A DNA stretch of 64,000 nt from Stieleria neptunia (GTDB lineage: Bacteria; Planctomycetota; Planctomycetia; Pirellulales; Pirellulaceae). Positions 1-64,000 of this stretch are shown here, one piece after another; the stretch's first letter is position 1, and each line of letters starts with the position of its first letter. The translations under genes were made by a program, and so were the position numbers. The notes below the pieces were generated by a model. The model searched no databases. It was given only the letters and a program-made list of their open reading frames with translations, and was not told the DNA's origin. The stretch is from contig NZ_CP037423.1 of the NCBI RefSeq assembly GCF_007754155.1, positions 8,862,938 through 8,926,937 on the forward strand, in the 5' to 3' direction.

Positions 1-137
1 ACTTGAGTGATGGGGACAAAGAGTGAAGGATTCGAAGGCAAGAAAATTGCGGCCCCAACAACGTCGGCGGCCGCCTGAGATCTTCCCACCGACAAAACTT
101 TCTTACCCGGATTTCCCCAGTCCTCTGTTCCTCACGC

Positions 138-1067
138 TCATCGCCGCGGCCGCTTGGGGTCCAGATTGGCGTCCAGGTCTTGGGACGTCAACGATGATTC
201 GACGCCGCCTTCGGGCACCTCGGCCTGGGCGATCCAGAGCAGGCCGTTGAGCACGACTTTGCGGAAGTTGTCGTTGCCCCAATTGTCGTGAAAGTGACCG
301 CCGGTGAAGCCGAATCCGCGGCCGCCGTCTTCTCGCTCGACCGTCCACATCATCGCTTCGGCGCGACCCTCGGACGCTTGGATGTGCGGGTACGGGCCTC
401 TCGGATAGACATAGGGTCCGTCGCGGACGTCCGCCGAGGGCACCGCGACCAGAATCGGCACGAACTTCATTCCGGCCGACGCACCCGACCGGTCGCCGGA
501 GAAGTCGGACACAAACCGCATATTGAAATACCATTCGTCCTTGATCTCGAACGGCTCGACGCCCCGCGTCACGGGATGCTCGGGGAAGGACTCAAACGCC
601 GGTTGCCAAATCGGGTTGCACGAAAACAGGTGCTCGTAGTGGCCTCCGATCCAACGTTTCATCTCGTTGCCGGCTTGATCGGCCAGGACTTCCACGCCGT
701 AATGCATGAACCCCAGCCCCACGCCGCGCTCGGCCCATTGGTCGATCAATTTCAATCGACGTCCATCCTGCTGGACGATTTCGTGCTTGCCGCCGCCGTC
801 CATGAAAAACACCACGGCATCGGCATCATCAAAGACCGTTTCGTCCTGGGGCCAGCCGTTGAGCACAAACTGGACGTCCACCTCCGGCACGCCCGACAAG
901 CATTTCGCCATCAGCTGCACCCCGGCGTTGAATTCGTGCATCCGGGGCGGGTGGGACGGTTTGCCCGCGACCAAAACAATTTTTTTCGTCTCGGCGTGTG
1001 CCAGGCCGAACGAGAAAGCTGACGTGATCAGCAACCCAAACGCGATGATTGATTTCAAGAGACTCAC
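138..1067 (-). CDS. Secreted ThuA-like domain protein
   Basis: About 309 residues. A signal peptide (MSLLKSIIAFGLLITSAFSF..AHA) is followed by TKKIVLVAGKPSHPP, the usual opening strand of planctomycete ThuA (glutamine-amidotransferase-like) domains. Further ThuA blocks are VVFFMDGGGKHE, GLGFMHYGVE and, near the C-terminus, GFGFTGGHFHDNWGN. The open frame runs back to 1268, but that extension crosses a palindromic repeat and reads as non-coding, so I chose GTG at 1067, directly before the signal peptide; TTG codons at 1073 and 1058 are alternatives. ThuA domains in Planctomycetota are usually exported and thought to act on carbohydrate; the substrate here is unknown. It is a single gene, divergent from the DUF2760/Hsp70 cassette. 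Family is well supported; start codon and substrate are not. Confidence 0.82.
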   Translation of the reverse strand: MSLLKSIIAFGLLITSAFSFGLAHAETKKIVLVAGKPSHPPRMHEFNAGVQLMAKCLSGVPEVDVQFVLNGWPQDETVFDDADAVVFFMDGGGKHEIVQQDGRRLKLIDQWAERGVGLGFMHYGVEVLADQAGNEMKRWIGGHYEHLFSCNPIWQPAFESFPEHPVTRGVEPFEIKDEWYFNMRFVSDFSGDRSGASAGMKFVPILVAVPSADVRDGPYVYPRGPYPHIQASEGRAEAMMWTVEREDGGRGFGFTGGHFHDNWGNDNFRKVVLNGLLWIAQAEVPEGGVESSLTSQDLDANLDPKRPRR

Positions 1068-1402
1068 TCGCAAGAAGACGTAAACGTGGAACGAATAACA
1101 TAATCGCTCCCCTCGGCCGCTGCACCTGCTTCGAACAGCTTCCAGGCCTCGGTGTCGACACATCTTGAAAGTATCCTGCCGGGCAGGGAGGGTCGAGCCG
1201 TTTTCGGACGTCACCCTCCCTGGCAGGGAGGGTCGAGCGAAGCGAGGGGAGGGTCGATTCGTTGCCACTGCGAGATTCCGAGCCGCACGCCCCCGCTACG
1301 GCCGCTCCCCCCGCAATCTCCGCCCCGCCTCTTGACGCAATCGGCGGGAACGCCAAGCTGGACGGTTGATTTTCAGGCCGTTGTTCATTGCAGGTTGGCA
1401 AG
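1068..1402. repeat. Intergenic region with REP-like palindromic repeat
   Basis: Between divergent genes. Positions 1210-1252 hold a palindrome built on CCCTCCCTGGCAGGGAGGG followed by TCGAGCGAAGCGAGGGGAGGG. The same ~43 bp recurs at 23737-23780. A degenerate half copy precedes it at 1176-1200. No gene is supported in this stretch; open frames through it are low-complexity Arg/Pro-rich shadows. Confidence 0.6.
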
Positions 1403-1936
1403 ATGAGTTTAGGAATCGCGTTGAAGGCTTTTTTCGCCGCGTTGGGGAACAAAGAAAAGGCGACTCAGATCGATGGGATCCTGCGTGGCCAGCAGCCAAG
1501 TGCCCCGGCCATCGAAGCGAAACCGGCGGAAAAACCCGCCGCCAAGCCACCCCAACCGCCTCGGCGCGACCCCGCCGTGACGCTGTTGGCGACGCTGCAG
1601 CGGGAAGCCCGGCTGGTCGATTTGATCCAAGAAGACCTCAGCCAATACTCCGACGCCCAGGTCGGCGCGGCCGCCCGTCCGTGCCTGCAACAGTGCGGCG
1701 GAGTGTTGCAGCGGGTGATGGGCCTGAAACCCCTGCTCGATGCCGCCGAAGGCGCCGTGGTAGAGGTCGCCGCCGACGCCTCGCCGACCCGGTATCAGTG
1801 GATCGGCGAAGGCACAGCCACGTCCGGCAAACTGGTTCATCACGGTTGGGAAGTTTCCAAGCTGGAATTGCCGACGTGGACCGGTGACGCCGCCGATGCC
1901 AACATCGTCGCCGCGGCCCAAGTCCAAGCGAATTAG
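1403..1936 (+). CDS. DUF2760 domain-containing protein
   Basis: 177 residues. An N-terminal MSLGIALKAFFAALGN segment and a Pro/Ala/Lys linker (residues ~37-55) precede the conserved domain: TLLATLQREARLVDLIQEDL, then YSDAQVGAAARPCLQQC, ending in a compact beta-rich tail with GKLVHHGWEV. I recognise this as DUF2760. ATG 1403 was chosen over the TTG at 1388 because it begins the conserved N-terminus. It lies 121 bp upstream of the first Hsp70-family gene on the same strand. From family knowledge, DUF2760 genes commonly sit beside paired Hsp70-like genes, so it is probably a partner of those chaperones; the biochemical role is unknown. Confidence 0.85.
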   Translation: MSLGIALKAFFAALGNKEKATQIDGILRGQQPSAPAIEAKPAEKPAAKPPQPPRRDPAVTLLATLQREARLVDLIQEDLSQYSDAQVGAAARPCLQQCGGVLQRVMGLKPLLDAAEGAVVEVAADASPTRYQWIGEGTATSGKLVHHGWEVSKLELPTWTGDAADANIVAAAQVQAN

Positions 1937-2057
1937 CAATCAGCCAAGTGGGACTGGCTGCCAGCCTGTCATTTCGCGATCGCCGAGCCCGGAAGCCGAC
2001 CCCACGACGATTGTCCCGACTCTTCACTTCACTCCACTTCACACCAACAGATTCGAC

Positions 2058-3902
2058 ATGGGCTCACGGTATTGCATCGGCATTGACCTTGGCACCACCA
2101 ACTCGGTGGTCGCCTTTGCGCCGCTCACCGAGGACGGAAAGAAATCGGAACCGAAACTGGAACTGCTTCCGATTCCCCAAGTCATCGCGCCGGGTCAGAT
2201 TGAATCGCGGCCGTCGCTGCCGTCGTTTCTGTACTTGCCTCGCGAGGGCGAAATCGAATCCTTGAAGACGCCACTGGTGGGCGATCCGGGTCGCGGCATT
2301 GCGGGCGTCTACGCGCGACAGCAATCGGCTGAAAACCCACAACGCGTCGTCGTGGCCGCCAAGAGCTGGCTGTGTCATGGAAACGTCGGCCGCACCGAAG
2401 CGGTCCTGCCCTGGCAGTCCCCGCCAGAGGTGACCAAGGTGTCGGCCTTTGATTGCACCCAGCGATTCCTGTCACATCTGGTTGCCGCCTGGCACGCCGC
2501 CCATCCCGAAGCTCCCCTAGCGGACCAGCAAGTCGTGCTGACCGTGCCCGCGTCGTTCGACCCGGCCGCGCGCGAACTGACCCGCCAGGCGGCGATCGAA
2601 GCCGGTTTGCCGGATCACTTTGTCCTGCTGGAAGAACCGCAAGCGGCGGTGTATCACTGGCTGCGTTCCAATGCCGACCACTGGCGCGAGCAACTCGGCG
2701 CCGGTGACGTGCTGCTGGTCGTCGACGTCGGCGGCGGGACGACCGACCTGACCCTGGTCACGGTCGAAGAAAACGGTGGCGAGCTGAATTTGCAACGACT
2801 CGCCGTCGGCAACCATTTGCTGCTCGGCGGCGACAACATGGACCTGGCGTTGGCCCACCACGTCGCCACGCGGTTGCAAGAACAGGGCCACGATCTGGAT
2901 CCCTGGCAAAGCGTTTCGCTGTGGCACGCCTGTCGCGATGCGAAAGAAAAACTGCTTGCCGCCGAGGGCCCCGAGGAACACACGATCTCCGTGCTCGGCC
3001 GAGGCAGTTCGTTGATCGGCGGCACGATCTCGACCGCGCTGACCGCGGCCGAAACGCAGGGTTTGATCGTCGACGGCTTCTTCCCCCAGTGCACCGCCCA
3101 AGAACGTCCCGAGCGCCGCACCGCGTCGGGGTTCCAAGACATCGGGCTGCCCTACGAAGCGGATCCGGCGATCACCAAACAAGTCAGCGCCTTTTTGGCC
3201 GATCACGCCGAAGCGTTTCCCGCGTCCGACGATGAAGCCGAAACCGGCGGCGGCACGGGACTGACCCACCTGCTGTTCAACGGCGGCGTGTTCCGCAGCG
3301 AAACGTTGCGCGGCCGGATGCGCGACGTCATCAATAGCTGGTGCGAAACCGCGCCCACGGTGCTCGGCCAACAGCAAGACCTGGACTGTGCAGTCGCCCT
3401 CGGTGCCGCCTATTACGGCTGGTCCAAACAGGTCGGCGGCATTCGAATTCGCGGCGGCACCGCACGTTCGTATTACATCGGAATCGAGACGGCCGGCTTG
3501 GCGATCCCCGGCGCACCACGCCCCTTGAGAGCGCTTTGCGTCGCCCCACAGGGAATGGAAGAAGGCACCGAAGCCGAAGTGCCCGGCAATGAGATCGGTC
3601 TGGTCGTTGGAGCCCCCGCACGGTTCCGCTTTTTTGCCTCCTCCAAACGCGGCGACGATGCCGTCGGCACCCAACTAAATCGTTGGACACCGGACGAACT
3701 GGTCGAAAGCGAACCGATCGAATTGACACTCTCGCGCGAGTCCGCAGGCGAATCCGGCAGCGAAACCGGCGGCGGCGAACCGTTCGTCCCCGTCCGGTTT
3801 GTCAGCCGCGTCACCGAACTGGGCATGTTTGAACTGTGGTGCCATTCGACGCGCACCGACGAACAGTGGAAAATGGAGTTCAACGTTCGCGAGAAACGAT
3901 AA
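2058..3902 (+). CDS. Hsp70-family ATPase A (DnaK-like, divergent)
   Basis: 614 residues with an actin/Hsp70 nucleotide-binding domain. Phosphate-1 loop is IGIDLGTTNSVV (residue ~6), phosphate-2 is VVDVGGGTTDLTLV (~225) and the adenosine region is LLFNGGVFRS (~410). Further blocks are LEEPQAAVYHW, LLGGDNMDLALAHHV and GLPYEADPAITKQ. The tail after residue ~520 is short and beta-rich (FVPVRFVSRVTELGMFELWC) and lacks the acidic DnaK C-terminus, so it is not canonical DnaK. ATG 2058 starts right before the first strand. It shares the whole architecture with the next gene, which begins 26 bp downstream, suggesting an old tandem duplication. Likely a specialised ATP-driven chaperone acting with DUF2760; the client is unknown. 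Confidence 0.88.
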   Translation: MGSRYCIGIDLGTTNSVVAFAPLTEDGKKSEPKLELLPIPQVIAPGQIESRPSLPSFLYLPREGEIESLKTPLVGDPGRGIAGVYARQQSAENPQRVVVAAKSWLCHGNVGRTEAVLPWQSPPEVTKVSAFDCTQRFLSHLVAAWHAAHPEAPLADQQVVLTVPASFDPAARELTRQAAIEAGLPDHFVLLEEPQAAVYHWLRSNADHWREQLGAGDVLLVVDVGGGTTDLTLVTVEENGGELNLQRLAVGNHLLLGGDNMDLALAHHVATRLQEQGHDLDPWQSVSLWHACRDAKEKLLAAEGPEEHTISVLGRGSSLIGGTISTALTAAETQGLIVDGFFPQCTAQERPERRTASGFQDIGLPYEADPAITKQVSAFLADHAEAFPASDDEAETGGGTGLTHLLFNGGVFRSETLRGRMRDVINSWCETAPTVLGQQQDLDCAVALGAAYYGWSKQVGGIRIRGGTARSYYIGIETAGLAIPGAPRPLRALCVAPQGMEEGTEAEVPGNEIGLVVGAPARFRFFASSKRGDDAVGTQLNRWTPDELVESEPIELTLSRESAGESGSETGGGEPFVPVRFVSRVTELGMFELWCHSTRTDEQWKMEFNVREKR

Positions 3903-3928
3903 CGATCTACACGAGATGGAACCAGGTT

Positions 3929-6742
3929 TTGTCTGAGAAACACGACGCGTCAACGGACCCCACATCAACACCACCCCGATTTGTCGTCGGCATCGACCTG
4001 GGCACGACGAACTGCGCCATGTGCTACGTCGACACGTCCGCACCGGATTGGCAGGTCGCGACGTTTCGAATCCCGCAGTGCGTCGATCTCGGTCAAATCG
4101 AAAAGCGCGAGACGCTGCCTTCGTTTCATTACGAACTGACGGCCAGCGAAGCGGGCGGGCAAACCGGCGTGCTGCCCTGGCAAAACGATTCCGCCAAACC
4201 GACGTCCTGTGTCGGCGTGTTTGCCCGTGATGCGGGCGCGCGGCATCCCGGGCGACGCATCCATTCCGCCAAGAGTTGGCTGTCACACGACGGGGTCGAC
4301 CGCACCGCCGACTTCCTGCCCTGGCACGGGGATGCCGACGTGCCACGGATGTCCCCGGTCGCCGCGTCGAGCGAGTATCTGCGTCACCTCCGCGGGGCCT
4401 GGGATGATGCCTTCGCCGAACATCCGCTGCACGAACAAGACGTGGTGATCACGTTGCCGGCGTCGTTTGACGAAGTCGCTCGTGAATTGACGATCAAAGC
4501 CGCCAAGCAGGCAGGACTGAAACGTGTTTATCTGATCGAAGAACCCCAGGCCGCCTTCTATGCCTGGATCGATGGCCATCGCCACGATTGGCAAGACTTG
4601 GTTCGGCCCGGTCAGTTGATCTTGGTCTGTGACATCGGCGGCGGCACGACCGACTTGACCCTGATTCGCGTACGGCCGGCGGGCCAGTCCAACGATCAAG
4701 TTCAGTTCCACCGCGTCGCCGTCGGTCGCCACCTGATCCTCGGCGGCGACAACATGGATTTGGCGGTCGCCAAGTTGGCCGAGGCAAAACTCAACGAGAC
4801 CTCAGCCGGCACACCACCGTCGGCCAGCCAATGGGACCGCATGGTGCAAGCGTCTCGCACGGTCAAAGAATCGATGTTGGACGAAGCGCGGGGAGCCTCG
4901 TTTACGCTGAACGTGGCCGCCGAAGGGGCAAAGTTGTTGGCCGGTGCGATCCAGGTCGAACTGACGGCCGAAGAAATTGATGCCACGCTGCTGGACGGTT
5001 TCTTTCCACGCGTCCCGCTCTCCGATCGCCCGAGTCGCCAACAAAGCGGGTTCCAAGAGTTCGGGTTGCCCTACGCCGCCGACCCCGCGATCACACGCCA
5101 CCTGGCAGAGTTTCTCTCCGAACATCGTCGCAGCGGCATCGACGAACAGGACACCGAGTCGGCCGATCGGCCCGATCTGGTTTTGTTCAACGGCGGCGTG
5201 TTGGCCGCACCGGCGATCCGACAGCGGATCGTCGATTCGCTGCGCGACTGGTTTCAAGCCCCCGGCGAAACCTGGCAACCCCAGGTCCTGGCGTCACAAC
5301 GTTTGGACTTGGCCGTGGCCCGCGGTGCGGCGTATTACGCGATGGTCCGCCGCGGCCAGGGCGTCCGCATCGCGGCCAACCTGGGGCGTTCGTATTACAT
5401 GCAAGTGCAACACGATCCGCCCCGCGCCCTGTGCCTGATCCCCGGCAACGCCGAAGCGGGACAACAGTTCCGCGCCGACGATCATCCGCTGCACCTGCAA
5501 GTCGGCGCGCCGGTGCAGTTCCCGCTCTGGGTCAGCAGCACGCGACTGGCCGATCGCGTCGGCGATTTGGTCGCGATCGATCCGAACGAGATGTCCGCGC
5601 TGCCGCCGATTTGCACGGCCCTGGTCCGCGGCCGACGCCGCGAAGAAACCGAATTGAGCGTGTTCGTGGAATCCGAGTTGAGCGAGATCGGAACGGTCGG
5701 CATGTACTGTGTCGACGCCGAACACGGCAAACGATGGAAGCTGGAGTTTGACATCCGCAGCACGCTGGAAACCGACCGCGACGCGCATACCGGAAGCGGC
5801 GAAACGGCCGGGATCGTCGATAGCGAAACCGTCGAAGCCTGCGCCGATGCGATCGAATCCACCTTCGGTGCCGAACCCGACATCAAACCCAATCAGATCG
5901 TCAAGCGACTCGAATCGATCACCGAAACCAGCCGCAATGATTGGCCGCCGACACTGATTCGCGAACTGTGGCAATTCATGGCCGACCTCGAAACCGGTCG
6001 CCGCAAAACCCCCGCCCACGAAGCCCGTTGGTTGAACCTGGCCGGCTTCTGTCTGCGGCCGGGATATGGCGTCGCGGTGGATGATTGGCGGGTGCAACAA
6101 ATGTGGCGGATGCTGCACGGACGCTTGGCGTTCCCGGCGTCCCAATCACGCACCGAATCGATGATTCTGTGGCGGCGGATCGCGGGCGGACTGACGGCCG
6201 GCCAACAACAGCAACTCGCCGCACCAATGCTGGCCGCACTGCGCAGCAAATCCAGACGCATCGAGCCGCACGAAGCCAATGAGTTCTGGCGGTTGATCGC
6301 GTCGCTGGAACGGCTGGACGTGCGTCAAAAAATCGAACTCGGTGACATCGCCTTGAAAGAATTCGGCCGCAAAAAAAATGTCCGGTTGCGTCCCGCCCTG
6401 CTGTGGGCGCTGGGCCGACTCGGCGGACGCCAACCCGCCTACGGCCCGCTCAATACCACGATCCCGGTTGCCAAAGTTGAATCGTGGATCGAGTCCCTGG
6501 TCGCCATCGATCCGCCCGAATCCGACGTGCCGCTGACACTCGTTCAACTGGGGCGAAAAACGGGCGACCGCTACCGGGACATCGCCGCAGCAACCCGTGA
6601 CAAAGCCGCAACGTATTTGCAGTCCAGGCAAGCGGCGGATCACTTCGTCACCCTGCTCACCGACGGCGGAACGCTGGATCGAGACGAAGAGACCGCCGTG
6701 TTCGGCGACTCGCTGCCCCTGGGGATTCGACTCGGACGATAA
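3929..6742 (+). CDS. Hsp70-family ATPase B with DUF3731-type C-terminus
   Basis: 937 residues if started at TTG 3929, which has GAGATGGA at 3913-3920 as ribosome-binding site; no in-frame ATG lies between the end of the upstream gene and the conserved domain. The N-terminal ~600 residues repeat the Hsp70 A plan: VVGIDLGTTNCAM, LVCDIGGGTTDLTLI, LILGGDNMDLAVA, LFNGGVLAAP. The extra ~330 C-terminal residues form an alpha-rich domain (ETVEACADAIESTF.., LIRELWQFMADLETGRRK, RWLNLAGFCLRPGYGVAVDDWR) that I recognise as the DUF3731-like module of this subgroup. Known genomes carry it next to DUF2760 and another Hsp70-like gene, as here. Start codon is moderately certain, family strongly so. Confidence 0.86.
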   Translation: MSEKHDASTDPTSTPPRFVVGIDLGTTNCAMCYVDTSAPDWQVATFRIPQCVDLGQIEKRETLPSFHYELTASEAGGQTGVLPWQNDSAKPTSCVGVFARDAGARHPGRRIHSAKSWLSHDGVDRTADFLPWHGDADVPRMSPVAASSEYLRHLRGAWDDAFAEHPLHEQDVVITLPASFDEVARELTIKAAKQAGLKRVYLIEEPQAAFYAWIDGHRHDWQDLVRPGQLILVCDIGGGTTDLTLIRVRPAGQSNDQVQFHRVAVGRHLILGGDNMDLAVAKLAEAKLNETSAGTPPSASQWDRMVQASRTVKESMLDEARGASFTLNVAAEGAKLLAGAIQVELTAEEIDATLLDGFFPRVPLSDRPSRQQSGFQEFGLPYAADPAITRHLAEFLSEHRRSGIDEQDTESADRPDLVLFNGGVLAAPAIRQRIVDSLRDWFQAPGETWQPQVLASQRLDLAVARGAAYYAMVRRGQGVRIAANLGRSYYMQVQHDPPRALCLIPGNAEAGQQFRADDHPLHLQVGAPVQFPLWVSSTRLADRVGDLVAIDPNEMSALPPICTALVRGRRREETELSVFVESELSEIGTVGMYCVDAEHGKRWKLEFDIRSTLETDRDAHTGSGETAGIVDSETVEACADAIESTFGAEPDIKPNQIVKRLESITETSRNDWPPTLIRELWQFMADLETGRRKTPAHEARWLNLAGFCLRPGYGVAVDDWRVQQMWRMLHGRLAFPASQSRTESMILWRRIAGGLTAGQQQQLAAPMLAALRSKSRRIEPHEANEFWRLIASLERLDVRQKIELGDIALKEFGRKKNVRLRPALLWALGRLGGRQPAYGPLNTTIPVAKVESWIESLVAIDPPESDVPLTLVQLGRKTGDRYRDIAAATRDKAATYLQSRQAADHFVTLLTDGGTLDRDEETAVFGDSLPLGIRLGR

Positions 6743-6877
6743 CCCGCACAGTTTGCCAAACCGACACCAAAGCAAAACCCGACAGTTTCCTTCGATTGCG
6801 CGGCCACGGGACGCCGATTCAAAACCGGTGTGGTGCGTGTTTGTTTCGTTTGGCGCTCAAGTATCGGTGAGGATGTG

Positions 6878-7546
6878 ATGCCACTTCGAAAGCTCTGGAA
6901 CTCGATTCGTGGCAAGTCGTCCACGTCTCCGGACAATGTGGACAAGACCAGTGCGGGGTCGGAGACCGAGGGGCCGACGCCGCGTTTCAATCCGGCATCG
7001 GCGATTCCTGCCGCCAAATCAGCGTCCCCGCCGAAGCAACGCCCCGCGGCCCTGACGAGTCGCCCCGCGTCACCCAAATCCATCTCCGCCGCCGCCACTC
7101 GCGACGACAAGAAACTGTTTCGGCGGATGGAGTCGCTGTCGGTTCAATCGGTGCTGGAAGTCGGTGTCGGTGACGGTCTGCGATCACTGGCGATGTTGCA
7201 CGCGCTGACCCACAAAGGCCACTCGACCCCGATCCACTACATCGCGATCGATGAGTTTGAATTGGGGAGCAACGCGCTTTCGCTCCGCGACTTTCACAAA
7301 CAGTTGCGTGAATATCCGGCCAAAGCACACTTGGTGCCGATGGCGATCGACGCCGGCCTGGATCGCGTGGTCCGAACGTACGGCCAAGTCGACCTGATTC
7401 TGTGGTCCGCCGACCAGCCGCCGACCCCGGCCCAGCACAACGCGCTGGCCCGATTGAGCAAGTCTCGCACGATCGTGTTCGCTCAAGAAAACGGGCGTTG
7501 GACCGAAACGCAGCCCGGTCTGGCCGCCGGCAAACGCGCCGCCTGA
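6878..7546 (+). CDS. Rossmann-fold methyltransferase-like protein
   Basis: 222 residues. The first ~85 are a Ser/Pro/Lys-rich low-complexity leader. Then come RRMESLSVQSVLEVGVGDGL, which resembles SAM-binding motif I (VLEVGVGDG), an acidic second strand HYIAIDEFELG, and a later strand QVDLILWSADQPP. The catalytic half is short, so enzymatic activity is uncertain. ATG 6878 is preceded by GGTGAGGATGTG. It lies 135 bp after the Hsp70 B gene on the same strand and may be the last member of that cassette; glmS follows 175 bp later. Function unknown. Confidence 0.7.
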   Translation: MPLRKLWNSIRGKSSTSPDNVDKTSAGSETEGPTPRFNPASAIPAAKSASPPKQRPAALTSRPASPKSISAAATRDDKKLFRRMESLSVQSVLEVGVGDGLRSLAMLHALTHKGHSTPIHYIAIDEFELGSNALSLRDFHKQLREYPAKAHLVPMAIDAGLDRVVRTYGQVDLILWSADQPPTPAQHNALARLSKSRTIVFAQENGRWTETQPGLAAGKRAA

Positions 7547-7721
7547 TCGATTCCGACCGTCCCAATCGTCACCGTCGACCGGACCGGAAAGATTTCTGGG
7601 ATCGGCAGGGTCTGTGTTTTGAGCTAGGTTTGTTCATGCCGGAAACGGCAACTAAAGTTTCGCCTCCCGGCCGGCTCCGGCCGCGTGGAACAGACAGACC
7701 TCCAAAACAGATTGAATTGCG

Positions 7722-9578
7722 ATGTGTGGAATTGTCGGATATGTCGGTTCGGACAAAGCGGGCGATTTCCTGCTCAGTGGTCTGCGACGCTTGGAATACC
7801 GCGGATACGACAGCGCCGGAGTGGCGATCCACGGCGGTGACACGTTCCACATCACCCGCGCGGTCGGCCGAATCGACGCCCTGGCAAGCTCGTTGGGCCA
7901 GAATCCGGTCGATGGCCCGATCGGGATCGGCCACACCCGCTGGGCCACCCACGGACCGGCGACCCAAGAAAACGCCCACCCGCACGTCGGCGGCGCCGGC
8001 GAAGTGATTCTGGTGCACAACGGCGTCATCGAGAACTTCCAAACGCTGAAAAACGAGCTGATCGAAAAAGACTACGTCTTTCAGTCCGCGACCGATAGCG
8101 AAGTCGTCGCGCATCTGATCGCCGAAGGCCTACGCGTCACCCCGGAAACTCCCGACGATCCGTCGCTGCGATACGTGCAAGCGGTCCAGTGGGCTGTCGC
8201 CCAATTGCGCGGCACCTATGGACTGGTGATCGCATTCCAAGATCAACCCGACTTGTTGATCGCCGCTCGTTTCGGCAGCCCGCTGGTGATCGGCATCGGC
8301 CACGGCGAGTACTTCGTCGCCAGTGATTCGTCCCCGCTGGCCGGTTGCACCGATCGCATCGTCTACATGGCCGATCACCAATTGGCAGTGCTCCGCCCCG
8401 GCGGATTTTCGGTGACCCACCGGGAACAGGGCAAAGTGACGGTCCAGATCCAGCCCCTGGAAGCCGCCGAAGAAGAGGTCAGCTTGCAGGGCTATGAGCA
8501 CTACATGCTCAAGGAAATCTATGAACAACCCGAATCGTTGAAAAACGCGATGCGCGGCCGGTTGGACGAAGAAAACGCCACCGCCGTGTTCGGCGGATTG
8601 AACCTGACCCCGCAACAACTCCGCAGCGTCGAACGGATCATCCTGACCGGCTGCGGCACCAGCTGGCATTCCGCACTGGTCGGCGAATACCTGATCGAGG
8701 AACTCGCGCGGATTCCCGTCTGTGTCGAATACGCCAGCGAATTGCGATACCGCAACCCGCCGATCGAAAACAACACGCTGGTGTTCGGGATCACCCAAAG
8801 CGGCGAGACGGCCGACACGCTGGCCGCCTTGCGGGAAACCAAACGCAAAGGCCACCGCACGCTGGCCCTCTGTAACGTCGTGGGAAGCTCGATCGCCCAG
8901 GCCGCCGACGGCGGCGTCTACTTGCACGCCGGGCCGGAAATCGGCGTGGCCAGCACCAAAGCCTACACGTCCCAGTGCTGCGTCCTGGCCATGCTGGCGC
9001 TCTACTTCGGACGGATCCGCCACCTCAGCTTCGAAGCCGGGCGGAACATCATCCGCGACCTGCAGCAAGCCCCGGGCGCGGTTCAAGAAGCACTCAACTG
9101 CAACGAACACGTCAAAACCGTCGCGGAAAAGTACAAGGATGCCACGAATATCCTGTACCTCGGCCGCCAATACAATTTCCCGACCGCCCTGGAAGGCGCC
9201 CTGAAGCTGAAGGAAATCAGTTACGTCCACGCCGAAGGCTACCCGGCGGCAGAAATGAAACACGGCCCGATCGCACTGGTCGACGAAAAAACCCCCAGCG
9301 TGTTCATCATCCCCCAAGGCACCACGTATGACAAAGTGATGGCGAATATGGAGGAGGTGAAGGCCCGGGGAGGCCCGATCATCGCCGTTGCAAGCAAAAA
9401 CGATCCGCACATCGAAGCCGTCGCTGACGATGTGATCCATATCCCCGACGTGCCGGCCATCATCCAGCCGATCGTGTCCGTCGTGCCGCTGCAGCTTCTC
9501 TCCTACCACATCGCGCTGCTGCGGGGCTGCGATGTGGACAAACCGAGGAATTTGGCGAAAAGTGTGACCGTGGAGTAG
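7722..9578 (+). CDS. glmS: Glutamine--fructose-6-phosphate aminotransferase (isomerizing)
   Basis: 618 residues. Converts fructose-6-phosphate and glutamine to glucosamine-6-phosphate, the entry to UDP-GlcNAc and so to cell-wall and lipopolysaccharide precursors, in the cytoplasm. The N-terminal Ntn glutaminase starts MCGIVGYVG with the nucleophilic Cys2, followed by GIGHTRWATHG and ENAHPHVGG. Two SIS domains follow (RIILTGCGTSWHSA; ILYLGRQYNFPTALEGALKLKE), then AEGYPAAEMKHGPIALVD. The C-terminus DKPRNLAKSVTVE is canonical. The 175 bp upstream show no recognisable glmS ribozyme, so self-cleaving control is not supported. Confidence 0.97.
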   Translation: MCGIVGYVGSDKAGDFLLSGLRRLEYRGYDSAGVAIHGGDTFHITRAVGRIDALASSLGQNPVDGPIGIGHTRWATHGPATQENAHPHVGGAGEVILVHNGVIENFQTLKNELIEKDYVFQSATDSEVVAHLIAEGLRVTPETPDDPSLRYVQAVQWAVAQLRGTYGLVIAFQDQPDLLIAARFGSPLVIGIGHGEYFVASDSSPLAGCTDRIVYMADHQLAVLRPGGFSVTHREQGKVTVQIQPLEAAEEEVSLQGYEHYMLKEIYEQPESLKNAMRGRLDEENATAVFGGLNLTPQQLRSVERIILTGCGTSWHSALVGEYLIEELARIPVCVEYASELRYRNPPIENNTLVFGITQSGETADTLAALRETKRKGHRTLALCNVVGSSIAQAADGGVYLHAGPEIGVASTKAYTSQCCVLAMLALYFGRIRHLSFEAGRNIIRDLQQAPGAVQEALNCNEHVKTVAEKYKDATNILYLGRQYNFPTALEGALKLKEISYVHAEGYPAAEMKHGPIALVDEKTPSVFIIPQGTTYDKVMANMEEVKARGGPIIAVASKNDPHIEAVADDVIHIPDVPAIIQPIVSVVPLQLLSYHIALLRGCDVDKPRNLAKSVTVE

Positions 9579-9662
9579 TGACATTCCACCCAATCTGGCA
9601 TTCTTTCCTTGCGGATACCCGCAACGAAATTACGCTCTTGATTGTCAGTCAACGAGCATGAG

Positions 9663-9947
9663 ATGATCGTCGCCGAGACGGGGGCCAAGTCGACCCGGCG
9701 GGCAATCCATGACCAGGAATCCTTTTCTATTCGGATGAGAGAGATGATGAATCGTAACGGCCTAACCTTTAATTCTCGTAAAGCATTGATGAACAATATC
9801 GGCGAGGCCGCCGGGACCGAAATTGCGAACCTGATTGCCGAAATGGCCGCCGAAATCGAAGAATTGCGACGCAACAAGGTCAATGTCACCCGAATCGTCC
9901 CGGCCACCAACGTCAACCTGATCGGCCGCAACGAAGACGCCATCTAG
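9663..9947 (+). CDS. Small hypothetical protein
   Basis: 94 residues from ATG 9663; TTG 9642 would add seven residues and ATG 9744 would shorten it. The sequence is helical and mixed-charge (MREMMNRNGLTFNSRKALMN, then LIAEMAAEIEELRRNKVNV), possibly a short coiled coil. No signal peptide or membrane segment. It lies 84 bp after glmS and is followed by a kilobase of repeats. Codon composition is less GC-biased than glmS. I do not recognise a family; the ordered amphipathic pattern favours a real gene. Confidence 0.5.
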   Translation: MIVAETGAKSTRRAIHDQESFSIRMREMMNRNGLTFNSRKALMNNIGEAAGTEIANLIAEMAAEIEELRRNKVNVTRIVPATNVNLIGRNEDAI

Positions 9948-9974
9948 CATCAAAACTCGAAATCCGAGCTCTCG

Positions 9975-10372
9975 GGGTCTGTCCCCGACAGAACGGCCGT
10001 TTAGGGCAAATGGGACATACAGGACGTATGGGTCATATAGGTCCTGTTCGTCCCATTCTCTCCTGGCACCGGGGTCTGTCCCCAGCGGCCTGTCCCCAGC
10101 GGCCAACCCCCGATACTGAACACGCGACCACATCAGGGTCTGTCCCCGTGGCACCGGGGTCTGTCCCCGTGGCACCCGACCACATCAGGGTCTGTCCCCG
10201 TGGCACCGGGGCCTGTCCCCAGGCGAACGGTCTGTCCCCAGGCGAACGGCCCACCAGGGCAAATAGGACCTATAGGACGCATGGGTCATATAGGTCCTAT
10301 TCGTCCCAATTCCCCCCTTTACACCGGGGTCTGTCCCCATCGACCGGGTCCACCGGGGTCTGTCCCCGGCGC
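9975..10372. repeat. Array of GGGGTCTGTCCCC palindromes with two nested long palindromes
   Basis: Roughly ten copies of a short palindrome, GGGGTCTGTCCCC or its CTGTCCCC half, are spaced irregularly, many joined by GTGGCACC or CAGGCGAACGG. Interleaved are two ~51 bp copies of a second motif (10006-10056 and 10257-10308), each an imperfect palindrome around AGGACCTATAGGAC and TATAGGTCCT and ending CGTCCCA. The block lies between two convergent genes. Open frames through it are repeat-encoded and not credible. Confidence 0.85.
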
Positions 10373-10960
10373 GGGGCAACCGCCCAACGATGTGCCCATT
10401 GATTGCACCGTGTTTCCGATGCAGTGCCCACTTCGTGGGCAGACCGCATGCAATGCTGGCTTGCCAAGGGCGCTGATGCGTTTTTTCAACGATGCCACCT
10501 GGCAACCCAACGGCGCACAGAACACCACTACAGATCCAATAAACTCACCTGCACGCCGTTGCGACTGAGCCGCGAAATTCCGGCCCGCCCCGCGGGCGGA
10601 CTGGCACGTGGCGTGCAACCGACGCAGTGTAGGGAGGAAGCAGGGATGCACATGCTTCTATGGATGGTCGCTTGAGATGCAACGGGGAATTGCATCTCAG
10701 GCATCAGAGAGTGCTGCCGAGACACCTCGCTGGGCAGAACTTGACGGATGGCTTACGAGTCGGGTGATCTGGTTCCGGTGCTGGATCACCCGACTCCGCC
10801 GTTCCCTACAGACCATCGGATCGTTGTACAACGTCCTTACGAGGTCGTCGAGGAGAGAGCTGCAGACGACGGCCCGGAAGGGCCATCGTACGTGTGAAAA
10901 GCCGTCGCTCCAAGCTGGACGGTCTCTGAAGCCGCATCTGAGCGGCGATTCGCCGACCAA
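10373..10960. repeat. Non-coding block with perfect inverted repeats and a dispersed element copy
   Basis: Continuation of the gene-free stretch. Perfect hairpins are TGAGATGCAA..TTGCATCTCA (10673-10699) and GAGTCGGGTGATC..GATCACCCGACTC (10757-10796; 13-bp arms, 14-nt loop). Positions ~10825-10930 hold the first copy of a ~110 bp dispersed element also found at 13720 and 31478 (core GACGACGGCCCGGAAGGGCC). No coding potential supported. Confidence 0.7.
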
Positions 10961-11797
10961 TCAGTTTCCGAACGGATCTCCGCCGAACGGGTCCGCGCCT
11001 CCACCTGCCGGCGCTCCAAACGGATCGGCTCCCGCATCGCTGCCGAACGGATCGCCTCCGGCCGGAGCAGCCGGTTGGCCGAACGGGTTCGAATTGTCGC
11101 CTGCGGCCGGCATCCCCGCATCGGCGGCGTCGGCTGCAGCCCCGGTCGGTGCATCGTCGGCAAACGGGTTGTCATCGAGCCCTTCCAAGGCGTTATTCTT
11201 TTCGACTTTTGGCTGTCCGCCGGCCAACGCAGGACCGTCGTCTGCGAACGGGTCATCGGGCACGGGAGCACTGGGGGCTGGCGGCGGCTGTTTGACAGCA
11301 ACCGGCGGAGTCGTCGTGCTCGGTGCCGCCGCAGCGGCACTCGGCTGGACTCCCAATTCCATCATTCGCGCGTCGGATCGAGCCGCCGCGTTCATCATCG
11401 CATTGATCCGGGCTTTCTGCCGAATCTGTTCCAGCTTCAGACGCGCCGAACCCTGGAACCGCGACAGGGACCGTCCGATGCCGGCTCCGCCTCCGGTACG
11501 TGCCTCCATCTGCGCCCCCACCTGCCAATCCGATTCCGCCTCGGCATGCCGCCCCTGGTTGTGGGCCACGATGCCGCGGAAGTAATAGGCGCGGGGGTCC
11601 CGTGTTCCGCCGTCGATGGCCTGTGACAGGTAGTCGTACGCCTCGGTGTATTGACCGGCATAATACGCGTGCACCCCCCGGCCATAGGTTTCGGCCAGGA
11701 TGGATTCGTTTTGCGCACTGGCCTGGTGTGAGCCGAGCATTGCTCCGATGAGCGCGAGTGCGGCCAGCGGTGCGAGAGAAAAGGAACGTCGGATCAT
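10961..11797 (-). CDS. Secreted TPR-repeat protein with DPFG-rich tail
   Basis: 278 residues from ATG 11797, preceded by GAGGACCCC as ribosome-binding site. The signal peptide is RRSFSLAPLAALALIGAML..ASA. Residues ~30-95 form two TPR-like helical pairs (AETYGRGVHAYYAGQYTEAY, then DPRAYYFRGIVAHNQGRHAE). The C-terminal ~100 residues are low complexity, rich in Pro/Ala, with repeated DPFADD and DPFG motifs. It lies 233 bp downstream of the S41 peptidase gene on the same strand and may be cotranscribed. Probably an envelope protein that mediates protein contacts; specific role unknown. Confidence 0.82.
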   Translation of the reverse strand: MIRRSFSLAPLAALALIGAMLGSHQASAQNESILAETYGRGVHAYYAGQYTEAYDYLSQAIDGGTRDPRAYYFRGIVAHNQGRHAEAESDWQVGAQMEARTGGGAGIGRSLSRFQGSARLKLEQIRQKARINAMMNAAARSDARMMELGVQPSAAAAAPSTTTPPVAVKQPPPAPSAPVPDDPFADDGPALAGGQPKVEKNNALEGLDDNPFADDAPTGAAADAADAGMPAAGDNSNPFGQPAAPAGGDPFGSDAGADPFGAPAGGGADPFGGDPFGN

Positions 11798-12030
11798 CAC
11801 TTTGGGGTCCTCTGACAAGTCGATCGGTTGATTTCGTGCAAGTATCCGTTGCAGGCGAATATTGCGGAAGAATAGACGACAGCAACCTTGCCGATAGGTC
11901 GGCGTGCAGACCGAGAAGAGAGTTCGGCCATTGAAACACCGTCTAGGATACTTATGCCAAGATGCTCGGGCAAATGGATTCGAGCCGTCGGCCCAGAATT
12001 TACCCGTTCGCCGAACCGGCAAGGGGCATT

Positions 12031-13548
12031 TCACGCGGCTTTTTCTTGGGGTTCCCGCGACGATGTGTCTGCGGGCGGTTCTGCCGCGTCGGGTTCAGCG
12101 TTTTGCCCGGCCCCGGACAATTCCAGCAGCCGACCGACCGCCGCCCGCAACGGAGGATCGTCGGCAAGCTGCTGCGGACCGCGCGAGAGATTCGCCTTGG
12201 CCAGATCGGAAAGGACGGACCGCTCCATCTTGGACTGCAACGCATTCAATTCGGCTTCCAGCTTCAAAATCTCTCGCTTCCTGGCATCCAGCACGGGTGA
12301 GGCGAGATCGCCAGTCGCCGCTGACTCGCTCGGCGGACCGGCCTGCGGCGGGTCGATCCCGACCAGCATCGGGAACGACGCCTCGCGCCAACGGTCGGCC
12401 AGCTTGGCGAGCGCTTCGGGTTCCATCGGAATCACGAATCCCGGATCGGGCGTCACCCCCCAATCGTCGTCTTCGCTCGCATCGGCGGTGCGGTGGATGT
12501 TCTTGTTGTTGGGTCGAAAGTAGCGTGCCACGGTCAACCGCAGCGCACTGCGGCCGTATTGCAGCGGCATGATTTCTTGCACGGTTCCCTTGCCATAGCT
12601 TCGCGTGCCCACGACGATCGCCCGACCGTTGTCCTGCAGACAGGCGGCGACGATTTCGCTGGCGCTGGCGGAGTTTTCATCGATCAAGATGGCGATCGGC
12701 TTGGATGCATCGACCAGCGTTCCGGGTGTCGCTGCATAAGACTCCTCGATTTCGCCGTCACGAATCCGGGTGGAGACGATTTGCCCCTTCGACAAAAACA
12801 TGTCGCTGACGTCGCGGGCCGCGTACAGCAACCCGCCCCCATTGCCGCGCAGATCCATCACCAGAGCGTCGAAATCGTTGTCCAACTCGGCCAACACCTG
12901 TTCCAGCTCGCGGACCGTTTTTTCTCCGAAACTTTTCAGCCGGACGTAGGCCACCGACGGCTCGCTGGCCAACCGGTAGACCCAGCGGTTGGAGGCGTCG
13001 CGATGATCGCCGACAACCGATTCCAATTCGATCGTCGCGCGTTGCACCGACATCGTGTGTTTCTCATCGCCACGCAGCACCGTCAGTGACACCGTCGTGC
13101 CCGGCGGCCCCTTCAATCGATCGCTGACATCGGCCAACAGCATGTCCGAGACATCTTGACCGTTCACCCGAATGATCAGGTCATTGGGCAAAACGCCCGC
13201 ACGCAACGCCGGCGAATTGACTAGCGGCGTGACCACCCGAACCGGCTCCCCCGGGTTGGGCTGGTCCACGTAGATCCCGATGCCGGCAAATTCCTGATGC
13301 ATGTTGTCCTGAAACGACCGGTACGCATCGACCGCGAAATAACCGCTGTGTTCGTCCAACTGACTGACCACGCCTTCCATCGCCGCCATCACCAGTTGCT
13401 TGCGGTCGACCGGATCGACATAGTTTTGTTCGATCAACTCGATCGCTTCACCCAAGATGCTCGCCGAGCGGGTGTTGCGGTAGGTGAAATGACACAAAAT
13501 GCTGACGACCACCGCAAAGAGAATCAGATTGAAGTTGCGTGGTGGCAT
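12031..13548 (-). CDS. S41-family C-terminal processing peptidase (CtpA-like)
   Basis: 505 residues with one N-terminal membrane anchor (NLILFAVVVSILCHFTY), so probably periplasm-facing. A helical domain (LIEQNYVDPVDRKQL, LDEHSGYF) leads into a PDZ domain (residues ~88-170, LRAGVLPNDLIIRVNGQ). The S41 core has VMDLRGNGGGL, NSASASEIVAACLQDNGRA (catalytic Ser in 292-299) and TRSYGKGTVQ (catalytic Lys320), giving the Ser/Lys dyad expected of tail-specific proteases. The C-terminal ~130 residues are a charged helical extension. These enzymes trim or degrade envelope proteins from the C-terminus. Start MPPRNFN at 13548 directly precedes the anchor. Confidence 0.93.
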   Translation of the reverse strand: MPPRNFNLILFAVVVSILCHFTYRNTRSASILGEAIELIEQNYVDPVDRKQLVMAAMEGVVSQLDEHSGYFAVDAYRSFQDNMHQEFAGIGIYVDQPNPGEPVRVVTPLVNSPALRAGVLPNDLIIRVNGQDVSDMLLADVSDRLKGPPGTTVSLTVLRGDEKHTMSVQRATIELESVVGDHRDASNRWVYRLASEPSVAYVRLKSFGEKTVRELEQVLAELDNDFDALVMDLRGNGGGLLYAARDVSDMFLSKGQIVSTRIRDGEIEESYAATPGTLVDASKPIAILIDENSASASEIVAACLQDNGRAIVVGTRSYGKGTVQEIMPLQYGRSALRLTVARYFRPNNKNIHRTADASEDDDWGVTPDPGFVIPMEPEALAKLADRWREASFPMLVGIDPPQAGPPSESAATGDLASPVLDARKREILKLEAELNALQSKMERSVLSDLAKANLSRGPQQLADDPPLRAAVGRLLELSGAGQNAEPDAAEPPADTSSREPQEKAA

Positions 13549-13719
13549 GCGCTGAAACTAACTCGGAAAGAAAGCGGAAAAAGCGATCGGGCAGTGTTTA
13601 ACCGGCCAGCGATCGCGGCAAAGCAAACGCCGACAGCTTGCCCGGCCTATTGTACGGCGTCGATCAGCCCGACGGAAATCCCCACAGCCGGCACGCCCCG
13701 CGAGTCGGGCTCCTTCGCC

Positions 13720-13830
13720 GGTACGACGTCCTACCGACGTCGTCGAGGAGAGTCCTACCGACGACGGCCCGGAAGGGGCCATCGTACTCGAAAAAAGGAT
13801 CGTCCTTTGCCGGACGGTCCCATCAGGCTA
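13720..13830. repeat. Dispersed ~110 bp repeat, copy 2
   Basis: Starts GTACGACGTCCTACC, then GACGTCGTCGAGGAGAG, the core GACGACGGCCCGGAAGGGGCC, ATCGTACTCGAAAA, and ends near CGGACGGTCC. Homologous to 10825-10930 and 31478-31585. It fills the end of the 279-bp gap (13549-13827) between two minus-strand genes. The core can fold as a hairpin (GGCCCGGAAGGGCC). Confidence 0.8.
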
Positions 13831-15198
13831 CACCCCGCCCAGAAAAGGAATCGGGATCAACACCGCGTGCTGTTGCACCCAGGTCTGCAATCCGTCCCAA
13901 CTGGTGTACTGTGACAGCGTGACGAAGAACAAATAGATCGCGACGACACCGGGCATCAACAACCGCACCGTCCAACGCGAAAGAAAACTCCATGTGCCGG
14001 TCGGTTTCACGGCCCCGTCCCTGTGGCGGAGGGCGATCCGCTTGGCCCGTCGCATCGCCAACCCCTCGGCCCATCGCGCCGGCAAAATGAAGGCCACAAA
14101 CATCAGCGTCGGCAACCAAACGACCTCGCGCGGCGTCGCTTCGATCTTCAGCAGGTAGAGCGGAATCGGCAGGATCACCAACCCCAGCACCATCGCCGTC
14201 AGCCACGCCCAGGGTGCATAGCAGAACAGCCGACGAATGCGACGCACTTCAAACAGCGCCCGCAGGCGATTCTCCGCCGCAAAGTGCGCTTGCAGCATCG
14301 GCAGGTACAGCAGCACTACCCCCAAAGCGATCAGTGCCAAACCGCCGACCAGCCCCGCCAACCCCGTCTCACCGTTACGGTTGGCAGCAATGATGATCAT
14401 CGCCGGAATCAACCACACCAACGTCCCCAGTGCACCACGCAATCCGAGCCAAAAGAACCGCCCCAGTTCCAAGGAATGCGTGAAATCCCACAACCGGTCC
14501 GGCAACGGCAGATACGTACTCGGCCGCCACGCCTGTCGCAGCATCCGCTTTGGCTGCGGCCACAAAAAGTGGACCAACCGTCCGCCACGGGCCAGCGCCC
14601 AGAGCAAGTACAGCACGCCCAGACAAGCCGCGGCGATCGCGGCGATGCGGAGAACGGTTGCCTGAGCCGCATCGGGCGCGATCAAGGAAGCGACGCTTTC
14701 CCAGTGGGCCAACAACTGGACGGGCAACGAACCGACGACGACCGCCAGCACCACGATCCCGATTTGACCGGCCGCACGAAGATGGGGCAACGATCCACGC
14801 ACGGTTCCCCCACGCGCCAAACGTCCGGCAACGTCCAACAGATAGCCGAACGTGATCAACTGCAGAATCGGGATCGCCGCCAACACCGCCAGACAAACGA
14901 TCAACGAGGCAAGGCAAAACAGGGTACTGATCAACCAGGTGATGCCCGCGACCACGGTCCGAACCAGCCCCCGTCGCGCCGGCGGAGAAGCGTCCGCCAC
15001 GGGAGCCACCGCATCGCTGCGGGTCATCAACTCGCCTTCAACTGGCAACACGCTTGCTCCCGGCAACACGGTCGCTGGCATCGTGCCGACCGCGGTCGAC
15101 GAAGCCTGGACGTCATCCCCCAAACCGATCCGCTCGCCGCCAGGCACGCCCCCCGTTTCGATCTCTGGGGAAGACAATTCGTTGGTTGGTTCAATCAC
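13828..15198 (-). CDS. Multi-pass membrane protein of unknown function
   Basis: 456 residues if started at GTG 15198 (VIEPTNELSSPEI); TTG 15210 is an alternative. The open frame extends to 15447, but the extension looks untranslated. After a ~70-residue Pro/Ala/Ser leader there are about eight hydrophobic segments, beginning with GITWLISTLFCLASLIVCLAV. Loops carry FGYLLDVAGRLARGG, LWDFTHSLELGRFFWLGLRG and AMRRAKRIALRHRDG. I do not recognise a catalytic motif or a named family. It diverges from the HtrA-like gene. It is clearly a real integral membrane protein, with no functional call. Confidence 0.75.
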   Translation of the reverse strand: MIEPTNELSSPEIETGGVPGGERIGLGDDVQASSTAVGTMPATVLPGASVLPVEGELMTRSDAVAPVADASPPARRGLVRTVVAGITWLISTLFCLASLIVCLAVLAAIPILQLITFGYLLDVAGRLARGGTVRGSLPHLRAAGQIGIVVLAVVVGSLPVQLLAHWESVASLIAPDAAQATVLRIAAIAAACLGVLYLLWALARGGRLVHFLWPQPKRMLRQAWRPSTYLPLPDRLWDFTHSLELGRFFWLGLRGALGTLVWLIPAMIIIAANRNGETGLAGLVGGLALIALGVVLLYLPMLQAHFAAENRLRALFEVRRIRRLFCYAPWAWLTAMVLGLVILPIPLYLLKIEATPREVVWLPTLMFVAFILPARWAEGLAMRRAKRIALRHRDGAVKPTGTWSFLSRWTVRLLMPGVVAIYLFFVTLSQYTSWDGLQTWVQQHAVLIPIPFLGGV

Positions 15199-15680
15199 TT
15201 CATTGCACAAAATTCGGTGTGAAGCGGTCCAAGGCGAACCGCAATCGGTCGCGGCGAAAAAAACTTTCAAACTCTTGTCCGCTTTCACGGCGCCTCGGCC
15301 TGCCACGATCGCACGATCGGAGGGCTGTCCAAAATCCAGGCTATCTTGTTCGCCCGGCAGATGGGCATTCTTGGCAAACTGAAACGCGAATTCGCTGACT
15401 TTCTTTTCATTCTTCGCGTGATTCACTTCAGACCGGCGCCGGACCACCTCGTACCGACAGCCACAAACCCTGCCCGAGCGTGCGTTTTGGACACCACCCG
15501 GCGGAGGTTTGTTAAGGCTGGTAAACCTTGCGGCGTTCAGACCATGCCATCAAGGGATCCTACTGGTTGTTCCGATTCACTCTCTCGTGCCGGGGATTCC
15601 GGCTCCCATGACGATCGAAAGCCCGCAACCTTCGGTCGACACGATACGCATCCAGTTCTGCTCACCGGGTACGGGGACCT
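15199..15680. other. Divergent intergenic region
   Basis: About 480 bp between the start of the membrane protein (-) and the HtrA-like gene (+). It must carry both promoters, but I cannot pick a convincing -35/-10 pair, repeat or RNA. Confidence 0.4.
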
Positions 15681-17159
15681 ATGCGACCACCGATCCTACA
15701 TGCCCCGACCAACGGACGATTCCGCAACGCCACGACCCAGTGGCTGCGTCGAATCGCGAAAGTCGGCTTCGCACTTTCGATGATGACGGCGATTGATGCG
15801 ACAAGCGTCAACGCTCAAGTCGCATCGCTGACGTCCTTCGAACCGGCGACCGCTTCGCGACGGGTGACCGATTCCCGACGAGAGACACCGACGGTGCTCG
15901 CGGTCCGCCGCGCCAGCCCCTCGGTGGTCAACCTGCACGGCCAAAAAACCATCCGCAGCACCGCCGCCGGCCTGGCCGGTGCAACCGACGGCGGTGGATT
16001 CCGACAGGTCAACGGGATGGGCACCGGCGTGGTGATCGATCCGCGTGGCTACGTGATCACCAACTATCACGTCGTGGAAGATGTCGACAACATCCGCGTC
16101 ACGCTGCACGACGGATCGGTGACATCGGCCGAACTGATCGCCGCCCGGCCGCGGAACGACTTGGCTTTAGTCAAAGTCGATGTCAAATCCGACTTGCCGA
16201 CCGTGCCCCGAGGCACCAGCAGCGACTTGATGGTCGGCGAAAGCGTGATCGCGATCGGCAACGCCTATGGTTACGTGCACACCTGCACCCAGGGCATCAT
16301 CAGCGCCCTGCATCGCGACGTTCCGGTCAACGACACACAAGACTACGAAGACCTGATTCAAATCAGCGCCGGGATCAATCCGGGCAACTCCGGCGGTCCG
16401 CTGTTGAACATCGACGGCGAAATCATCGGCGTCAACGTCGCCGTCCGTGTCGGTGCTCAGCAGATCGCGTTTGCGATTCCGATCGACCAGGTCGTCGAAA
16501 TCGTCACCTCGATGATTGACGAACACAATACCGAACGTCTGGATATCGGATTGCGAACCAACGGCGGTCCGCGCGACGGCGATGGCATCACCATCGCACA
16601 TGTCTCCGCTAGCAGCCCCGCCGCACAAGAGGGGCTGAAGCCGGGTGACCGCGTGGTCCGCGTTGGTTCGCGTCCGGTTGACGACCGTTTGGACTTTTCG
16701 CTCGCCCTGTTGCAAATGCGACCGGGCCAACGCGTCCCGATCGCCGTGGAACGCGACGGCAGCACGCTGGAACTGGCCGTCGCGACGACGCCATCGAAGG
16801 CCTCCGACGCGAACAACCCCAGCGACACCGCCTGGGCCGTGATCGGGATTCGCGCCAAACCGGTCAGCCAATCGACCATGAACCGGCTGAACTCACGCAT
16901 GCGAACTCCCTACCGCGGTGGCCTGTACATCACTTCGGTTCGCCCCGGCTCGGCCGCCGCGGAACAGGGGATTCAAGTCGGTGATGTCCTGCTGGGCATC
17001 CACGGATGGCAAACCGCCAGCATCGGCGACCTGGCAGGCATCCTGGAACACCCCGACATGAAAAAAGGCCCCCGAGCAAAGTTCTACATCGTCCGCCGCG
17101 AACAAACCCTGTACGGACATTTCCAACTCGCCTCACGCGACGAAAACGTCCGTCACTAA
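15681..17159 (+). CDS. HtrA/Deg-like serine protease with two PDZ domains
   Basis: 492 residues. Signal peptide WLRRIAKVGFALSMMT..SVNA ends near residue 45. The trypsin-like domain has the full triad: His130 in TNYHVVED, Asp160 in RNDLALVKV and Ser237 in NPGNSGGPL. PDZ1 (residues ~300-360, SPAAQEGLKPGDRVVRVG) and PDZ2 (~410-480, GSAAAEQGIQVGDVLLGIHG) follow. Deg proteases degrade or refold damaged envelope proteins. ATG 15681 follows GGGGACCT. The cysteine in GYVHTCTQGIISAL is unusual but away from the active site. A long hairpin follows the gene. Confidence 0.93.
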   Translation: MRPPILHAPTNGRFRNATTQWLRRIAKVGFALSMMTAIDATSVNAQVASLTSFEPATASRRVTDSRRETPTVLAVRRASPSVVNLHGQKTIRSTAAGLAGATDGGGFRQVNGMGTGVVIDPRGYVITNYHVVEDVDNIRVTLHDGSVTSAELIAARPRNDLALVKVDVKSDLPTVPRGTSSDLMVGESVIAIGNAYGYVHTCTQGIISALHRDVPVNDTQDYEDLIQISAGINPGNSGGPLLNIDGEIIGVNVAVRVGAQQIAFAIPIDQVVEIVTSMIDEHNTERLDIGLRTNGGPRDGDGITIAHVSASSPAAQEGLKPGDRVVRVGSRPVDDRLDFSLALLQMRPGQRVPIAVERDGSTLELAVATTPSKASDANNPSDTAWAVIGIRAKPVSQSTMNRLNSRMRTPYRGGLYITSVRPGSAAAEQGIQVGDVLLGIHGWQTASIGDLAGILEHPDMKKGPRAKFYIVRREQTLYGHFQLASRDENVRH

Positions 17160-17255
17160 CGCCGGCGGCATGGGCGGCGGCCCGGGGTAATGTCTCGGGT
17201 GATTGGCCCGGGGTGGCCTGCCGCACGCCCCACACCGCTACGCCTGACACAGCTA

Positions 17256-17326
17256 CGCTCGTCCCGGAGTAAGCTCGCAACCACCGCAGGCAGGTTGCGA
17301 GCTTACTGACCCAGCCGGGACGAGCG
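17256..17326. repeat. Long two-tier hairpin downstream of the HtrA-like gene
   Basis: Outer arms CGCTCGTCCCGG (17256-17267) and CCGGGACGAGCG (17315-17326) enclose perfect inner arms AGTAAGCTCGCAACC (17269-17283) and GGTTGCGAGCTTACT (17293-17307). There is no U-tract, so it is more like a palindromic repeat unit than an intrinsic terminator, though it may stop transcription or protect the mRNA 3' end. The remaining DNA to ~17580 has no gene; 17529-17572 is a G/C-rich inverted repeat (CCCCTCGCCCC..GGGGAGAGGGG). Confidence 0.7.
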
Positions 17327-17579
17327 TCTGTTTAAAATGGAACGCATGAAGATTCCATTTGAACATCGTCGGCCACGCGATTGGCCGAGTCATCTTGCTG
17401 ACGCTTGCCGATCAAACGGAGCGGCGCTCACTAGAACGTCTGGCAATATTCACCCCCTCAATCGTGAAGGATTGGCGTCACGCTCCACCTGGGCTTGGGT
17501 GTCTACGCAAATCGCGTTGATCTACACTGGCTCCCCTCGCCCCGCTTCGGGGAGAGGGGTTGGGGGTGAGGGGCTACAC

Positions 17580-18873
<1,294 letters not shown>

Positions 18874-19204
18874 GACCGTAGTCGCCATACGTGCTCGATG
18901 CGTCATTGACACACCGGCGACTGAGTTATCCCTGGCACGGTTGCATCTCTGCAGAGCCCTGTTGCGTTTCACCCAGCGGCTCAAGTTTACTGCTGCGCAA
19001 CAATCGCGTCACCCAAATTTCCAAAAATCATTGAACACCGGCGCAATGCCTAAGAAAATCTCGGGGGTTCGGGGGCTGGCCCCTGACCACACTGGATCTC
19101 GGAATCGAAAAATCCAAGATTTTCGATCTGACCTCTTGCCACAATTTAAGACCGTCGCTCATCCCCAGCCCTTCTCCCCCGCAAAACCGGGGGAGAAGGG
19201 TGCC
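18874..19204. other. Right flank of IS110 element and leader of next gene
   Basis: 331 bp without a gene. It probably contains the right end of the IS110 element. An inverted repeat CCCTTCTCCCCC..GGGGGAGAAGGG (~19168-19200) lies directly before the next start codon. It resembles the G-rich inverted repeat at 17529-17572 in reverse orientation, so the transposon appears flanked by two members of one repeat class. Confidence 0.45.
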
Positions 19205-20992
19205 ATGCTGAGCTGTGTAAATACCAATGCCTTCTGGAAGCGGAGAGCGTCCGCCTGGATGCTGATTGCCAAAGCCGTCTTGCTCTGCGTCGCGTTGCAG
19301 TTCACCGCGACCGTCGCGGTCGCCCAGCAGCCGTCCGATAACGACGCCGACCGCATGGTCGCGGTCACCATTTCAGCATCCCAAGCGGATCAGCAGTCGT
19401 TCGTGAGCAACAGCGTCCGGCGTCTTTGCCGAGCCGAACCTGACAAAAACATCCCCGCCTGGAACGTCGCCGGCTGGCTCGCCTACCAACGCCTCTGGAA
19501 CGAATTGGCCGCCAACCCCGACGACCCGGTGCTGCGAAAGTACCTCGGGCTTCCGATCGGATCGGCCGCCGACAACGACACGTTTGTGATCAAGTCGGCG
19601 CGCGGCCGCAGCGCCCCGAAATGGTTGGGCTGGAGAAGTGGTTCGTATCGGCAAACCGAAACGCCCCACCTGCAAATTTTTTCCCACGCCGACGAAGCCA
19701 CCACGCGCGAAGTCGCGACGGACATGGAACGCGTGTTCTGGATTTGGACACAACTGTTCTTTCCGCTCTGGGAAGGCAACCATCAAGTCGCGCTTCATCT
19801 GCGCGACATCGATCCCGACCAGAGCGTCGCTTCCTCGTTGGCAAAAAACCCCGCCAGACTCTCTTCGCGGCGAAAGCTACGCATCGTGTTGCTCCAAGAC
19901 GCCGACGACTATGCCCGAACCCTCGGCAGCTCGACGCCCGGCATCGACCAGTCGACCGGGTTTTACAGCGACCAACGACAGACTTCGTTCTTTTATCCGT
20001 CGACATCGGCCGACGCCGTCGCATCACGCCGACATGAATTGATCCACCAGCTGTTCCGCGAAGCCACCCGATCCCGACTGATGGGCGAACTGCCCGGCTC
20101 GCGATCCGATTTCTGGCTGATCGAAGGCATCGCGGGTTACTTTGAATCCTTGCACATGGACCACGACCGGGCGGCGGTCGGCGGCTGGGATAGCCCGCGG
20201 CTGCAGTTCGCCCGATACCGGGTTCTGGGTGGTCGCGATTTCATTCCGCTACAGGAATTACGAACCGCCGGACACGCGGCCGCTCAACAACAGTCCGACC
20301 TGGCCCGTTGGTACGCCAACGCGATCGCCTACACCCATCTGTTGCTCGACGGCGACTCCGTTACCGATCGACGCTGGGTCTACCAGCAACTCGCCACGCT
20401 TTACCAAATCTCGATCGACGTGCCCGCCGCCACCGCTCCCGAGTCGCCCGAGCGAGCGCTGATCGATTTCCTTCGTGTCGACGACACCGTGCTCCGTGAG
20501 AATCCTACCACCCGTCCATTGACGCAACTGTGTTTGTCAAATTGTGAAACCACCCCAACCGGACTCGCTTCACTGACAGCGTCGGACGATTGCCAATGGA
20601 TGGATCTGTCGCGACAACCGGTTGCCACCGCCGATGTCACACGACTTTGCCCCACACCGAATCAGCTGGATCAGTTGTCACTCGAAGCCACGCGGGTCGA
20701 TGATTCCGTCCACGCTTGGCTGCGGCAGGCGACGAACCTGCGCGAACTCGATCTCAGCTGGACATCGTGCGGCGACCGAACCGTCGCGGCCATCGCCAAT
20801 CACAACGCGCTACAAACGTTATGGTTGACGGGAACTCAAATCACCGACGCATCGATCCCCACGCTCGCGGCCATCGGCACGCTGCAATCGATCGATGTCC
20901 AACGCACTGCCATCACCAGCGCCGGGCTGGCCAAACTGAAAACACTTCGTCCCGATTGCAACATCAACCCTTTGCAGCTTCGCGCCCCATGA
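19205..20992 (+). CDS. Exported HExxH metallopeptidase-like protein with C-terminal leucine-rich repeats
   Basis: 595 residues from ATG 19205. Signal peptide MLIAKAVLLCVALQFTATVAVA ends near residue 40. RRHELIHQLFREA holds a zinc-binding HExxH (His277, Glu278, His281), and Glu307 in DFWLIEGIAGYFESL is placed as the third gluzincin ligand, as in the planctomycete DUF1570-type peptidase-like proteins. After residue ~450 are leucine-rich-repeat-like segments (ATNLRELDLSWTSCGDRTVA, ALQTLWLTGTQITDASIP). The stop overlaps the next start (ATGA), so the two genes are translationally coupled. Substrate unknown; peptidase activity is inferred from the ligands only. Confidence 0.78.
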   Translation: MLSCVNTNAFWKRRASAWMLIAKAVLLCVALQFTATVAVAQQPSDNDADRMVAVTISASQADQQSFVSNSVRRLCRAEPDKNIPAWNVAGWLAYQRLWNELAANPDDPVLRKYLGLPIGSAADNDTFVIKSARGRSAPKWLGWRSGSYRQTETPHLQIFSHADEATTREVATDMERVFWIWTQLFFPLWEGNHQVALHLRDIDPDQSVASSLAKNPARLSSRRKLRIVLLQDADDYARTLGSSTPGIDQSTGFYSDQRQTSFFYPSTSADAVASRRHELIHQLFREATRSRLMGELPGSRSDFWLIEGIAGYFESLHMDHDRAAVGGWDSPRLQFARYRVLGGRDFIPLQELRTAGHAAAQQQSDLARWYANAIAYTHLLLDGDSVTDRRWVYQQLATLYQISIDVPAATAPESPERALIDFLRVDDTVLRENPTTRPLTQLCLSNCETTPTGLASLTASDDCQWMDLSRQPVATADVTRLCPTPNQLDQLSLEATRVDDSVHAWLRQATNLRELDLSWTSCGDRTVAAIANHNALQTLWLTGTQITDASIPTLAAIGTLQSIDVQRTAITSAGLAKLKTLRPDCNINPLQLRAP

Positions 20993-22242
20993 CCTTTCCC
21001 CGTTTTTTCACCGCGAAGCAGTCCCTCCCCTCGCATCGAATCGACGACGTCACGGCCGAACTGACCGAGTTGTTCCAGGCGGAAACGGCGATCGAACAGA
21101 TCCGCCCGGGACAATCGGTGGCGATCGCCGTCGGCAGCCGTGGCATCGACCGAATCGCCGAAGTCACGCAAACCGTGGTGCGTCTGCTGGTCGATCGCAA
21201 GGCCCAGCCGTTTGTCGTCCCCGCGATGGGCAGCCACGGCGGTGCAACCGGCCAGGGGCAAACCGCCACGCTCGCGGCACTCGGGATCACGCCCGAATCG
21301 GTTGGTTGTCCGATCAAGTCGTCGATGGAAACCGTTCCGATCGGTAAAGGCCCCGGCGGGATCCCGCTGTCTTTTGACCGCAACGCCGCAGCCGCCGATC
21401 ATCTGATCGTGATCAATCGCATCAAGCCCCACACCAAACTGGACGGTTCGATCCAAAGCGGTGTTTGCAAGATGTTGATGATCGGACTCGGCAAACATCG
21501 CGGTGCGCTCGCCTTTCATCCCGCGTTCAAGTCCTTCGATTATCGGCTGGACCGAATCACCGCCGACGTAATCCCGACGATCTTGGCGGCGACGCCGTTC
21601 TTGTTGGGAATCGCACTGGTCGAAGACGCCCATGACTCGATCGGCCAGATCACCGTCGCCACCGCTGATCAATTACTGGACCTGGAACCGACACTCTTGC
21701 GCCGGGCGATCGAGTGGATGCCCAAGCTGCCGTTTCGGACCGCCGAGTTGCTGATCATCGATGCGATCGGCAAAGAGATCAGCGGCACCGGATTGGACAC
21801 CAATGTCGTCGGCCGCAAGTGGCACGACAAGATGGCCGGCGACGAGGAATGGCCCAAGATCGATGAGATCTACGTTCGTGCGCTGACCGAAAAAACCGCC
21901 GGCAACGCGTCGGGGATCGGCATCGCCGAATACACGCATCGACGTGTCGCCGAGGGCATCGATCCGGTCAAGACACGGATCAATTGCATCACCGCAGGCC
22001 ACGCGACCGCGGCCGCGCTGCCGGTCTGGTTCGACAGCGATCGCGACGTGCTCGATGCCGTCTGCGCCCAAACCCCGATGGAGGCTGATCGACGGCGGTG
22101 GCTGTGGATCCCCGACACGCTGGACTTGGAAACCATCCGCTGCAGCGAAGCCTATTTGGAAGAGGCACGACGCAGCGACCAGCTTGAAATCGTCAACGAT
22201 CCACGTTCATTCCAGTTCGATGACCACGGTGACTTCGTTTGA
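20989..22242 (+). CDS. LarA/DUF2088-like protein (lactate racemase N-terminal domain)
   Basis: 417 residues, overlapping the upstream gene by four bases. Family signatures are VAIAVGSRGIDR, FVVPAMGSHGGATGQGQ, the ion-binding-looking NRIKPHTKLDGSIQSG and GNASGIGIAEYTHRR. LarA is a nickel-pincer-cofactor lactate racemase. Homologues of this general-purpose group use other 2-hydroxy acids, or an unknown substrate, and no larB/larC/larE cofactor genes are visible nearby. Cytoplasmic, with no signal peptide. Family well supported, reaction not. Confidence 0.82.
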   Translation: MTFPRFFTAKQSLPSHRIDDVTAELTELFQAETAIEQIRPGQSVAIAVGSRGIDRIAEVTQTVVRLLVDRKAQPFVVPAMGSHGGATGQGQTATLAALGITPESVGCPIKSSMETVPIGKGPGGIPLSFDRNAAAADHLIVINRIKPHTKLDGSIQSGVCKMLMIGLGKHRGALAFHPAFKSFDYRLDRITADVIPTILAATPFLLGIALVEDAHDSIGQITVATADQLLDLEPTLLRRAIEWMPKLPFRTAELLIIDAIGKEISGTGLDTNVVGRKWHDKMAGDEEWPKIDEIYVRALTEKTAGNASGIGIAEYTHRRVAEGIDPVKTRINCITAGHATAAALPVWFDSDRDVLDAVCAQTPMEADRRRWLWIPDTLDLETIRCSEAYLEEARRSDQLEIVNDPRSFQFDDHGDFV

Positions 22243-22256
22243 CCCGCGACCGCCAC

Positions 22257-22412
22257 CCCATCGTTCTGCCCCATCGTTCTGCCCCCATCGTTCTGCCCCC
22301 ATCGTTCTGCCCCCATCGTTCTGCCCCCATCGTTCTGCCCCCATCGTTCTGCCCCGAATCGTTCTGCCCCGAATCGTTCTGCCCCCATCGTTCTGCCCCG
22401 AATCGTTCTGCC
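22257..22412. repeat. Tandem array of a 14-15 bp unit (TCGTTCTGCCCCCA), 11 copies
   Basis: TCGTTCTGCC begins at 22261, 22274, 22288, 22302, 22316, 22330, 22344, 22359, 22374, 22388 and 22403. The spacing is 14 bp when units are joined by CCA and 15 bp when joined by GAA. The last unit runs into CATCCTTCC, and a TTGACA hexamer follows at 22437. A related array lies at 28241-28320. This fills the gap between the LarA-like gene and the prephenate dehydratase. Confidence 0.93.
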
Positions 22413-22563
22413 ATCCTTCCCCTCGTGCTCACCAACTTGACAGGGCACGGGACGACACGGTCAGATCGTGTACTCTGATGGGCGCCGCCATTGCAAGACA
22501 ACCAAGAATCCTTGATAAACGGCGACGAGACAATCCCGTTTTACATTGCCACCCGACCCCTTC

Positions 22564-23631
22564 ATGCCTTCTTCGCAACCCGACACGCTTGACCAACTCG
22601 ATCTTCAATTGCTGCGGCTGATTCAACAGCGTCGCAAGCACGTCAAGACCTTGGCCGACGCCCAATCCCTTCCCTCGGTCGGCCAATCGAATGCACGGCT
22701 CGACCAGCTATTGGACGTCTTCTGCCGCGATTCCACGGAGGCGAGTGAAAAAAAGAGCGTCCAGTCGCTGCGTCAAACCCTCCAACACATCGACAGTTAT
22801 TGTCGCCTCGGGGTGGGCCCCGGCGCCGTCAGCTTTCTCGGACCGAAGTACAGCTACAGCCATTTGGCCGCGATCAAGTATTTCGGAGACGCAACGCCGT
22901 TTGCTCCGGTGGCAACGATCCCCGCGGTCTTTGACGCCGTCCACCGCGGCGACGCCGCCGGCGGTCTGGTCCCGATCGAAAACAGCACCGACGGCCGCGT
23001 CGTCGACACGCTAGGGATGTTCGCCCGTCGCCACATGCAGATCTGTGGCGAAGTCCTGTTGCCGATCCACCACAACCTGCTGGCCAGCGGCCGGCGAGAT
23101 CAAATCACCGAGATCCACAGTAAACCCCAAGCCCTGTCCCAGTGCCGCGTTTGGCTGGCGGCGAATTTCCCGGCCGCCGCACTGATCGAAGTCGGCAGCA
23201 CCACGACGGCCGCCGAATCCGCCGCCCAACATGCCCACATCGCCGCGGTCGCCAGTCTGCCGGCGGGCCGTGAATACGGACTCGATGTGCTGAATCAAAA
23301 CATCGAAGACAATCGCGAGAACGTCACCCGTTTCGCCGTCCTCGGCCGCGACGAAACCCATCCCACGGGCAAAGACAAAACGTCCCTGCTGTTCCAAGTC
23401 GAACATCAACCCGGCGCCCTGGCCGGCGCCATGAGCGTGTTCAGTCAGTCGCAATTGAACCTGACCTGGATCGAATCCTTCCCCTTGCCCGGATCGCGGA
23501 ACGAATACCTGTTCTTCGTCGAATTCAGCGGGCATCGTGGCGAGAACCGAGTGGCCACCGCGATCGATCAATTGGGCACGATCACACGCCGGCTGGAAAT
23601 TTTGGGGTCGTACCCGGTCGCCGTGCTGTAA
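22564..23631 (+). CDS. pheA: Prephenate dehydratase with AroQ-like N-terminus (P-protein-like)
   Basis: 355 residues. Catalyses prephenate to phenylpyruvate in phenylalanine synthesis. Residues 1-85 resemble an AroQ chorismate mutase helix bundle (LDQLDLQLLRLIQQRRKHVKTLADAQ), but the usual Lys at the end of helix 1 appears replaced, so mutase activity is doubtful. Dehydratase blocks are VSFLGPKYSYSHLAA, GLVPIENSTDGRVVDTL and NVTRFAVLG. The C-terminal ACT domain (residues ~270-350) contains TSLLFQVEHQPGALAGAM and ESFPLPGSRNEY and would bind phenylalanine for feedback. ATG 22564 chosen over TTG 22546. Confidence 0.9.
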   Translation: MPSSQPDTLDQLDLQLLRLIQQRRKHVKTLADAQSLPSVGQSNARLDQLLDVFCRDSTEASEKKSVQSLRQTLQHIDSYCRLGVGPGAVSFLGPKYSYSHLAAIKYFGDATPFAPVATIPAVFDAVHRGDAAGGLVPIENSTDGRVVDTLGMFARRHMQICGEVLLPIHHNLLASGRRDQITEIHSKPQALSQCRVWLAANFPAAALIEVGSTTTAAESAAQHAHIAAVASLPAGREYGLDVLNQNIEDNRENVTRFAVLGRDETHPTGKDKTSLLFQVEHQPGALAGAMSVFSQSQLNLTWIESFPLPGSRNEYLFFVEFSGHRGENRVATAIDQLGTITRRLEILGSYPVAVL

Positions 23632-24515
23632 CCGAACCGATCAAGGGTCGGTGTCGGTACAGGCGGTGTCGGTACAGGCGGTGTCGTTGTATGTCCGGAG
23701 CCACGCTCCTTACTGGCAGGGGTCTCGATAACTGAAGTCACCCTCCCTGGCAGGGAGGGTCGAGCGAAGCGAGGGGAGGGTTTCCGCGGCCCCGCAGCCA
23801 CCGATGCCAACAAAGCACCCTCCCCGCTCCGAGCGCAAACGCCTCCGCGACCCTCCCAGGGGACGTCGATTGCAGAAGTGGCGGAGTTGAGCGTAGTGGA
23901 CGTCGCCAAGACTTTCGCGAGCGGCCGACCCTCTCTGGCGTTTGCTTGCTGCGCAAACGCCGTCTCTCCCAGAGGGGATTCTTCGTGGATTTTAGTGGCT
24001 AATCGCTCAGGCCCCAGGTTTTTCGAGGCATTGCTGCGATGTCCGAATGGGGAGAGCGAGGACAAACGCTCGGTTCAAACGACCCTCCGCCGACACGGGG
24101 GCCGGCGGAGGGCACGAAGCACCTTCGACGCATCGCAGACCAGGTGATTCCTTGGCGGGTTGCTCCTCCGCAGAGCCTGCCTCCGCTTCACCTGGCTTCG
24201 CCATCCTACCGAACAGAACCATCGGACATCGCAGTCATCCCTCAAAAAACCTTCCCCGAGTATTCGAGAGCACCCACTAAAATCCGCGAAGCCCTCCCAG
24301 AGGGAGAGAGACTCAATCGGTTGCCAAATCCTGTAGCAAAAGAATCGACGTCCCAAAGGGAGCTTGACCTCACGTCGGGCGACCCGAACGCACGAGCGTC
24401 GCTTCCGTCCTTGAGTTTGTCGGGGTTTCACAGCGATCGTCGCCCATCTGACCTTTCCACCAGACCGAGGAATCCCTAAGAGTGGGTCGTTGACCGGTCA
24501 ACCAAGGAAGGTTCC
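23632..24515. repeat. Repeat-rich gene-free region
   Basis: About 880 bp without a credible gene. It holds a 15-bp tandem GGTGTCGGTACAGGC (23650-23685, 2.4 copies), a REP-like palindrome copy (23737-23780) matching 1210-1252, partial inverted copies of it near 23815-23865, and a hairpin GGCGTTTGC..GCAAACGCC (23937-23961) inside CCCTCTCT..AGAGGG. Open frames through it are Arg/Pro/Ser-rich and overlap the repeats. AAGGAAGG just before 24516 is the ribosome-binding site of the next gene. Confidence 0.7.
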
Positions 24516-25277
24516 ATGAAAAATTCGCGAAAAAACAACGGCGGGCGGAGCGACGAACCGGCCCGCCGACGCGAGGCAAAACTCGACTATCCCGTCCGCT
24601 TGCTCGTCTACGCCCTGGTGGCCACTGCCGTCTGTCAATTGATCCTGCTGGCGGTCCGTGGCAACGGCGTGGAGTTCGTCGGACGTGAAAACGGTCCCGT
24701 CGAACTGGCCCAGGTCGTCATGGCCCTGTTCACCTCCGGTTGCCTGTTCATCGCTGCCGTGCAGATGCCGGTCGGACGTACGCTGCTGGTCCTCTGTGGC
24801 TGCCTGGTCGGCTACGCCGCGGCGCGTGAATGCGATTCCTGGTTCGAATCGGTGTTCTTTGACGATGCCTACAAGTACCTGGCCGGAGCACCGCTGCTGG
24901 GCGTGGCGATTGCGGCCTTGGTGCGCGGCCGAAAACAGCTCGTCGGCGAGTCGGCGGCGCTGCTGCGGACGCCTTCGATGACGATCTTCGCGATCGCCGG
25001 CATTTACATTTGCACCCTCTGCCAAGCGTTCGATGTTCCCCACCTGTGGACCGCCGGCGGAGTAAGTCCATCGCCTGAAACGACCAAGGCAGCGGTGGAA
25101 GAATTTGCCGAGCTGTTCGGCTATCTGTTGCTGGCGTTCTCCGGCGTCGAATCCCTGGCGATGGCATTCGCGAATGGGAGCGTCGAAACCGGCTCCGTGG
25201 AAGCGGCGTCGAATGAAGCGACGTGCATCGAATTCCCGACGCATCAGCCCCAACCTGTTTCCCGCAAAGCCGCCTGA
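24516..25277 (+). CDS. Multi-pass membrane protein of unknown function
   Basis: 253 residues; ATG 24516 has AAGGAAGG four bases upstream. A charged N-terminus (MKNSRKNNGGRSDEPARRR) precedes about six hydrophobic segments: YPVRLLVYALVATAVCQLIL, VELAQVVMALFTSGCLFIAA, TLLVLCGCLVGYAAA, YLAGAPLLGVAIAALV, MTIFAIAGIYICTLC and FGYLLLAFSGVESLAMA. The conserved-looking ARECDSWFESVFFDDAYK loop and EEFAELFGYLLL suggest a defined family I cannot name. Convergent with the DUF1573 gene, 21 bp away. Confidence 0.72.
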   Translation: MKNSRKNNGGRSDEPARRREAKLDYPVRLLVYALVATAVCQLILLAVRGNGVEFVGRENGPVELAQVVMALFTSGCLFIAAVQMPVGRTLLVLCGCLVGYAAARECDSWFESVFFDDAYKYLAGAPLLGVAIAALVRGRKQLVGESAALLRTPSMTIFAIAGIYICTLCQAFDVPHLWTAGGVSPSPETTKAAVEEFAELFGYLLLAFSGVESLAMAFANGSVETGSVEAASNEATCIEFPTHQPQPVSRKAA

Positions 25278-25298
25278 CCGTCGCCGCTGTGAACCGGA

Positions 25299-26342
25299 TC
25301 AACCGCTGACGACGCCGGTGACGATGCACTTGACCGATTTGCCGCCATCCAGATCGGTGTTGATCTGAATCTCTTGGCCGACGCGGTCCTCGTTCGCCCC
25401 CGCGTTGAATCGCAAGGTCACGAAGTGCAATTTTTTGCTGCCGCTGGGGGTCGTGAACTCAAACCGTTGATCGGCGCAAACGATGTCTTTGATGGCAAAA
25501 GGTTCGTCTCCCCGAATCACCAATCGCTTTTCAACCGTCGCCCCGGGTTCCGCGGTCCCGAAACTGACCGCCGACGGCGAAACACTCAACGACGGTCGGA
25601 TCCGTCCGTTGATCGACATTTCCGTCGTCGGAAAATCGACGTCGTTGCTGATCAACGTCAATCGTTCGTGCACATCGCCCTCGGGCATCGATCCCAAGAC
25701 CTTCACCCGCATCCGGTAACGCACCATCCCCGGTGATTTCTGCGGTGCACTCAGTTGGACTTCCAAGTCGTCGCAAAAACTGCGCACATCGGTGATCTGC
25801 CAATCGCGATTGCCGGTGTGCGTGATCACGATGTCCTGCTGAGTCTCGGCGCCCGAGGCAATTTCCCCGAACGCGACTTCGGGCGGATCAAACGTGACAT
25901 CGGTGCGGATGAATCCGCTGACTTTCAGTTGAACTTCGGCGTAATAGGGCCGATCGATCACGACCGTCACGATCGCCGATTTCTGGCCGATGAACGTGCT
26001 GGTGTTGAAACGGGCCACCACCGAAGCCGTTTCATGCGTCTTGAGCGTGTTTTGCGTGACCGTCGGCGTCGTGCATCCACAACTGGAACGGACCGCTGCG
26101 ATGTGAACGTCTTCCTGATACAGGTTCGTGAAATCGAACAAGTACTCACACTTCGCCCCCCGGCCGACGGTGCGGAAATCGTGGCTCGTCGTCTTGAACA
26201 TTTTCTCCGCCCAGTTTTCACCCGAAGATGACGGCGCGGCGGAAGTCTGTCGTGACGAAACCGTGCGGGATTCAATCTGCCCGATCGCGAAATCGCAATG
26301 GACGGCAAAACAAACGAGCAAGCACCACGCAATGAAACGCAT
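25299..26342 (-). CDS. Secreted DUF1573 domain protein
   Basis: 347 residues. Signal peptide MRFIAWCLLVCFAVHCDFAIG. Residues ~50-130 are a DUF1573 immunoglobulin-like domain with the hallmark AAVRSSCGCTTPTV (SSCGCT) and ETASVVARFNTSTFIGQK. Two further Ig-like modules follow (VAFGEIASGAETQQDIVI; VSFGTAEPGATVEKRLVI). The start is either ATG 26342, placing the signal peptide first, or ATG 26384. Last gene of a DUF3467-maf-DUF1573 run, 109 bp after maf. DUF1573 proteins are common exported planctomycete and Bacteroidetes proteins with no established biochemical role. Confidence 0.85.
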   Translation of the reverse strand: MRFIAWCLLVCFAVHCDFAIGQIESRTVSSRQTSAAPSSSGENWAEKMFKTTSHDFRTVGRGAKCEYLFDFTNLYQEDVHIAAVRSSCGCTTPTVTQNTLKTHETASVVARFNTSTFIGQKSAIVTVVIDRPYYAEVQLKVSGFIRTDVTFDPPEVAFGEIASGAETQQDIVITHTGNRDWQITDVRSFCDDLEVQLSAPQKSPGMVRYRMRVKVLGSMPEGDVHERLTLISNDVDFPTTEMSINGRIRPSLSVSPSAVSFGTAEPGATVEKRLVIRGDEPFAIKDIVCADQRFEFTTPSGSKKLHFVTLRFNAGANEDRVGQEIQINTDLDGGKSVKCIVTGVVSG

Positions 26343-26451
26343 GGCGTTGCGTCGTGACGACACGGCGGGAAAATTATGAATCATCAATTCGGACCATTCG
26401 GTGAGAGTCGATGTGGGCCATCGGCATACCACCGTCAAACTTTACCAAATC

Positions 26452-27135
26452 TCACTCGTTTGAAGTAGGCGTTTCCGATTGTCTGGCATCTATGGTTTCG
26501 GCAACTGAGTGGAAATTTTCCAGTAATTCTTTCAGCCGCTCCATTGGAAGCCCGACAACGTTGCTTTCACTGCCCCCACCGACGATCTCAATCCAGTCAT
26601 TTCCGTCCTGAAATCCGAACGCCCCCGCTTTTCCTTCCCACAACAGCGTGTCGAGGTACTCTCGAATCATGGTTTCGGACAGCGATTCCATCTGCAACTC
26701 GGTGCGAACGACGTCGACGATGCAGCGAGACTCGCCGGAGGACCAAAGGCAAACGCCGGTGAACACGTCGTGCCGACGGCCGCTGAGCGTGCGCAGCATC
26801 TCCGCGGCGTGCTCCTCGTTGTGCGGTTTTCCCAGAATCTGTCCCCCGCACGAGGCGACGGTGTCGGCGGCCAAAATCATCGCCCGAGCGTGTCGCCGCA
26901 CCACGCTTTCCGCCTTGCGGTACGCGTAGCGCGCGACCAACTCGGGCGCCGTTTCGCGACTGCACACCCCGCACTCGGCATCGTCGCTGGCCGGATCGAT
27001 CGTGAACTCGTACCCGGCCGCCCGTAACAATTGTGCCCGCCGGGGCGAACCACTGGCCAACACCAACGGCATTGAGTCTGGGATCGGGGCTCCACTTAAA
27101 CCGCGCATCAGCGGCAGATCATCTGAAATTGCCAT
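26452..27135 (-). CDS. maf: Maf-like nucleotide pyrophosphatase
   Basis: 227 residues. Maf-family enzymes hydrolyse non-canonical or modified nucleoside triphosphates to monophosphates, limiting their incorporation. Visible motifs are LVLASGSPRRAQLL (residues ~24-37), the catalytic Asp in MILAADTVASCGGQILGKP, the FTGVCLW strand and the C-terminal YLDTLLWEGKAGAFGFQD with ESNVVGLPMERL. The VASCGGQ loop, where dTTP/UTP-type members have VxLxG, leaves the subgroup undecided. It starts 6 bp after the DUF3467 gene ends, so they are cotranscribed. Confidence 0.9.
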   Translation of the reverse strand: MAISDDLPLMRGLSGAPIPDSMPLVLASGSPRRAQLLRAAGYEFTIDPASDDAECGVCSRETAPELVARYAYRKAESVVRRHARAMILAADTVASCGGQILGKPHNEEHAAEMLRTLSGRRHDVFTGVCLWSSGESRCIVDVVRTELQMESLSETMIREYLDTLLWEGKAGAFGFQDGNDWIEIVGGGSESNVVGLPMERLKELLENFHSVAETIDARQSETPTSNE

Positions 27136-27141
27136 CGCGTC

Positions 27142-27816
27142 CTAACTACCGTTTGAATCCGATGGGCCAGCCGGTGGCGGGCCAGACGGTGGCGGATCGG
27201 ATGCCGGCGGAGCGGCAGGCGGCGGATCGGTCGGCGGCAACCCCTGCCGGCGCTGCTCCAGCTGACGAACGGCCCCCTTGAGCGATTCCAGCAGACGCGG
27301 CACCTGGCCGGCGGCGACAAAGACCCGCGCGCTGACCGCCGATTGCGGAAAGAAACTCGTCAGGAAATCCAGTCCGAACTCGGTCGCGCCGTGCCCGATC
27401 ATCACGCCGTTGGCGTAGGTGCCACTGAGCACCTCGTCGGGCATCTTTAAATCGTCATAGATCTCTTGTGGACTCGGCCGACGTGCGTCCGGATTGGGCG
27501 GTTGCGGCGGTGGCGTATGCGGATCGCCGAACCGCCCCCGATACAATTCCAAGTTGGTCGTCAACGCCTCGATGAATTGCGGCATCACGGGATGGGGGAT
27601 CACCACCCGCGCGGCCACCTTGTGCGGACGTCCGATCGTCTGCAAAAAATCGACGATGTACTCGCTCGGTCCCGTCATCACGATCGCACCGGTGCTGAAC
27701 GTCCCCCCGGCGACGTGATCGGGCACCCGCGCCCGCAGCGGCGGGTTGGGCTGCTGGCCGGGCTGGCCGGGCTGGCCGGATTCGGGTGGATCAGGCGTTT
27801 GGTCGTCAGAGGACAT
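27142..27816 (-). CDS. Protein with two DUF3467 domains
   Basis: 224 residues with a tandem pair of DUF3467 modules: residues ~30-92 (DHVAGGTFSTGAIVMTGPSE, then HKVAARVVIPHPVMPQFIEAL) and ~122-190 (LSGTYANGVMIGHGATEFGL, then SAVSARVFVAAGQVPRLLESL). Pro/Gly-rich linkers flank and separate them. DUF3467 is a small single domain in many bacteria; a two-domain arrangement with FLQT/FLTS helices is typical of planctomycete versions. First gene of the operon with maf. Function unknown. Confidence 0.83.
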   Translation of the reverse strand: MSSDDQTPDPPESGQPGQPGQQPNPPLRARVPDHVAGGTFSTGAIVMTGPSEYIVDFLQTIGRPHKVAARVVIPHPVMPQFIEALTTNLELYRGRFGDPHTPPPQPPNPDARRPSPQEIYDDLKMPDEVLSGTYANGVMIGHGATEFGLDFLTSFFPQSAVSARVFVAAGQVPRLLESLKGAVRQLEQRRQGLPPTDPPPAAPPASDPPPSGPPPAGPSDSNGS

Positions 27817-27990
27817 GCGTGGGACGCTGGTGCGTTGATGGGGGAGGATTCAGCCGCGCATTCCGAACGGAATACCGCCACCAGTCTAAATCTCACCGCC
27901 ACCGTCCGAAACCCGGGACGGTTCGTCCGCGATTCCTCGCGATCCAGCATGTGGCGTCAGCCCAATGCCATCTACCTCGGCTCGAAAGGT

Positions 27991-28195
27991 GTTAGCGGAA
28001 CGGCGCGAGCGGGCTGTCGGTTTTGTGAGCCGCGACGCGTAAGCGGCCGGGCACTGCGACGAAAGCCCGAGGCCTTACGGCCAGCGGCTCACTATTGACT
28101 CAGCAGATCCCGACTGAATCGACAGCCCGCGAGCCGTCCGGTCGCGTTTTAAAAATCACCGTCAATGACCGGAGGGCTCGCGCCCTACCGCTAAC
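27991..28195. repeat. TTAGCGG-terminated stem-loop element, long copy 1
   Basis: 205 bp with inverted termini GTTAGCGGAACGGCGCGAGC at the left and GCTCGCGCCCTACCGCTAAC at the right. Inside lie a second pair of arms (GAGCGGGCTGTCG, 28007-28019; CGACAGCCCGC, 28120-28130) around a ~100 bp core (28020-28119) that itself begins TTTTGTGAGCCGCG and ends CAGCAGATCCCGACTGAAT. Related copies are 58726-58917 (core inverted) and 52819-52891 (core missing). No transposase within it; MITE-like or REP-like. It occupies the upstream part of the 593-bp gap before gntR. Confidence 0.85.
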
Positions 28196-28240
28196 AAAAA
28201 ACACCGCACGTGACGTCAACGTCGATGGCATTGGGCGCCA

Positions 28241-28320
28241 GTCTTGCCCCCATCGTCTTGCCCCCATCGTCTTGCCCCCATCGTCTTGCCCCCATCATCC
28301 TGCCCCGAATCATTCTGCCA
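28241..28320. repeat. Tandem array of a 14-15 bp unit (TCGTCTTGCCCCCA), about 6 copies
   Basis: Units begin at about 28241, 28253, 28267, 28281, 28295 and 28310. The last is joined by GAA and runs into CATTCTGCCATCCCTC, the same exit as the 22257-22412 array. The array ends ~40 bp before the TTGACA of the gntR promoter. The unit differs from the first array mainly by GTCTTG for GTTCTG. Confidence 0.9.
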
Positions 28321-28358
28321 TCCCTCTCCTGCTCGCCTCCGAAGCGCCACACCAACCC

Positions 28359-28399
28359 TTGACACCGACGCCGCCCCTTGTATCATTGCATTAATACAA
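28359..28399 (+). promoter_or_regulatory. Promoter and overlapping palindromic operator of the gntR-ABC operon
   Basis: TTGACA at 28359-28364 and TATCAT at 28381-28386, separated by 16 bp, make a good sigma-70-type promoter 24 bp before ATG 28410. The inverted repeat TTGTAT (28378-28383) and ATACAA (28394-28399) overlaps the -10 box, with ATTGCATT in between. YtrA-type GntR regulators usually repress their own operon through such a palindrome, so this is the likely autoregulatory operator. Confidence 0.7.
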
Positions 28400-28409
28400 A
28401 GGTGCAATC

Positions 28410-28802
28410 ATGCTGATCCAAATCCAATCCGGCAGCCAGCCGATCTACCAGCAGATCGTCGAACAGATTCGCTTTCGGATCCTCTCTTCGCAGCTCAAGG
28501 CCGGTGACGAACTGCCGACGATCCGTGGGCTTGCCGAATCACTGAAGGTCAACCCGAACACCATCGCCCGCGCCTACCGCGAGCTGGAACATGAAGGGCT
28601 GGTCGAAAAGCGACGCACGACCGGGACCTTCGTCGCAGAAACCTCGGGAACACTCAGCCGCACACGCCGTCGGCAAATCCTCACCCCCGAAATCGACAAA
28701 CTGCTCGTGCTCGCCAGCCATCTGGGTGCCGCCCCGGCCGAACTGGATGAATTGATCGCATCCCGCCAGCAAGCCCTTCAACGAAAGGAACAACGCCCAT
28801 GA
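28410..28802 (+). CDS. GntR-family transcriptional regulator, YtrA-like
   Basis: 130 residues. N-terminal winged helix-turn-helix: SGSQPIYQQIVEQIRFRILS, then KAGDELPTIRGLAESLKVNPNTIARAYRELEHEGLVEKRRTTGTF, a textbook GntR reading head. The C-terminal part (residues ~85-130) is a short helical tail, not a ligand-binding domain, which places it in the YtrA subgroup that controls ABC transporters. It overlaps the ATPase gene by four bases (ATGA). Its promoter carries a matching palindrome. Confidence 0.93.
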   Translation: MLIQIQSGSQPIYQQIVEQIRFRILSSQLKAGDELPTIRGLAESLKVNPNTIARAYRELEHEGLVEKRRTTGTFVAETSGTLSRTRRRQILTPEIDKLLVLASHLGAAPAELDELIASRQQALQRKEQRP

Positions 28803-29752
28803 CTTCCGCCGACGATTTTGCCGTACGCATCGAGTCACTCTCGCGGGCCTTTCGCGGAACGCAGGCACTGATCGATGTCAGCTTGCAGATCCCGCGCGGG
28901 TCCGTCTTCGGGCTCGTCGGTCTCAACGGGGCAGGCAAGACGACACTGATCCAACATGTGATCGGTTCCTTGAAAGCGTTGCACGGAAGCGTCAACGTGC
29001 TCGGCCAGGATCCGACGGTCCACCCGGAAAAGCTGCTCGCTCGGATCGGCTACATGACCGAAGAGGACTCGCTGCCGAAATGGATGCGAATCAGCGACCT
29101 GACCAGTTTCTGCCGAACGGTCTATCCGACTTGGTCGGACTCGTATGCGCGCGAATTGTGCGACATGTTCGGTCTATCGACCACCGCCAAACTCAAGTCG
29201 CTTTCCAAAGGTGGCCGTGCCCGCGTGGCGCTGTTGGCGGCGATCGCGCACCGACCGGAACTGCTGATCTTGGACGAACCCAGCAGCGGTTTGGATCCGA
29301 TCGCGCGGGCCGACATTCTGGAAGCGATCATTCGCACCGTGGCCGACGAAGGCCGCACGGTGTTGTTTTCCAGCCACCTGCTCGAAGAGATCGATCGGGT
29401 CTGCGATCACATCGCGTTGATCCATGATGGCGTCCTGTTGGAATCGATTCCGGCGGCGACCTTGCCCGAACGGTACACCGAGTGTTTCTATCGCACGGAG
29501 ACACCATCGTCGCGTCCGCCCGAGATCCCGGGCTCGTTCGGCGGCACGGGCGACGCGTCGGAATGGTCCGTGTTGATGGACTCCGAAAATGAAGCGTCGG
29601 CATCGACGACCACCTCGATCGAATCTCACGGATCGCGTTGGGAATTGGTGCGTCAAGAACCGGCGACGGTTCACCGTTGGTTCGCCGGTCGCGTGCGCCG
29701 GCCCTCGGCGGCAGCAGCGTCGACGCAAGCGGAGGGCATTCAACATGTCTGA
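28799..29752 (+). CDS. ABC transporter ATP-binding protein
   Basis: 317 residues. Walker A is GLNGAGKTT (residues ~42-50), the Q-loop region YMTEEDSLPKWM, the signature a variant LSKGGRARVALLAA (LSKGG for LSGGQ), Walker B LLILDEPSSGLDP and the H-loop SSHLLEEIDRV. After residue ~225 is a ~90-residue extension rich in Ser/Thr/Pro, longer than usual for YtrB-type ATPases. It is sandwiched between gntR and the membrane subunit with start-stop overlaps on both sides, so it is the energising subunit of that exporter. Confidence 0.93.
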   Translation: MTSADDFAVRIESLSRAFRGTQALIDVSLQIPRGSVFGLVGLNGAGKTTLIQHVIGSLKALHGSVNVLGQDPTVHPEKLLARIGYMTEEDSLPKWMRISDLTSFCRTVYPTWSDSYARELCDMFGLSTTAKLKSLSKGGRARVALLAAIAHRPELLILDEPSSGLDPIARADILEAIIRTVADEGRTVLFSSHLLEEIDRVCDHIALIHDGVLLESIPAATLPERYTECFYRTETPSSRPPEIPGSFGGTGDASEWSVLMDSENEASASTTTSIESHGSRWELVRQEPATVHRWFAGRVRRPSAAAASTQAEGIQHV

Positions 29753-31451
29753 AATCATGGCACTGACCAGGTTGTCGATCGCGCGCTGCAGGACGGTGCT
29801 GACTATCGCGATCGTCTACATGCTTGTGATCCACCTCGGCACTGTCCTCTACAGCCTCAGCGAGGCCGGGGGCACGGCGACCGGCCAGCGCGCCGCCGTT
29901 TCGATCGTCGTGATGTTCTCGCTTCCGCTGCTCGGGATCACCTTCGCCTTGTTCGACTTCAGCGACCAAGGCGACATCGGTGGCGGCGCGACGGGATACC
30001 TGCCTTGGTTATTACGGATGCCGGTCCGGACCTGGAAACTCGCCGCCGTCCCGCTGGGTCTGAAAACACTGTGGACGCTCGCTGTTTGCGGCGCGATTGC
30101 ATTGACGGCCCGAGTCGTCGGAATCCCGCTGGAACGTTGGTTCATTCCTGCGGTGGGGATTGCGACGCTGTATGTTCTGGCCTGTCTGGTCACTTGGCAA
30201 CCGTTTCGCTGGACCTACACACGTCTTTCGCTGATCGGAATCCTGTTCATCCCCGCCTACGCGTGGCTGATCGCATCGGTTTCACTCGCGTTCGCCAACG
30301 AACGCTCCGACATGCCGTCGGATCCAACCTCGATCACCGCCGCTTGGATCATCGGACTCTCGACCTACGCGGCGCTGACATTGCTCGCGCTGCGCGCCGT
30401 GCGATTGGCACGTTGCCAAGTCGCCGGACGAATCAGTGAGTCGCGCGGGTGGATGGCGTCTGCGGAAACCGCATCGCCTGCCGTGGCCGCGGCCGCATCA
30501 TCGGCGACACCACCGAAGCACCCCGCCAAGATCTCACCGATCGCCGCACTGCTGCGATTTGAAGCGGTCAAACTCGCCGAGTTCGGGGCAAAGATCGTCG
30601 CCGCCAGTTGGTTGCTGATCGTGCTGTTCTTCTCCCTTTTCAGCCAGACCGGAACCGACACCTTTGTCTTCCTGGTGGTCGTGTTTCTGTTTCCAGGGAT
30701 CTTCTTGAACGAATGGAAACTGTCGGGGCTGCACGCGAACTTTCTGCCGCACACGCTCGCGATGGCGCCGATCCGGACGACGACGATTGTCTGGACGCAC
30801 CAGATGATCACCACGGCGATCTGGTTTGCATCGCTGCTGGGGGTTCCGATCGTGATGCTGATCTGGCACACCAGCGGCGCCAGTGCACCGATGATTGACG
30901 CTTGGCAGCGCGTGATCGGATCGCAATTCGACGCTCCCGACGCCTTCGCGCGACTCGCCGGGATTTCCGTCCTTGTCGCGACGTTGCTGGTCATCCGCCA
31001 AACGACGTGGAACGTTGCAGCGAGTTCAACGGATGAGAAACGATTCGTGTACTGGATGATCGCCGCGAAATTTACCGTCGCCTTCGCCGCGTTCAGCTGG
31101 TTCTTGTTCCAGTTCTTGCAGTTTCCCGATTGGGAAGCCTGGACGCGGTGGGCGTGGCAGTGCATCGCCCAACTGCCAAGGTTGCTACCCTGGTTGGCAG
31201 CGACCAAAACGCTCCTGGTCGTCTTCGCGACCGTGCTGCTCAATCGCTCCGGTCTGGCCGAACGGCGAACCGTCGTCGGACTGCTCGTCGGCTATCTCGC
31301 CTGCACGTTCTTTGTCGCAGGAATCGCCTGGCGATGGATGCCCAGTGATCACGTCGCTCTGTGGCACTGCGTGACGGCGACTGCGGTGTTGATGCCGTAT
31401 AGCCGGATCGTGTTGGCGCCTCTCTGTTTGGCGCATAACCGGCACGCCTAA
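29745..31451 (+). CDS. ABC transporter membrane subunit
   Basis: 568 residues; ATG 29745 overlaps the end of the ATPase gene by eight bases. Two sets of about six hydrophobic segments, for example VLTIAIVYMLVIHLGTVLYSL, AAVSIVVMFSLPLLGITFAL, VAASWLLIVLFFSLFSQ and VFLVVVFLFPGIFL, are split by a charged/Ala-rich loop at residues ~235-270. It has no nucleotide-binding domain. This layout suits a YtrC/D-like or ABC-2-like permease that pairs with the upstream ATPase. Substrate unknown; regulation by the YtrA-like protein suggests a response to cell-envelope stress or antibiotics. Confidence 0.85.
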   Translation: MSEIMALTRLSIARCRTVLTIAIVYMLVIHLGTVLYSLSEAGGTATGQRAAVSIVVMFSLPLLGITFALFDFSDQGDIGGGATGYLPWLLRMPVRTWKLAAVPLGLKTLWTLAVCGAIALTARVVGIPLERWFIPAVGIATLYVLACLVTWQPFRWTYTRLSLIGILFIPAYAWLIASVSLAFANERSDMPSDPTSITAAWIIGLSTYAALTLLALRAVRLARCQVAGRISESRGWMASAETASPAVAAAASSATPPKHPAKISPIAALLRFEAVKLAEFGAKIVAASWLLIVLFFSLFSQTGTDTFVFLVVVFLFPGIFLNEWKLSGLHANFLPHTLAMAPIRTTTIVWTHQMITTAIWFASLLGVPIVMLIWHTSGASAPMIDAWQRVIGSQFDAPDAFARLAGISVLVATLLVIRQTTWNVAASSTDEKRFVYWMIAAKFTVAFAAFSWFLFQFLQFPDWEAWTRWAWQCIAQLPRLLPWLAATKTLLVVFATVLLNRSGLAERRTVVGLLVGYLACTFFVAGIAWRWMPSDHVALWHCVTATAVLMPYSRIVLAPLCLAHNRHA

Positions 31452-31477
31452 CCGCGTCGGGCATGCTGTGCATGCCA

Positions 31478-31585
31478 GTACGACGTCCTTTCTAGGTCGT
31501 CGTCGGGAGTCCAGCGGACGACGGCCCGGAAGGGCCATCGTACTCGAAAAGCCGATCGTCTTAAGCTGGACGGTCTCTCAAGGCT
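31478..31585. repeat. Dispersed ~110 bp repeat, copy 3
   Basis: Starts GTACGACGTCCTTTC, contains GGTCGTCG and GACGACGGCCCGGAAGGGCC, then ATCGTACTCGAAAAGCCG, and ends AGCTGGACGGTCTCTCAAGG. Same family as 10825 and 13720. It lies at the convergent junction between the ABC permease and the kinase operon. Confidence 0.82.
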
Positions 31586-31838
31586 AGACACCAACGGTCG
31601 CTCCGATTGCGGCGTCGTCTCCACCGATCGATGAATCGCAAAAATCTTCCGATTCAACCATCAGAGTCTCGATCTCGTCCAATAGATCAAACCGTCGAGC
31701 CGTCCAATCCATCGGCAGATCGACATCCCATCGCTTTTCAAGAGGAAGATAAAAACACATTTGGACTCCATCGATTGACGAACGAATTGCTGCCGATCCG
31801 CGTGCTGGAGAAACGTGCCCCCTCGACGTTCCGGACAC
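31584..31838 (-). CDS. Possible small hypothetical protein
   Basis: 84 residues from GTG 31838, or 58 residues from ATG 31760. The C-terminal part, MCFYLPLEKRWDVDLPMDWT followed by ARRFDLLDEIETLMVESEDF, has balanced composition and reads like protein, unlike the Arg-rich shadows nearby. It starts 7 bp after the kinase gene ends on the same strand, and its 3' end touches a dispersed repeat. It may be a small gene or a remnant. No family recognised. Confidence 0.35.
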   Translation of the reverse strand: MSGTSRGHVSPARGSAAIRSSIDGVQMCFYLPLEKRWDVDLPMDWTARRFDLLDEIETLMVESEDFCDSSIGGDDAAIGATVGV

Positions 31839-31844
31839 GCAATC

Positions 31845-34226
31845 CTATTCCTGCAACCCGCTCAGGTCCCAGACGCGGATGGTGCCGTCGCGGCCGCTGG
31901 TGGCGATTTGGTGGGCGACCGGATCCAGGGAAACGTTGTGCACGGCGGATTCGTGGCCGGACAGTGACGTCACCAGCTCGCCGCTGGCCAGGTCCCAAAT
32001 CCGGCACTTTCCGTCTTGGCTGGCGACGACGGCATGCGTTCCATCGCCGCAAAACGCGACGCTCCAGTTGTCACCGCAGCTGCCTTCCAGCTGACGTGTT
32101 TCCAGCCCCGTCGCCGTGTCCCAAATACGAATCGACTTGCCCCAACCGACGGTCGCCACTTGGCTTCCCGAGGGTGCAAACTTGACATTGTAGATCGGGC
32201 CTTCGTGACCGAGCATCGTCTGCCGCGTCTCCAGTGTTTCGGCGTCCCAAATCCGCACGATCTTGTCGCTGCCGACCGACGCGATCAAGCGTCCGTCGGG
32301 TGACCAATCGACACTGTAGATCGACCCCGGCTGGGTCACGCTGGCGAGCGGTCGCCCGGAATCGATGTCCCAGGTGTGGATCACGCCATCGTGATCGCCG
32401 GCGACGATCCGTCTGCCGTCGGGTGAAAAGGCGATCTTGCGGACGGCACTGTGGGCATCCCATTCCTGCAGCAATTCCAACGACTCGGAATCCCAGATTT
32501 TAACCATGCCGTCGTTGCCGCTGGTCGCGACGATGTCCTTGCTCGGGTGATACTGGATCATCCAAACGATGCCGCGATGGGCGTCAAAGCTTCGCAACAC
32601 CTTTTGCTGTTGGATATCCCACAACCGCACGCTGCCGTCTTCGATCGCGGCGACCACTTTTTGGCCCGTCGGATCGAAGTCCACCGCCCAAACCGTTCCC
32701 GGGTTTCCGCCCAGGACGACGGACGGAAACACCGGACCGGTATCAACTGGTGCGACCGCGGCCGGTTCGTCTCGCGTTGCCAGAAAAATCATCGCGGCAC
32801 ACAGACTGGTGATCCCGATCAGTCCGGCCGCCCAAGCGGCGCGGAGCGCGTTGCGGGAAACCAGTCGATGCGAACCGCTGCGTCGCAGTTTCTTCGACGT
32901 GCTGGCAACCGCCGGGACTTGCAACGGTGAAATTGGGCCATAACTGGTCACGATTTCGGCCAGGGTCTCGGCGACAAAGGCGGCCGACTCGGGGCGCCGC
33001 GCGGGGTTTTTGTCCATCAACGCCATCGTCAGTTCGGACAACGGCAAGGGGATTTTTGAATTCAGCTTGACCGGCGGCTTTGGCGTTTCGTCCATGATGC
33101 GTTTCATCACACCGACGATCGATGGGGCTTCAAAGGGCGACACGCCAGTCAGCATTTCGTAAAGCACCGCACCGAGCGAGAACAGGTCGCTCTTCTCGTC
33201 CGCGGTCGCCCCGGTGGCCTGTTCGGGTGACATGTACAGCGGCGTTCCGGTGACCATCCCGGTCTTGGTCAAGCGGACATCATCGGTCGCACGTGCCAAA
33301 CCGAAATCCGTCAACTTGACGCGATCGGTTCCCGATTCGATCAAGATGTTCGCCGGCTTGATGTCACGATGCACCATGTCGCGTCCGTGGGCGGCGGACA
33401 ATCCCGCAGCGATCTGCATCGCGATGCGAGCGGCCTCCGCCGGCGGCAACGGCTTCTCCTCTTGCAGTCGTTTCTCCAGCGTCACGCCTTCGATGTACTG
33501 CATCACCAGGAATGCGACTTCCCCTTGATCCTCGCGGGCGACTTGATGCATCGCGACGACGTGTTCGTGGGAAATCGCTGCGGCGGCGCGGCCTTCGCGA
33601 CAAAAACGCTGACGGGCCACGTCGTTCTTGGCGTACTCGGGATTGAGCACCTTGATCGCGACGTTGCGTTGCAAGTGCGTGTCGAAGGCTTCCAGCACGA
33701 TCCCCATGCCGCCTCGGCCGATCACCCGTGAAACTTCGAAGTGATGCAGGCGACCGATGTAGGCGGGGTCGTCGGACTTTTTGAGAAACGGCAACGTGAC
33801 CGGACTGGCCGCTTCGATCGTCGGCGTCATGTCTCTATCCGATGGCGTCGGGGTCTGATCCGATGGCGTCGGGGCCTGATCCGATCCGACATCCACACCC
33901 GGCGGCACCTGTGTGATGTTGGCATCGGCGTTCGGGGTATCCCGGCTCGGAAAGCTGCCCGAGACCGCGGCGACGGCCTTCCAATACGCCGAATCACTCG
34001 GCGGCAGCGCCCCGACCGCTCGGCCGACGAGATCCTCGATCGGCACGTCCTTCGCCGCGTCACCTTGCATGATCGAACGGCCAGATATCTCGACCGACTC
34101 GAGAACCGTTTGGCAATGCGTACAGCCCCCGATGTGCTCGGTCGCACCACTCGCTTCTGCCTCCGGCAACGAACCGCCCACCAACGCTTTCAATTGCGTC
34201 TTGGTCGGGCAAGCTGAGACTGTCAT
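31845..34226 (-). CDS. Membrane Ser/Thr protein kinase with N-terminal zinc-finger motif and C-terminal WD40 repeats
   Basis: 793 residues. Residues 31-38 (HIGGCTHC) fit the HxxxCxxC zinc-binding motif of anti-sigma factors. A Pro/Thr linker leads to a Hanks kinase: GRGGMG (170-175), Lys192, HRDIKPAN (286-293), DFG (307-309), GTPLYMSPEQ. One membrane span (~464-484) is followed by seven or so WD40 repeats (~500-793: SVRLWDIQQQ, MVKIWDSESL, TIRVWDLSG), probably a beta-propeller sensor. ATG 34226 overlaps the ECF sigma stop (ATGA) and has GAGGAAG upstream. Likely controls that sigma factor by binding, phosphorylation or both. Confidence 0.92.
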   Translation of the reverse strand: MTVSACPTKTQLKALVGGSLPEAEASGATEHIGGCTHCQTVLESVEISGRSIMQGDAAKDVPIEDLVGRAVGALPPSDSAYWKAVAAVSGSFPSRDTPNADANITQVPPGVDVGSDQAPTPSDQTPTPSDRDMTPTIEAASPVTLPFLKKSDDPAYIGRLHHFEVSRVIGRGGMGIVLEAFDTHLQRNVAIKVLNPEYAKNDVARQRFCREGRAAAAISHEHVVAMHQVAREDQGEVAFLVMQYIEGVTLEKRLQEEKPLPPAEAARIAMQIAAGLSAAHGRDMVHRDIKPANILIESGTDRVKLTDFGLARATDDVRLTKTGMVTGTPLYMSPEQATGATADEKSDLFSLGAVLYEMLTGVSPFEAPSIVGVMKRIMDETPKPPVKLNSKIPLPLSELTMALMDKNPARRPESAAFVAETLAEIVTSYGPISPLQVPAVASTSKKLRRSGSHRLVSRNALRAAWAAGLIGITSLCAAMIFLATRDEPAAVAPVDTGPVFPSVVLGGNPGTVWAVDFDPTGQKVVAAIEDGSVRLWDIQQQKVLRSFDAHRGIVWMIQYHPSKDIVATSGNDGMVKIWDSESLELLQEWDAHSAVRKIAFSPDGRRIVAGDHDGVIHTWDIDSGRPLASVTQPGSIYSVDWSPDGRLIASVGSDKIVRIWDAETLETRQTMLGHEGPIYNVKFAPSGSQVATVGWGKSIRIWDTATGLETRQLEGSCGDNWSVAFCGDGTHAVVASQDGKCRIWDLASGELVTSLSGHESAVHNVSLDPVAHQIATSGRDGTIRVWDLSGLQE

Positions 34227-34831
34227 TGCGCTTCCTCTTCTTGTTCCAGCCGCTGGATCTCGGCACGCAGCCGCGCGGTCACTCGACTTTTGGCGACGTA
34301 GATCGCGCCGGTGCTCATCGACAATTCCTTCGCCGCCTCGGCAGCCGTACGGCCTTCGACCGCCGTGATCCGAAAGGCAGACCAAGTTTTGGGATCCGAG
34401 TTTTCTTCGACGATTTTCATTGCGATCGCAGCAAGTGAACGAAGGTGTTCCAATTCCCACTGCTCGCTGAGTTCGTTTCGGTCGTCAGCAGCTTGGGACA
34501 ACAATTCCAATTGAGCCGTATCATTTCCCGAGGGTCCGGCTTTCTTTCGCTTTTCAAAATAGGTGTACAGCCGATTCCGGGTGATTGTGAACAACCACGA
34601 ACGGAAGCCGCCTTTTTCCTTGTCATACTCCAATCGCCCGATCGCCGAACCGACCCGTCGAAAGACGTCTTGCACGATGTCTGCGGCATCGGCGTCTTGC
34701 AGCCCCCGGCTGCGAACGAATCGGTAGAGCATCGGGCCATAGTCACGCAAAAAATCGCTCCATGCCTCGTGATCGTTGGCGTCGCGAAGCCTCAAAAGGA
34801 GCGTCGCTCGCGTCACAGGAGATTCGCTCAC
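34223..34831 (-). CDS. ECF-type RNA polymerase sigma factor
   Basis: 202 residues from GTG 34831 (VSESPVTRATLLLRLRD). Region 2: AWSDFLRDYGPMLYRFVRSR, GLQDADAADIVQDVFRRV, FRSWLFTITRNRLYTYFEKR. Region 4: VEGRTAAEAAKELSMSTGAIYVAKSRVTARLR, a helix-turn-helix for -35 recognition. GACAGGG precedes the GTG. It belongs to the planctomycete ECF groups found in operon with Ser/Thr kinases. The upstream open extension (to 34912) lacks homology and was excluded. Confidence 0.92.
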   Translation of the reverse strand: MSESPVTRATLLLRLRDANDHEAWSDFLRDYGPMLYRFVRSRGLQDADAADIVQDVFRRVGSAIGRLEYDKEKGGFRSWLFTITRNRLYTYFEKRKKAGPSGNDTAQLELLSQAADDRNELSEQWELEHLRSLAAIAMKIVEENSDPKTWSAFRITAVEGRTAAEAAKELSMSTGAIYVAKSRVTARLRAEIQRLEQEEEAQ

Positions 34832-35182
34832 CCTGTCTGTCTCAATTTTGAAGTTCGGTCCACTCGGCCACCGGCAGTGACGGCGCAAAAAACCAAGCGT
34901 GCGATCGTGCAAGACAGTATAGCGACCGAACCGAGACTGACAGTCGGCACGTTCCTCCGCTGGGACTACCTGACGGGGATCGCTCTCTTACAACGTCGAA
35001 ATCGGAATTCCCTGCTTTTGCGATTCTTCGCCTTCCTCCCGACCCGAACATCCCACGTCACCAGCCCCCCCGTTTAGAATTCGTTGCGGAAGCTCCCGCG
35101 GCAATTCGCGTCTTGCGGGGTCATCCGATTAGTTTCATAGCGTTTCGACGTCCTTTTCCCGCACTGCGATTGTTGCCCCCCC
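34832..35182. other. Divergent intergenic region
   Basis: 351 bp between the ECF sigma gene (-) and the GAF-HlyD gene (+). Presumably carries both promoters, one perhaps autoregulated by the ECF factor, but no clear consensus, repeat or RNA is visible. Confidence 0.4.
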
Positions 35183-37399
35183 GTGCCGAGTTCAACGAAA
35201 TCACCCGACGGCGCCGCGGATTCCGATTCTCCCCCCGCAGATCCATCCCCCCGGACCGCGACATTTCCCGACGACCTCGTCGATCGGCGGCTGCAGCCGC
35301 GCGATCCCGCGGATTCGATTTCCGCCACCATGCTCTCGATCGCCGCTCGATCCTCCTGCCCGACCGAATTCCTGGAACAGATGGCTGGCCGATGGCTGGC
35401 AACGTTTTCGGCAGATGCCGTCGCGGTCACGCACCCCAACTGGCCCGCGCCGATGTTGCTGGGCTCCGATGCGGAGCTGACCCGGCGGCTTGACGCCACA
35501 CAGATCGGCAACCTGCTGGCGTCGTCCACTTCGGCCGCGACCGCTTGCGATCTGCCGTTGCAGCCACCACCCGACTCGCCGCTTTCCGATACTCCCGCTC
35601 GAGCGTTCGAATCGACCGAGCCTGGTACGGGCAATCGAGCCCGCGGGTTGCACGTTCGCTTGACCGACGGACACGTCCCCTGCGCCGTCTTGCTGATTTA
35701 CGCCGATCGCCAGCTCCCCGACGTCGCCGTTCAAATCCGTCAGCTGAAACGTTTGGCCGAATCGGCCCGCTGCTGCCGGATCGCACTTCATGGCTTCCGC
35801 GACGATCACGCCGCGAGAAAGCTGCCGAGGAACGGGGGCGCGGCCGGTGACGAGCGCGCGTTGCGTCATTTCCACCGTGATTTGGACGTCACCGGGACCG
35901 CCTATCGCATCGCCAATGAATCTCGGCGCGTGCTGTCGCTCGATCGCGTCACGGTTTTGGTGGCCAAAAGGTCGCGGCTGCGCGTGGAATCGGTCAGCGG
36001 CGTTGCCGTTGTCGATCGACGGGCCAACGCGATCGCCGCCGCGGAGACGCTTGCCCAGCGGGCCCTCGTTTTGGGCCGTCCCATCAAGCTGCCTTCTTCT
36101 GCCCCCCTGCCGCCACAGCTGGCCGATCCGCTTGATGACTATCTGGAAGAAACCGACGTCGCCTCGGTGTGGGTCATGCCGCTGTATCAGCCCCGCGCGT
36201 CCAACGCGTCCCACGGCAATCGACATCGCTCATCCGCGATCGACGTTACCGAACCTTCACGCGGCGATTACACCGACGACCAGACCAGCGACGCCGAACC
36301 GATCGGGGTGCTGCTGCTGGAATCGTTTGCCGAAGACGCCGAAGTCGAACCGACCGCGGCGATGCGCGACGTCGCTGCCGAAGCCGCGGTGGCGCTGGCG
36401 AATGCTCGCGAGCACCATCGCATCTTCGGCCTACGCGTCCTGAAAACCCTGGGCGACTGGATCGGCGGGCGTCGACTGCCTTACACCACGCTCGGATTGG
36501 TGGCGACGGCACTGTTGCTGATCGCGGCAACGGTGATCCAGGTCGATCACAAAATCATTGCGACGGGATTTGCCGAGCCGTCGAGTCAACAAAACGTCTT
36601 CGCGCGTACCGATGGAGTCGTCAAAGCAATCCTTGTTCGCGACGGCCAGCGGGTTTCCGCCGGTGACGTGTTGATGCGTCTGGAAAACGCCGACTTGGAA
36701 TCCACCGCCGAATCTCTCTCGGGTGAAATCCAGACGACCGCGCAACGCCTGACATCGATCCGATCGATGCTGCTGGATCCCGCCACGGATGCCAAACAAT
36801 CCGGTCGGATGGCGATCGAACAACGCCAACTGCAAAGCGAGCTGAACAACCTGCAAAGCCAGCTGGACCTTGTCCGCCGCCAACTCTCCGAGCTGGAAAT
36901 CACCGCTCCGATCGATGGCGTCGTTTCGGCGTGGCAACTGAAACGCAAACTGTCCGACCGGCCGGTCGCGCGCGGCAATCATTTGCTGAGCATCGTTCGC
37001 ACCGACGGCCCCTGGCAGCTGCGGCTTGAAATCCCCGACAAAGACGCGGCCGAAATCCGTCGCGCATCGACCGCGGTAGAAGCTCCGAAAGTCGAATTCG
37101 CCGCAGCGTCCCACCCCGAATCAACCTTCGTCGCCACACTTCAGTCCGTCGCCGGCGTGGCGAGGCGAAACGCACAGGGCCTGACCGTCATCGATGCCGT
37201 CGCAACGGTGGATCCACCAGACCATCAACCAGACGACGCCGATCACCGATTCGGCACGCAAACGTTTGCATCGGCCGATGCGCACAACGGCGTCGAAGCG
37301 ACGGCCAAGATCCATTGCGGGCGACGCTCGCTGCTGGGCAGCTGGTTCGGCGACGTCAGTGATTTCGTCCATCGCAACCTTCTCTTTTACGTGCGATGA
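35183..37399 (+). CDS. GAF-domain/HlyD-family membrane fusion protein
   Basis: 738 residues from GTG 35183. Residues ~40-230 are soluble with no clear family. Residues ~235-415 read as a GAF-like domain (FHRDLDVTGTAYRIANESRR.., RVTVLVAKRSRLRVESVSG, AAEAAVALANAREHHRIF). One membrane span (~432-452, YTTLGLVATALLLIAATVIQ) precedes an HlyD-type adaptor: lipoyl half-motifs VFARTDGVVKAILVRDGQRV and LEITAPIDGVVSAWQLK around a coiled coil (~510-580, QLQSELNNLQSQLDLVRRQL). The next gene starts 10 bp downstream and carries its own HlyD-like half, so the two probably form one envelope complex. A cytoplasmic sensor fused to an export adaptor is unusual. Confidence 0.83.
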   Translation: MPSSTKSPDGAADSDSPPADPSPRTATFPDDLVDRRLQPRDPADSISATMLSIAARSSCPTEFLEQMAGRWLATFSADAVAVTHPNWPAPMLLGSDAELTRRLDATQIGNLLASSTSAATACDLPLQPPPDSPLSDTPARAFESTEPGTGNRARGLHVRLTDGHVPCAVLLIYADRQLPDVAVQIRQLKRLAESARCCRIALHGFRDDHAARKLPRNGGAAGDERALRHFHRDLDVTGTAYRIANESRRVLSLDRVTVLVAKRSRLRVESVSGVAVVDRRANAIAAAETLAQRALVLGRPIKLPSSAPLPPQLADPLDDYLEETDVASVWVMPLYQPRASNASHGNRHRSSAIDVTEPSRGDYTDDQTSDAEPIGVLLLESFAEDAEVEPTAAMRDVAAEAAVALANAREHHRIFGLRVLKTLGDWIGGRRLPYTTLGLVATALLLIAATVIQVDHKIIATGFAEPSSQQNVFARTDGVVKAILVRDGQRVSAGDVLMRLENADLESTAESLSGEIQTTAQRLTSIRSMLLDPATDAKQSGRMAIEQRQLQSELNNLQSQLDLVRRQLSELEITAPIDGVVSAWQLKRKLSDRPVARGNHLLSIVRTDGPWQLRLEIPDKDAAEIRRASTAVEAPKVEFAAASHPESTFVATLQSVAGVARRNAQGLTVIDAVATVDPPDHQPDDADHRFGTQTFASADAHNGVEATAKIHCGRRSLLGSWFGDVSDFVHRNLLFYVR

Positions 37400-37409
37400 C
37401 ACCGAAACG

Positions 37410-39656
37410 ATGACGCTGACGCCGCTTCGTGACCGCCGATCGCAAAGCTCCGCGAATTCACCGATCGGTTTGCGCAAACGCCCGGATCTGGTGTTCGTTC
37501 AAACCAATCACAAACACGATTCCGCGGTCGTCGTCAAAGACCCGATCGCGATGAAGTATCACCGCATGCGCGACGACGAGTGGTTCGTGCTGGATCGTCT
37601 GCGTCCAGACGTCTCGCTCGAATCCCTGCGTGACCAGTACGAGGCACGCTACCGCCCGGCCAAACTCTCGCTGTCACAATTAAACGATCTGCTGTTTCGT
37701 TTTCACCGACTGGGGTTGACCCTCTCGGACAGGGCAGGGCAGGGCGATCGGTTGTTGGAGAAACGACAGTCCGATCGACGACGACGCATCACCCAACAAT
37801 TCTCGAGCATTCTGTTCTTGCGGTTCCCGGGGGTCGACCCCGAACCGCTGCTCAGGCGTTTGTATCCACTGGTCCGGCCGCTGCTGGGCGCCGCGGGCGT
37901 GGCGGCGATGTCGCTCCTGGCGGTCGCGGCGATCGTGACGTTGGCTTCCAACTGGGATCGTTTCGCGGCCGAGTTCCCGGCGATGCAACAGTGGTTTCAA
38001 CTGCGCTGCGTTTTCACCCTGGCCGCCGTCCTGGGTGTCACCAAGGTGCTGCACGAACTCGGGCACGCGTTGGTCTGTAAACATTTCGGCGGGGAGTGCC
38101 ATCAGATCGGCCCGATGCTGCTGGTGTTCACCCCGGCGCTCTATTGCGACACGTCGGATTCATGGATGTTGCCGAACCGTTTCGCCCGCGCCGCGGTCGG
38201 ACTGGCCGGCATCGGCACCGAAGTTCTACTGGCATCGATCGCGACACTCCTGTGGGCATCCACGGGGCCGACGCTGATTCATTCGCTGGCCATGAATGTG
38301 ATGGTCGTTTGCAGCGTCAGCACGGTCTTGTTCAACGCCAATCCGCTGCTGCGTTACGACGGTTATTATGTCTTGTCCGACCTGTGCGATGTGCCCAACC
38401 TGGGCCAGAAGTCGCGTGAATTGACGTCGCGACTGGCTGCAAGCCTGGCGTTCGGCGTCGCGGCGACCGATGAAGAACCGATCGGCCGCCGAGAACGGTT
38501 TTGGTTGGTCGTCTACGCCGTGATGGCGACCGTGTATCGCTGGGCACTCACGCTGCTGATCTTGTGGTTTCTGATGTTGATGCTGCGTCCCTACCGGTTG
38601 GAATCGCTCGGCATCGTGTTGTGCATCGTCGCCGCCGGCGGGTTGCTCGTTTCCAGCTTCCGTGGGCCCTTTTCGTTTCTCCGCCATCCTGGCAAAAGGA
38701 GACAGATTCGCATGAACCGATTGATCCGTTCCGGTTTGGTGATCGCGACACTGCTGGTCATCGCAAGCATTCCGTTTCCGTCCGGCGAATCGGCCGACGG
38801 CCGCGTCGTGCCCCGCGACGAGACACCGATCTACATTGCCACCGGAGGTCATCTGGATGACCTGGCCGTCTCGGCCGGCATGTCTGTGGACGAAGGTGAT
38901 CTGATCGCGACGCTGTCCAACGCCGAAGTTGTCCATCAATTTTCAAAAACCGAAGCGAGGGTGAAGTCCCAACGCGAATTGGTCCAGACGTTGAAATCCA
39001 GCCGCTTACAACTTGCCGATGCCGCCAATGAATTGCCGGTCGCCGAATCCGTGCTCGTCGAATTGGAACAGCAACTCGAAACACATCGACGACGGCGTGA
39101 GGCGTTGAAGATCCGCTCGCCGTCGACGGGACGTTTGATCGCACCGCCACGGCGTTCACCGACGACGGAACCCACCGCGGGCCAAGCGACCGATCTGACG
39201 CTGACCCGATGGAGCGGCGATCCGACGGAGCCCCGAAACCGCGGTTGTTTTGTCGAACCCGGCACCGAATTGTTCACCGTGATCGGCGATGACCACTGGG
39301 ATGCCGAACTGGTCGTCTCCGCATCCCAGGTCCAACGCATCAAGGTCTCAAACGAGGTCAAATTAGTCTTGGAATCCGATCCCGCGCACCCGCTGACCGG
39401 TACTGTCGCCGAGATCTCATCGAAACAATGGACCGTCGACGACAACCGACAACGACGCGACGATGAACAGGCGACGCGGATGGAGACGCCGACTGAAACG
39501 TCTTACGTCGTCCGCGTGGAACTCGACACGACCGACGCCATCGCCAAAGACGCATTGCGAACCGGATCCGATGTCTCGGCCAGGATCACCGCCGAACCGA
39601 TTTCCGTCCTTGGCAGAACCGTTCGATTTCTGAATCGGTTGCTGCGGTTCCGGTAA
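37410..39656 (+). CDS. M50 (site-2-type) zinc metalloprotease fused to HlyD-like adaptor
   Basis: 748 residues. Residues ~30-110 are soluble (VVVKDPIAMKYHRMRDDEWF). The M50 core has TKVLHELGHALVCKHFGG with HExxH at 215-219 and a second motif LLRYDGYYVLSD with Asp317, embedded in about eight hydrophobic segments. After residue ~460 come a lipoyl-like hairpin (YIATGGHLDDLAVSAGMSVDEGDLI), a coiled coil (~505-570) and a beta-barrel end. It resembles the putative peptide zinc metalloproteases found in peptide-export clusters. No ABC ATPase or precursor peptide is obvious beside it. ATG 37410 is 10 bp after the previous stop. Confidence 0.88.
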   Translation: MTLTPLRDRRSQSSANSPIGLRKRPDLVFVQTNHKHDSAVVVKDPIAMKYHRMRDDEWFVLDRLRPDVSLESLRDQYEARYRPAKLSLSQLNDLLFRFHRLGLTLSDRAGQGDRLLEKRQSDRRRRITQQFSSILFLRFPGVDPEPLLRRLYPLVRPLLGAAGVAAMSLLAVAAIVTLASNWDRFAAEFPAMQQWFQLRCVFTLAAVLGVTKVLHELGHALVCKHFGGECHQIGPMLLVFTPALYCDTSDSWMLPNRFARAAVGLAGIGTEVLLASIATLLWASTGPTLIHSLAMNVMVVCSVSTVLFNANPLLRYDGYYVLSDLCDVPNLGQKSRELTSRLAASLAFGVAATDEEPIGRRERFWLVVYAVMATVYRWALTLLILWFLMLMLRPYRLESLGIVLCIVAAGGLLVSSFRGPFSFLRHPGKRRQIRMNRLIRSGLVIATLLVIASIPFPSGESADGRVVPRDETPIYIATGGHLDDLAVSAGMSVDEGDLIATLSNAEVVHQFSKTEARVKSQRELVQTLKSSRLQLADAANELPVAESVLVELEQQLETHRRRREALKIRSPSTGRLIAPPRRSPTTEPTAGQATDLTLTRWSGDPTEPRNRGCFVEPGTELFTVIGDDHWDAELVVSASQVQRIKVSNEVKLVLESDPAHPLTGTVAEISSKQWTVDDNRQRRDDEQATRMETPTETSYVVRVELDTTDAIAKDALRTGSDVSARITAEPISVLGRTVRFLNRLLRFR

Positions 39657-39731
39657 GACGCCGGCTTGGGAAAGGAGTGACCCGATTCGAAGGGGGCAGG
39701 CCGTGACGCGTCCCGTTGGCATTGACTCGGC

Positions 39732-42044
39732 TCAGTCCGTGAAGATCGGACCGAGGTTGATCAACTGGGTTTCGCCGTTGGAATCCTCCACGCCATCGTT
39801 GTCGGTGACGATCAGAGCGTTGCCGGTCGGCAAGACCGTCAGCCCCTCGACTTTTTCGATGATCGCTCCGCCGGGTGCCAGCAGATCGGGGATCAGGTCA
39901 CGGACAAGCCGCTTATGGACGACGGGGAACGCGGGTGCGTCGGCTTCGGGAAGCGGTTGCAGACCGCGGATCGAGAACTGATAGATGCGTTTGATCCGCG
40001 CGTCGCTGCCGGCTTGATTGTCGCGTTCGACCACGGCGAAGGTCTCGTCGTCCAGGCTGACGATTTCCGAAAGACCGACCCAGCCGCCCAGGGGCGAGGT
40101 CGGCAAATCGATCGGATAGTAGAAGAACGCCCACGAGTCTGTGGCGGGGTCGTATTGGCCGATTCGCACCCTGTCGTCCGGGTCACCGGCCCATTCGCGT
40201 TGAAACGCGACGTAGACCAATTCGTCGCCGTCGATCGCCGATCCGGTCGTCGTGACACCTTCCAACCCGAATCGAACTTGCTTGGAGGTCGTTTCCAAGG
40301 GCAGGGTGATGGTGTCCAGGATCGTTCCATCGGCGGCGACCTTGAGCAACAGATTGGGTGTCGCGAACGGGTTACCGGGATCGCCGACCGTTCCGGCGCC
40401 TTCCGACGCGACCCAGAATCCACCACCCTCGCGAACCGCGAGACCTTCGAGATCGAGATCGACGGGCGATCCATCGAGGGTCAAGACGATTTCGTCGGTG
40501 ATCGTGGGCAGCGTCTGACTCAGATCGACACGGAACAATCGGCTGTTGGTGTAGTAGCTGTCGTGTGCGGTAAACAACTGCGATGCGTCGGTCGGATCCG
40601 CTGCCAGCGCGGACAGTGCCCCCCATGGAATCGGTGAACCGTCGTTTCGGTTTTCCGACACGATCGTCGGATAGGTCGGCGCGTCCTTGCCCAAACGATA
40701 GATCGAAATGCTTGATCGGAATTTGTCACCGCGAGAATCGTCTTCGGCGGCCGCCACAAACAACCCTCGCTGCGGGATCGCGTGCAGGCCTTCCGGTGCG
40801 ACGCCGGTCGGCAGGACTTGTTTCAGTCCGCCGCGGAGATCGTACACCAAAACGACACTGGAGCGTTCCGAACCGACGAACAGCAGGTCGCGACCGCTGT
40901 AGCGACCGAATTCGACATTCTCCGGCTCGTTGCCTTTGTTTTCCGAGCGACTTTCGGGGTAGTGTCCCAACCGGGTCACCATGTGTTCGATGGTATTGCC
41001 GGCGTTGTAGAGGTCGACGCCGTTTTCCAGAAACAACGTGAAGCCTCGGCTGCCGCCATCCAAGTCACCTTCATCGGCAGTCGCAAAAACATCGTCGTCG
41101 ATCCAGACCACTCCATCGGGTTCGCGGGGAACGTCACTCAGCGATGCGTTCGGTTCGATCAGATCGTTTTCCAGCGTGTCGATCTGATCCAGATGGTCGA
41201 CCGTTCCGGCTGAAAAATCATCGACAATTCTGCCGCGTTTCAGATCGATGATCACAATGTGATTGTTTTCCTGAAGCGTGACGACGGCTTGGTTCTTGCG
41301 GTTGATGTCGACGAATTCCGGTTCCGGATCATCTGGGAACTGATCTGGAATACCGACCAAGTCGACGGTGCGGGTGGTCCATTTTCTTGGCGGACCTTTT
41401 AAATCGACGATGACAACAAATCCCGGCGGTGCTTGGGGCGGGCGACCGTCACCCAAGTCTTCGTCGCGTTCGTTTTCGATGGCGATGGCTGCGTACTTGC
41501 CGTCGGGGCTGACCGAGACCGCGTCGGGTTGTCCGCCCAAATCGAGCGTTGCGACGATGGTTCGCGTGCGAACATCGATGACTTGCAACAACCCCGAGGG
41601 ATTGACGTAGTCGACGCTCGTGTTGACCGCGGCCAAGGCGTAACGCTTCGTGACCGCGACCGAGGTCGGTTCACCGCCGACGGCGACAATGCCATCGGCG
41701 ATCGGATCGGCCGGATCGGCGATGTCAACAAATCCGATGTTTTCGGTTTGGCTGTCGGTGTAAACCAACGTCTTGCCGTTCGGTGTGCTGGTCACGATCT
41801 CCGCAACCGTTTCCGACTCCACGTCGGTGTTCAAGAACACGGGGAACGTTGCCACACGCTGAAAGAAGCGTTCGGGTTGATGGTGGTGTGGCGTCGATCG
41901 ACCACGCCGCGATGAATCACGACGCTCGTCATCATCAGCGGCAACCTGTCCGGCACCGGCCGCCGCCAAACCCGCTGTCAGCATCAAGCCGGCGACCGCA
42001 CTGCGGGACGATCGCAAAGAAAACACAAGGGAATCAGTCTTCAT
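39732..42044 (-). CDS. Secreted esterase-like protein of the phytase-like family
   Basis: 770 residues from ATG 42044 with GGAG upstream. Signal peptide SRSAVAGLMLTAGLAAAGAG..AAD, then an Arg/His-rich stretch (RRDSSRRGRSTPHHHQPERF). The N-terminal half is a YVTN-type beta-propeller (QTENIGFVDIADPADPIADG, GGQPDAVSVSPDGKYAAIAI). The C-terminal ~300 residues match the esterase-like/phytase-like domain (SPVDLDLEGLAVREGGGFWV, GLEGVTTTG, EKVEGLTVLPTGNALIVTDN). Exported, possibly acting on phosphate esters; the substrate is not readable. Convergent with the M50 gene. Confidence 0.84.
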   Translation of the reverse strand: MKTDSLVFSLRSSRSAVAGLMLTAGLAAAGAGQVAADDDERRDSSRRGRSTPHHHQPERFFQRVATFPVFLNTDVESETVAEIVTSTPNGKTLVYTDSQTENIGFVDIADPADPIADGIVAVGGEPTSVAVTKRYALAAVNTSVDYVNPSGLLQVIDVRTRTIVATLDLGGQPDAVSVSPDGKYAAIAIENERDEDLGDGRPPQAPPGFVVIVDLKGPPRKWTTRTVDLVGIPDQFPDDPEPEFVDINRKNQAVVTLQENNHIVIIDLKRGRIVDDFSAGTVDHLDQIDTLENDLIEPNASLSDVPREPDGVVWIDDDVFATADEGDLDGGSRGFTLFLENGVDLYNAGNTIEHMVTRLGHYPESRSENKGNEPENVEFGRYSGRDLLFVGSERSSVVLVYDLRGGLKQVLPTGVAPEGLHAIPQRGLFVAAAEDDSRGDKFRSSISIYRLGKDAPTYPTIVSENRNDGSPIPWGALSALAADPTDASQLFTAHDSYYTNSRLFRVDLSQTLPTITDEIVLTLDGSPVDLDLEGLAVREGGGFWVASEGAGTVGDPGNPFATPNLLLKVAADGTILDTITLPLETTSKQVRFGLEGVTTTGSAIDGDELVYVAFQREWAGDPDDRVRIGQYDPATDSWAFFYYPIDLPTSPLGGWVGLSEIVSLDDETFAVVERDNQAGSDARIKRIYQFSIRGLQPLPEADAPAFPVVHKRLVRDLIPDLLAPGGAIIEKVEGLTVLPTGNALIVTDNDGVEDSNGETQLINLGPIFTD

Positions 42045-42244
42045 CAAGTGAGCTCCGTCAACATGAGATTCCATGGGGAATAGATGCACGCCATCCACCA
42101 GATGGAGCGAACCGGCGGGCACCAAAAAGAAAGAGGCGGAAGTCTGCCACGCCGACGTTAAGATCAAATGGGGCTCGCGTGAATTCTCTCAGTAGCTTCG
42201 CGCGGCGACCGAGCCCGATTGTCCAAGGCTTCTCGGGCCTGCGG

Positions 42245-42323
42245 AAAAAGGGTCAGGAGCCAATTTGGAAGAATAGGCAAACAGCATCCACCCATTTTAC
42301 CAAATCGGCTCCTGACCCTTTTT
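42245..42323. repeat. AAAAAGGGTCAGGAGCC inverted-repeat element
   Basis: AAAAAGGGTCAGGAGCCAATTTGG at the left and CCAAATCGGCTCCTGACCCTTTTT at the right form a near-perfect ~24-bp stem around a ~28-nt A/C-rich loop. The same AAAAGGGTCAGGAGCC hairpin type is scattered through many unrelated bacterial genomes and is thought to be moved by REP-associated Y1 transposases in trans. It lies within a 305-bp gap (42045-42349) downstream of the GDPD operon and could also act as a terminator. Confidence 0.85.
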
Positions 42324-42349
42324 CACCTGTCGCTGTTTTGAAAGGCCGC

Positions 42350-43312
42350 CTACCGCTTGGCCGAATCCGACAACAGCTGAAGGACTTGATCGGGATGGTC
42401 GCAGAACAGACCGTCGACCTCTGCTTGTCGGAGCGTGTCGATCAATTGCTGCAGCGTCGCACAACCGGCCGGCAAGTCGTCCGCCCGCACCGTCCACGGA
42501 TGGACCGCCAAACCGAACCGGTGCGCCTCGGCCACCAGATCGGTCACGTTCGCCGCCCGGGAATCATCCCAGCGAACGACCGAGTTTAGGTTGGGACCGA
42601 TGCCATCGACGACCTTCGCCAAATCGGCCAGCCCCTCAGGCGTCTTCATCCGGCTGTAATCGGTGCCCGATCGGGCGTCGTGACCGTCACCGACCAGCTG
42701 AATCAATCGTCCCTGATAAGACAACTCCTCGCGGATCCGACGGACTTCGAATTCATCGAAGCACTGCAAGAAACACAGATCGCTCTTCTTTCGATAACCG
42801 AATCGGTCCAACGATTGGAGCACGATGCTGGTCAAATCACAGCCTTCCTCGCGGTGCCAGGCCGGTTGCTTGATCTCGGGATAGATGCCCACCTGGCGGC
42901 CGGTCGTTCGGTTCAGGTTTTGGATAAAACGAATCTCTTCATCCAACGTGCAGATCCGAAACCCGCCGGCGCCGCCGGAATAGCGTCCCGAAAAAACATT
43001 CCGCCCGTTGCGGTGATCAAACCGCTCCAGGACCTCCAACGTTTTCAGTTCGGCGAGGGTGAAATCGATCGCGTAATAGCGACCGTCCGGACGACTGCGC
43101 CCATGAAATCGTCGCGCGACGTTGGTCACCGTGTCCAGATGAATGTCATGCAGCACGACCGGATGATGGTCCTTGGTCGCAACCACGTCCTGTTCCAAAT
43201 AATCCGCGCCCATCGCATGGGCGATTCCCTTTGCCACCAGCGTATGCTCAGGCACATAGCCGCTTGCGCCGCGGTGCGCGATCACGATCGGCCCTGATAC
43301 GGGGGCGGTCAC
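42350..43312 (-). CDS. Glycerophosphodiester phosphodiesterase
   Basis: 320 residues, GTG start at 43312 overlapping the PIG-L stop (GTGA). TIM-barrel GDPD motifs: VIAHRGASGYVPEHT (catalytic His/Arg), DYLEQDVVATKDHHPVVLHDIHLD (metal-binding Glu/Asp, second catalytic His), IYPEIKQPAWH, FGLAVHPWTVR and the final VDGLFCDHPDQ. Hydrolyses glycerophosphodiesters to glycerol-3-phosphate and an alcohol. No signal peptide is visible, unlike periplasmic GlpQ. Last gene of a four-gene operon. Confidence 0.92.
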   Translation of the reverse strand: MTAPVSGPIVIAHRGASGYVPEHTLVAKGIAHAMGADYLEQDVVATKDHHPVVLHDIHLDTVTNVARRFHGRSRPDGRYYAIDFTLAELKTLEVLERFDHRNGRNVFSGRYSGGAGGFRICTLDEEIRFIQNLNRTTGRQVGIYPEIKQPAWHREEGCDLTSIVLQSLDRFGYRKKSDLCFLQCFDEFEVRRIREELSYQGRLIQLVGDGHDARSGTDYSRMKTPEGLADLAKVVDGIGPNLNSVVRWDDSRAANVTDLVAEAHRFGLAVHPWTVRADDLPAGCATLQQLIDTLRQAEVDGLFCDHPDQVLQLLSDSAKR

Positions 43313-44082
43313 GGCGCATCCGCCTCGACGATGATGTCGGCCAAACTGCTTCGCAACGGATCATCATCGGGTCCGCAGAATCCCCAGTGAAGGTGTTTCC
43401 GCCAACCCTCGGCGTACTCGAATTTACCGCTCATCTTTCCTGTTTCGGCGTTGATGTCACGCATCGTCTGCAGGTAACTGTCCATCCCCTGGCTTTCATC
43501 CAACCATTCCTTCTGGCTGGCATGGCAACCGAGCAACTCGACTTTCTTGTCGATCAAATCGGAATGGTCGACATAAAAATGCGGGATCACCAATTCGCCA
43601 AGCGGGGTCCGATTCCCGACCGGCTGGCAGTGATACACCGTGACCGGTTCATAAAACGACGGGACCGGCGGGTCGCTGACCAGATTGGGCATGCCATGCG
43701 AAAACGCGGCACTGACGGCCAGACGACAAGCGATCTCGTGATCCTCCATGTAGTCCGAGGGCGAATGGGTCAGCACCACCGAGGGCTTGGCTGTCCGCAC
43801 GATCGCCGTGACTTTGGCCAGATTCTCAAAGCTGTAGGACGCAGCCATGTCGGGATAGATCGGATCATAAAACGTCGCCCCCATCTTCTCGCACGCATGC
43901 TTGGCCTCCGCCAACCGCGTCTTCGCACACGCTTCACGGTCCATCGTCGTGCTGCCACGCGAACCGTCACAGAGGTTGACGTAGTGTAGATCCCAGCCGC
44001 GCCGCGCGAGCTGTAACATCGTGCCGACCATCAGATATTCGATATCGTCTGGGTGGGCGGCAATCGCAAGAACCGAAGGCAT
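43309..44082 (-). CDS. PIG-L family LmbE-like deacetylase
   Basis: 257 residues. ATG 44082 has an ideal AAGGAGA five bases upstream. The zinc-binding AHPDD (residues ~9-13) and the later DHEIACRLAV (HxxAxR-type, with SPSDYMEDHE) mark the N-acetylglucosaminyl-phosphatidylinositol/LmbE deacetylase fold; LCDGSRGS follows the first strand as usual. These zinc enzymes remove acetyl groups from GlcNAc-linked metabolites or surface glycans. Substrate unknown here. Confidence 0.9.
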   Translation of the reverse strand: MPSVLAIAAHPDDIEYLMVGTMLQLARRGWDLHYVNLCDGSRGSTTMDREACAKTRLAEAKHACEKMGATFYDPIYPDMAASYSFENLAKVTAIVRTAKPSVVLTHSPSDYMEDHEIACRLAVSAAFSHGMPNLVSDPPVPSFYEPVTVYHCQPVGNRTPLGELVIPHFYVDHSDLIDKKVELLGCHASQKEWLDESQGMDSYLQTMRDINAETGKMSGKFEYAEGWRKHLHWGFCGPDDDPLRSSLADIIVEADAP

Positions 44083-44174
44083 CAAAATCTCCTTTCAAGG
44101 TCGCCGGACTCGGGAACCAAACCACAGCCCCGTTCCAGGCAGTCACCCATGTTCATCGTTGTCAATCGTCGCTG

Positions 44175-44567
44175 TCAATCATCGCCGCCGAATAAATTGC
44201 CGAGGGATCGATCAAATTGCCCTCGGGTCACGACAACGGGAATCCCCGCCTGCTTGGCCTTGTCCAACCGGGCAACTTGAACATGCGGCCCATACGCCAA
44301 CACCTTCGCGCCCGGACAGACCTGACGACACCGATCCATCAATCCCTCGACGACACCACTTCGCGTCGCCAGGTCGACGATCACGTAGCCGATGTCACCG
44401 CGGTCGGGCAGCGACGCGGCCAGTTGAAACTCCAACCCCTCGGCCTCGGCGGCGGCGCGGACCCGCGACGCAAACATCAGGTCACCGGAGAGAAAGACGA
44501 CGGCGGGCGCGCCGGCTGGATCGCCGGTCGGGTTCACGGATGCTTGGTCCTCGCGCGTTTCGCTCAC
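44175..44567 (-). CDS. Receiver-like small protein
   Basis: 130 residues from GTG 44567, overlapping the isomerase stop (GTGA). After ~20 residues, AVVFLSGDLMFASRVRAAAE, then IGYVIVDLATRSG, AKVLAYGPHVQVARLDKAKQ and GIPVVVTRGQF follow the alpha/beta order of a response-regulator receiver. VDLATRS occupies the place of the phosphoacceptor strand, but there is no DNA-binding domain. The acidic pocket looks incomplete, so phosphorylation is uncertain. It may be a stand-alone pseudo-receiver. Confidence 0.65.
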   Translation of the reverse strand: MSETREDQASVNPTGDPAGAPAVVFLSGDLMFASRVRAAAEAEGLEFQLAASLPDRGDIGYVIVDLATRSGVVEGLMDRCRQVCPGAKVLAYGPHVQVARLDKAKQAGIPVVVTRGQFDRSLGNLFGGDD

Positions 44568-45409
44568 TGGCGTTTTTCCATTTCCGATTTCATGAACGCC
44601 AGCCCCTCGGTGGCCAGTGTCATTTCATCAGAAAACATCTTCCGCCAGATCTTCGTGGCCGCCGCGATTTCGGGAAGCGCCAATCCGAACGCTTCGATCA
44701 CCAGCCAACCGTCGTAGCCGCTCTTGGCGATGGCGTCGAAGTTCTCCTGCCAATTGACGCCACCCTTGCCGGGGGTGCTGCGATCGTTTTCGCTGATGTG
44801 GATGTGATACAGTTTGTCGCCGCCGGCCAGGACCGCGTCGGTCACGCTTTTTTCTTCGATGTTGCTGTGGAAGGTGTCGTACATCATGCCGCAAGCCGGA
44901 TGATCGACCTCACGCACAAACCGCGCCGAATCGGCGTGGCAATTGAGCAGATAGCACTCGAATCGGTTCAACGCTTCGACGCCCAGACGCACGCCGACTT
45001 GGCCGGCGTGTTCGGCGACTTGCCGCATGCTGTCGACGCCCCATTTCCATTCGTCGTCGGTCGGGCCGGCACCGCTGAACAGCCCGATCGCCGAATGATA
45101 GGGGCCGACAAGCGTCTCGACGCCAGCGGCGGCACACAGATCCAGCGTCCGCTTCGTTAACTCGATCCCCTTTTGACGCACCGCGGCGTCGGGAGAAATC
45201 GGATTGTCTTCCTCGCCGCGAATCGTCACGCCGGTGCGCCCCAGCCCCAGTGAATCGAGCTGCTTGCCGATCGCGGCGTAATCCAGATCCAAATTAAAAA
45301 TTGGCAATTCCACGCCGTCGAAACCGGCTGCCTTCAGTTTTTCACACACCGGGTACATCGCTTCGGTGACTTCGCCGCTCCACAGCAGCAGGTTCATGCC
45401 GTACTTCAT
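44564..45409 (-). CDS. Sugar phosphate isomerase/epimerase (AP-endonuclease-2-like TIM barrel)
   Basis: 281 residues. Strands and metal ligands of the ketose 3-epimerase type: AGFDGVELPIFN, GVRLGVEALNRFECYLLN (Glu), GMMYDTFHSNIEE (Asp/His), LYHIHISENDRSTPG (His) and WLVIEAFG (Glu). The pattern is closest to D-psicose/D-tagatose 3-epimerases. First gene of the operon with the receiver-like, PIG-L and GDPD genes, perhaps for breakdown of a glycosylated or phospho-sugar compound. ATG 45409. Confidence 0.88.
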   Translation of the reverse strand: MKYGMNLLLWSGEVTEAMYPVCEKLKAAGFDGVELPIFNLDLDYAAIGKQLDSLGLGRTGVTIRGEEDNPISPDAAVRQKGIELTKRTLDLCAAAGVETLVGPYHSAIGLFSGAGPTDDEWKWGVDSMRQVAEHAGQVGVRLGVEALNRFECYLLNCHADSARFVREVDHPACGMMYDTFHSNIEEKSVTDAVLAGGDKLYHIHISENDRSTPGKGGVNWQENFDAIAKSGYDGWLVIEAFGLALPEIAAATKIWRKMFSDEMTLATEGLAFMKSEMEKRQ

Positions 45410-45421
45410 TGATCGTTCATC

Positions 45422-46099
45422 CTAGGGAAGGGGTGGAAAAAGAGTCGATCCGTCGGGCGGAGTCAGGAATCGAACACGCCGGAATTCTACCAACTCGCTG
45501 GCTTCTTGGAGCCAGGGCAAAACCGAATCCGGCAATTCGGCCAAACCGACACGGCGCATCACCTGATTGAGCCGCATCAACAACTGGGTGTGATCCACGT
45601 AGTCGTACAAAAACCGGGCTTCGGCGTAGCGACGAATCGCGTCGGCCAATCGGTCGGTCGGTTTCCCGGTGATCTGATTGACGCACCGCTGGATCAATTC
45701 GGGCGACGTGTCATCGACCAATCGATAGTACCGCTCGATCAGCTCGGGTCGATCCCGAATCCACAAGGCATCCAACAAGATCTCGATCAGAATGTGCCCG
45801 ACGAACATCGGGCGAAATCCGCGATCACCGGGCAACAAATCGCGCAGCCCCACGGCCAGTTGCAAATTGGACTCGACGAACGCCGACGTGTTGTGAAACC
45901 AACGATCGTCACGAATGTGATGCAAAATCCCGGTCGCGACGTCCCGCACCGCACCGTCGTCGGAATCAAGTGCCGCCGTCGCCATCCGCTCGCGGGCGCG
46001 AATTTTGCGGTCCACCACGCTCAAAAAATCCGGCACGCCCGTGCAGACCGCCACCAGCGGGTGGTCCAGATACGGTATCGCGTGGGAGAGAAAATTCAT
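45422..46099 (-). CDS. Hypothetical protein resembling ACP phosphodiesterase
   Basis: 225 residues from ATG 46099. The opening MNFLSHAIPYLDHPLVAVCTG and the following GVPDFLSVV resemble the start of AcpH-type acyl-carrier-protein phosphodiesterases (MNFLAH..GN..ADFV), and ILHHIRDDRWFHNT keeps the His/Asp cluster of that all-helical HD-like family. FVGHILIEILLDALWI fits a later helix. The resemblance is by motif only. It lies 12 bp upstream of the sugar isomerase and could belong to its operon. Confidence 0.6.
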   Translation of the reverse strand: MNFLSHAIPYLDHPLVAVCTGVPDFLSVVDRKIRARERMATAALDSDDGAVRDVATGILHHIRDDRWFHNTSAFVESNLQLAVGLRDLLPGDRGFRPMFVGHILIEILLDALWIRDRPELIERYYRLVDDTSPELIQRCVNQITGKPTDRLADAIRRYAEARFLYDYVDHTQLLMRLNQVMRRVGLAELPDSVLPWLQEASELVEFRRVRFLTPPDGSTLFPPLP

Positions 46100-46149
46100 G
46101 CGGGGCAGGGTGGAGCGGGGACGACTCGGGGTCAATGGGTAGGAAAAAC

Positions 46150-46447
46150 ACGCTACTGAGTTCGAGTATCGCTGTCATCGTACTCGGACTCAACATAGTG
46201 GTACTCGTACTGCTACTTGACCTCGTTGACGAAGCTCTGGGATCGAGTACGAGTACCCGCGAAACGCCTGAGTACGAGTACGATCAGTAACAGCTGGCAA
46301 ACCAGCTTGATTTCACGTCAAAGTGGCGCTGTTCAGCGAAGGATCGAACGGAAAAAAAGTGCGGATCCTGCGAGCGGGATAGGCTTCCAGCCTGTCATTC
46401 CAGCGTCGACAGGCTGGAAGCCTATCCCACTTATTTTCCGTGCGTTG
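46150..46447. repeat. Intergenic inverted repeats
   Basis: Two structures. GGTACTCGTAC (46200-46210) and GTACGAGTACC (46247-46257) form an 11-bp stem inside a GAGTACGAGTAC-rich stretch. A perfect 21-bp stem at 46376-46396 and 46408-46428 (arms GGGATAGGCTTCCAGCCTGT and complement, 11-nt loop) follows; a diverged copy lies at 58084-58137. No gene supported in the 348-bp gap 46100-46447. Confidence 0.8.
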
Positions 46448-46933
46448 CTAAGCAAGATACCGCTCGACCCCCGCCTGCGGATACCCGTCATAGAACCGTC
46501 GGATCCAGTGCCGCCCCGACCAGTGCTGCAGATGTTGCTCCCATCCCATTCGCTCCAAGAACCGGTCCGAGATCGATCCGTTGGAGACGTGGGCGACGAT
46601 CGCCGACGCGCCCCGCAATCGTGCGATTTCATGCAACACGTGGCAGGCACCGACGAAGGACCGGTATCCGGCACGGCGGCCACTGCGGACATAGTCCAGT
46701 GTCAAAAATCCCGGCATCCCCAACGGCTGGTGATAATCCAACCAACACAGATCGTCGTCGGGTCGCCCGTAACGACTCTGCCACCAGACCTGCGCCATCG
46801 AAACGCTGCCGCACAGCCAGCGTCGTTCGATCCGCACCAGCTTGCCCGCCTGCATGACGATCCGTCCACACCGCCAGCGGCGGATCAGGTCCGGTCGTTG
46901 CTGGGGGTTCGTGATCGAGCGGGCGAACATCAT
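46448..46933 (-). CDS. Hypothetical protein with GNAT-like C-terminus
   Basis: 161 residues. RIVMQAGKLVRIERRWLCG, LGMPGFLTLDYVRSG and FVGACHVLHEIARLRGASAIVAHVSNGSISDRFLERMGW follow the strand-helix order of an acetyltransferase ending. VSNGSISDRFLERMGWEQH is typical of the alpha4/beta7 part of GNAT proteins (ISDRFLERMGW). The acetyl-CoA loop is not clear. No signal peptide. Probably a conserved planctomycete protein; function unproven. Confidence 0.6.
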   Translation of the reverse strand: MMFARSITNPQQRPDLIRRWRCGRIVMQAGKLVRIERRWLCGSVSMAQVWWQSRYGRPDDDLCWLDYHQPLGMPGFLTLDYVRSGRRAGYRSFVGACHVLHEIARLRGASAIVAHVSNGSISDRFLERMGWEQHLQHWSGRHWIRRFYDGYPQAGVERYLA

Positions 46934-47108
46934 CGTGGCCGGCGAGAGGTGAGAAGGGGATGCGTGGCGTGACCAACTCTAGCTCGCCGAAATCGCCGTG
47001 TTCGCGTTTAATTCGCGCTCGTTCCATCTTCGAAGGGTCACACGGTGCAACATTTCCCCACTGTGTACTGGAAGGGTGTCGAAGTGTTCCCCAACCGACG
47101 GGCCGCCC

Positions 47109-50100
47109 TCACTCGAAACTCAACGTCTTCAAAAACCGTTGACCGAAGCGGCCGTAGTCCTGGCCGTCAACATCACCGTCGCCGTCAACATCGAGCGATT
47201 CCTCAAACGCCGACACGCCCATCGGCTGCAGGAACGAGAGCCCGAACCGTCCGTAGTCTTGGCCGTCCACATCGCGGTCGCCATCGGTATCGCCAAAGAG
47301 TCGGAAGAAACGATCCGCCTCGACCGCCCCGTGAACGTAGTCGCCGGCCATCACGGATCCGCTGACCGGCGACGCGACCTGGGCGGCGAGCAAGGTCAGT
47401 TGATAATTGCCGTCGGCCAACGAATTCCGTAGCCCCGTCGTCCCGCCCGCGTCTCGATCGACCACCGATGGCCCGCTGCCGAACGTGACTTCGACAAATG
47501 TCTGTCCCAATTCGAAACGGCTGTCGACGATCAACGATGTCAGCTGCGTCTGCGTGTCACGATTGATCAGTTGAACCGCCGAGGCCGGCACCTCGACGTT
47601 ACCGTCAAACACCACCGTCAGCTGATCAAGCGTCGAACGTTGTAACTCCTCAACCGGCGCGGCGGAATCGCCGCCGATCAGCACGTCGACCACCGACGGC
47701 GAGACTTCCTCGAGCACAAACAATTCGCGTCCGAAAGGACCATTCTCGGCGGCGAAATACAACTTGCCGCCGATCTGCAGGATCTCGTCGGGATGGCTGC
47801 CGAAGAACTCGGGCGGATACAAATCTTCCACCAACAAAGTGAGTGCGTCGCTACCATCGGTTGCCCACAGCTCGCGGTCGTTGTTGGTGGTACCGGCTGC
47901 ACTAAAAAGCAATCGTTTGCCGGTGTCGTAGAGCGGCACCGGCTCGCTGCCGCCGCTGGATTGAATGTCGGACACAAGCATCGCGTTGCCGGCCACCCCG
48001 CTGGTCTTCCACAGCTCTGCACCGACGGTTCCATCCTCGGCGGCAAAGTAAATCTCCCCGAGTGCAGGAAAGAACCCGCCGGCGTTACTCGACCCGCCGC
48101 CCGGATTGATGTTGGCGATCTGGCTGGTGCCACCGCCGGTGCCGTCGGACCGGTAGGGCTCGAATCCGTCTGATCCGTTGTTGGCCGCGAAGTAAAGCGT
48201 GCCGTTGACATCGGTCAACCCGACCGGATCCGAGCCGTTGCCTCCGCCGCGAATGTCCGAAACGATTTCGGTGATTCCCAAGCTGTCCCTCCGCCACAAC
48301 TCTCGCCCGTTGATGCCGTTGTCCGCGGTGAAGTACAACGCGTTGCCCACCACCGTCAACTCCTCCGGTGATGAATCAAACGTCCGATTCAGATTGCCCG
48401 GATCGACCACGGCATTGATGTCCCGAACCAAACTGACCGACGTCCCATCGGTTCGGAACAACTCGCGGCCGATATCCTTTCTGTCGACGCCGTCGGTCAA
48501 GGTCTCCGCGGAGGTATCGGCAGAGAAGTAGAGATAGCTATCAAGCGCCGTCAATTCCATCGGATTGCTTCCCGCCGAGCCCGGGATCAAGTCCCAGACC
48601 ATTTCGGCCGGACCGCTGCCGTCGCTTTTCCAGAGCTCGTTTCCGTTGACCCCATCATCGGCCACGAAGTAGATCAGCCCATTGGAGATCACAAACACCG
48701 TCCCGTCTTCATCCAGCGGCACGGGCCGTCGATCGGACAGCTGGCGTGTCGGGCCGTTCGGGTCGGTCAGATAAACGCCTCCCTCGGTGCCGAGCGAGTT
48801 GTTGTAGAAAACGACTTGTTCGGTCAGGGCGCTGTACACCGTCAGGGTCGAGATCCTGTCGGTGCTTGAGGGAGAAATGTCTTCGAACAATTCTACCGTC
48901 CCGGCCACGGTATCCGCTTTCCAAATCGCCTCGCCGTTGAGCCCATCATCGGCGACGAAATAGATGTCGGTGCCGAATTGAACCAGATCCCTGACGTTGG
49001 CGTCATCGGTCGATGGATTCAGATTGACCAACGTTTCGGTGTTCAACGGATCCCCGTCGGTGATCCACAACTCACGGTCACGTGCCAAATCGGTCGTCGT
49101 AAACAGCAAACTGCCGCCCAGTTCACCGAACAACACCGGTGCACCATCCAGCGGGGCGCCATACAAGTCATTGCCCGGCAACGAGTCGAGGACCTGCATC
49201 GTGCCCTCTTCGGTCCCATCGGACAACCAAAGCTCCAATCCATCACCGAAGACGTCATCGGCCGCAAAGAACAACTTGTCGCCGACCTGGGTCAATTGAA
49301 ACGGGTTGGAACTGCCCGTCGGGGCGATGTCCTTGACGATCTCGGTGCCGGCGGTCGTCCCATCGGTTTTGTGCAATTCGCGACCGGCGTCAGCAAACTG
49401 TGTCGTGCCGGCACTCAAATCGGCCGACAACGTCGCACCGACGACAAACGCTTGGGTGGGCCCGTCGGGGAAACCCGGGAACGTCGAATTGCCGAGCGAC
49501 AATCGAACCGTTGCGGTGGTCACCGACGCACCGCCGGGGTCGGTCAGATTGACATTGTTGGCGTCGCGACCGAGGTACCAATTATCGAGCTCGGGGCCCG
49601 AGACGGTCGTGGAACTTGTCGGCGTCGCGTTGCCGTTGAGAAACAACTCAAACAACAGCCCCTCTTCACTTAACGCGGTCGCATCCGTCAATTCGTTCCC
49701 CGACGCGAAGCCTGAAAAACGGAGATTCGTCAAACCGTCAGAATCAGCAATCGTCCATTCCCATGCGTTGACCGCCAGCTCACCATTGTTGTCGATATCT
49801 TCGACGTACAAGTCGCCGACTTCGATCGATTGCAGCCCGACGCCCGCGTCACCGATGCGGGCGCCCGACGAGACCCAACCCAAATTGTTGTCGGATCCCC
49901 CTTGTGTCGTGCTATTGAACCGGATCGAATCATCGAACCCCGACAACGTTCCGCCGTAGGGCGTCGTCTGCTCGGCGACGATCCCCGCATAGTTGCCATT
50001 GGCCACGCGTGAATTGTCCGCCGTCATCGTCGGCGAACTCACCGAAATCGTCGTGGCGGGCACCACCCCGTTGGCGGCAAAGAACAAGGTCTCGCCGACG

Positions 50101-51245
50101 ACTTCAAAATCGATCGGCGTGGATGAACCGAGTCCACGTGTCGTGTCGGCGACCAACGTGATCGCGGAACCGTCGGACTTGTACAAGTGACGTCCGCTGG
50201 TTCCATCGGTGGCCGAAAAAAACAGCTCTGCCCCGAACGGAGTCAGCTCCTCAGGGTACGACGAACCGCTCGGGTTCAAATCAAACACCCGCACCGTCCC
50301 CGCTTCGGTTCCATCACTTTTGTATAACTCCACCCCGTCGGTGTAGTCTTCGGCGACAAAGAACAGCAGCCCGTTGTGGCTGGTCAAGTAGGTGGGATAG
50401 GAACTGAACGTCGGATCGTCGTCGGCGGTGCCGGGATCCGTGCCCGGATCAATCCCCAGATCCTTCACCATCACCGTCCCTTCGGCGGTCCCATTGCTCT
50501 TCCAAAGTTCACGGTTGTAGTAACCGTAATCGTAGCTGGTGAAGAACAGCGTGCCGTTGACGTCGGTCAACTCTTGCGGACGATCGATCACCTGTTGGTC
50601 GGCATTGATGTCTTTGACCATCGCGGTGCCCCCCGACGTGCCGTCGTGAGCCCAGAGCTCGTAGCCTTTCGACGGTTGCCCCCCGAACTCCGCTTGATAC
50701 GCGGTGAAAAACAGTTTCGATCCCGAAGCGGTCAGGTCGGTCAAGTAATACACGCCCACCGCATCGGCATCAAAGACCTTGACCGTCCCCGCTTCGGTTC
50801 CGTCGCTTTTCCACAAATCGGTTTCGCCGGTCTCGTCCAATGCGGTGAAAAACAACTCGTTTCCGAGCACGGTCAATTCCGCGGGCGATGACGTGTCCGG
50901 CCCCGGCAACAGGTCTTTCACCATCTCCGTGCCGTCGACCGTCCCATCGGTTTTCCAAAGCTCGGTTCCATGCATACCGTCATCGGCGACGAAGAACGAT
51001 TCATCGCCGAACCGAACCACGTCATCGATCCCCGACGACACGCCGAGCATGTTGATGTCCTGGAACAGGTCAATCGCGAACGTCAACAGACGACGGCTTT
51101 CCAGCGTTTCGATCGACGCCCCCAAGCGCCGACGACGCGAACGACGAACACGCGTTCGATGCCGTTTCGCATTGCCTGGTCCAGACAATCGTGTCCGCAA
51201 CGGGAACCGCGATTCTGCCGATCGTCGCGATCGCAATCCATCCAT
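47109..51245 (-). CDS. Large exported ELWxxDGT-repeat protein with C-terminal dockerin domain
   Basis: 1378 residues. The N-terminus (RRSRRRRLGASIETLESRRLL) is the planctomycete Arg-rich leader with LESRRLL, seen on secreted surface proteins. The body is built of ~20 beta-propeller-like repeats such as GTELWKTDGTVDGTEMVKDL, GRELFRTDGTSV and FEPYRSDGTGGG (ELWxxDGTxxGT). A lamin-tail-like insertion occupies residues ~400-600. The last ~60 residues hold two dockerin-type EF-hand loops: DTDGDRDVDGQDYGRFG and DVDGDGDVDGQDYGRFG. Likely surface-anchored or secreted, with protein-protein assembly through the dockerin. Single gene. Confidence 0.93.
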   Translation of the reverse strand: MDGLRSRRSAESRFPLRTRLSGPGNAKRHRTRVRRSRRRRLGASIETLESRRLLTFAIDLFQDINMLGVSSGIDDVVRFGDESFFVADDGMHGTELWKTDGTVDGTEMVKDLLPGPDTSSPAELTVLGNELFFTALDETGETDLWKSDGTEAGTVKVFDADAVGVYYLTDLTASGSKLFFTAYQAEFGGQPSKGYELWAHDGTSGGTAMVKDINADQQVIDRPQELTDVNGTLFFTSYDYGYYNRELWKSNGTAEGTVMVKDLGIDPGTDPGTADDDPTFSSYPTYLTSHNGLLFFVAEDYTDGVELYKSDGTEAGTVRVFDLNPSGSSYPEELTPFGAELFFSATDGTSGRHLYKSDGSAITLVADTTRGLGSSTPIDFEVVGETLFFAANGVVPATTISVSSPTMTADNSRVANGNYAGIVAEQTTPYGGTLSGFDDSIRFNSTTQGGSDNNLGWVSSGARIGDAGVGLQSIEVGDLYVEDIDNNGELAVNAWEWTIADSDGLTNLRFSGFASGNELTDATALSEEGLLFELFLNGNATPTSSTTVSGPELDNWYLGRDANNVNLTDPGGASVTTATVRLSLGNSTFPGFPDGPTQAFVVGATLSADLSAGTTQFADAGRELHKTDGTTAGTEIVKDIAPTGSSNPFQLTQVGDKLFFAADDVFGDGLELWLSDGTEEGTMQVLDSLPGNDLYGAPLDGAPVLFGELGGSLLFTTTDLARDRELWITDGDPLNTETLVNLNPSTDDANVRDLVQFGTDIYFVADDGLNGEAIWKADTVAGTVELFEDISPSSTDRISTLTVYSALTEQVVFYNNSLGTEGGVYLTDPNGPTRQLSDRRPVPLDEDGTVFVISNGLIYFVADDGVNGNELWKSDGSGPAEMVWDLIPGSAGSNPMELTALDSYLYFSADTSAETLTDGVDRKDIGRELFRTDGTSVSLVRDINAVVDPGNLNRTFDSSPEELTVVGNALYFTADNGINGRELWRRDSLGITEIVSDIRGGGNGSDPVGLTDVNGTLYFAANNGSDGFEPYRSDGTGGGTSQIANINPGGGSSNAGGFFPALGEIYFAAEDGTVGAELWKTSGVAGNAMLVSDIQSSGGSEPVPLYDTGKRLLFSAAGTTNNDRELWATDGSDALTLLVEDLYPPEFFGSHPDEILQIGGKLYFAAENGPFGRELFVLEEVSPSVVDVLIGGDSAAPVEELQRSTLDQLTVVFDGNVEVPASAVQLINRDTQTQLTSLIVDSRFELGQTFVEVTFGSGPSVVDRDAGGTTGLRNSLADGNYQLTLLAAQVASPVSGSVMAGDYVHGAVEADRFFRLFGDTDGDRDVDGQDYGRFGLSFLQPMGVSAFEESLDVDGDGDVDGQDYGRFGQRFLKTLSFE

Positions 51246-51482
51246 AGGGGCTTCTCAATCGAGGTTTAGCGTGAGGAGGATGAAGCAAACCGCAGGGGTT
51301 CACACCGACGTGCTGCGGCGCTGACGCTGAGCCGGAAACGGCCCCATGGAAGGCGACGTCGGTAGCGGCCGACGCGGCCTCCAAGGCGATTTGATCTGAC
51401 TTCACCGAAGGATAAGGGTGGCAGTATAAACAAACCGAACGTTCCAAGCCGCAAAATCGGACGATTCAGCAGGTCCGTTTTC
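51246..51482. other. Intergenic region upstream of the ELWxxDGT gene
   Basis: 237 bp holding the promoter side of the surface-protein gene and, at 51466-51499, a 17-bp tandem duplication (TCAGCAGGTCCGTTTTC twice) that overlaps the stop of the TIGR03032 gene. No other feature visible. Confidence 0.55.
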
Positions 51483-52685
51483 TCAGCAGGTCCGTTTTCT
51501 TTGAACGCAATCGCCACTCGCTCCACCGACGATCGCATCAACTTGATCGCCACGCGGCACCACCCATACGGGCAACTGCTGATCCTCTCGTGGATAGGGA
51601 CCGCATACCACCGTTCGCCTGCTGCTTTGAATCACTTGCACATCAAACAGTTCCTCGACGCCGCTCTCGAACTCCAGAAACGCCAGACTCTGCCCCGACA
51701 CCCAGTCGATCACGACAATGCCACAGCGCATCGCGGCCCGATCCTGACAAATCGGCACCCCTCCGAAAACCGACGTTTCTCTCGCCCGGCTCATCCCCAC
51801 AAAGGCGTACCGGCCATGGAACGCCAACCCCCGTCCGTAGCCCGGATAGGACGCCACCTCCTCGGCCTGGCCGCTTTGCGGATCGACCGTGACCAGTTTT
51901 CCCCGACCACTATCCAGCATGAAAACCTTTCCGTCATGCAACCGCGGAGAATGGGGCATGCAGAAACCGCCCGCGACCACCTGCCCACTGGGCACATCGA
52001 TCAGCACCCCGCCGTCGGACTTGTGTTCGCGCCAGCCTCGCGCCGCATCACTTGTTCCCAACGCGCTGACATACTTGGGCCGTCCCGCTTCCATCGCCAT
52101 CCCGTTGAGATGACAACGGTCTTGTGGCGCCAATTCCGTGATGAACGGGGGCTGCCAGCGTGGAACAAAATTAAAGTCCTCGTGCAACGTCGACAGACAC
52201 GAAAACAACGTGTTCACGATCCACAATTGGCCATCGGCCCCCCACTGCATTTCATGCACATGGATGTTGCCCGTCACAAACGACTCTCGGGCCAGGTAAG
52301 CTCGGTCATAGGTCCCCGCGGGGTCGACTTGGCGTGCCAGCGATCCACCATCGCGAAGAAACCAAATCACGTTCGGCCCCCCGACTGCGATCGACGACGT
52401 CTTCACCCCGATCGCATCCGACGCCTGCCGTGGCGGTGCAATCCCCATCGCCTGTTGAAAATTCGAAAACCCCAAATGAAGTTGACCGTCGCAGGCACCG
52501 ACGCTGACCACTTTCCCCGCCGCATAGGTCGAAACCAATAACGAACAACCGAGGTGCTCAAGCAACGGAACAAATTTCGAACTGTGCCGAAAGTTGATCT
52601 CGCGCATCGCGGTGGGCCGCTCGGGTCCGCCCACCGCGGCATCGTCCGAGGCCGCTGCTGGTTGCTGCTGGTTGTCCATCGACAT
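51483..52685 (-). CDS. TIGR03032 family protein
   Basis: 400 residues. Matches the TIGR03032 beta-propeller-like family: FVPLLEHLGCSLLVSTYAAGK, GNIHVHEMQWGADGQLWIVN, TLFSCLSTLHEDFNFVPRWQPPF, DRCHLNGMAMEAGRPKYVSA, GFCMPHSPRLHDGKVFMLDSGRGKL and CGIVVIDWVSGQSLAFLEF. Members are of unknown function, often beside sulfotransferase or tetratricopeptide genes. The stop codon lies inside a 17-bp tandem duplication, which may have altered the last few residues (QRKRTC). Confidence 0.9.
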   Translation of the reverse strand: MSMDNQQQPAAASDDAAVGGPERPTAMREINFRHSSKFVPLLEHLGCSLLVSTYAAGKVVSVGACDGQLHLGFSNFQQAMGIAPPRQASDAIGVKTSSIAVGGPNVIWFLRDGGSLARQVDPAGTYDRAYLARESFVTGNIHVHEMQWGADGQLWIVNTLFSCLSTLHEDFNFVPRWQPPFITELAPQDRCHLNGMAMEAGRPKYVSALGTSDAARGWREHKSDGGVLIDVPSGQVVAGGFCMPHSPRLHDGKVFMLDSGRGKLVTVDPQSGQAEEVASYPGYGRGLAFHGRYAFVGMSRARETSVFGGVPICQDRAAMRCGIVVIDWVSGQSLAFLEFESGVEELFDVQVIQSSRRTVVCGPYPREDQQLPVWVVPRGDQVDAIVGGASGDCVQRKRTC

Positions 52686-52818
52686 CGTTGGGGTTGAACG
52701 GGAGCTTCGATCGGTGCGGCAACGCCCCCGAGCCGCGAGGTCGTTTGGGATTCAAAGCCACCCTCCCTCGCTGCCAGGTAACGCTGTGAAACGTATCTTC
52801 CCTGTGTTTCATGATGTT

Positions 52819-52891
52819 TTAGCGGTAGGGCGCAAGCCCTCCGGTTCCTCCTCGGTGCCAAAACACCGGAGGGCTCGCGCCCTACCGCTAA
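52819..52891. repeat. TTAGCGG-terminated stem-loop element, short copy
   Basis: Arms TTAGCGGTAGGGCGCAAGCC (extending to CTCCGGT, 52819-52845) and their complement (52865-52891), 27 bp with one mismatch, around a 19-nt loop. The termini equal those of the long elements at 27991 and 58726, so this is the family without its core. Lies in the 317-bp gap between the TIGR03032 and CRTAC1 genes. Confidence 0.9.
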
Positions 52892-53002
52892 CAAATGCAT
52901 CTCATCGGTTCAGCGTCGTCCGACCTTCACCGTGGCGGGAAACGCAGAATACGCGTCCCCCGCCTAGATCACAAGCATCCGTTCACAACCATCGACCGCA
53001 GC

Positions 53003-54892
53003 CTACGGGGTCACCGCCGATGCCGGTCGCTCGATCACGTGGCTTTGATCGACCGCCAACGGCTGCAGTTCCTGGCGCAGTCCGTCGGCCCACTGGACGA
53101 CGATGCGATCGACTCGATCGGCGGTACCCAGGCCGAACGTGAGCGGCAGCTCGACTTGCGAAAGATAGCTTCGCGTCGGCATCACTTGTTGACGGATGAC
53201 CTGATCGCCCACCGTCAGTTCGACCCACGAACCGATCGCGTCGCGATTGCAGTGCCGCCCGTCGCCTTTCAATCGCAAACGCAGCCAATGATGGCCGAGC
53301 TGTTGATCATTGCGCAACAAACGCGGACCGCGGCCGGTTGCTGTGATCAACAGATCCAAGTCGCCGTCCTGATCGATGTCGGCATACGCAGCGCCACGGC
53401 CAGGCATCGGTCGCAACAAATCCGCACCGACCTGCATCTCGTTCATCGCCAGAAACTCCGTCCCGTGCTGCGGCCCGGCGTTCCAGAACAACTGGGGCGG
53501 CTGTTCGTAATGCTGGCTCGGCTGCACGCGGTTGATGTCCTCTTCCAAGTGACCGTTGGCACAGAACAGGTCCGATCGACCATCTAGATCACAATCCAGA
53601 TACACCAAACCGAACGTCAACAATAAACGCGTGCTCGGGCCCAATCCGGTCGAGACGGCTTCGTCGTAAAACTGCATCCGCCCCAACTTGGTCACGTACA
53701 GCGCCGTCATCTCGTTGGAAAAGTTTCCGATGGCGACGGCGAGAGCTTTGCGTCCACGAAACGAAGCGACATCAATTCCCATTGCACCGCGGGCGTTGCC
53801 GCTGGAATCAAATGCGATTCCGGTGAGCGCCCCGACTTCGCTGAAATGGCCTTCACCGTCGTTGCTGAGCAACAGGTTTTGCACGGTATCGTTGGCGACG
53901 ATCACGTCCAACGTTCCGTTGGTGTCAAAGTCACAAAACGCCAGTCCCAGCGATTTGGACAACGGCACCCCGGTCGACTGATTCTGGATCTGAACCCCGG
54001 CCTGCTCGGACACATCGGTGAATGTGCCGTCACCGTCATTGCGGTACAGATAGGGATAGGTGCCTTCAAAATTCTGCGGACGCCCGTAGGCTCTGCCGCC
54101 TCCGACCAGTTGAAAATTCTGGGACTGATCGTACTCCCGGCTCCAGCCGACGTAGTTACAGACGAACAGATCCAGATCACCGTCGTTGTCGTAATCGAAC
54201 CAACCGGCGCTGGTGCTCCACCGATCCGCCTGGCCACCCACGCCAGCCGCTTCGGTGACGTCGTCAAACCGCCCGTCGCCGAGATTGCGAAACAGATGGT
54301 TCCGACCGATGCCGGTGATGAACACATCGACATGATCATCGTTGTCATAGTCCCCGACCGCGACACCCATTGCATAGTCAGACAGGTTTAACCCCGATGC
54401 TTCGCTGACATCAACGAATTGATCGCCGTCGTTGCGATACAGCATCGAGGTCTCGGTCCGCCCGCTCGGCGGATCCCAGGGCCAGTCTTTGCTGTTGATG
54501 AACAAGATGTCTTGATCGCCGTCGTTGTCGTAATCAAAGATCGCCGTGCCCCCGCCCATCGTCTCGGGCAATAGTTTGTCACCGACGGCGCCGTTGTTGT
54601 GAACAAACTCGATTCCGACCTGTACGGTGATGTCGGTGAAGGGCACCGTCGGCACCTGGACGTCGGGCATTTCGCGGATACTGACTGTCGCCAGCTCGGA
54701 TTCGCGTACCGGTGGTGCGGCCTCCGGCCGTGACAAATAAAACACGAGTGCCCCGCCGACGGCGACCAGTGCGACGAGGGCCAGCAACGACCACCGCAGC
54801 GCTCGGCCGATTTCGGCGTCGTCGCGGAGAACCTCCTCTTCCTCACCATCGACTGCTTTGGGATCAATCTCTACCGCCTGCGGATGTGACAT
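53003..54892 (-). CDS. CRTAC1/ASPIC-UnbV family FG-GAP repeat protein
   Basis: 629 residues from ATG 54892 with GGAGG upstream; its start overlaps the end of the cytochrome gene by 29 bases. One membrane anchor (residues ~34-55, WSLLALVALVAVGGALVFYL). Then FG-GAP/VCBS-type calcium-binding repeats: FDYDNDGDQDILFIN, GDYDNDDHVDVFITG, FDYDNDGDLDLFVCN, DIDQDGDLDLLITA. The last ~100 residues are the ASPIC/UnbV domain (NHWLRLRLKG-like HHWLRLRLKGDGRHCNRDAI, then DRIVVQWADGLRQELQPL). Probably periplasmic and functionally coupled to the multihaem protein, as in similar planctomycete gene pairs. Confidence 0.91.
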   Translation of the reverse strand: MSHPQAVEIDPKAVDGEEEEVLRDDAEIGRALRWSLLALVALVAVGGALVFYLSRPEAAPPVRESELATVSIREMPDVQVPTVPFTDITVQVGIEFVHNNGAVGDKLLPETMGGGTAIFDYDNDGDQDILFINSKDWPWDPPSGRTETSMLYRNDGDQFVDVSEASGLNLSDYAMGVAVGDYDNDDHVDVFITGIGRNHLFRNLGDGRFDDVTEAAGVGGQADRWSTSAGWFDYDNDGDLDLFVCNYVGWSREYDQSQNFQLVGGGRAYGRPQNFEGTYPYLYRNDGDGTFTDVSEQAGVQIQNQSTGVPLSKSLGLAFCDFDTNGTLDVIVANDTVQNLLLSNDGEGHFSEVGALTGIAFDSSGNARGAMGIDVASFRGRKALAVAIGNFSNEMTALYVTKLGRMQFYDEAVSTGLGPSTRLLLTFGLVYLDCDLDGRSDLFCANGHLEEDINRVQPSQHYEQPPQLFWNAGPQHGTEFLAMNEMQVGADLLRPMPGRGAAYADIDQDGDLDLLITATGRGPRLLRNDQQLGHHWLRLRLKGDGRHCNRDAIGSWVELTVGDQVIRQQVMPTRSYLSQVELPLTFGLGTADRVDRIVVQWADGLRQELQPLAVDQSHVIERPASAVTP

Positions 54893-57800
54893 CGGTGGCC
54901 TCCTTTTCTTCTTGACGGGTAATCGCTTTCGTTTCATCGGATTCGGGTTGGTTTAGATGGCGATCGAGCGAGTAGATCACGACCTTCTCGGCCGCGTGAT
55001 TCGCCGCGGGATACTTTTCGCGGGCCAGCCGGATGGCACGGCCCTGGGCATTGTCATCCGGCTTGTACCGAAGATGCAGTTCGCGGTGTAAGGTCGCGTT
55101 CTCCGTGCCCCCCACCGTCTCATACAACAGCTGCAAATTGTGGTGTGCCGTCACGTTTTCGGGATCGATTTGCAAGGTCGTTTTGAACCTTTCAATCGCT
55201 TCCTTGTAGTGATATAGAGCTGTCATTTTCGTGTCCCCCAACGCCTCATACAACTGCTGCAAATTGTAGAGTGCCGTCACGTTTTCGGGATCGACTTCCA
55301 GTATCTTCTCGAACTTTGCAATCCCTTCCCTATAGATGCGTTCGCTTTCCTCGACTGCTTCGCCTTCCCCCAGGGACGCACGGACACCCTCCTGGCGATC
55401 AAAAGTACGCCCCTGATCGAACAATGTTTGTCCCAACGTGTTGATGACTTCAATGTCCAAACTGAAATCAAATCCGCGACGTCGCATGTCCTCGGTGTTG
55501 TCTTCCAATACGCTCCGCAAGTTCTGCTCGGCTTCGACGAGTCGGCCTTGCTGCGAGTTGACCACACCGGACAACCAGGCCCACGTCCAACGTGGGAATC
55601 CCTCGGTGTCACTGTAGCTCTCGGCCCGGTTGAGCGCTTCGACGGCTTCGTCCAAACGCCCTTCCAAGTTCAGCACGCGGGCCAGGTTCATCGGGCCGTC
55701 ATAACGGTCCAGCTTTTCGACTTCGGTGAACGCCTCTTCGGCCTGACGCAATTCCGCTTTGCCTTTCAATAACAGACCGATGCCATAGTCGTTCCAGCGT
55801 TGCCAATCGGGGATGTCACGCGGTGCGTTTTCCACGTCCTGGTCGATCCCGTCGACCGGAAAGACGATCGAATCCACCGCCAGCGTGGTGATCGGCAGCT
55901 CGTTGGTGTACTCCTGGCCCGGCTGGTGGCCACGAATGATCCGACCGAACTGCTCATTCTTCTTCGCCACAAAGTCCATGTACCGTTGATCAAACTTTCG
56001 GTACTGCAGTTTCAACTCGACGTTGATCGGCGCGGTGACGTCATCTGGAATCGTCAGCCCATAGTGCACCGTCTGTCCCGCACCCGGCGGAATTTGATGG
56101 TTGTACAAGGGCGTGAAAATGTTCTGCGGATTTCGCCGATCGATGCGGTTGCCGTCTTTGTCCAACATGAACACGTTGACAAAGTGCGACCAGGGATCCA
56201 CTTCGTTGTAATTCTGTGGATTGATCGCTCCACTACGCCCGATCACTCGATCGCCGCTGGTCACCGTCACGTCCAGCCAGATCTCATTGGAATCCACCGT
56301 GCCCTGCGAGAAGAGGTGTCCCAGTTTTAAGGTTCGGATCACCGTTTCCAGCAAATAGGTTTCGCCCGGCTTCAACGCAGGCACTTCGGGACGCAACGGC
56401 GCCGTCAGTTTTCCGTCGATTTCCCCTTCCTCGCGGATCCCGAAAATGTCGACCCGCATCACGTCCTTCAAGTACTCTTGGTGCGCGACGATGATGTCGT
56501 CGCGATCGCGCAACCACGCGATCCCCGTATTGGCCGATGGGAACAGGTGATCGTGGACACTCAGCTCCGTCGCGTCATCAAACATCTTGGCACCAAAATC
56601 GTCCGAGGCGACCAACGGCATGTGACACTTGCTGCAATTGTCCACGGCTTTGGGCGGGTAATAAAAACTTCGCGCCCCGTGGCCGGAGACGCCGCTGAAG
56701 AGATAGGGATCGTAGTGGTTTTGGCCGCGCAAAAATTCCTTGTAGTGATTGAGCGCCTCGGGCAAGTGCACCTTGTGGCACGTCGAACAGAACTCAGCCG
56801 TCTTGTGGAACGGTTTTAGAAACGTCTTCTTGTGAAACGACGGCTTGGCTTTGACCAGCTGGTTGTTGATCCACTGCAACGCTGCATTGTCGCTATTGGC
56901 AAAGGGATAATGCAGCGGTTCCTCGATCGTGTAGTCCGCATTGCCACGCACGCTGTTGACATTCGTGATCGCGTGACAGGACGTGCAGGTGATCCCGGCG
57001 CTGGCGGTCTTGTGTTCCAACATGTCGAACTTCGGGTCGTCAAACGCGCCCGAGAAAAACGGCACCGGGTCGTGACATCCGGCGCACCACCTGGACGCCT
57101 GGACCGATCCGTCGCGTTCCAGCGACACCTCCCGCGTCTCACTGACACTGGCGAAATAGGGCGGGTTATTGAAGGAACTGAAACGGTGAACGCTGTCGCT
57201 CCAGTCCTTGTGAATATCGGCATGACACTTCAAACAATACTCATCATTCATCAACGCGTCGGCGGGAATGAAGTTGCCGCTGGCCGTCCGCGCCAACGAA
57301 GGTTCAAAGTACTGCGTTCCCGATTCCGGTCCGACGGCATTCCACTGTCGCGGGTCCTGCATTTGCAACACCACCATCGCCGCGATCGCGACACCGGCGA
57401 CACCGGCAAACGTCATTCCGATCCGCCATTTGATCCGTGGCCCGGCCAGCCGATGCAACCAGTACAGCCAAACGGCCGCCAACGGGCATGCCACGTGCAA
57501 CCAATACACGGTGTTGCGGGCGACGGGTTGCTTGAGATCGAACCCGCCGATCCGCACCAGCAACAGTCCCGTCGCGAGAATCAATAAGCTGGCGGCAAAC
57601 AAGGCATAGCCGATCCGCACCGCCCGTCGGTTGCGGCGGTTCTTGGTGTTCCACAGGTGCACGAACCCAAAAATCACCAGCGGCAAAATCAAGATCAGCC
57701 CCAGCACCAAATGGGCCAGGAACATGTATTGGTAATAGAAATCCTGGTAGGTTTCGTCGCGCAACCACTCCATCAACGTGACGATGGCCAGATAACCGGA

Positions 57801-57926
57801 GTTGGCGAACAGCAGAGCAACAAGAACAAAAATAAAATAAAGCAACTTCCGAAGACGTGGGCCGACGGCGCGGACGTACTTCTTGCGCGGCACCGCGGAG
57901 GCGGTGCCCGAAGCAACGGATGACAT
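54864..57926 (-). CDS. Membrane pentahaem cytochrome c-like protein with TPR domain
   Basis: 1020 residues. Four N-terminal membrane spans (residues ~27-200, including LRKLLYFIFVLVALLFANSGY and YMFLAHLVLGLILILPLVIFGF). Five CxxCH haem sites between ~228 and ~430: CLKCH, CAGCH, CTSCH, CSTCH, CSKCH. A central Ig-like/beta region (~480-690) and C-terminal TPRs (~700-960) follow, including a duplicated unit with the shared block DPENVTA. Likely electron transfer at the inner membrane, with TPRs as docking surface. ATG 57926. Its 3' end overlaps the CRTAC1 start, so the two are translated together. Confidence 0.9.
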   Translation of the reverse strand: MSSVASGTASAVPRKKYVRAVGPRLRKLLYFIFVLVALLFANSGYLAIVTLMEWLRDETYQDFYYQYMFLAHLVLGLILILPLVIFGFVHLWNTKNRRNRRAVRIGYALFAASLLILATGLLLVRIGGFDLKQPVARNTVYWLHVACPLAAVWLYWLHRLAGPRIKWRIGMTFAGVAGVAIAAMVVLQMQDPRQWNAVGPESGTQYFEPSLARTASGNFIPADALMNDEYCLKCHADIHKDWSDSVHRFSSFNNPPYFASVSETREVSLERDGSVQASRWCAGCHDPVPFFSGAFDDPKFDMLEHKTASAGITCTSCHAITNVNSVRGNADYTIEEPLHYPFANSDNAALQWINNQLVKAKPSFHKKTFLKPFHKTAEFCSTCHKVHLPEALNHYKEFLRGQNHYDPYLFSGVSGHGARSFYYPPKAVDNCSKCHMPLVASDDFGAKMFDDATELSVHDHLFPSANTGIAWLRDRDDIIVAHQEYLKDVMRVDIFGIREEGEIDGKLTAPLRPEVPALKPGETYLLETVIRTLKLGHLFSQGTVDSNEIWLDVTVTSGDRVIGRSGAINPQNYNEVDPWSHFVNVFMLDKDGNRIDRRNPQNIFTPLYNHQIPPGAGQTVHYGLTIPDDVTAPINVELKLQYRKFDQRYMDFVAKKNEQFGRIIRGHQPGQEYTNELPITTLAVDSIVFPVDGIDQDVENAPRDIPDWQRWNDYGIGLLLKGKAELRQAEEAFTEVEKLDRYDGPMNLARVLNLEGRLDEAVEALNRAESYSDTEGFPRWTWAWLSGVVNSQQGRLVEAEQNLRSVLEDNTEDMRRRGFDFSLDIEVINTLGQTLFDQGRTFDRQEGVRASLGEGEAVEESERIYREGIAKFEKILEVDPENVTALYNLQQLYEALGDTKMTALYHYKEAIERFKTTLQIDPENVTAHHNLQLLYETVGGTENATLHRELHLRYKPDDNAQGRAIRLAREKYPAANHAAEKVVIYSLDRHLNQPESDETKAITRQEEKEATDVTSAGGRD

Positions 57927-58083
57927 CGAATATTTCCTAGCGAGATTGATTGACTACAACACAGGGCGTCGATCCCCGCCGCGCGGGAATCATCGCGACC
58001 TGACCGAAACCGTTCACAGGCTTCGGTCCAACGTCACACCATCGATCGTCGCAATGGATCGCGCTGCGCGGGCGGGAGAACTT

Positions 58084-58137
58084 GGGATAGACTTCCAGCC
58101 TATCTGTTCAGCAGCGACAGGCTGGAATCCTATCCCA
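58084..58137. repeat. Hairpin repeat related to 46376-46428
   Basis: GGGATAGACTTCCAGCC at the left and GGCTGGAATCCTATCCC at the right, with mismatches, are a diverged copy of the perfect hairpin at 46376. It sits in the 278-bp gap (57927-58204) upstream of the cytochrome gene. Confidence 0.75.
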
Positions 58138-58204
58138 CTCTCCAACAGACCGACCGTCGGCAAAACAAGATGCCGGCGGTTTGACGTTAGCGACGACGAA
58201 CGAA

Positions 58205-58597
58205 CTAGGCCTGGGGAGGTCGCTCGATCGGGTGCGCGTGACCGCTAGGAAGGATCAAAGAATCGTCGCGACCAAACCGCACCGGGAACAATTCCGGCTG
58301 GGGGCGGTGATCCGACGGGCAAACCGCGTCGTGATGGTCACGTTGGACCTGGGTCGCCGGCGGTAACGGGGGCACACTCGGCCCAGAAGGTGACTGCCGA
58401 CACAACGGACCGTCACACGATCGCGGAGCCGAGGGTTCGTCGACAACGTCGCCACCCTGCTGTGACATCGCGTGCGGTGACATCGAAACATCATCCGGAT
58501 GGGCCAACCAATCGCCACAACTTGCATCGGCACGGCGCGACGTCAGCACGCTCGCCGTGAAGAGGACAAGAAGGAGTAGACAGAGATGACGCAACAT
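58205..58597 (-). CDS. Small exported hypothetical protein
   Basis: 130 residues from ATG 58597. Signal peptide MLRHLCLLLLVLFTASVLTS..ADA. The mature part is Pro/Ser/His-rich with four cysteines (SCGDWLAH, SCDGPLCRQ, AVCPSD) and FPVRFGRDDSL near the end. No family recognised. The clean signal peptide and cysteine pattern support a real secreted protein. Its role could relate to the neighbouring cytochrome pair, but nothing in the sequence shows this. Confidence 0.55.
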   Translation of the reverse strand: MLRHLCLLLLVLFTASVLTSRRADASCGDWLAHPDDVSMSPHAMSQQGGDVVDEPSAPRSCDGPLCRQSPSGPSVPPLPPATQVQRDHHDAVCPSDHRPQPELFPVRFGRDDSLILPSGHAHPIERPPQA

Positions 58598-58725
58598 TAG
58601 GCCCGGTTCAGTGTAGACGATCGACCCCTTAAGGCTATCGCGTGGCCATCCCGATGTCAACGAAATGTTCGCCGGAACGATGATCACTGCCCCCCCCAGA
58701 AAGGGCCGCGATGTGAAGCACCGTT

Positions 58726-58917
58726 GTAGCGGAACGGCGCGAGCGGGCTGTCGATTTAGTCGGGATCTGCTGAGTCAACGGTGAGCCGCTGGCCGTGAGG
58801 CCTCGGGCTGCGTCTGAGTGCCCGGCCGCTTACGCGTCGCGGCTCACAAAAACGACAGACCGCGAGCCGTCCGGTTTCAGCGTGTCAGCCTCGGAGGGCT
58901 CGCGCCGTGCCGCTAGC
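58726..58917. repeat. TTAGCGG-family stem-loop element, long copy 2 (core inverted)
   Basis: Outer arms GTAGCGGAACGGCGCGAGCG and the right-hand GGCTCGCGCCGTGCCGCTA keep the orientation of copy 1 (27991-28195), as do the inner arms GAGCGGGCTGTCG and GACCGCGAGCCGTCC. The ~100 bp core (58753-58852: begins ATTTAGTCGGGATCTGCTGA, ends GGCTCACAAAAAC) reads as the reverse complement of the copy 1 core. It fills most of the gap 58598-58954. Confidence 0.87.
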
Positions 58918-58954
58918 CAATGTTTCCCAGAAGTGGCACTGCGCTGACCTCCGA

Positions 58955-59518
58955 CTACAACCCTTTCACGATCCGGCTGATCGCTTTGAATTGGGGATGA
59001 TCGGCGGTGCCGAGCCACTGGAACAGGACCGATTCTAAACTGGTGATCGTCACGCCCAGCGAACGCATCTGCTCGATCGCCAGTTCATGTTCCCATCCCC
59101 CGCGCGCCGCAACCGCCTCGGCGACAACGACCGGATGCAGCCCTTCTTCGACCAGATCCAGCACCGTCTGCAAGACGCAGACGTGGGTTTCGATCCCGCA
59201 GATCAGAATCTGGTCGCGTCCGGCGGCAATCCACGCGTCCAGCTCGCGGCGGCAAACCGCGGACGAGAAATCCAGCTTCTCTTCGGCGTTGGGAAACCGG
59301 CCATCGAGCGGCTCGACCAATCCGCCAAGCCCTTTTGGGTATTGCACGGTCGCCGCCGAGGGAATCTCCAACAACTCCGCCGCTGCCAGCAACGACTCGG
59401 TGAACTGCACCGCGTCCTCACCGGAGGGGACGACCGGAACCAGTTTCTCTTGAAAATCGATCACCAACACGGCCGAACGTTCGGCAAACAATCGGCGCGT
59501 GGACAACTGGTGCGGCAT
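58955..59518 (-). CDS. Isochorismatase-like cysteine hydrolase
   Basis: 187 residues from ATG 59518. SAVLVIDFQEKLVPVV carries the catalytic Asp, the Lys is probably in LLEIPSAATVQYPKGLG, and ILICGIETHVCVLQTVLDL contains the nucleophilic Cys in the classic cis-peptide context. YcaC/isochorismatase-like hydrolases act on amides or enol ethers; the true substrate is unknown. Single gene, 34 bp downstream of fmdB on the same strand. Confidence 0.9.
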   Translation of the reverse strand: MPHQLSTRRLFAERSAVLVIDFQEKLVPVVPSGEDAVQFTESLLAAAELLEIPSAATVQYPKGLGGLVEPLDGRFPNAEEKLDFSSAVCRRELDAWIAAGRDQILICGIETHVCVLQTVLDLVEEGLHPVVVAEAVAARGGWEHELAIEQMRSLGVTITSLESVLFQWLGTADHPQFKAISRIVKGL

Positions 59519-59552
59519 GCTAAACCTCGGGGAGAGCGTTCGACGATCGGGC

Positions 59553-59849
59553 TCAGTCGCCCGATTTCGACTTGCCACTCGGCTTGGATTTCGAATCGCC
59601 GGACTTGGACTCGGACTTCGACTCGGTCGACTTCTTGTCCGCCTTGGCAGCCTTCTTGTAGCCCTCGCTGCGATAATCGGTTTGATAAAAACCGCTGCCC
59701 TTGAACACGATCGCGGCACCGCTGCCGAACAACCGCTTCAGTTTCAATTTACCGCACTCCGGGCACTTCTTCTTGACCGGATCGTTGATGCCTTGGAACA
59801 GTTCCATTTCGTGTCCGCAGGCACCGCATTCGTAGTCATAGGTCGGCAT
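59553..59849 (-). CDS. FmdB-type zinc-ribbon protein
   Basis: 98 residues. MPTYDYECGACGHEMELFQ and KKCPECGKLKLKRLFG form a CxxC..CxxC zinc ribbon, as in the FmdB regulatory family. GAAIVFKGSGFYQTDYRSE is the usual second block. The last ~30 residues are a Lys/Ser/Asp tail. Likely a small nucleic-acid or protein-binding factor. It lies after grpE in the chaperone cluster, with a small hairpin TCGCTGCGATGCAGCGA in the gap. Confidence 0.93.
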   Translation of the reverse strand: MPTYDYECGACGHEMELFQGINDPVKKKCPECGKLKLKRLFGSGAAIVFKGSGFYQTDYRSEGYKKAAKADKKSTESKSESKSGDSKSKPSGKSKSGD

Positions 59850-59996
59850 CGATGTGATTCCAATGATAGATGAATTGCAAAACCAAACTTTTGGTTAGTG
59901 TTTTGAGTGTGTCTAACCTTGAAGCGATTCCTGGTCGCTGCGATGCAGCGACAGCGGGGCGGCTAAAGCCTTCACACCAACGCTGCTGACGAAGCG

Positions 59997-60581
59997 TTAG
60001 GCGGGGCCGGTGCTGACGACGACTTGGCTGGGCCGGATCACGCGATCGTGCAGTTTGAATCCACAAACGGCCACGTGTGCCACTTTGCCGCTTTCGACGT
60101 CGCTGGGGATCTGCGAAATCGCTTCGTGTACATTCGGGTCAAAGACTTCGCCTTCGGCCGGGATTTGGACGACGCCGTGCTTGCCGAGCACGTCATCCAT
60201 CTGCTTGATCACCATGGCAACGCCCTCCAACAAGCCGCTGCCTTGCTCGCCCGACTGTGCCGCGTCGATCGCACGGCTCAAGTTATCGCGGACCTGCAAC
60301 AGGTCGACGATCAAATCGGTGGAGGCGAATTTGACCTGATCTTCGAAATCCCGCCGCATCCGCTTGCGGAAATTTTCGGCTTCGGCTTGAGCCTGCAAGA
60401 CACGCTTGTCGGCTTCGGCGGCGGCCGTTCGCAACTGCTCCATTTCCTCATCGCGCGTCGGCGGCGCATCGGCGACCGACTCATCGAGAAACGCTTCGTC
60501 GGTCGTTTGCTGCTCGGCTGCCGAGACGTCTTCACTGGACGGGATGTCGTTTTCCAGTTCTGTCTTTCCGTCAGTATTCAT
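59997..60581 (-). CDS. grpE: Co-chaperone GrpE
   Basis: 194 residues from ATG 60581. Acidic N-terminal region, then a long coiled coil (EEMEQLRTAAAEADKRVLQA, ENFRKRMRRDFEDQVKFAST) and the beta domain (GVVQIPAEGEVFDPNVHEAI, GFKLHDRVIRPSQVVVS). GrpE is the nucleotide exchange factor of DnaK. Here it follows dnaJ by 39 bp, without dnaK. It might serve a DnaK elsewhere or the divergent Hsp70s at 2-7 kb. Confidence 0.95.
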   Translation of the reverse strand: MNTDGKTELENDIPSSEDVSAAEQQTTDEAFLDESVADAPPTRDEEMEQLRTAAAEADKRVLQAQAEAENFRKRMRRDFEDQVKFASTDLIVDLLQVRDNLSRAIDAAQSGEQGSGLLEGVAMVIKQMDDVLGKHGVVQIPAEGEVFDPNVHEAISQIPSDVESGKVAHVAVCGFKLHDRVIRPSQVVVSTGPA

Positions 60582-60620
60582 GATTTGCAATCGCAGATTA
60601 AATGAACGTTACAAAATGAC

Positions 60621-61745
60621 CTAAAACAGGTCCGCTACCTTTTCGAGAAATGTTTTCCGATGCGGCAACACGGATTCGGAATCCAGATCGGCCAGTTTCC
60701 GCAACAGCTCTTCCTGCTCTGCGGACAGGTGCTTGGGGACCTCGATGAAGACCTGCACCAACAAATCGCCGACTCGGCCGCCGCGGGGATCGACCACGCC
60801 CTTGCCGCGAACGGTGAACACTTCGCCGTTCTGCGTGCCCGGCTCGATCCGCAATTTCTCAGGGCCATCGAGCGTCGGGATCTCGATCTCGGCGCCCAGG
60901 GCGGCCTGGCTGTAGGAGATCGGCAGCTGCAGGATCAAACTGCTGCCGTCGCGTTTGAACAGCTCGTGCTCTTTGACGGTGATAAAACAATAGCAATCCC
61001 CGGGCGGGCCGCCGTCGGGACTCGCTTCGCCTTCACCTTGCACACGCACCCGCATCCCGTCGTCGACACCGGCGGGAATCTCGACCGTCAGTTCGGCCTT
61101 CTCGGACTGCAATCCGCTGCCGTGACAATCGCTACAGGGTTGGCTGATCTGTTGCCCGGCACCGCCGCAATGGGGACAGGCGGTTTGCACCCGCAGAATC
61201 CCGGCCGACTGCACCACTTGCCCGCGTCCACCGCAGGTCGCACAGGTCTCTGGCTGACTGCCGGGGGCTGCACCGCTGCCGGCACAGGTCTTGCAACCGA
61301 CGTTGCGACGAAACGAGAGATCTTTGCTGACGCCCTTGGCGGCTTCATCCAAGGTCAACGTGACGTTGCAGCGGATGTCGGCACCGCGCCGTGCTCGCCG
61401 CCGCCGGCCACCGCCGCCGCCGCGTCCGCCGAACAAATCGCCGAACATGCCGCCGCCACCGAACATCTCTCCGAAGGCTTCGAAGATGTCCTCGACGTCG
61501 TTAAACTGGCTCTGCGCCCCATCCACGCCGGCGTGCCCGAAACGGTCATAGCGAGCGCGTTTGTCGGCATCACTCAAGACCTCGTAAGCCTCCGATGCCT
61601 CTTTAAAACGCTCGACGGCGTCTTCGGCTTTACTGCTATCGGGATGGTACCTGATCGCCAGCTTTCGATAGGCGCGATCGATCTCGGTTTTGCCAGCACC
61701 CCGGTCGACACCAAGGATTTCGTAATAACATTGCTTTTCGCTCAT
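60621..61745 (-). CDS. dnaJ: Chaperone DnaJ
   Basis: 374 residues from ATG 61745 (ATG 61748 adds one Met). J domain with HPD in AIRYHPDSSKAE, a Gly-rich segment (GGGGMFGDLFGGRGGGGGRR) and four zinc-finger CxxCxGxG repeats: CKTCAGSG, CATCGGRG, CPHCGGAG, CSDCHGSG. The C-terminal substrate domains end in VADLF. Stimulates Hsp70 ATPase and delivers unfolded clients. Lies between groEL, with a terminator in the gap, and grpE. Confidence 0.96.
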   Translation of the reverse strand: MSEKQCYYEILGVDRGAGKTEIDRAYRKLAIRYHPDSSKAEDAVERFKEASEAYEVLSDADKRARYDRFGHAGVDGAQSQFNDVEDIFEAFGEMFGGGGMFGDLFGGRGGGGGRRRRARRGADIRCNVTLTLDEAAKGVSKDLSFRRNVGCKTCAGSGAAPGSQPETCATCGGRGQVVQSAGILRVQTACPHCGGAGQQISQPCSDCHGSGLQSEKAELTVEIPAGVDDGMRVRVQGEGEASPDGGPPGDCYCFITVKEHELFKRDGSSLILQLPISYSQAALGAEIEIPTLDGPEKLRIEPGTQNGEVFTVRGKGVVDPRGGRVGDLLVQVFIEVPKHLSAEQEELLRKLADLDSESVLPHRKTFLEKVADLF

Positions 61746-61805
61746 CATCAACCACGGCACATGCCGTTGGGGTGGCGACGCCGCCACGTCGCATGAGGAT
61801 CGGAC

Positions 61806-61848
61806 AAAAAAGCGGGCCGCATGCCGATGGTTAGGCAGCGACCCGCTG
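61806..61848 (-). terminator. Rho-independent terminator after groEL
   Basis: On the minus strand, AGCGGGTCGC pairs with GCGGCCCGCT across a ~24-nt loop containing a TGCC/GGCA inner stem, followed directly by TTTTTT. It lies 27-69 bp past the groEL stop and would separate groESL from the dnaJ-grpE transcript. Confidence 0.75.
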
Positions 61849-61874
61849 TTGTAAATGCAAGTCTCCGGGGTCGG

Positions 61875-63494
61875 CTACGCGACCACGCCTTCGACAGGAA
61901 GTCGGTCTTTGTCTTCCTGTTCAAAGTTCGTGACCAGTGCTTCGGTCGTCAGCAACAAACCGGCGATGCTGCCGGCGTTGGTCAACGCCGTTCGCACCAC
62001 TTTGACCGGGTCGATGACGCCGGCTTTGTACATGTCGCCGTACTGACCGGTGTGGGCGTTGTACCCGATGTTGATGTCCTTTTGGCTCACCTCATCGACC
62101 ACCACGCTTCCGTCGATCCCGCCGTTGTCGGCGATTTGCTTCATCGGGGCGCTGAGTGCATGGAGCACGATTTCGACGCCGATCTTCTCGTCGCCCTTGG
62201 CCTTCGACTTGGCCGCCTGGACCGCTTCGGCACAACGCACCAAGGCGACGCCGCCGCCGGGCAGAATGCCTTCTTCGACGGCCGCACGAGTCGCGTGCAA
62301 GGCGTCTTCCAAACGCGCCTTGGTTTGCTTCATCTCGGCTTCGGTCTCGGCACCGACGCTGACAACCGCAACGCCACCGGCCAGCTTGGCCAATCGCTCT
62401 TGGTACTTTTCTTTGTCGTAATCGCTGTCGGTCTGCTCGATTTGAGCCCGAATTTGGGCCACACGCTGATCGATGTCGCTGCGTTTTCCGCCGCCTTCGA
62501 TGATCGTGGTGCTGCCCTTGTCGACCGTCACGTTCTTGGCGCGACCGAGTTGTTCCAGCGTGACGTTTTCCAGCTGAATCCCGAGGTCTTCGCTGATCAA
62601 CGTTCCGCCGGTCAGCGTCGCGATGTCACCCAGCATCGCCTTGCGGCGATCGCCAAACCCGGGTGCCTTGACGGCACAGACGTTCAACGTGCCACGCAGC
62701 TTGTTGACCACCAGCAACGTCAATGCTTCGGCGTCGACGTCTTCGGAAATGATCAACAACGGCTGGCCGGTTTGAGCCGTTTTCTCCAGCAACGGAACCA
62801 GGTCGCGGATGTTGCTGATTTTCTTTTCATACAGCAGCACCAACGCGTTTTCCAGGTTCGCTTCCATCGTGCCGGGATCGGTGATGAAGTACGGGGAAAT
62901 GTATCCCTTGTCGAACTGCATCCCGTCGACATAGTTGACTTCGGTCGTTCGCGATTTGCCTTCTTCGACCGTGATCACACCGTCTTTCCCGACGCGTTCG
63001 AGCGCGTCGGCCAACAGACTGCCGATCTCGTTGTCGTTGTTGGCACTGATCGCGCCGACGTTGGCGACTTCCGCCTTGTCCTGAACCGGACGGCCGATTT
63101 CGTGCAACTGGTCGCAAGCCGCTTGGACGGCTTTATCGATCCCACGACGGATCGCGGCGGGATTGCTTCCCGCGACGATGTTGCGAAGGCCTTCTTTGAA
63201 GATGGCCCGGGCGAGCACGGTCGCGGTGGTCGTGCCGTCACCGGCCAAGTCACTCGTTTTCTGAGCGACTTCGATGACCAGCTTCGCACCCATGTTCTCG
63301 AAACGGTCTTCGAGTTCGATTTCTTTTGCCACCGTGACACCATCTTTGGTCACGGTCGGTCCGCCGAACGATTTGTCGATGATGACGTTGCGGCCGGTCG
63401 GGCCCATCGTCACCGCGACGGCGTCGGCCAGTTTGTCAATGCCGGCCAGCATGCGTGCGCGTGCGTGGTCTTCGAATAGGAGTTGTTTAGCCAC
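61875..63494 (-). CDS. groEL: Chaperonin GroEL, tail-less paralogue
   Basis: 539 residues from GTG 63494, which gives the canonical [16 protein letters not shown] start and has GAGGA upstream; ATG 63509 would add five non-homologous residues. ATP-site motifs [24 protein letters not shown] and [14 protein letters not shown], and the hinge/apical [14 protein letters not shown] and [15 protein letters not shown], are present. The C-terminus stops at EGVVA, without the flexible GGM repeat of standard GroEL, a known feature of some planctomycete paralogues. Downstream of groES by 129 bp. Folds proteins in the 14-mer cage. Confidence 0.96.
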
Positions 63495-63623
63495 GAGAGG
63501 ATTCCTCAATCAATGTAAACGAGTGCTGAATGAACGCATCCAAAAACACCTGGACTCGGCCCGCCGAACGTCCTGCCGCCGCGTCGGCGCGGGGCAGGGC
63601 AGGGCAGGCAGTCGCGGGTGTCA

Positions 63624-63920
63624 CTACAGGACCTTTGCCAGGATGTCGCTCTCGCGAAGGATCTTCATCTCTTGTCCATCGACCTCGATGTCGCTTCCGC
63701 CGTACTTTCCGTAGATCACCGTGTCGCCGACGTCGACGCTGAGCGTGCCGCGGCTGCCGCTTTCGAGCAGCTTGCCGGGGCCGACGGCGACGATCGTGCC
63801 GCGTTGCGGCTTTTCCTTGGCCGAATCGGGAAGCACGATTCCACCGGCGGTGGTCGTTTCAGCTTCGACGGGTTGAACAACGACTCGGTCATCGAGCGGA
63901 CGCAGTTTTGGTTTTGCCAT
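63624..63920 (-). CDS. groES: Co-chaperonin GroES
   Basis: 98 residues. [29 protein letters not shown] includes the mobile loop that caps Gro[32 protein letters not shown] and ESDILAKVL are canonical. First gene of the chaperone cluster. The ~80 bp upstream to the window edge show no CIRCE inverted repeat. Confidence 0.97.
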
Positions 63921-64000
63921 GATTAGTTGTGATTTCGAAAGGTGTGTGATTGAATTGTTTCGCTTGCGATCGCGACGCCGCCGAGAGTTTCCGCTGAGAA

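Follow-up and report, generated by a model that had tools for sequence, protein, structure and literature searches.

The core shared by two long repeat copies in the window (the whole 64,000-nucleotide stretch of the Stieleria neptunia genome analysed here) is in all likelihood a separate miniature transposon (MITE), flanked by a 4-bp target duplication and lodged in one arm of a REP-like palindrome. Its opposite orientations in the two copies very probably stem from independent insertions into a preferred target, presumably catalysed by an IS1182-type transposase, a reading that draws on empty sites, target duplications, loci at which the core is unflipped and a full-length insertion sequence (IS) that enters the target both ways. 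Since the target site can be used in either direction, no inversion step is needed.

The two long copies (27991–28195 and 58726–58917) have their outer and inner arms in common, and a core of about 118–120 bp is inverted between them, all of which is present in the sequence as the initial annotation had stated. In a repeat search of the window, the core came out as two inverted repeats, I1 (28064–28130 versus 58743–58809, 94%) and I2 (28009–28061 versus 58811–58863, 92%). A 22-nt core motif has two matches in the window, on opposite strands (0.00 expected from 100 shuffles), and the terminus pattern, with up to two mismatches allowed, has seven, where 0.78 would be expected; six of them are perfect and coincide with the ends of the three copies described. 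The outer termini are indeed shared, except that copy 2 begins with GTAGCGG and not GTTAGCGG. The third, core-less copy (52819–52891, no strand) is real as well and is an uninterrupted palindrome (inverted repeat I6, 52814–52845 with 52865–52896, 91%). The description of a dispersed MITE-like family was correct but overlooked the nesting: the core by itself is the MITE, and the outer arms serve as its target.

More specifically, the inverted unit proper spans 28010–28129 in copy 1 and 58744–58862 in copy 2, starts with GGGCTG and is flanked on both sides by GCGAGC, i.e. by six-base repeats that are direct, not inverted, a feature absent from the initial annotation. In copy 1, it is a 120-bp MITE on the plus strand with ends CGGGCTGTCG and CGACAGCCCG and with an inner palindrome, GTGAGCCGC...GCGGCTCAC (28025–28092, no strand), which is the part of the MITE retained by more distant relatives. 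To its left lies a piece of the interrupted host arm (GTTAGCGGAACGGCGCGAG, 27991–28009, plus strand) that ends in the left target-site duplication, CGAG (28006–28009, plus strand); to its right come the second CGAG (28130–28133, plus strand) and the remainder of the host palindrome (28134–28195, plus strand; direct repeat D15), which includes the second arm, ACCGGAGGGCTCGCGCCCTACCGCTAAC (28168–28195). In copy 2, the left piece of the host arm (TAGCGGAACGGCGCGAG, 58727–58743, plus strand), with its terminal CGAG (58740–58743, plus strand), is followed by the MITE, here 119 bp long and reversed (58744–58862, minus strand), at the same arm position as in copy 1, then by the right CGAG (58863–58866, plus strand) and the remaining host palindrome (58867–58917, plus strand; D15). 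Copy 1 is also enclosed in a wider palindromic frame (GCCCAATGCCATCTAC ... GATGGCATTGGGC, 27960–28236, no strand), which extends beyond the copy 1 coordinates of the initial annotation and is also found in the Stieleria sedimenti orthologue.

Copy 1 is an insertion, since the orthologous palindrome of S. sedimenti otherwise aligns with it and lacks the MITE alone: the host arm is uninterrupted there, and a single CGAG occupies the empty site. Both window copies sit at the same site of their palindromes, facing opposite ways, and copy 2 would have the same origin as copy 1. Another empty site is seen when L048 is compared with L187, and comparison of L120 with a repeat array in L199 gives one GTCA in the unoccupied unit and GTCA...GTCA in the filled one. 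Altogether, at eight presence/absence loci, the host palindrome is also missing on the unoccupied side in five (L228, L226, L211, L199 and L243) and the unoccupied side is altered in one (L187); therefore, a real empty target is available at only two of the eight, plus copy 1.

The presence of two core copies in one window is unremarkable, since the core motif has 204 matches in the whole genome, 110 on one strand and 94 on the other (0 for a reversed-pattern control). The copies studied are a non-random sample, made up of the best matches of searches, the first 100 of the 204 motif places and long stretches. After exclusion of matches shorter than 70 bp, matches at most 160 bp from a locus end and duplicate loci, 142 of 176 matches were kept as copies in S. 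neptunia, 18 of 24 in the relative G008 and 43 of 47 in the relative G009, from which 15, 1 and 4 copies, respectively, whose ends were not placeable were further excluded. Among the 183 located copies, 155 are 119 or 120 bp long (93 and 62), which is within the size of a MITE (below about 300 bp), with no transposase gene. The copies have terminal inverted repeats: the exact core ends read CGGGCTGTCGATTTAG, and end motifs like CGGGCTGTCG and CGACAGCCCG (up to three mismatches) were placed at both ends of 127 of the 142 S. neptunia copies. Genome G013 contains relatives of the MITE with different ends, CAGCCTGTTG (L102 and L108), and no host arm of the searched pattern.

Exact 4-bp direct repeats bound 83 of the 127 S. 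neptunia copies with both ends located, and 108 when one mismatch is allowed, versus a mean of 29.8 and a maximum of 46 in 1000 left-versus-right shuffles and 2 in an inverted control; the other 44 have no exact repeat. In the relatives, exact repeats flank 21 of 39 copies (G009) and 13 of 17 (G008), and insertions lying outside the palindrome in these two genomes display exact repeats of their own, namely CCAG (L257), CTTG (L272 and L184) and TCAA (L186). Only one copy of the repeat is present at empty sites, as for a target-site duplication. The duplication length was set at 4 bp, and not 6 bp, since no more than 4 bp is compatible with the H3 site and L324. The host, GTTAGCGG...CCGCTAAC, is a REP-like palindrome that shows both a high copy number (554 intact arms in the whole genome) and an inverted pair (I6). 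The MITE sits in the loop of a small arm hairpin, ACGGC-GCGA-GCCGT, or beside it, and at a few other sites; cores are found in several host classes (H1, H3 and half arms) and outside hosts. The organism is a marine bacterium, and the palindromic repeat is more widespread in it than the 120-bp element.

A genome of the same genus (G004) contains a 1993-bp element, present at all 28 loci fetched out of 39 matches, whose ends, CGGCCTGTCG(A/G)TTTAG, differ from those of the core by about one mismatch in 16. It occupies the same position of the palindrome as the MITE, 13 times one way and 5 times the other (10 of the 28 fail the strict test), and has exact 4-bp duplications at 23 of the 28 loci. 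The transposase of one copy (L319) scores 328.9 bits against NF033551 (NCBIfam, IS1182), above the cut-off of 270, which places the element in the IS1182 family. The core would then be a MITE moved by the transposase of this IS or of a very similar one. The search for such a partner in S. neptunia covered three transposase families, DDE_Tnp_1, DDE_Tnp_1_6 and DUF772: around the 29 DDE_Tnp_1 and DDE_Tnp_1_6 matches (31 loci), there is no pair of core ends (up to two mismatches, 0.7–3.5 kb apart), and the DUF772 search found just one other IS1182 element and no core-ended partner. This element (L275/L276, ends GAGGCTGTGAATT), which itself sits in a host arm, is not an obvious partner because its ends differ from those of the core at several positions.

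The initial annotation had proposed an invertible interior, i.e. a core flipped in place by recombination, or by a site-specific invertase, at the inverted inner arms. The inner arms are inverted repeats, identical cores occur at different loci in both orientations, and both orientations are common in H1, the main host class of S. neptunia (48 and 39; 13 and 6 of 53 in the subset from the first 100 of the 204 motif places). However, orientation is kept across species: at the nine loci that were mapped by both flanks and have a core in two or three species, it is the same in every case, as it is at the two shared loci mapped by one flank, with flank identities of 77–96%; none of these loci was found in both orientations. 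Flipping also gives no reason for the direct 4-bp repeats that bound the core and leaves unexplained the empty sites, such as the uninterrupted S. sedimenti orthologue of copy 1, the insertions outside palindromes and the full-length IS, almost identical in its ends, that inserts likewise and both ways at the same site in G004. In-place flipping is thus very improbable, and independent insertion, which the initial annotation had itself named as the outcome that would speak against it, is what comparison of the copies and their relatives brought out. A structured RNA gene family, which the strong dyad symmetry might evoke, is hardly credible either, as nothing in the window attains the gathering score of any Rfam family and the copies behave as insertions.

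It is unlikely, too, that the mobile unit is the whole composite, palindrome plus core, founded by a single core insertion in each orientation, or a few, and copied thereafter. The weak correlation between core and host-arm distances (r = 0.18, equalled or exceeded in 79 of 2000 permutations) leaves room for a joint spread of some composites; one G009 locus has a palindrome with tandem cores where S. neptunia has neither, and the palindrome is also missing on the unoccupied side at four other presence/absence loci. Against this, orientations are scattered over the core tree instead of forming clusters (30 changes, versus 28.1 in shuffles; one of the 87 S. neptunia H1 copies was left out of the tree and distance test for its length), the cores are not confined to one host class, and the sister species has empty palindromes at filled loci. 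Mobilisation by a Y1 (RAYT-like) transposase, as proposed for REPINs, would suit the REP-like host and the eight Y1_Tnp matches in S. neptunia. Yet these eight loci, with about 1.5 kb on each side, contain no host arm and no H3 or inner-core motif (up to two mismatches), just scattered imperfect end-like matches, and the inverted ends and 4-bp repeats suit a DDE enzyme; Y1 enzymes are not known to make a target duplication. We consider this route most improbable.

As to how independent insertions would select their target, we tentatively propose that an IS1182-type transposase might recognise the REP-like hairpin and join at the loop in such a way that the hairpin survives and the loop is duplicated, a route merely sketched for IS1272. 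A MITE whose ends are almost those of the IS might have used the palindromes genome-wide as safe landing sites and multiplied to about 200 copies in a genome that yielded no matching IS. The stem score of the arms is 4.65 pairs at the 69 S. neptunia H1 sites, versus 2.21 at random positions. A general preference for hairpin loops was rejected: no hairpin rule is established, because the H3 sites score about as random positions do (2.33 versus 2.24) and only 3 of the 14 listed half-arm or outside sites (L186, L180 and the tandem L085) fall in the top 5% of controls.

Several ISs are described as inserting into REPs, namely ISPsy8, ISPa11, ISPpu9/10, ISRm22 and ISRm19 (Tobes and Pareja 2006, PMC1525189). 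In that account, they resemble the MITE in using a fixed point of a high-copy palindrome, the symmetry axis in two cases, and in being bordered by short direct repeats in the majority of cases for which such repeats are described; they differ in being full-length, with 4 to 9 copies where numbered, versus about 200 copies of a 120-bp MITE here, and the setting differs by the IS1182-type relative and the planctomycete host. Within the IS1182 family, the table row for ISPse1 reads 1653, 16/16, 4 (PMC3281130); if the 4 is the direct-repeat length, as we take it, the presumed 4-bp repeat is like that seen here. IS1272, of the same family, targets inverted repeats (PMC5678879). As described there, it replaces the target palindrome and makes no duplication, whereas in the present case the palindrome survives and 4 bp are duplicated; its hypothetical pathway c, with joining at the loop, would yield a duplicated loop, a pattern near to the present one. 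MITEPsy1 is, similarly, a 100-nt MITE with inverted ends like those of a full-length IS and a 4-nt duplication, but it is described with six copies and a CTAG/YTAA target, and no tie to a REP palindrome is mentioned (PMC3189936). The host resembles the inverted pair of REP units with hairpin arms that makes up REPINs as reported (PMC3116915); here, by contrast, no host arm was found within about 1.5 kb of the eight Y1_Tnp loci of S. neptunia, hence no linked Y1/RAYT gene within that distance, and the palindrome plays the part of the target, with the inverted core being a separate element.

In conclusion, what looked like a DNA switch becomes a story of nested transposons, with controls. Opposite core orientations in different repeat copies are no evidence of inversion if the element can enter its target either way. 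With so many insertions into a single target, both by the MITE and by a parent-like IS, the related genomes constitute a large natural data set for asking whether enzymes of the IS1182 family recognise sequence or the shape of the hairpin.

The two long copies in the window (27991–28195 and 58726–58917) share their outer and inner arms and carry the core as reverse complements of one another, and a third copy (52819–52891) lacks it, as described in the initial annotation; repeat and motif searches of the window detected the shared arms and inverted core far above shuffles. Alignment of the copies delimits the core, a MITE of about 120 bp lying in a REP-like host palindrome, as a unit with CGGGCTGTCG and CGACAGCCCG at its boundaries. 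Immediately outside, the bases are identical on both sides and in direct orientation (CGAG/core/CGAG one way round, CTCG/core/CTCG the other), a pattern characteristic of target-site duplication. In the S. neptunia genome (10.98 Mb, single contig), both ends could be placed in 127 of the 142 copies examined; 83 of these 127 have exact 4-bp direct repeats (108 with at most one mismatch), compared with 29.8 exact repeats on average, and 46 at most, when left and right ends were paired at random (1000 shuffles), and an inverted comparison of the flanking 4 bp, used as a control, gave only 2. Exact repeats also border 21 of 39 copies in G009 and 13 of 17 in G008 (taken as Stieleria sedimenti), both same-genus genomes. 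Tandem MITE pairs with few bases in between occur at L086 (S. neptunia C1, ~273329–273600) and, in G009, at L187 and L211, as if the second MITE had entered the first one's duplicated target.

Searches with copy 1, copy 2 and the core gave 45, 41 and 41 matches, respectively, among the best 40 places scored; first-look candidates numbered 601, 583 and 320. The core motif matches the S. neptunia genome 204 times (110 on one strand, 94 on the other), its reversed-pattern control 0 times. Uninterrupted host arms (at most one mismatch) number 554 in this genome, 669 in the same-genus genome G004, 648 in G008, 885 in G009 and 0 in G013, which holds more distant MITE relatives. In G004, host arms form regular ~96-bp arrays (C1 1273606–1273921, 1282730–1283042 and 2256394–2256898), which suggests that the palindrome grew in tandem there. 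The hosts of the 127 copies are mostly of the window type, H1 (48 and 39 by orientation), the others being H3 (CAGCGGGACGCGTCA...; 6 and 6), H2 (1), half or hybrid arms (15) and others (12). Four sites beyond these palindromes, in G008 and G009, have exact repeats of their own: CCAG (L257), CTTG (L272 and L184) and TCAA (L186). At the insertion point, hairpin scores clearly exceed those of random positions in H1 arms, but not at H3 sites or at 11 of 14 half-arm or outside sites, so that the hairpin itself is not established as the recognised feature.

The two orientations had been ascribed to flipping of the core by recombination between the inverted inner arms. We screened 142 S. neptunia, 43 G009 and 18 G008 copies for loci whose unique flanks both map to one place elsewhere. 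The core is present in two or three species at eight distinct loci (flank identity 77–96%), with the same orientation at all eight. Orientation is also conserved at a ninth locus, shared by G008 and G009 and lying just upstream of the orthologue of copy 1, and at two loci where one long flank mapped (L153/L106 and L179/L235). With 0 flipped among nine two-flank and two one-flank shared loci, inversion in place is not borne out. Eight further two-flank loci differ between species by presence or absence. The S. sedimenti orthologue of copy 1 is a real empty target, with the palindrome, the wider frame and both neighbours present and the MITE absent; others are found in the comparisons of L048 with L187 and of L120 with L199, a G009 repeat array with an unoccupied GTCA unit. 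At five other presence/absence loci the unoccupied side lacks the palindrome too, and at one more the palindrome is altered; therefore only a locus difference is shown there. In G009 the place of copy 1 holds a degenerate core-like fragment and no host palindrome; G004 lacks both. A 14-bp unit (ATCGTTCTGCCCCC / ATCGTCTTGCCCCC) is repeated in tandem at 22238–22412 and, directly outside copy 1, at 28231–28333; the latter array is also found in G008 and G009.

Orientation does not cluster on the tree of 86 S. neptunia cores in H1 hosts, since it requires 30 changes versus a mean of 28.1 with shuffled labels; few branches of this tree are well supported and the test alone cannot separate frequent flipping from repeated insertion, which the orthologue test does distinguish. 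Identical cores are found both ways round at different loci. Palindrome and core may also have spread together to a limited extent as a composite: core and host distances are weakly correlated (r 0.18; 79 of 2000 permutations as high). We favour independent insertions.

Searches for DDE_Tnp_1 and DDE_Tnp_1_6 in the S. neptunia genome returned 29 distinct places (31 loci); a pair of core ends surrounds none of them. Across seven same-genus genomes, a search for DUF772 gave 39 matches in G004, 2 in S. neptunia and 0 in the other five. Each of the 28 copies fetched from G004 measures 1993 bp and has the ends CGGCCTGTCG(A/G)TTTAG, one base off CGGGCTGTCGATTTAG, the end of window copy 2; 23 have exact 4-bp repeats (CGAG, CAAG, CTCG, CTAG, CATG). 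A strict test places 13 of the 28 in the host arm one way round and 5 the opposite way; among the other 10, visual inspection shows a host arm beside several, on one side or on both. The transposase encoded by one of these copies belongs to the IS1182 family. The S. neptunia matches, which the DDE searches had also picked up, are two near-identical copies of a second IS1182-family IS, with ends GAGGCTGTGAATT (L275 and L276; C1 1676119–1677453 and 3301587–3302921), inside a TTAGCGG host arm (CCCTCC/GAGGCTG at L275). Related ISs in the genomes G032 and G033 have CCG or CTCCG adjoining the same AGGCTGTGA end. For three MITE relatives in G013 (L102, L108, L112), reading by eye gave CAGCCTGTTG or CAGTCTGTTG as the ends; the repeats are CTAG, CTAT and GTAG.

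Two more S. neptunia IS families, at L289 and L277, seemingly lie in other repeats (flanks GTGGGATAGGCTTCC / CCATGACAGGCTGGA in one, AAAAAGGGTCAGGAGC repeats in the other), and IS insertion into palindromes may be frequent in this genome. The IS at L289 is flanked by a motif similar to that of another dispersed palindrome family of the window (GGGATAGGCTTCCAGCCTGTC...; 46372–46431 and 58083–58140). A third repeat family (GTACGACGTCCT...GACGACGGCCCGGAAGGGCCATCGTAC; 10826–10891, 13721–13786 and 31478–31543) resembles a palindrome near the Y1 transposase locus L098, and may be the REP of that transposase.

The unit, its direct repeats, the fixed site, the use of both directions, the empty sites and a parent-like IS at that site are demonstrated; we infer that the moving enzyme is an IS1182-type transposase. 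Such an enzyme would insert the 120-bp MITE, in either direction and with a 4-bp stagger, in or beside the loop of the host-arm hairpin ACGGC-GCGA-GCCGT. IS1272, of the IS1182 family, is described as targeting inverted repeats and replacing them, leaving no duplication; the study that describes it also outlines joining at the loop, a route by which the loop would be duplicated (PMC5678879). The table row for ISPse1 ends in 4, which we take as the direct-repeat length (PMC3281130). Among the papers listed by literature searches, no title or abstract opening describes this MITE. Insertion of ISs at fixed points within REPs is already known (PMC1525189), as is MITEPsy1, a 100-nt MITE with 4-nt duplications (PMC3189936).
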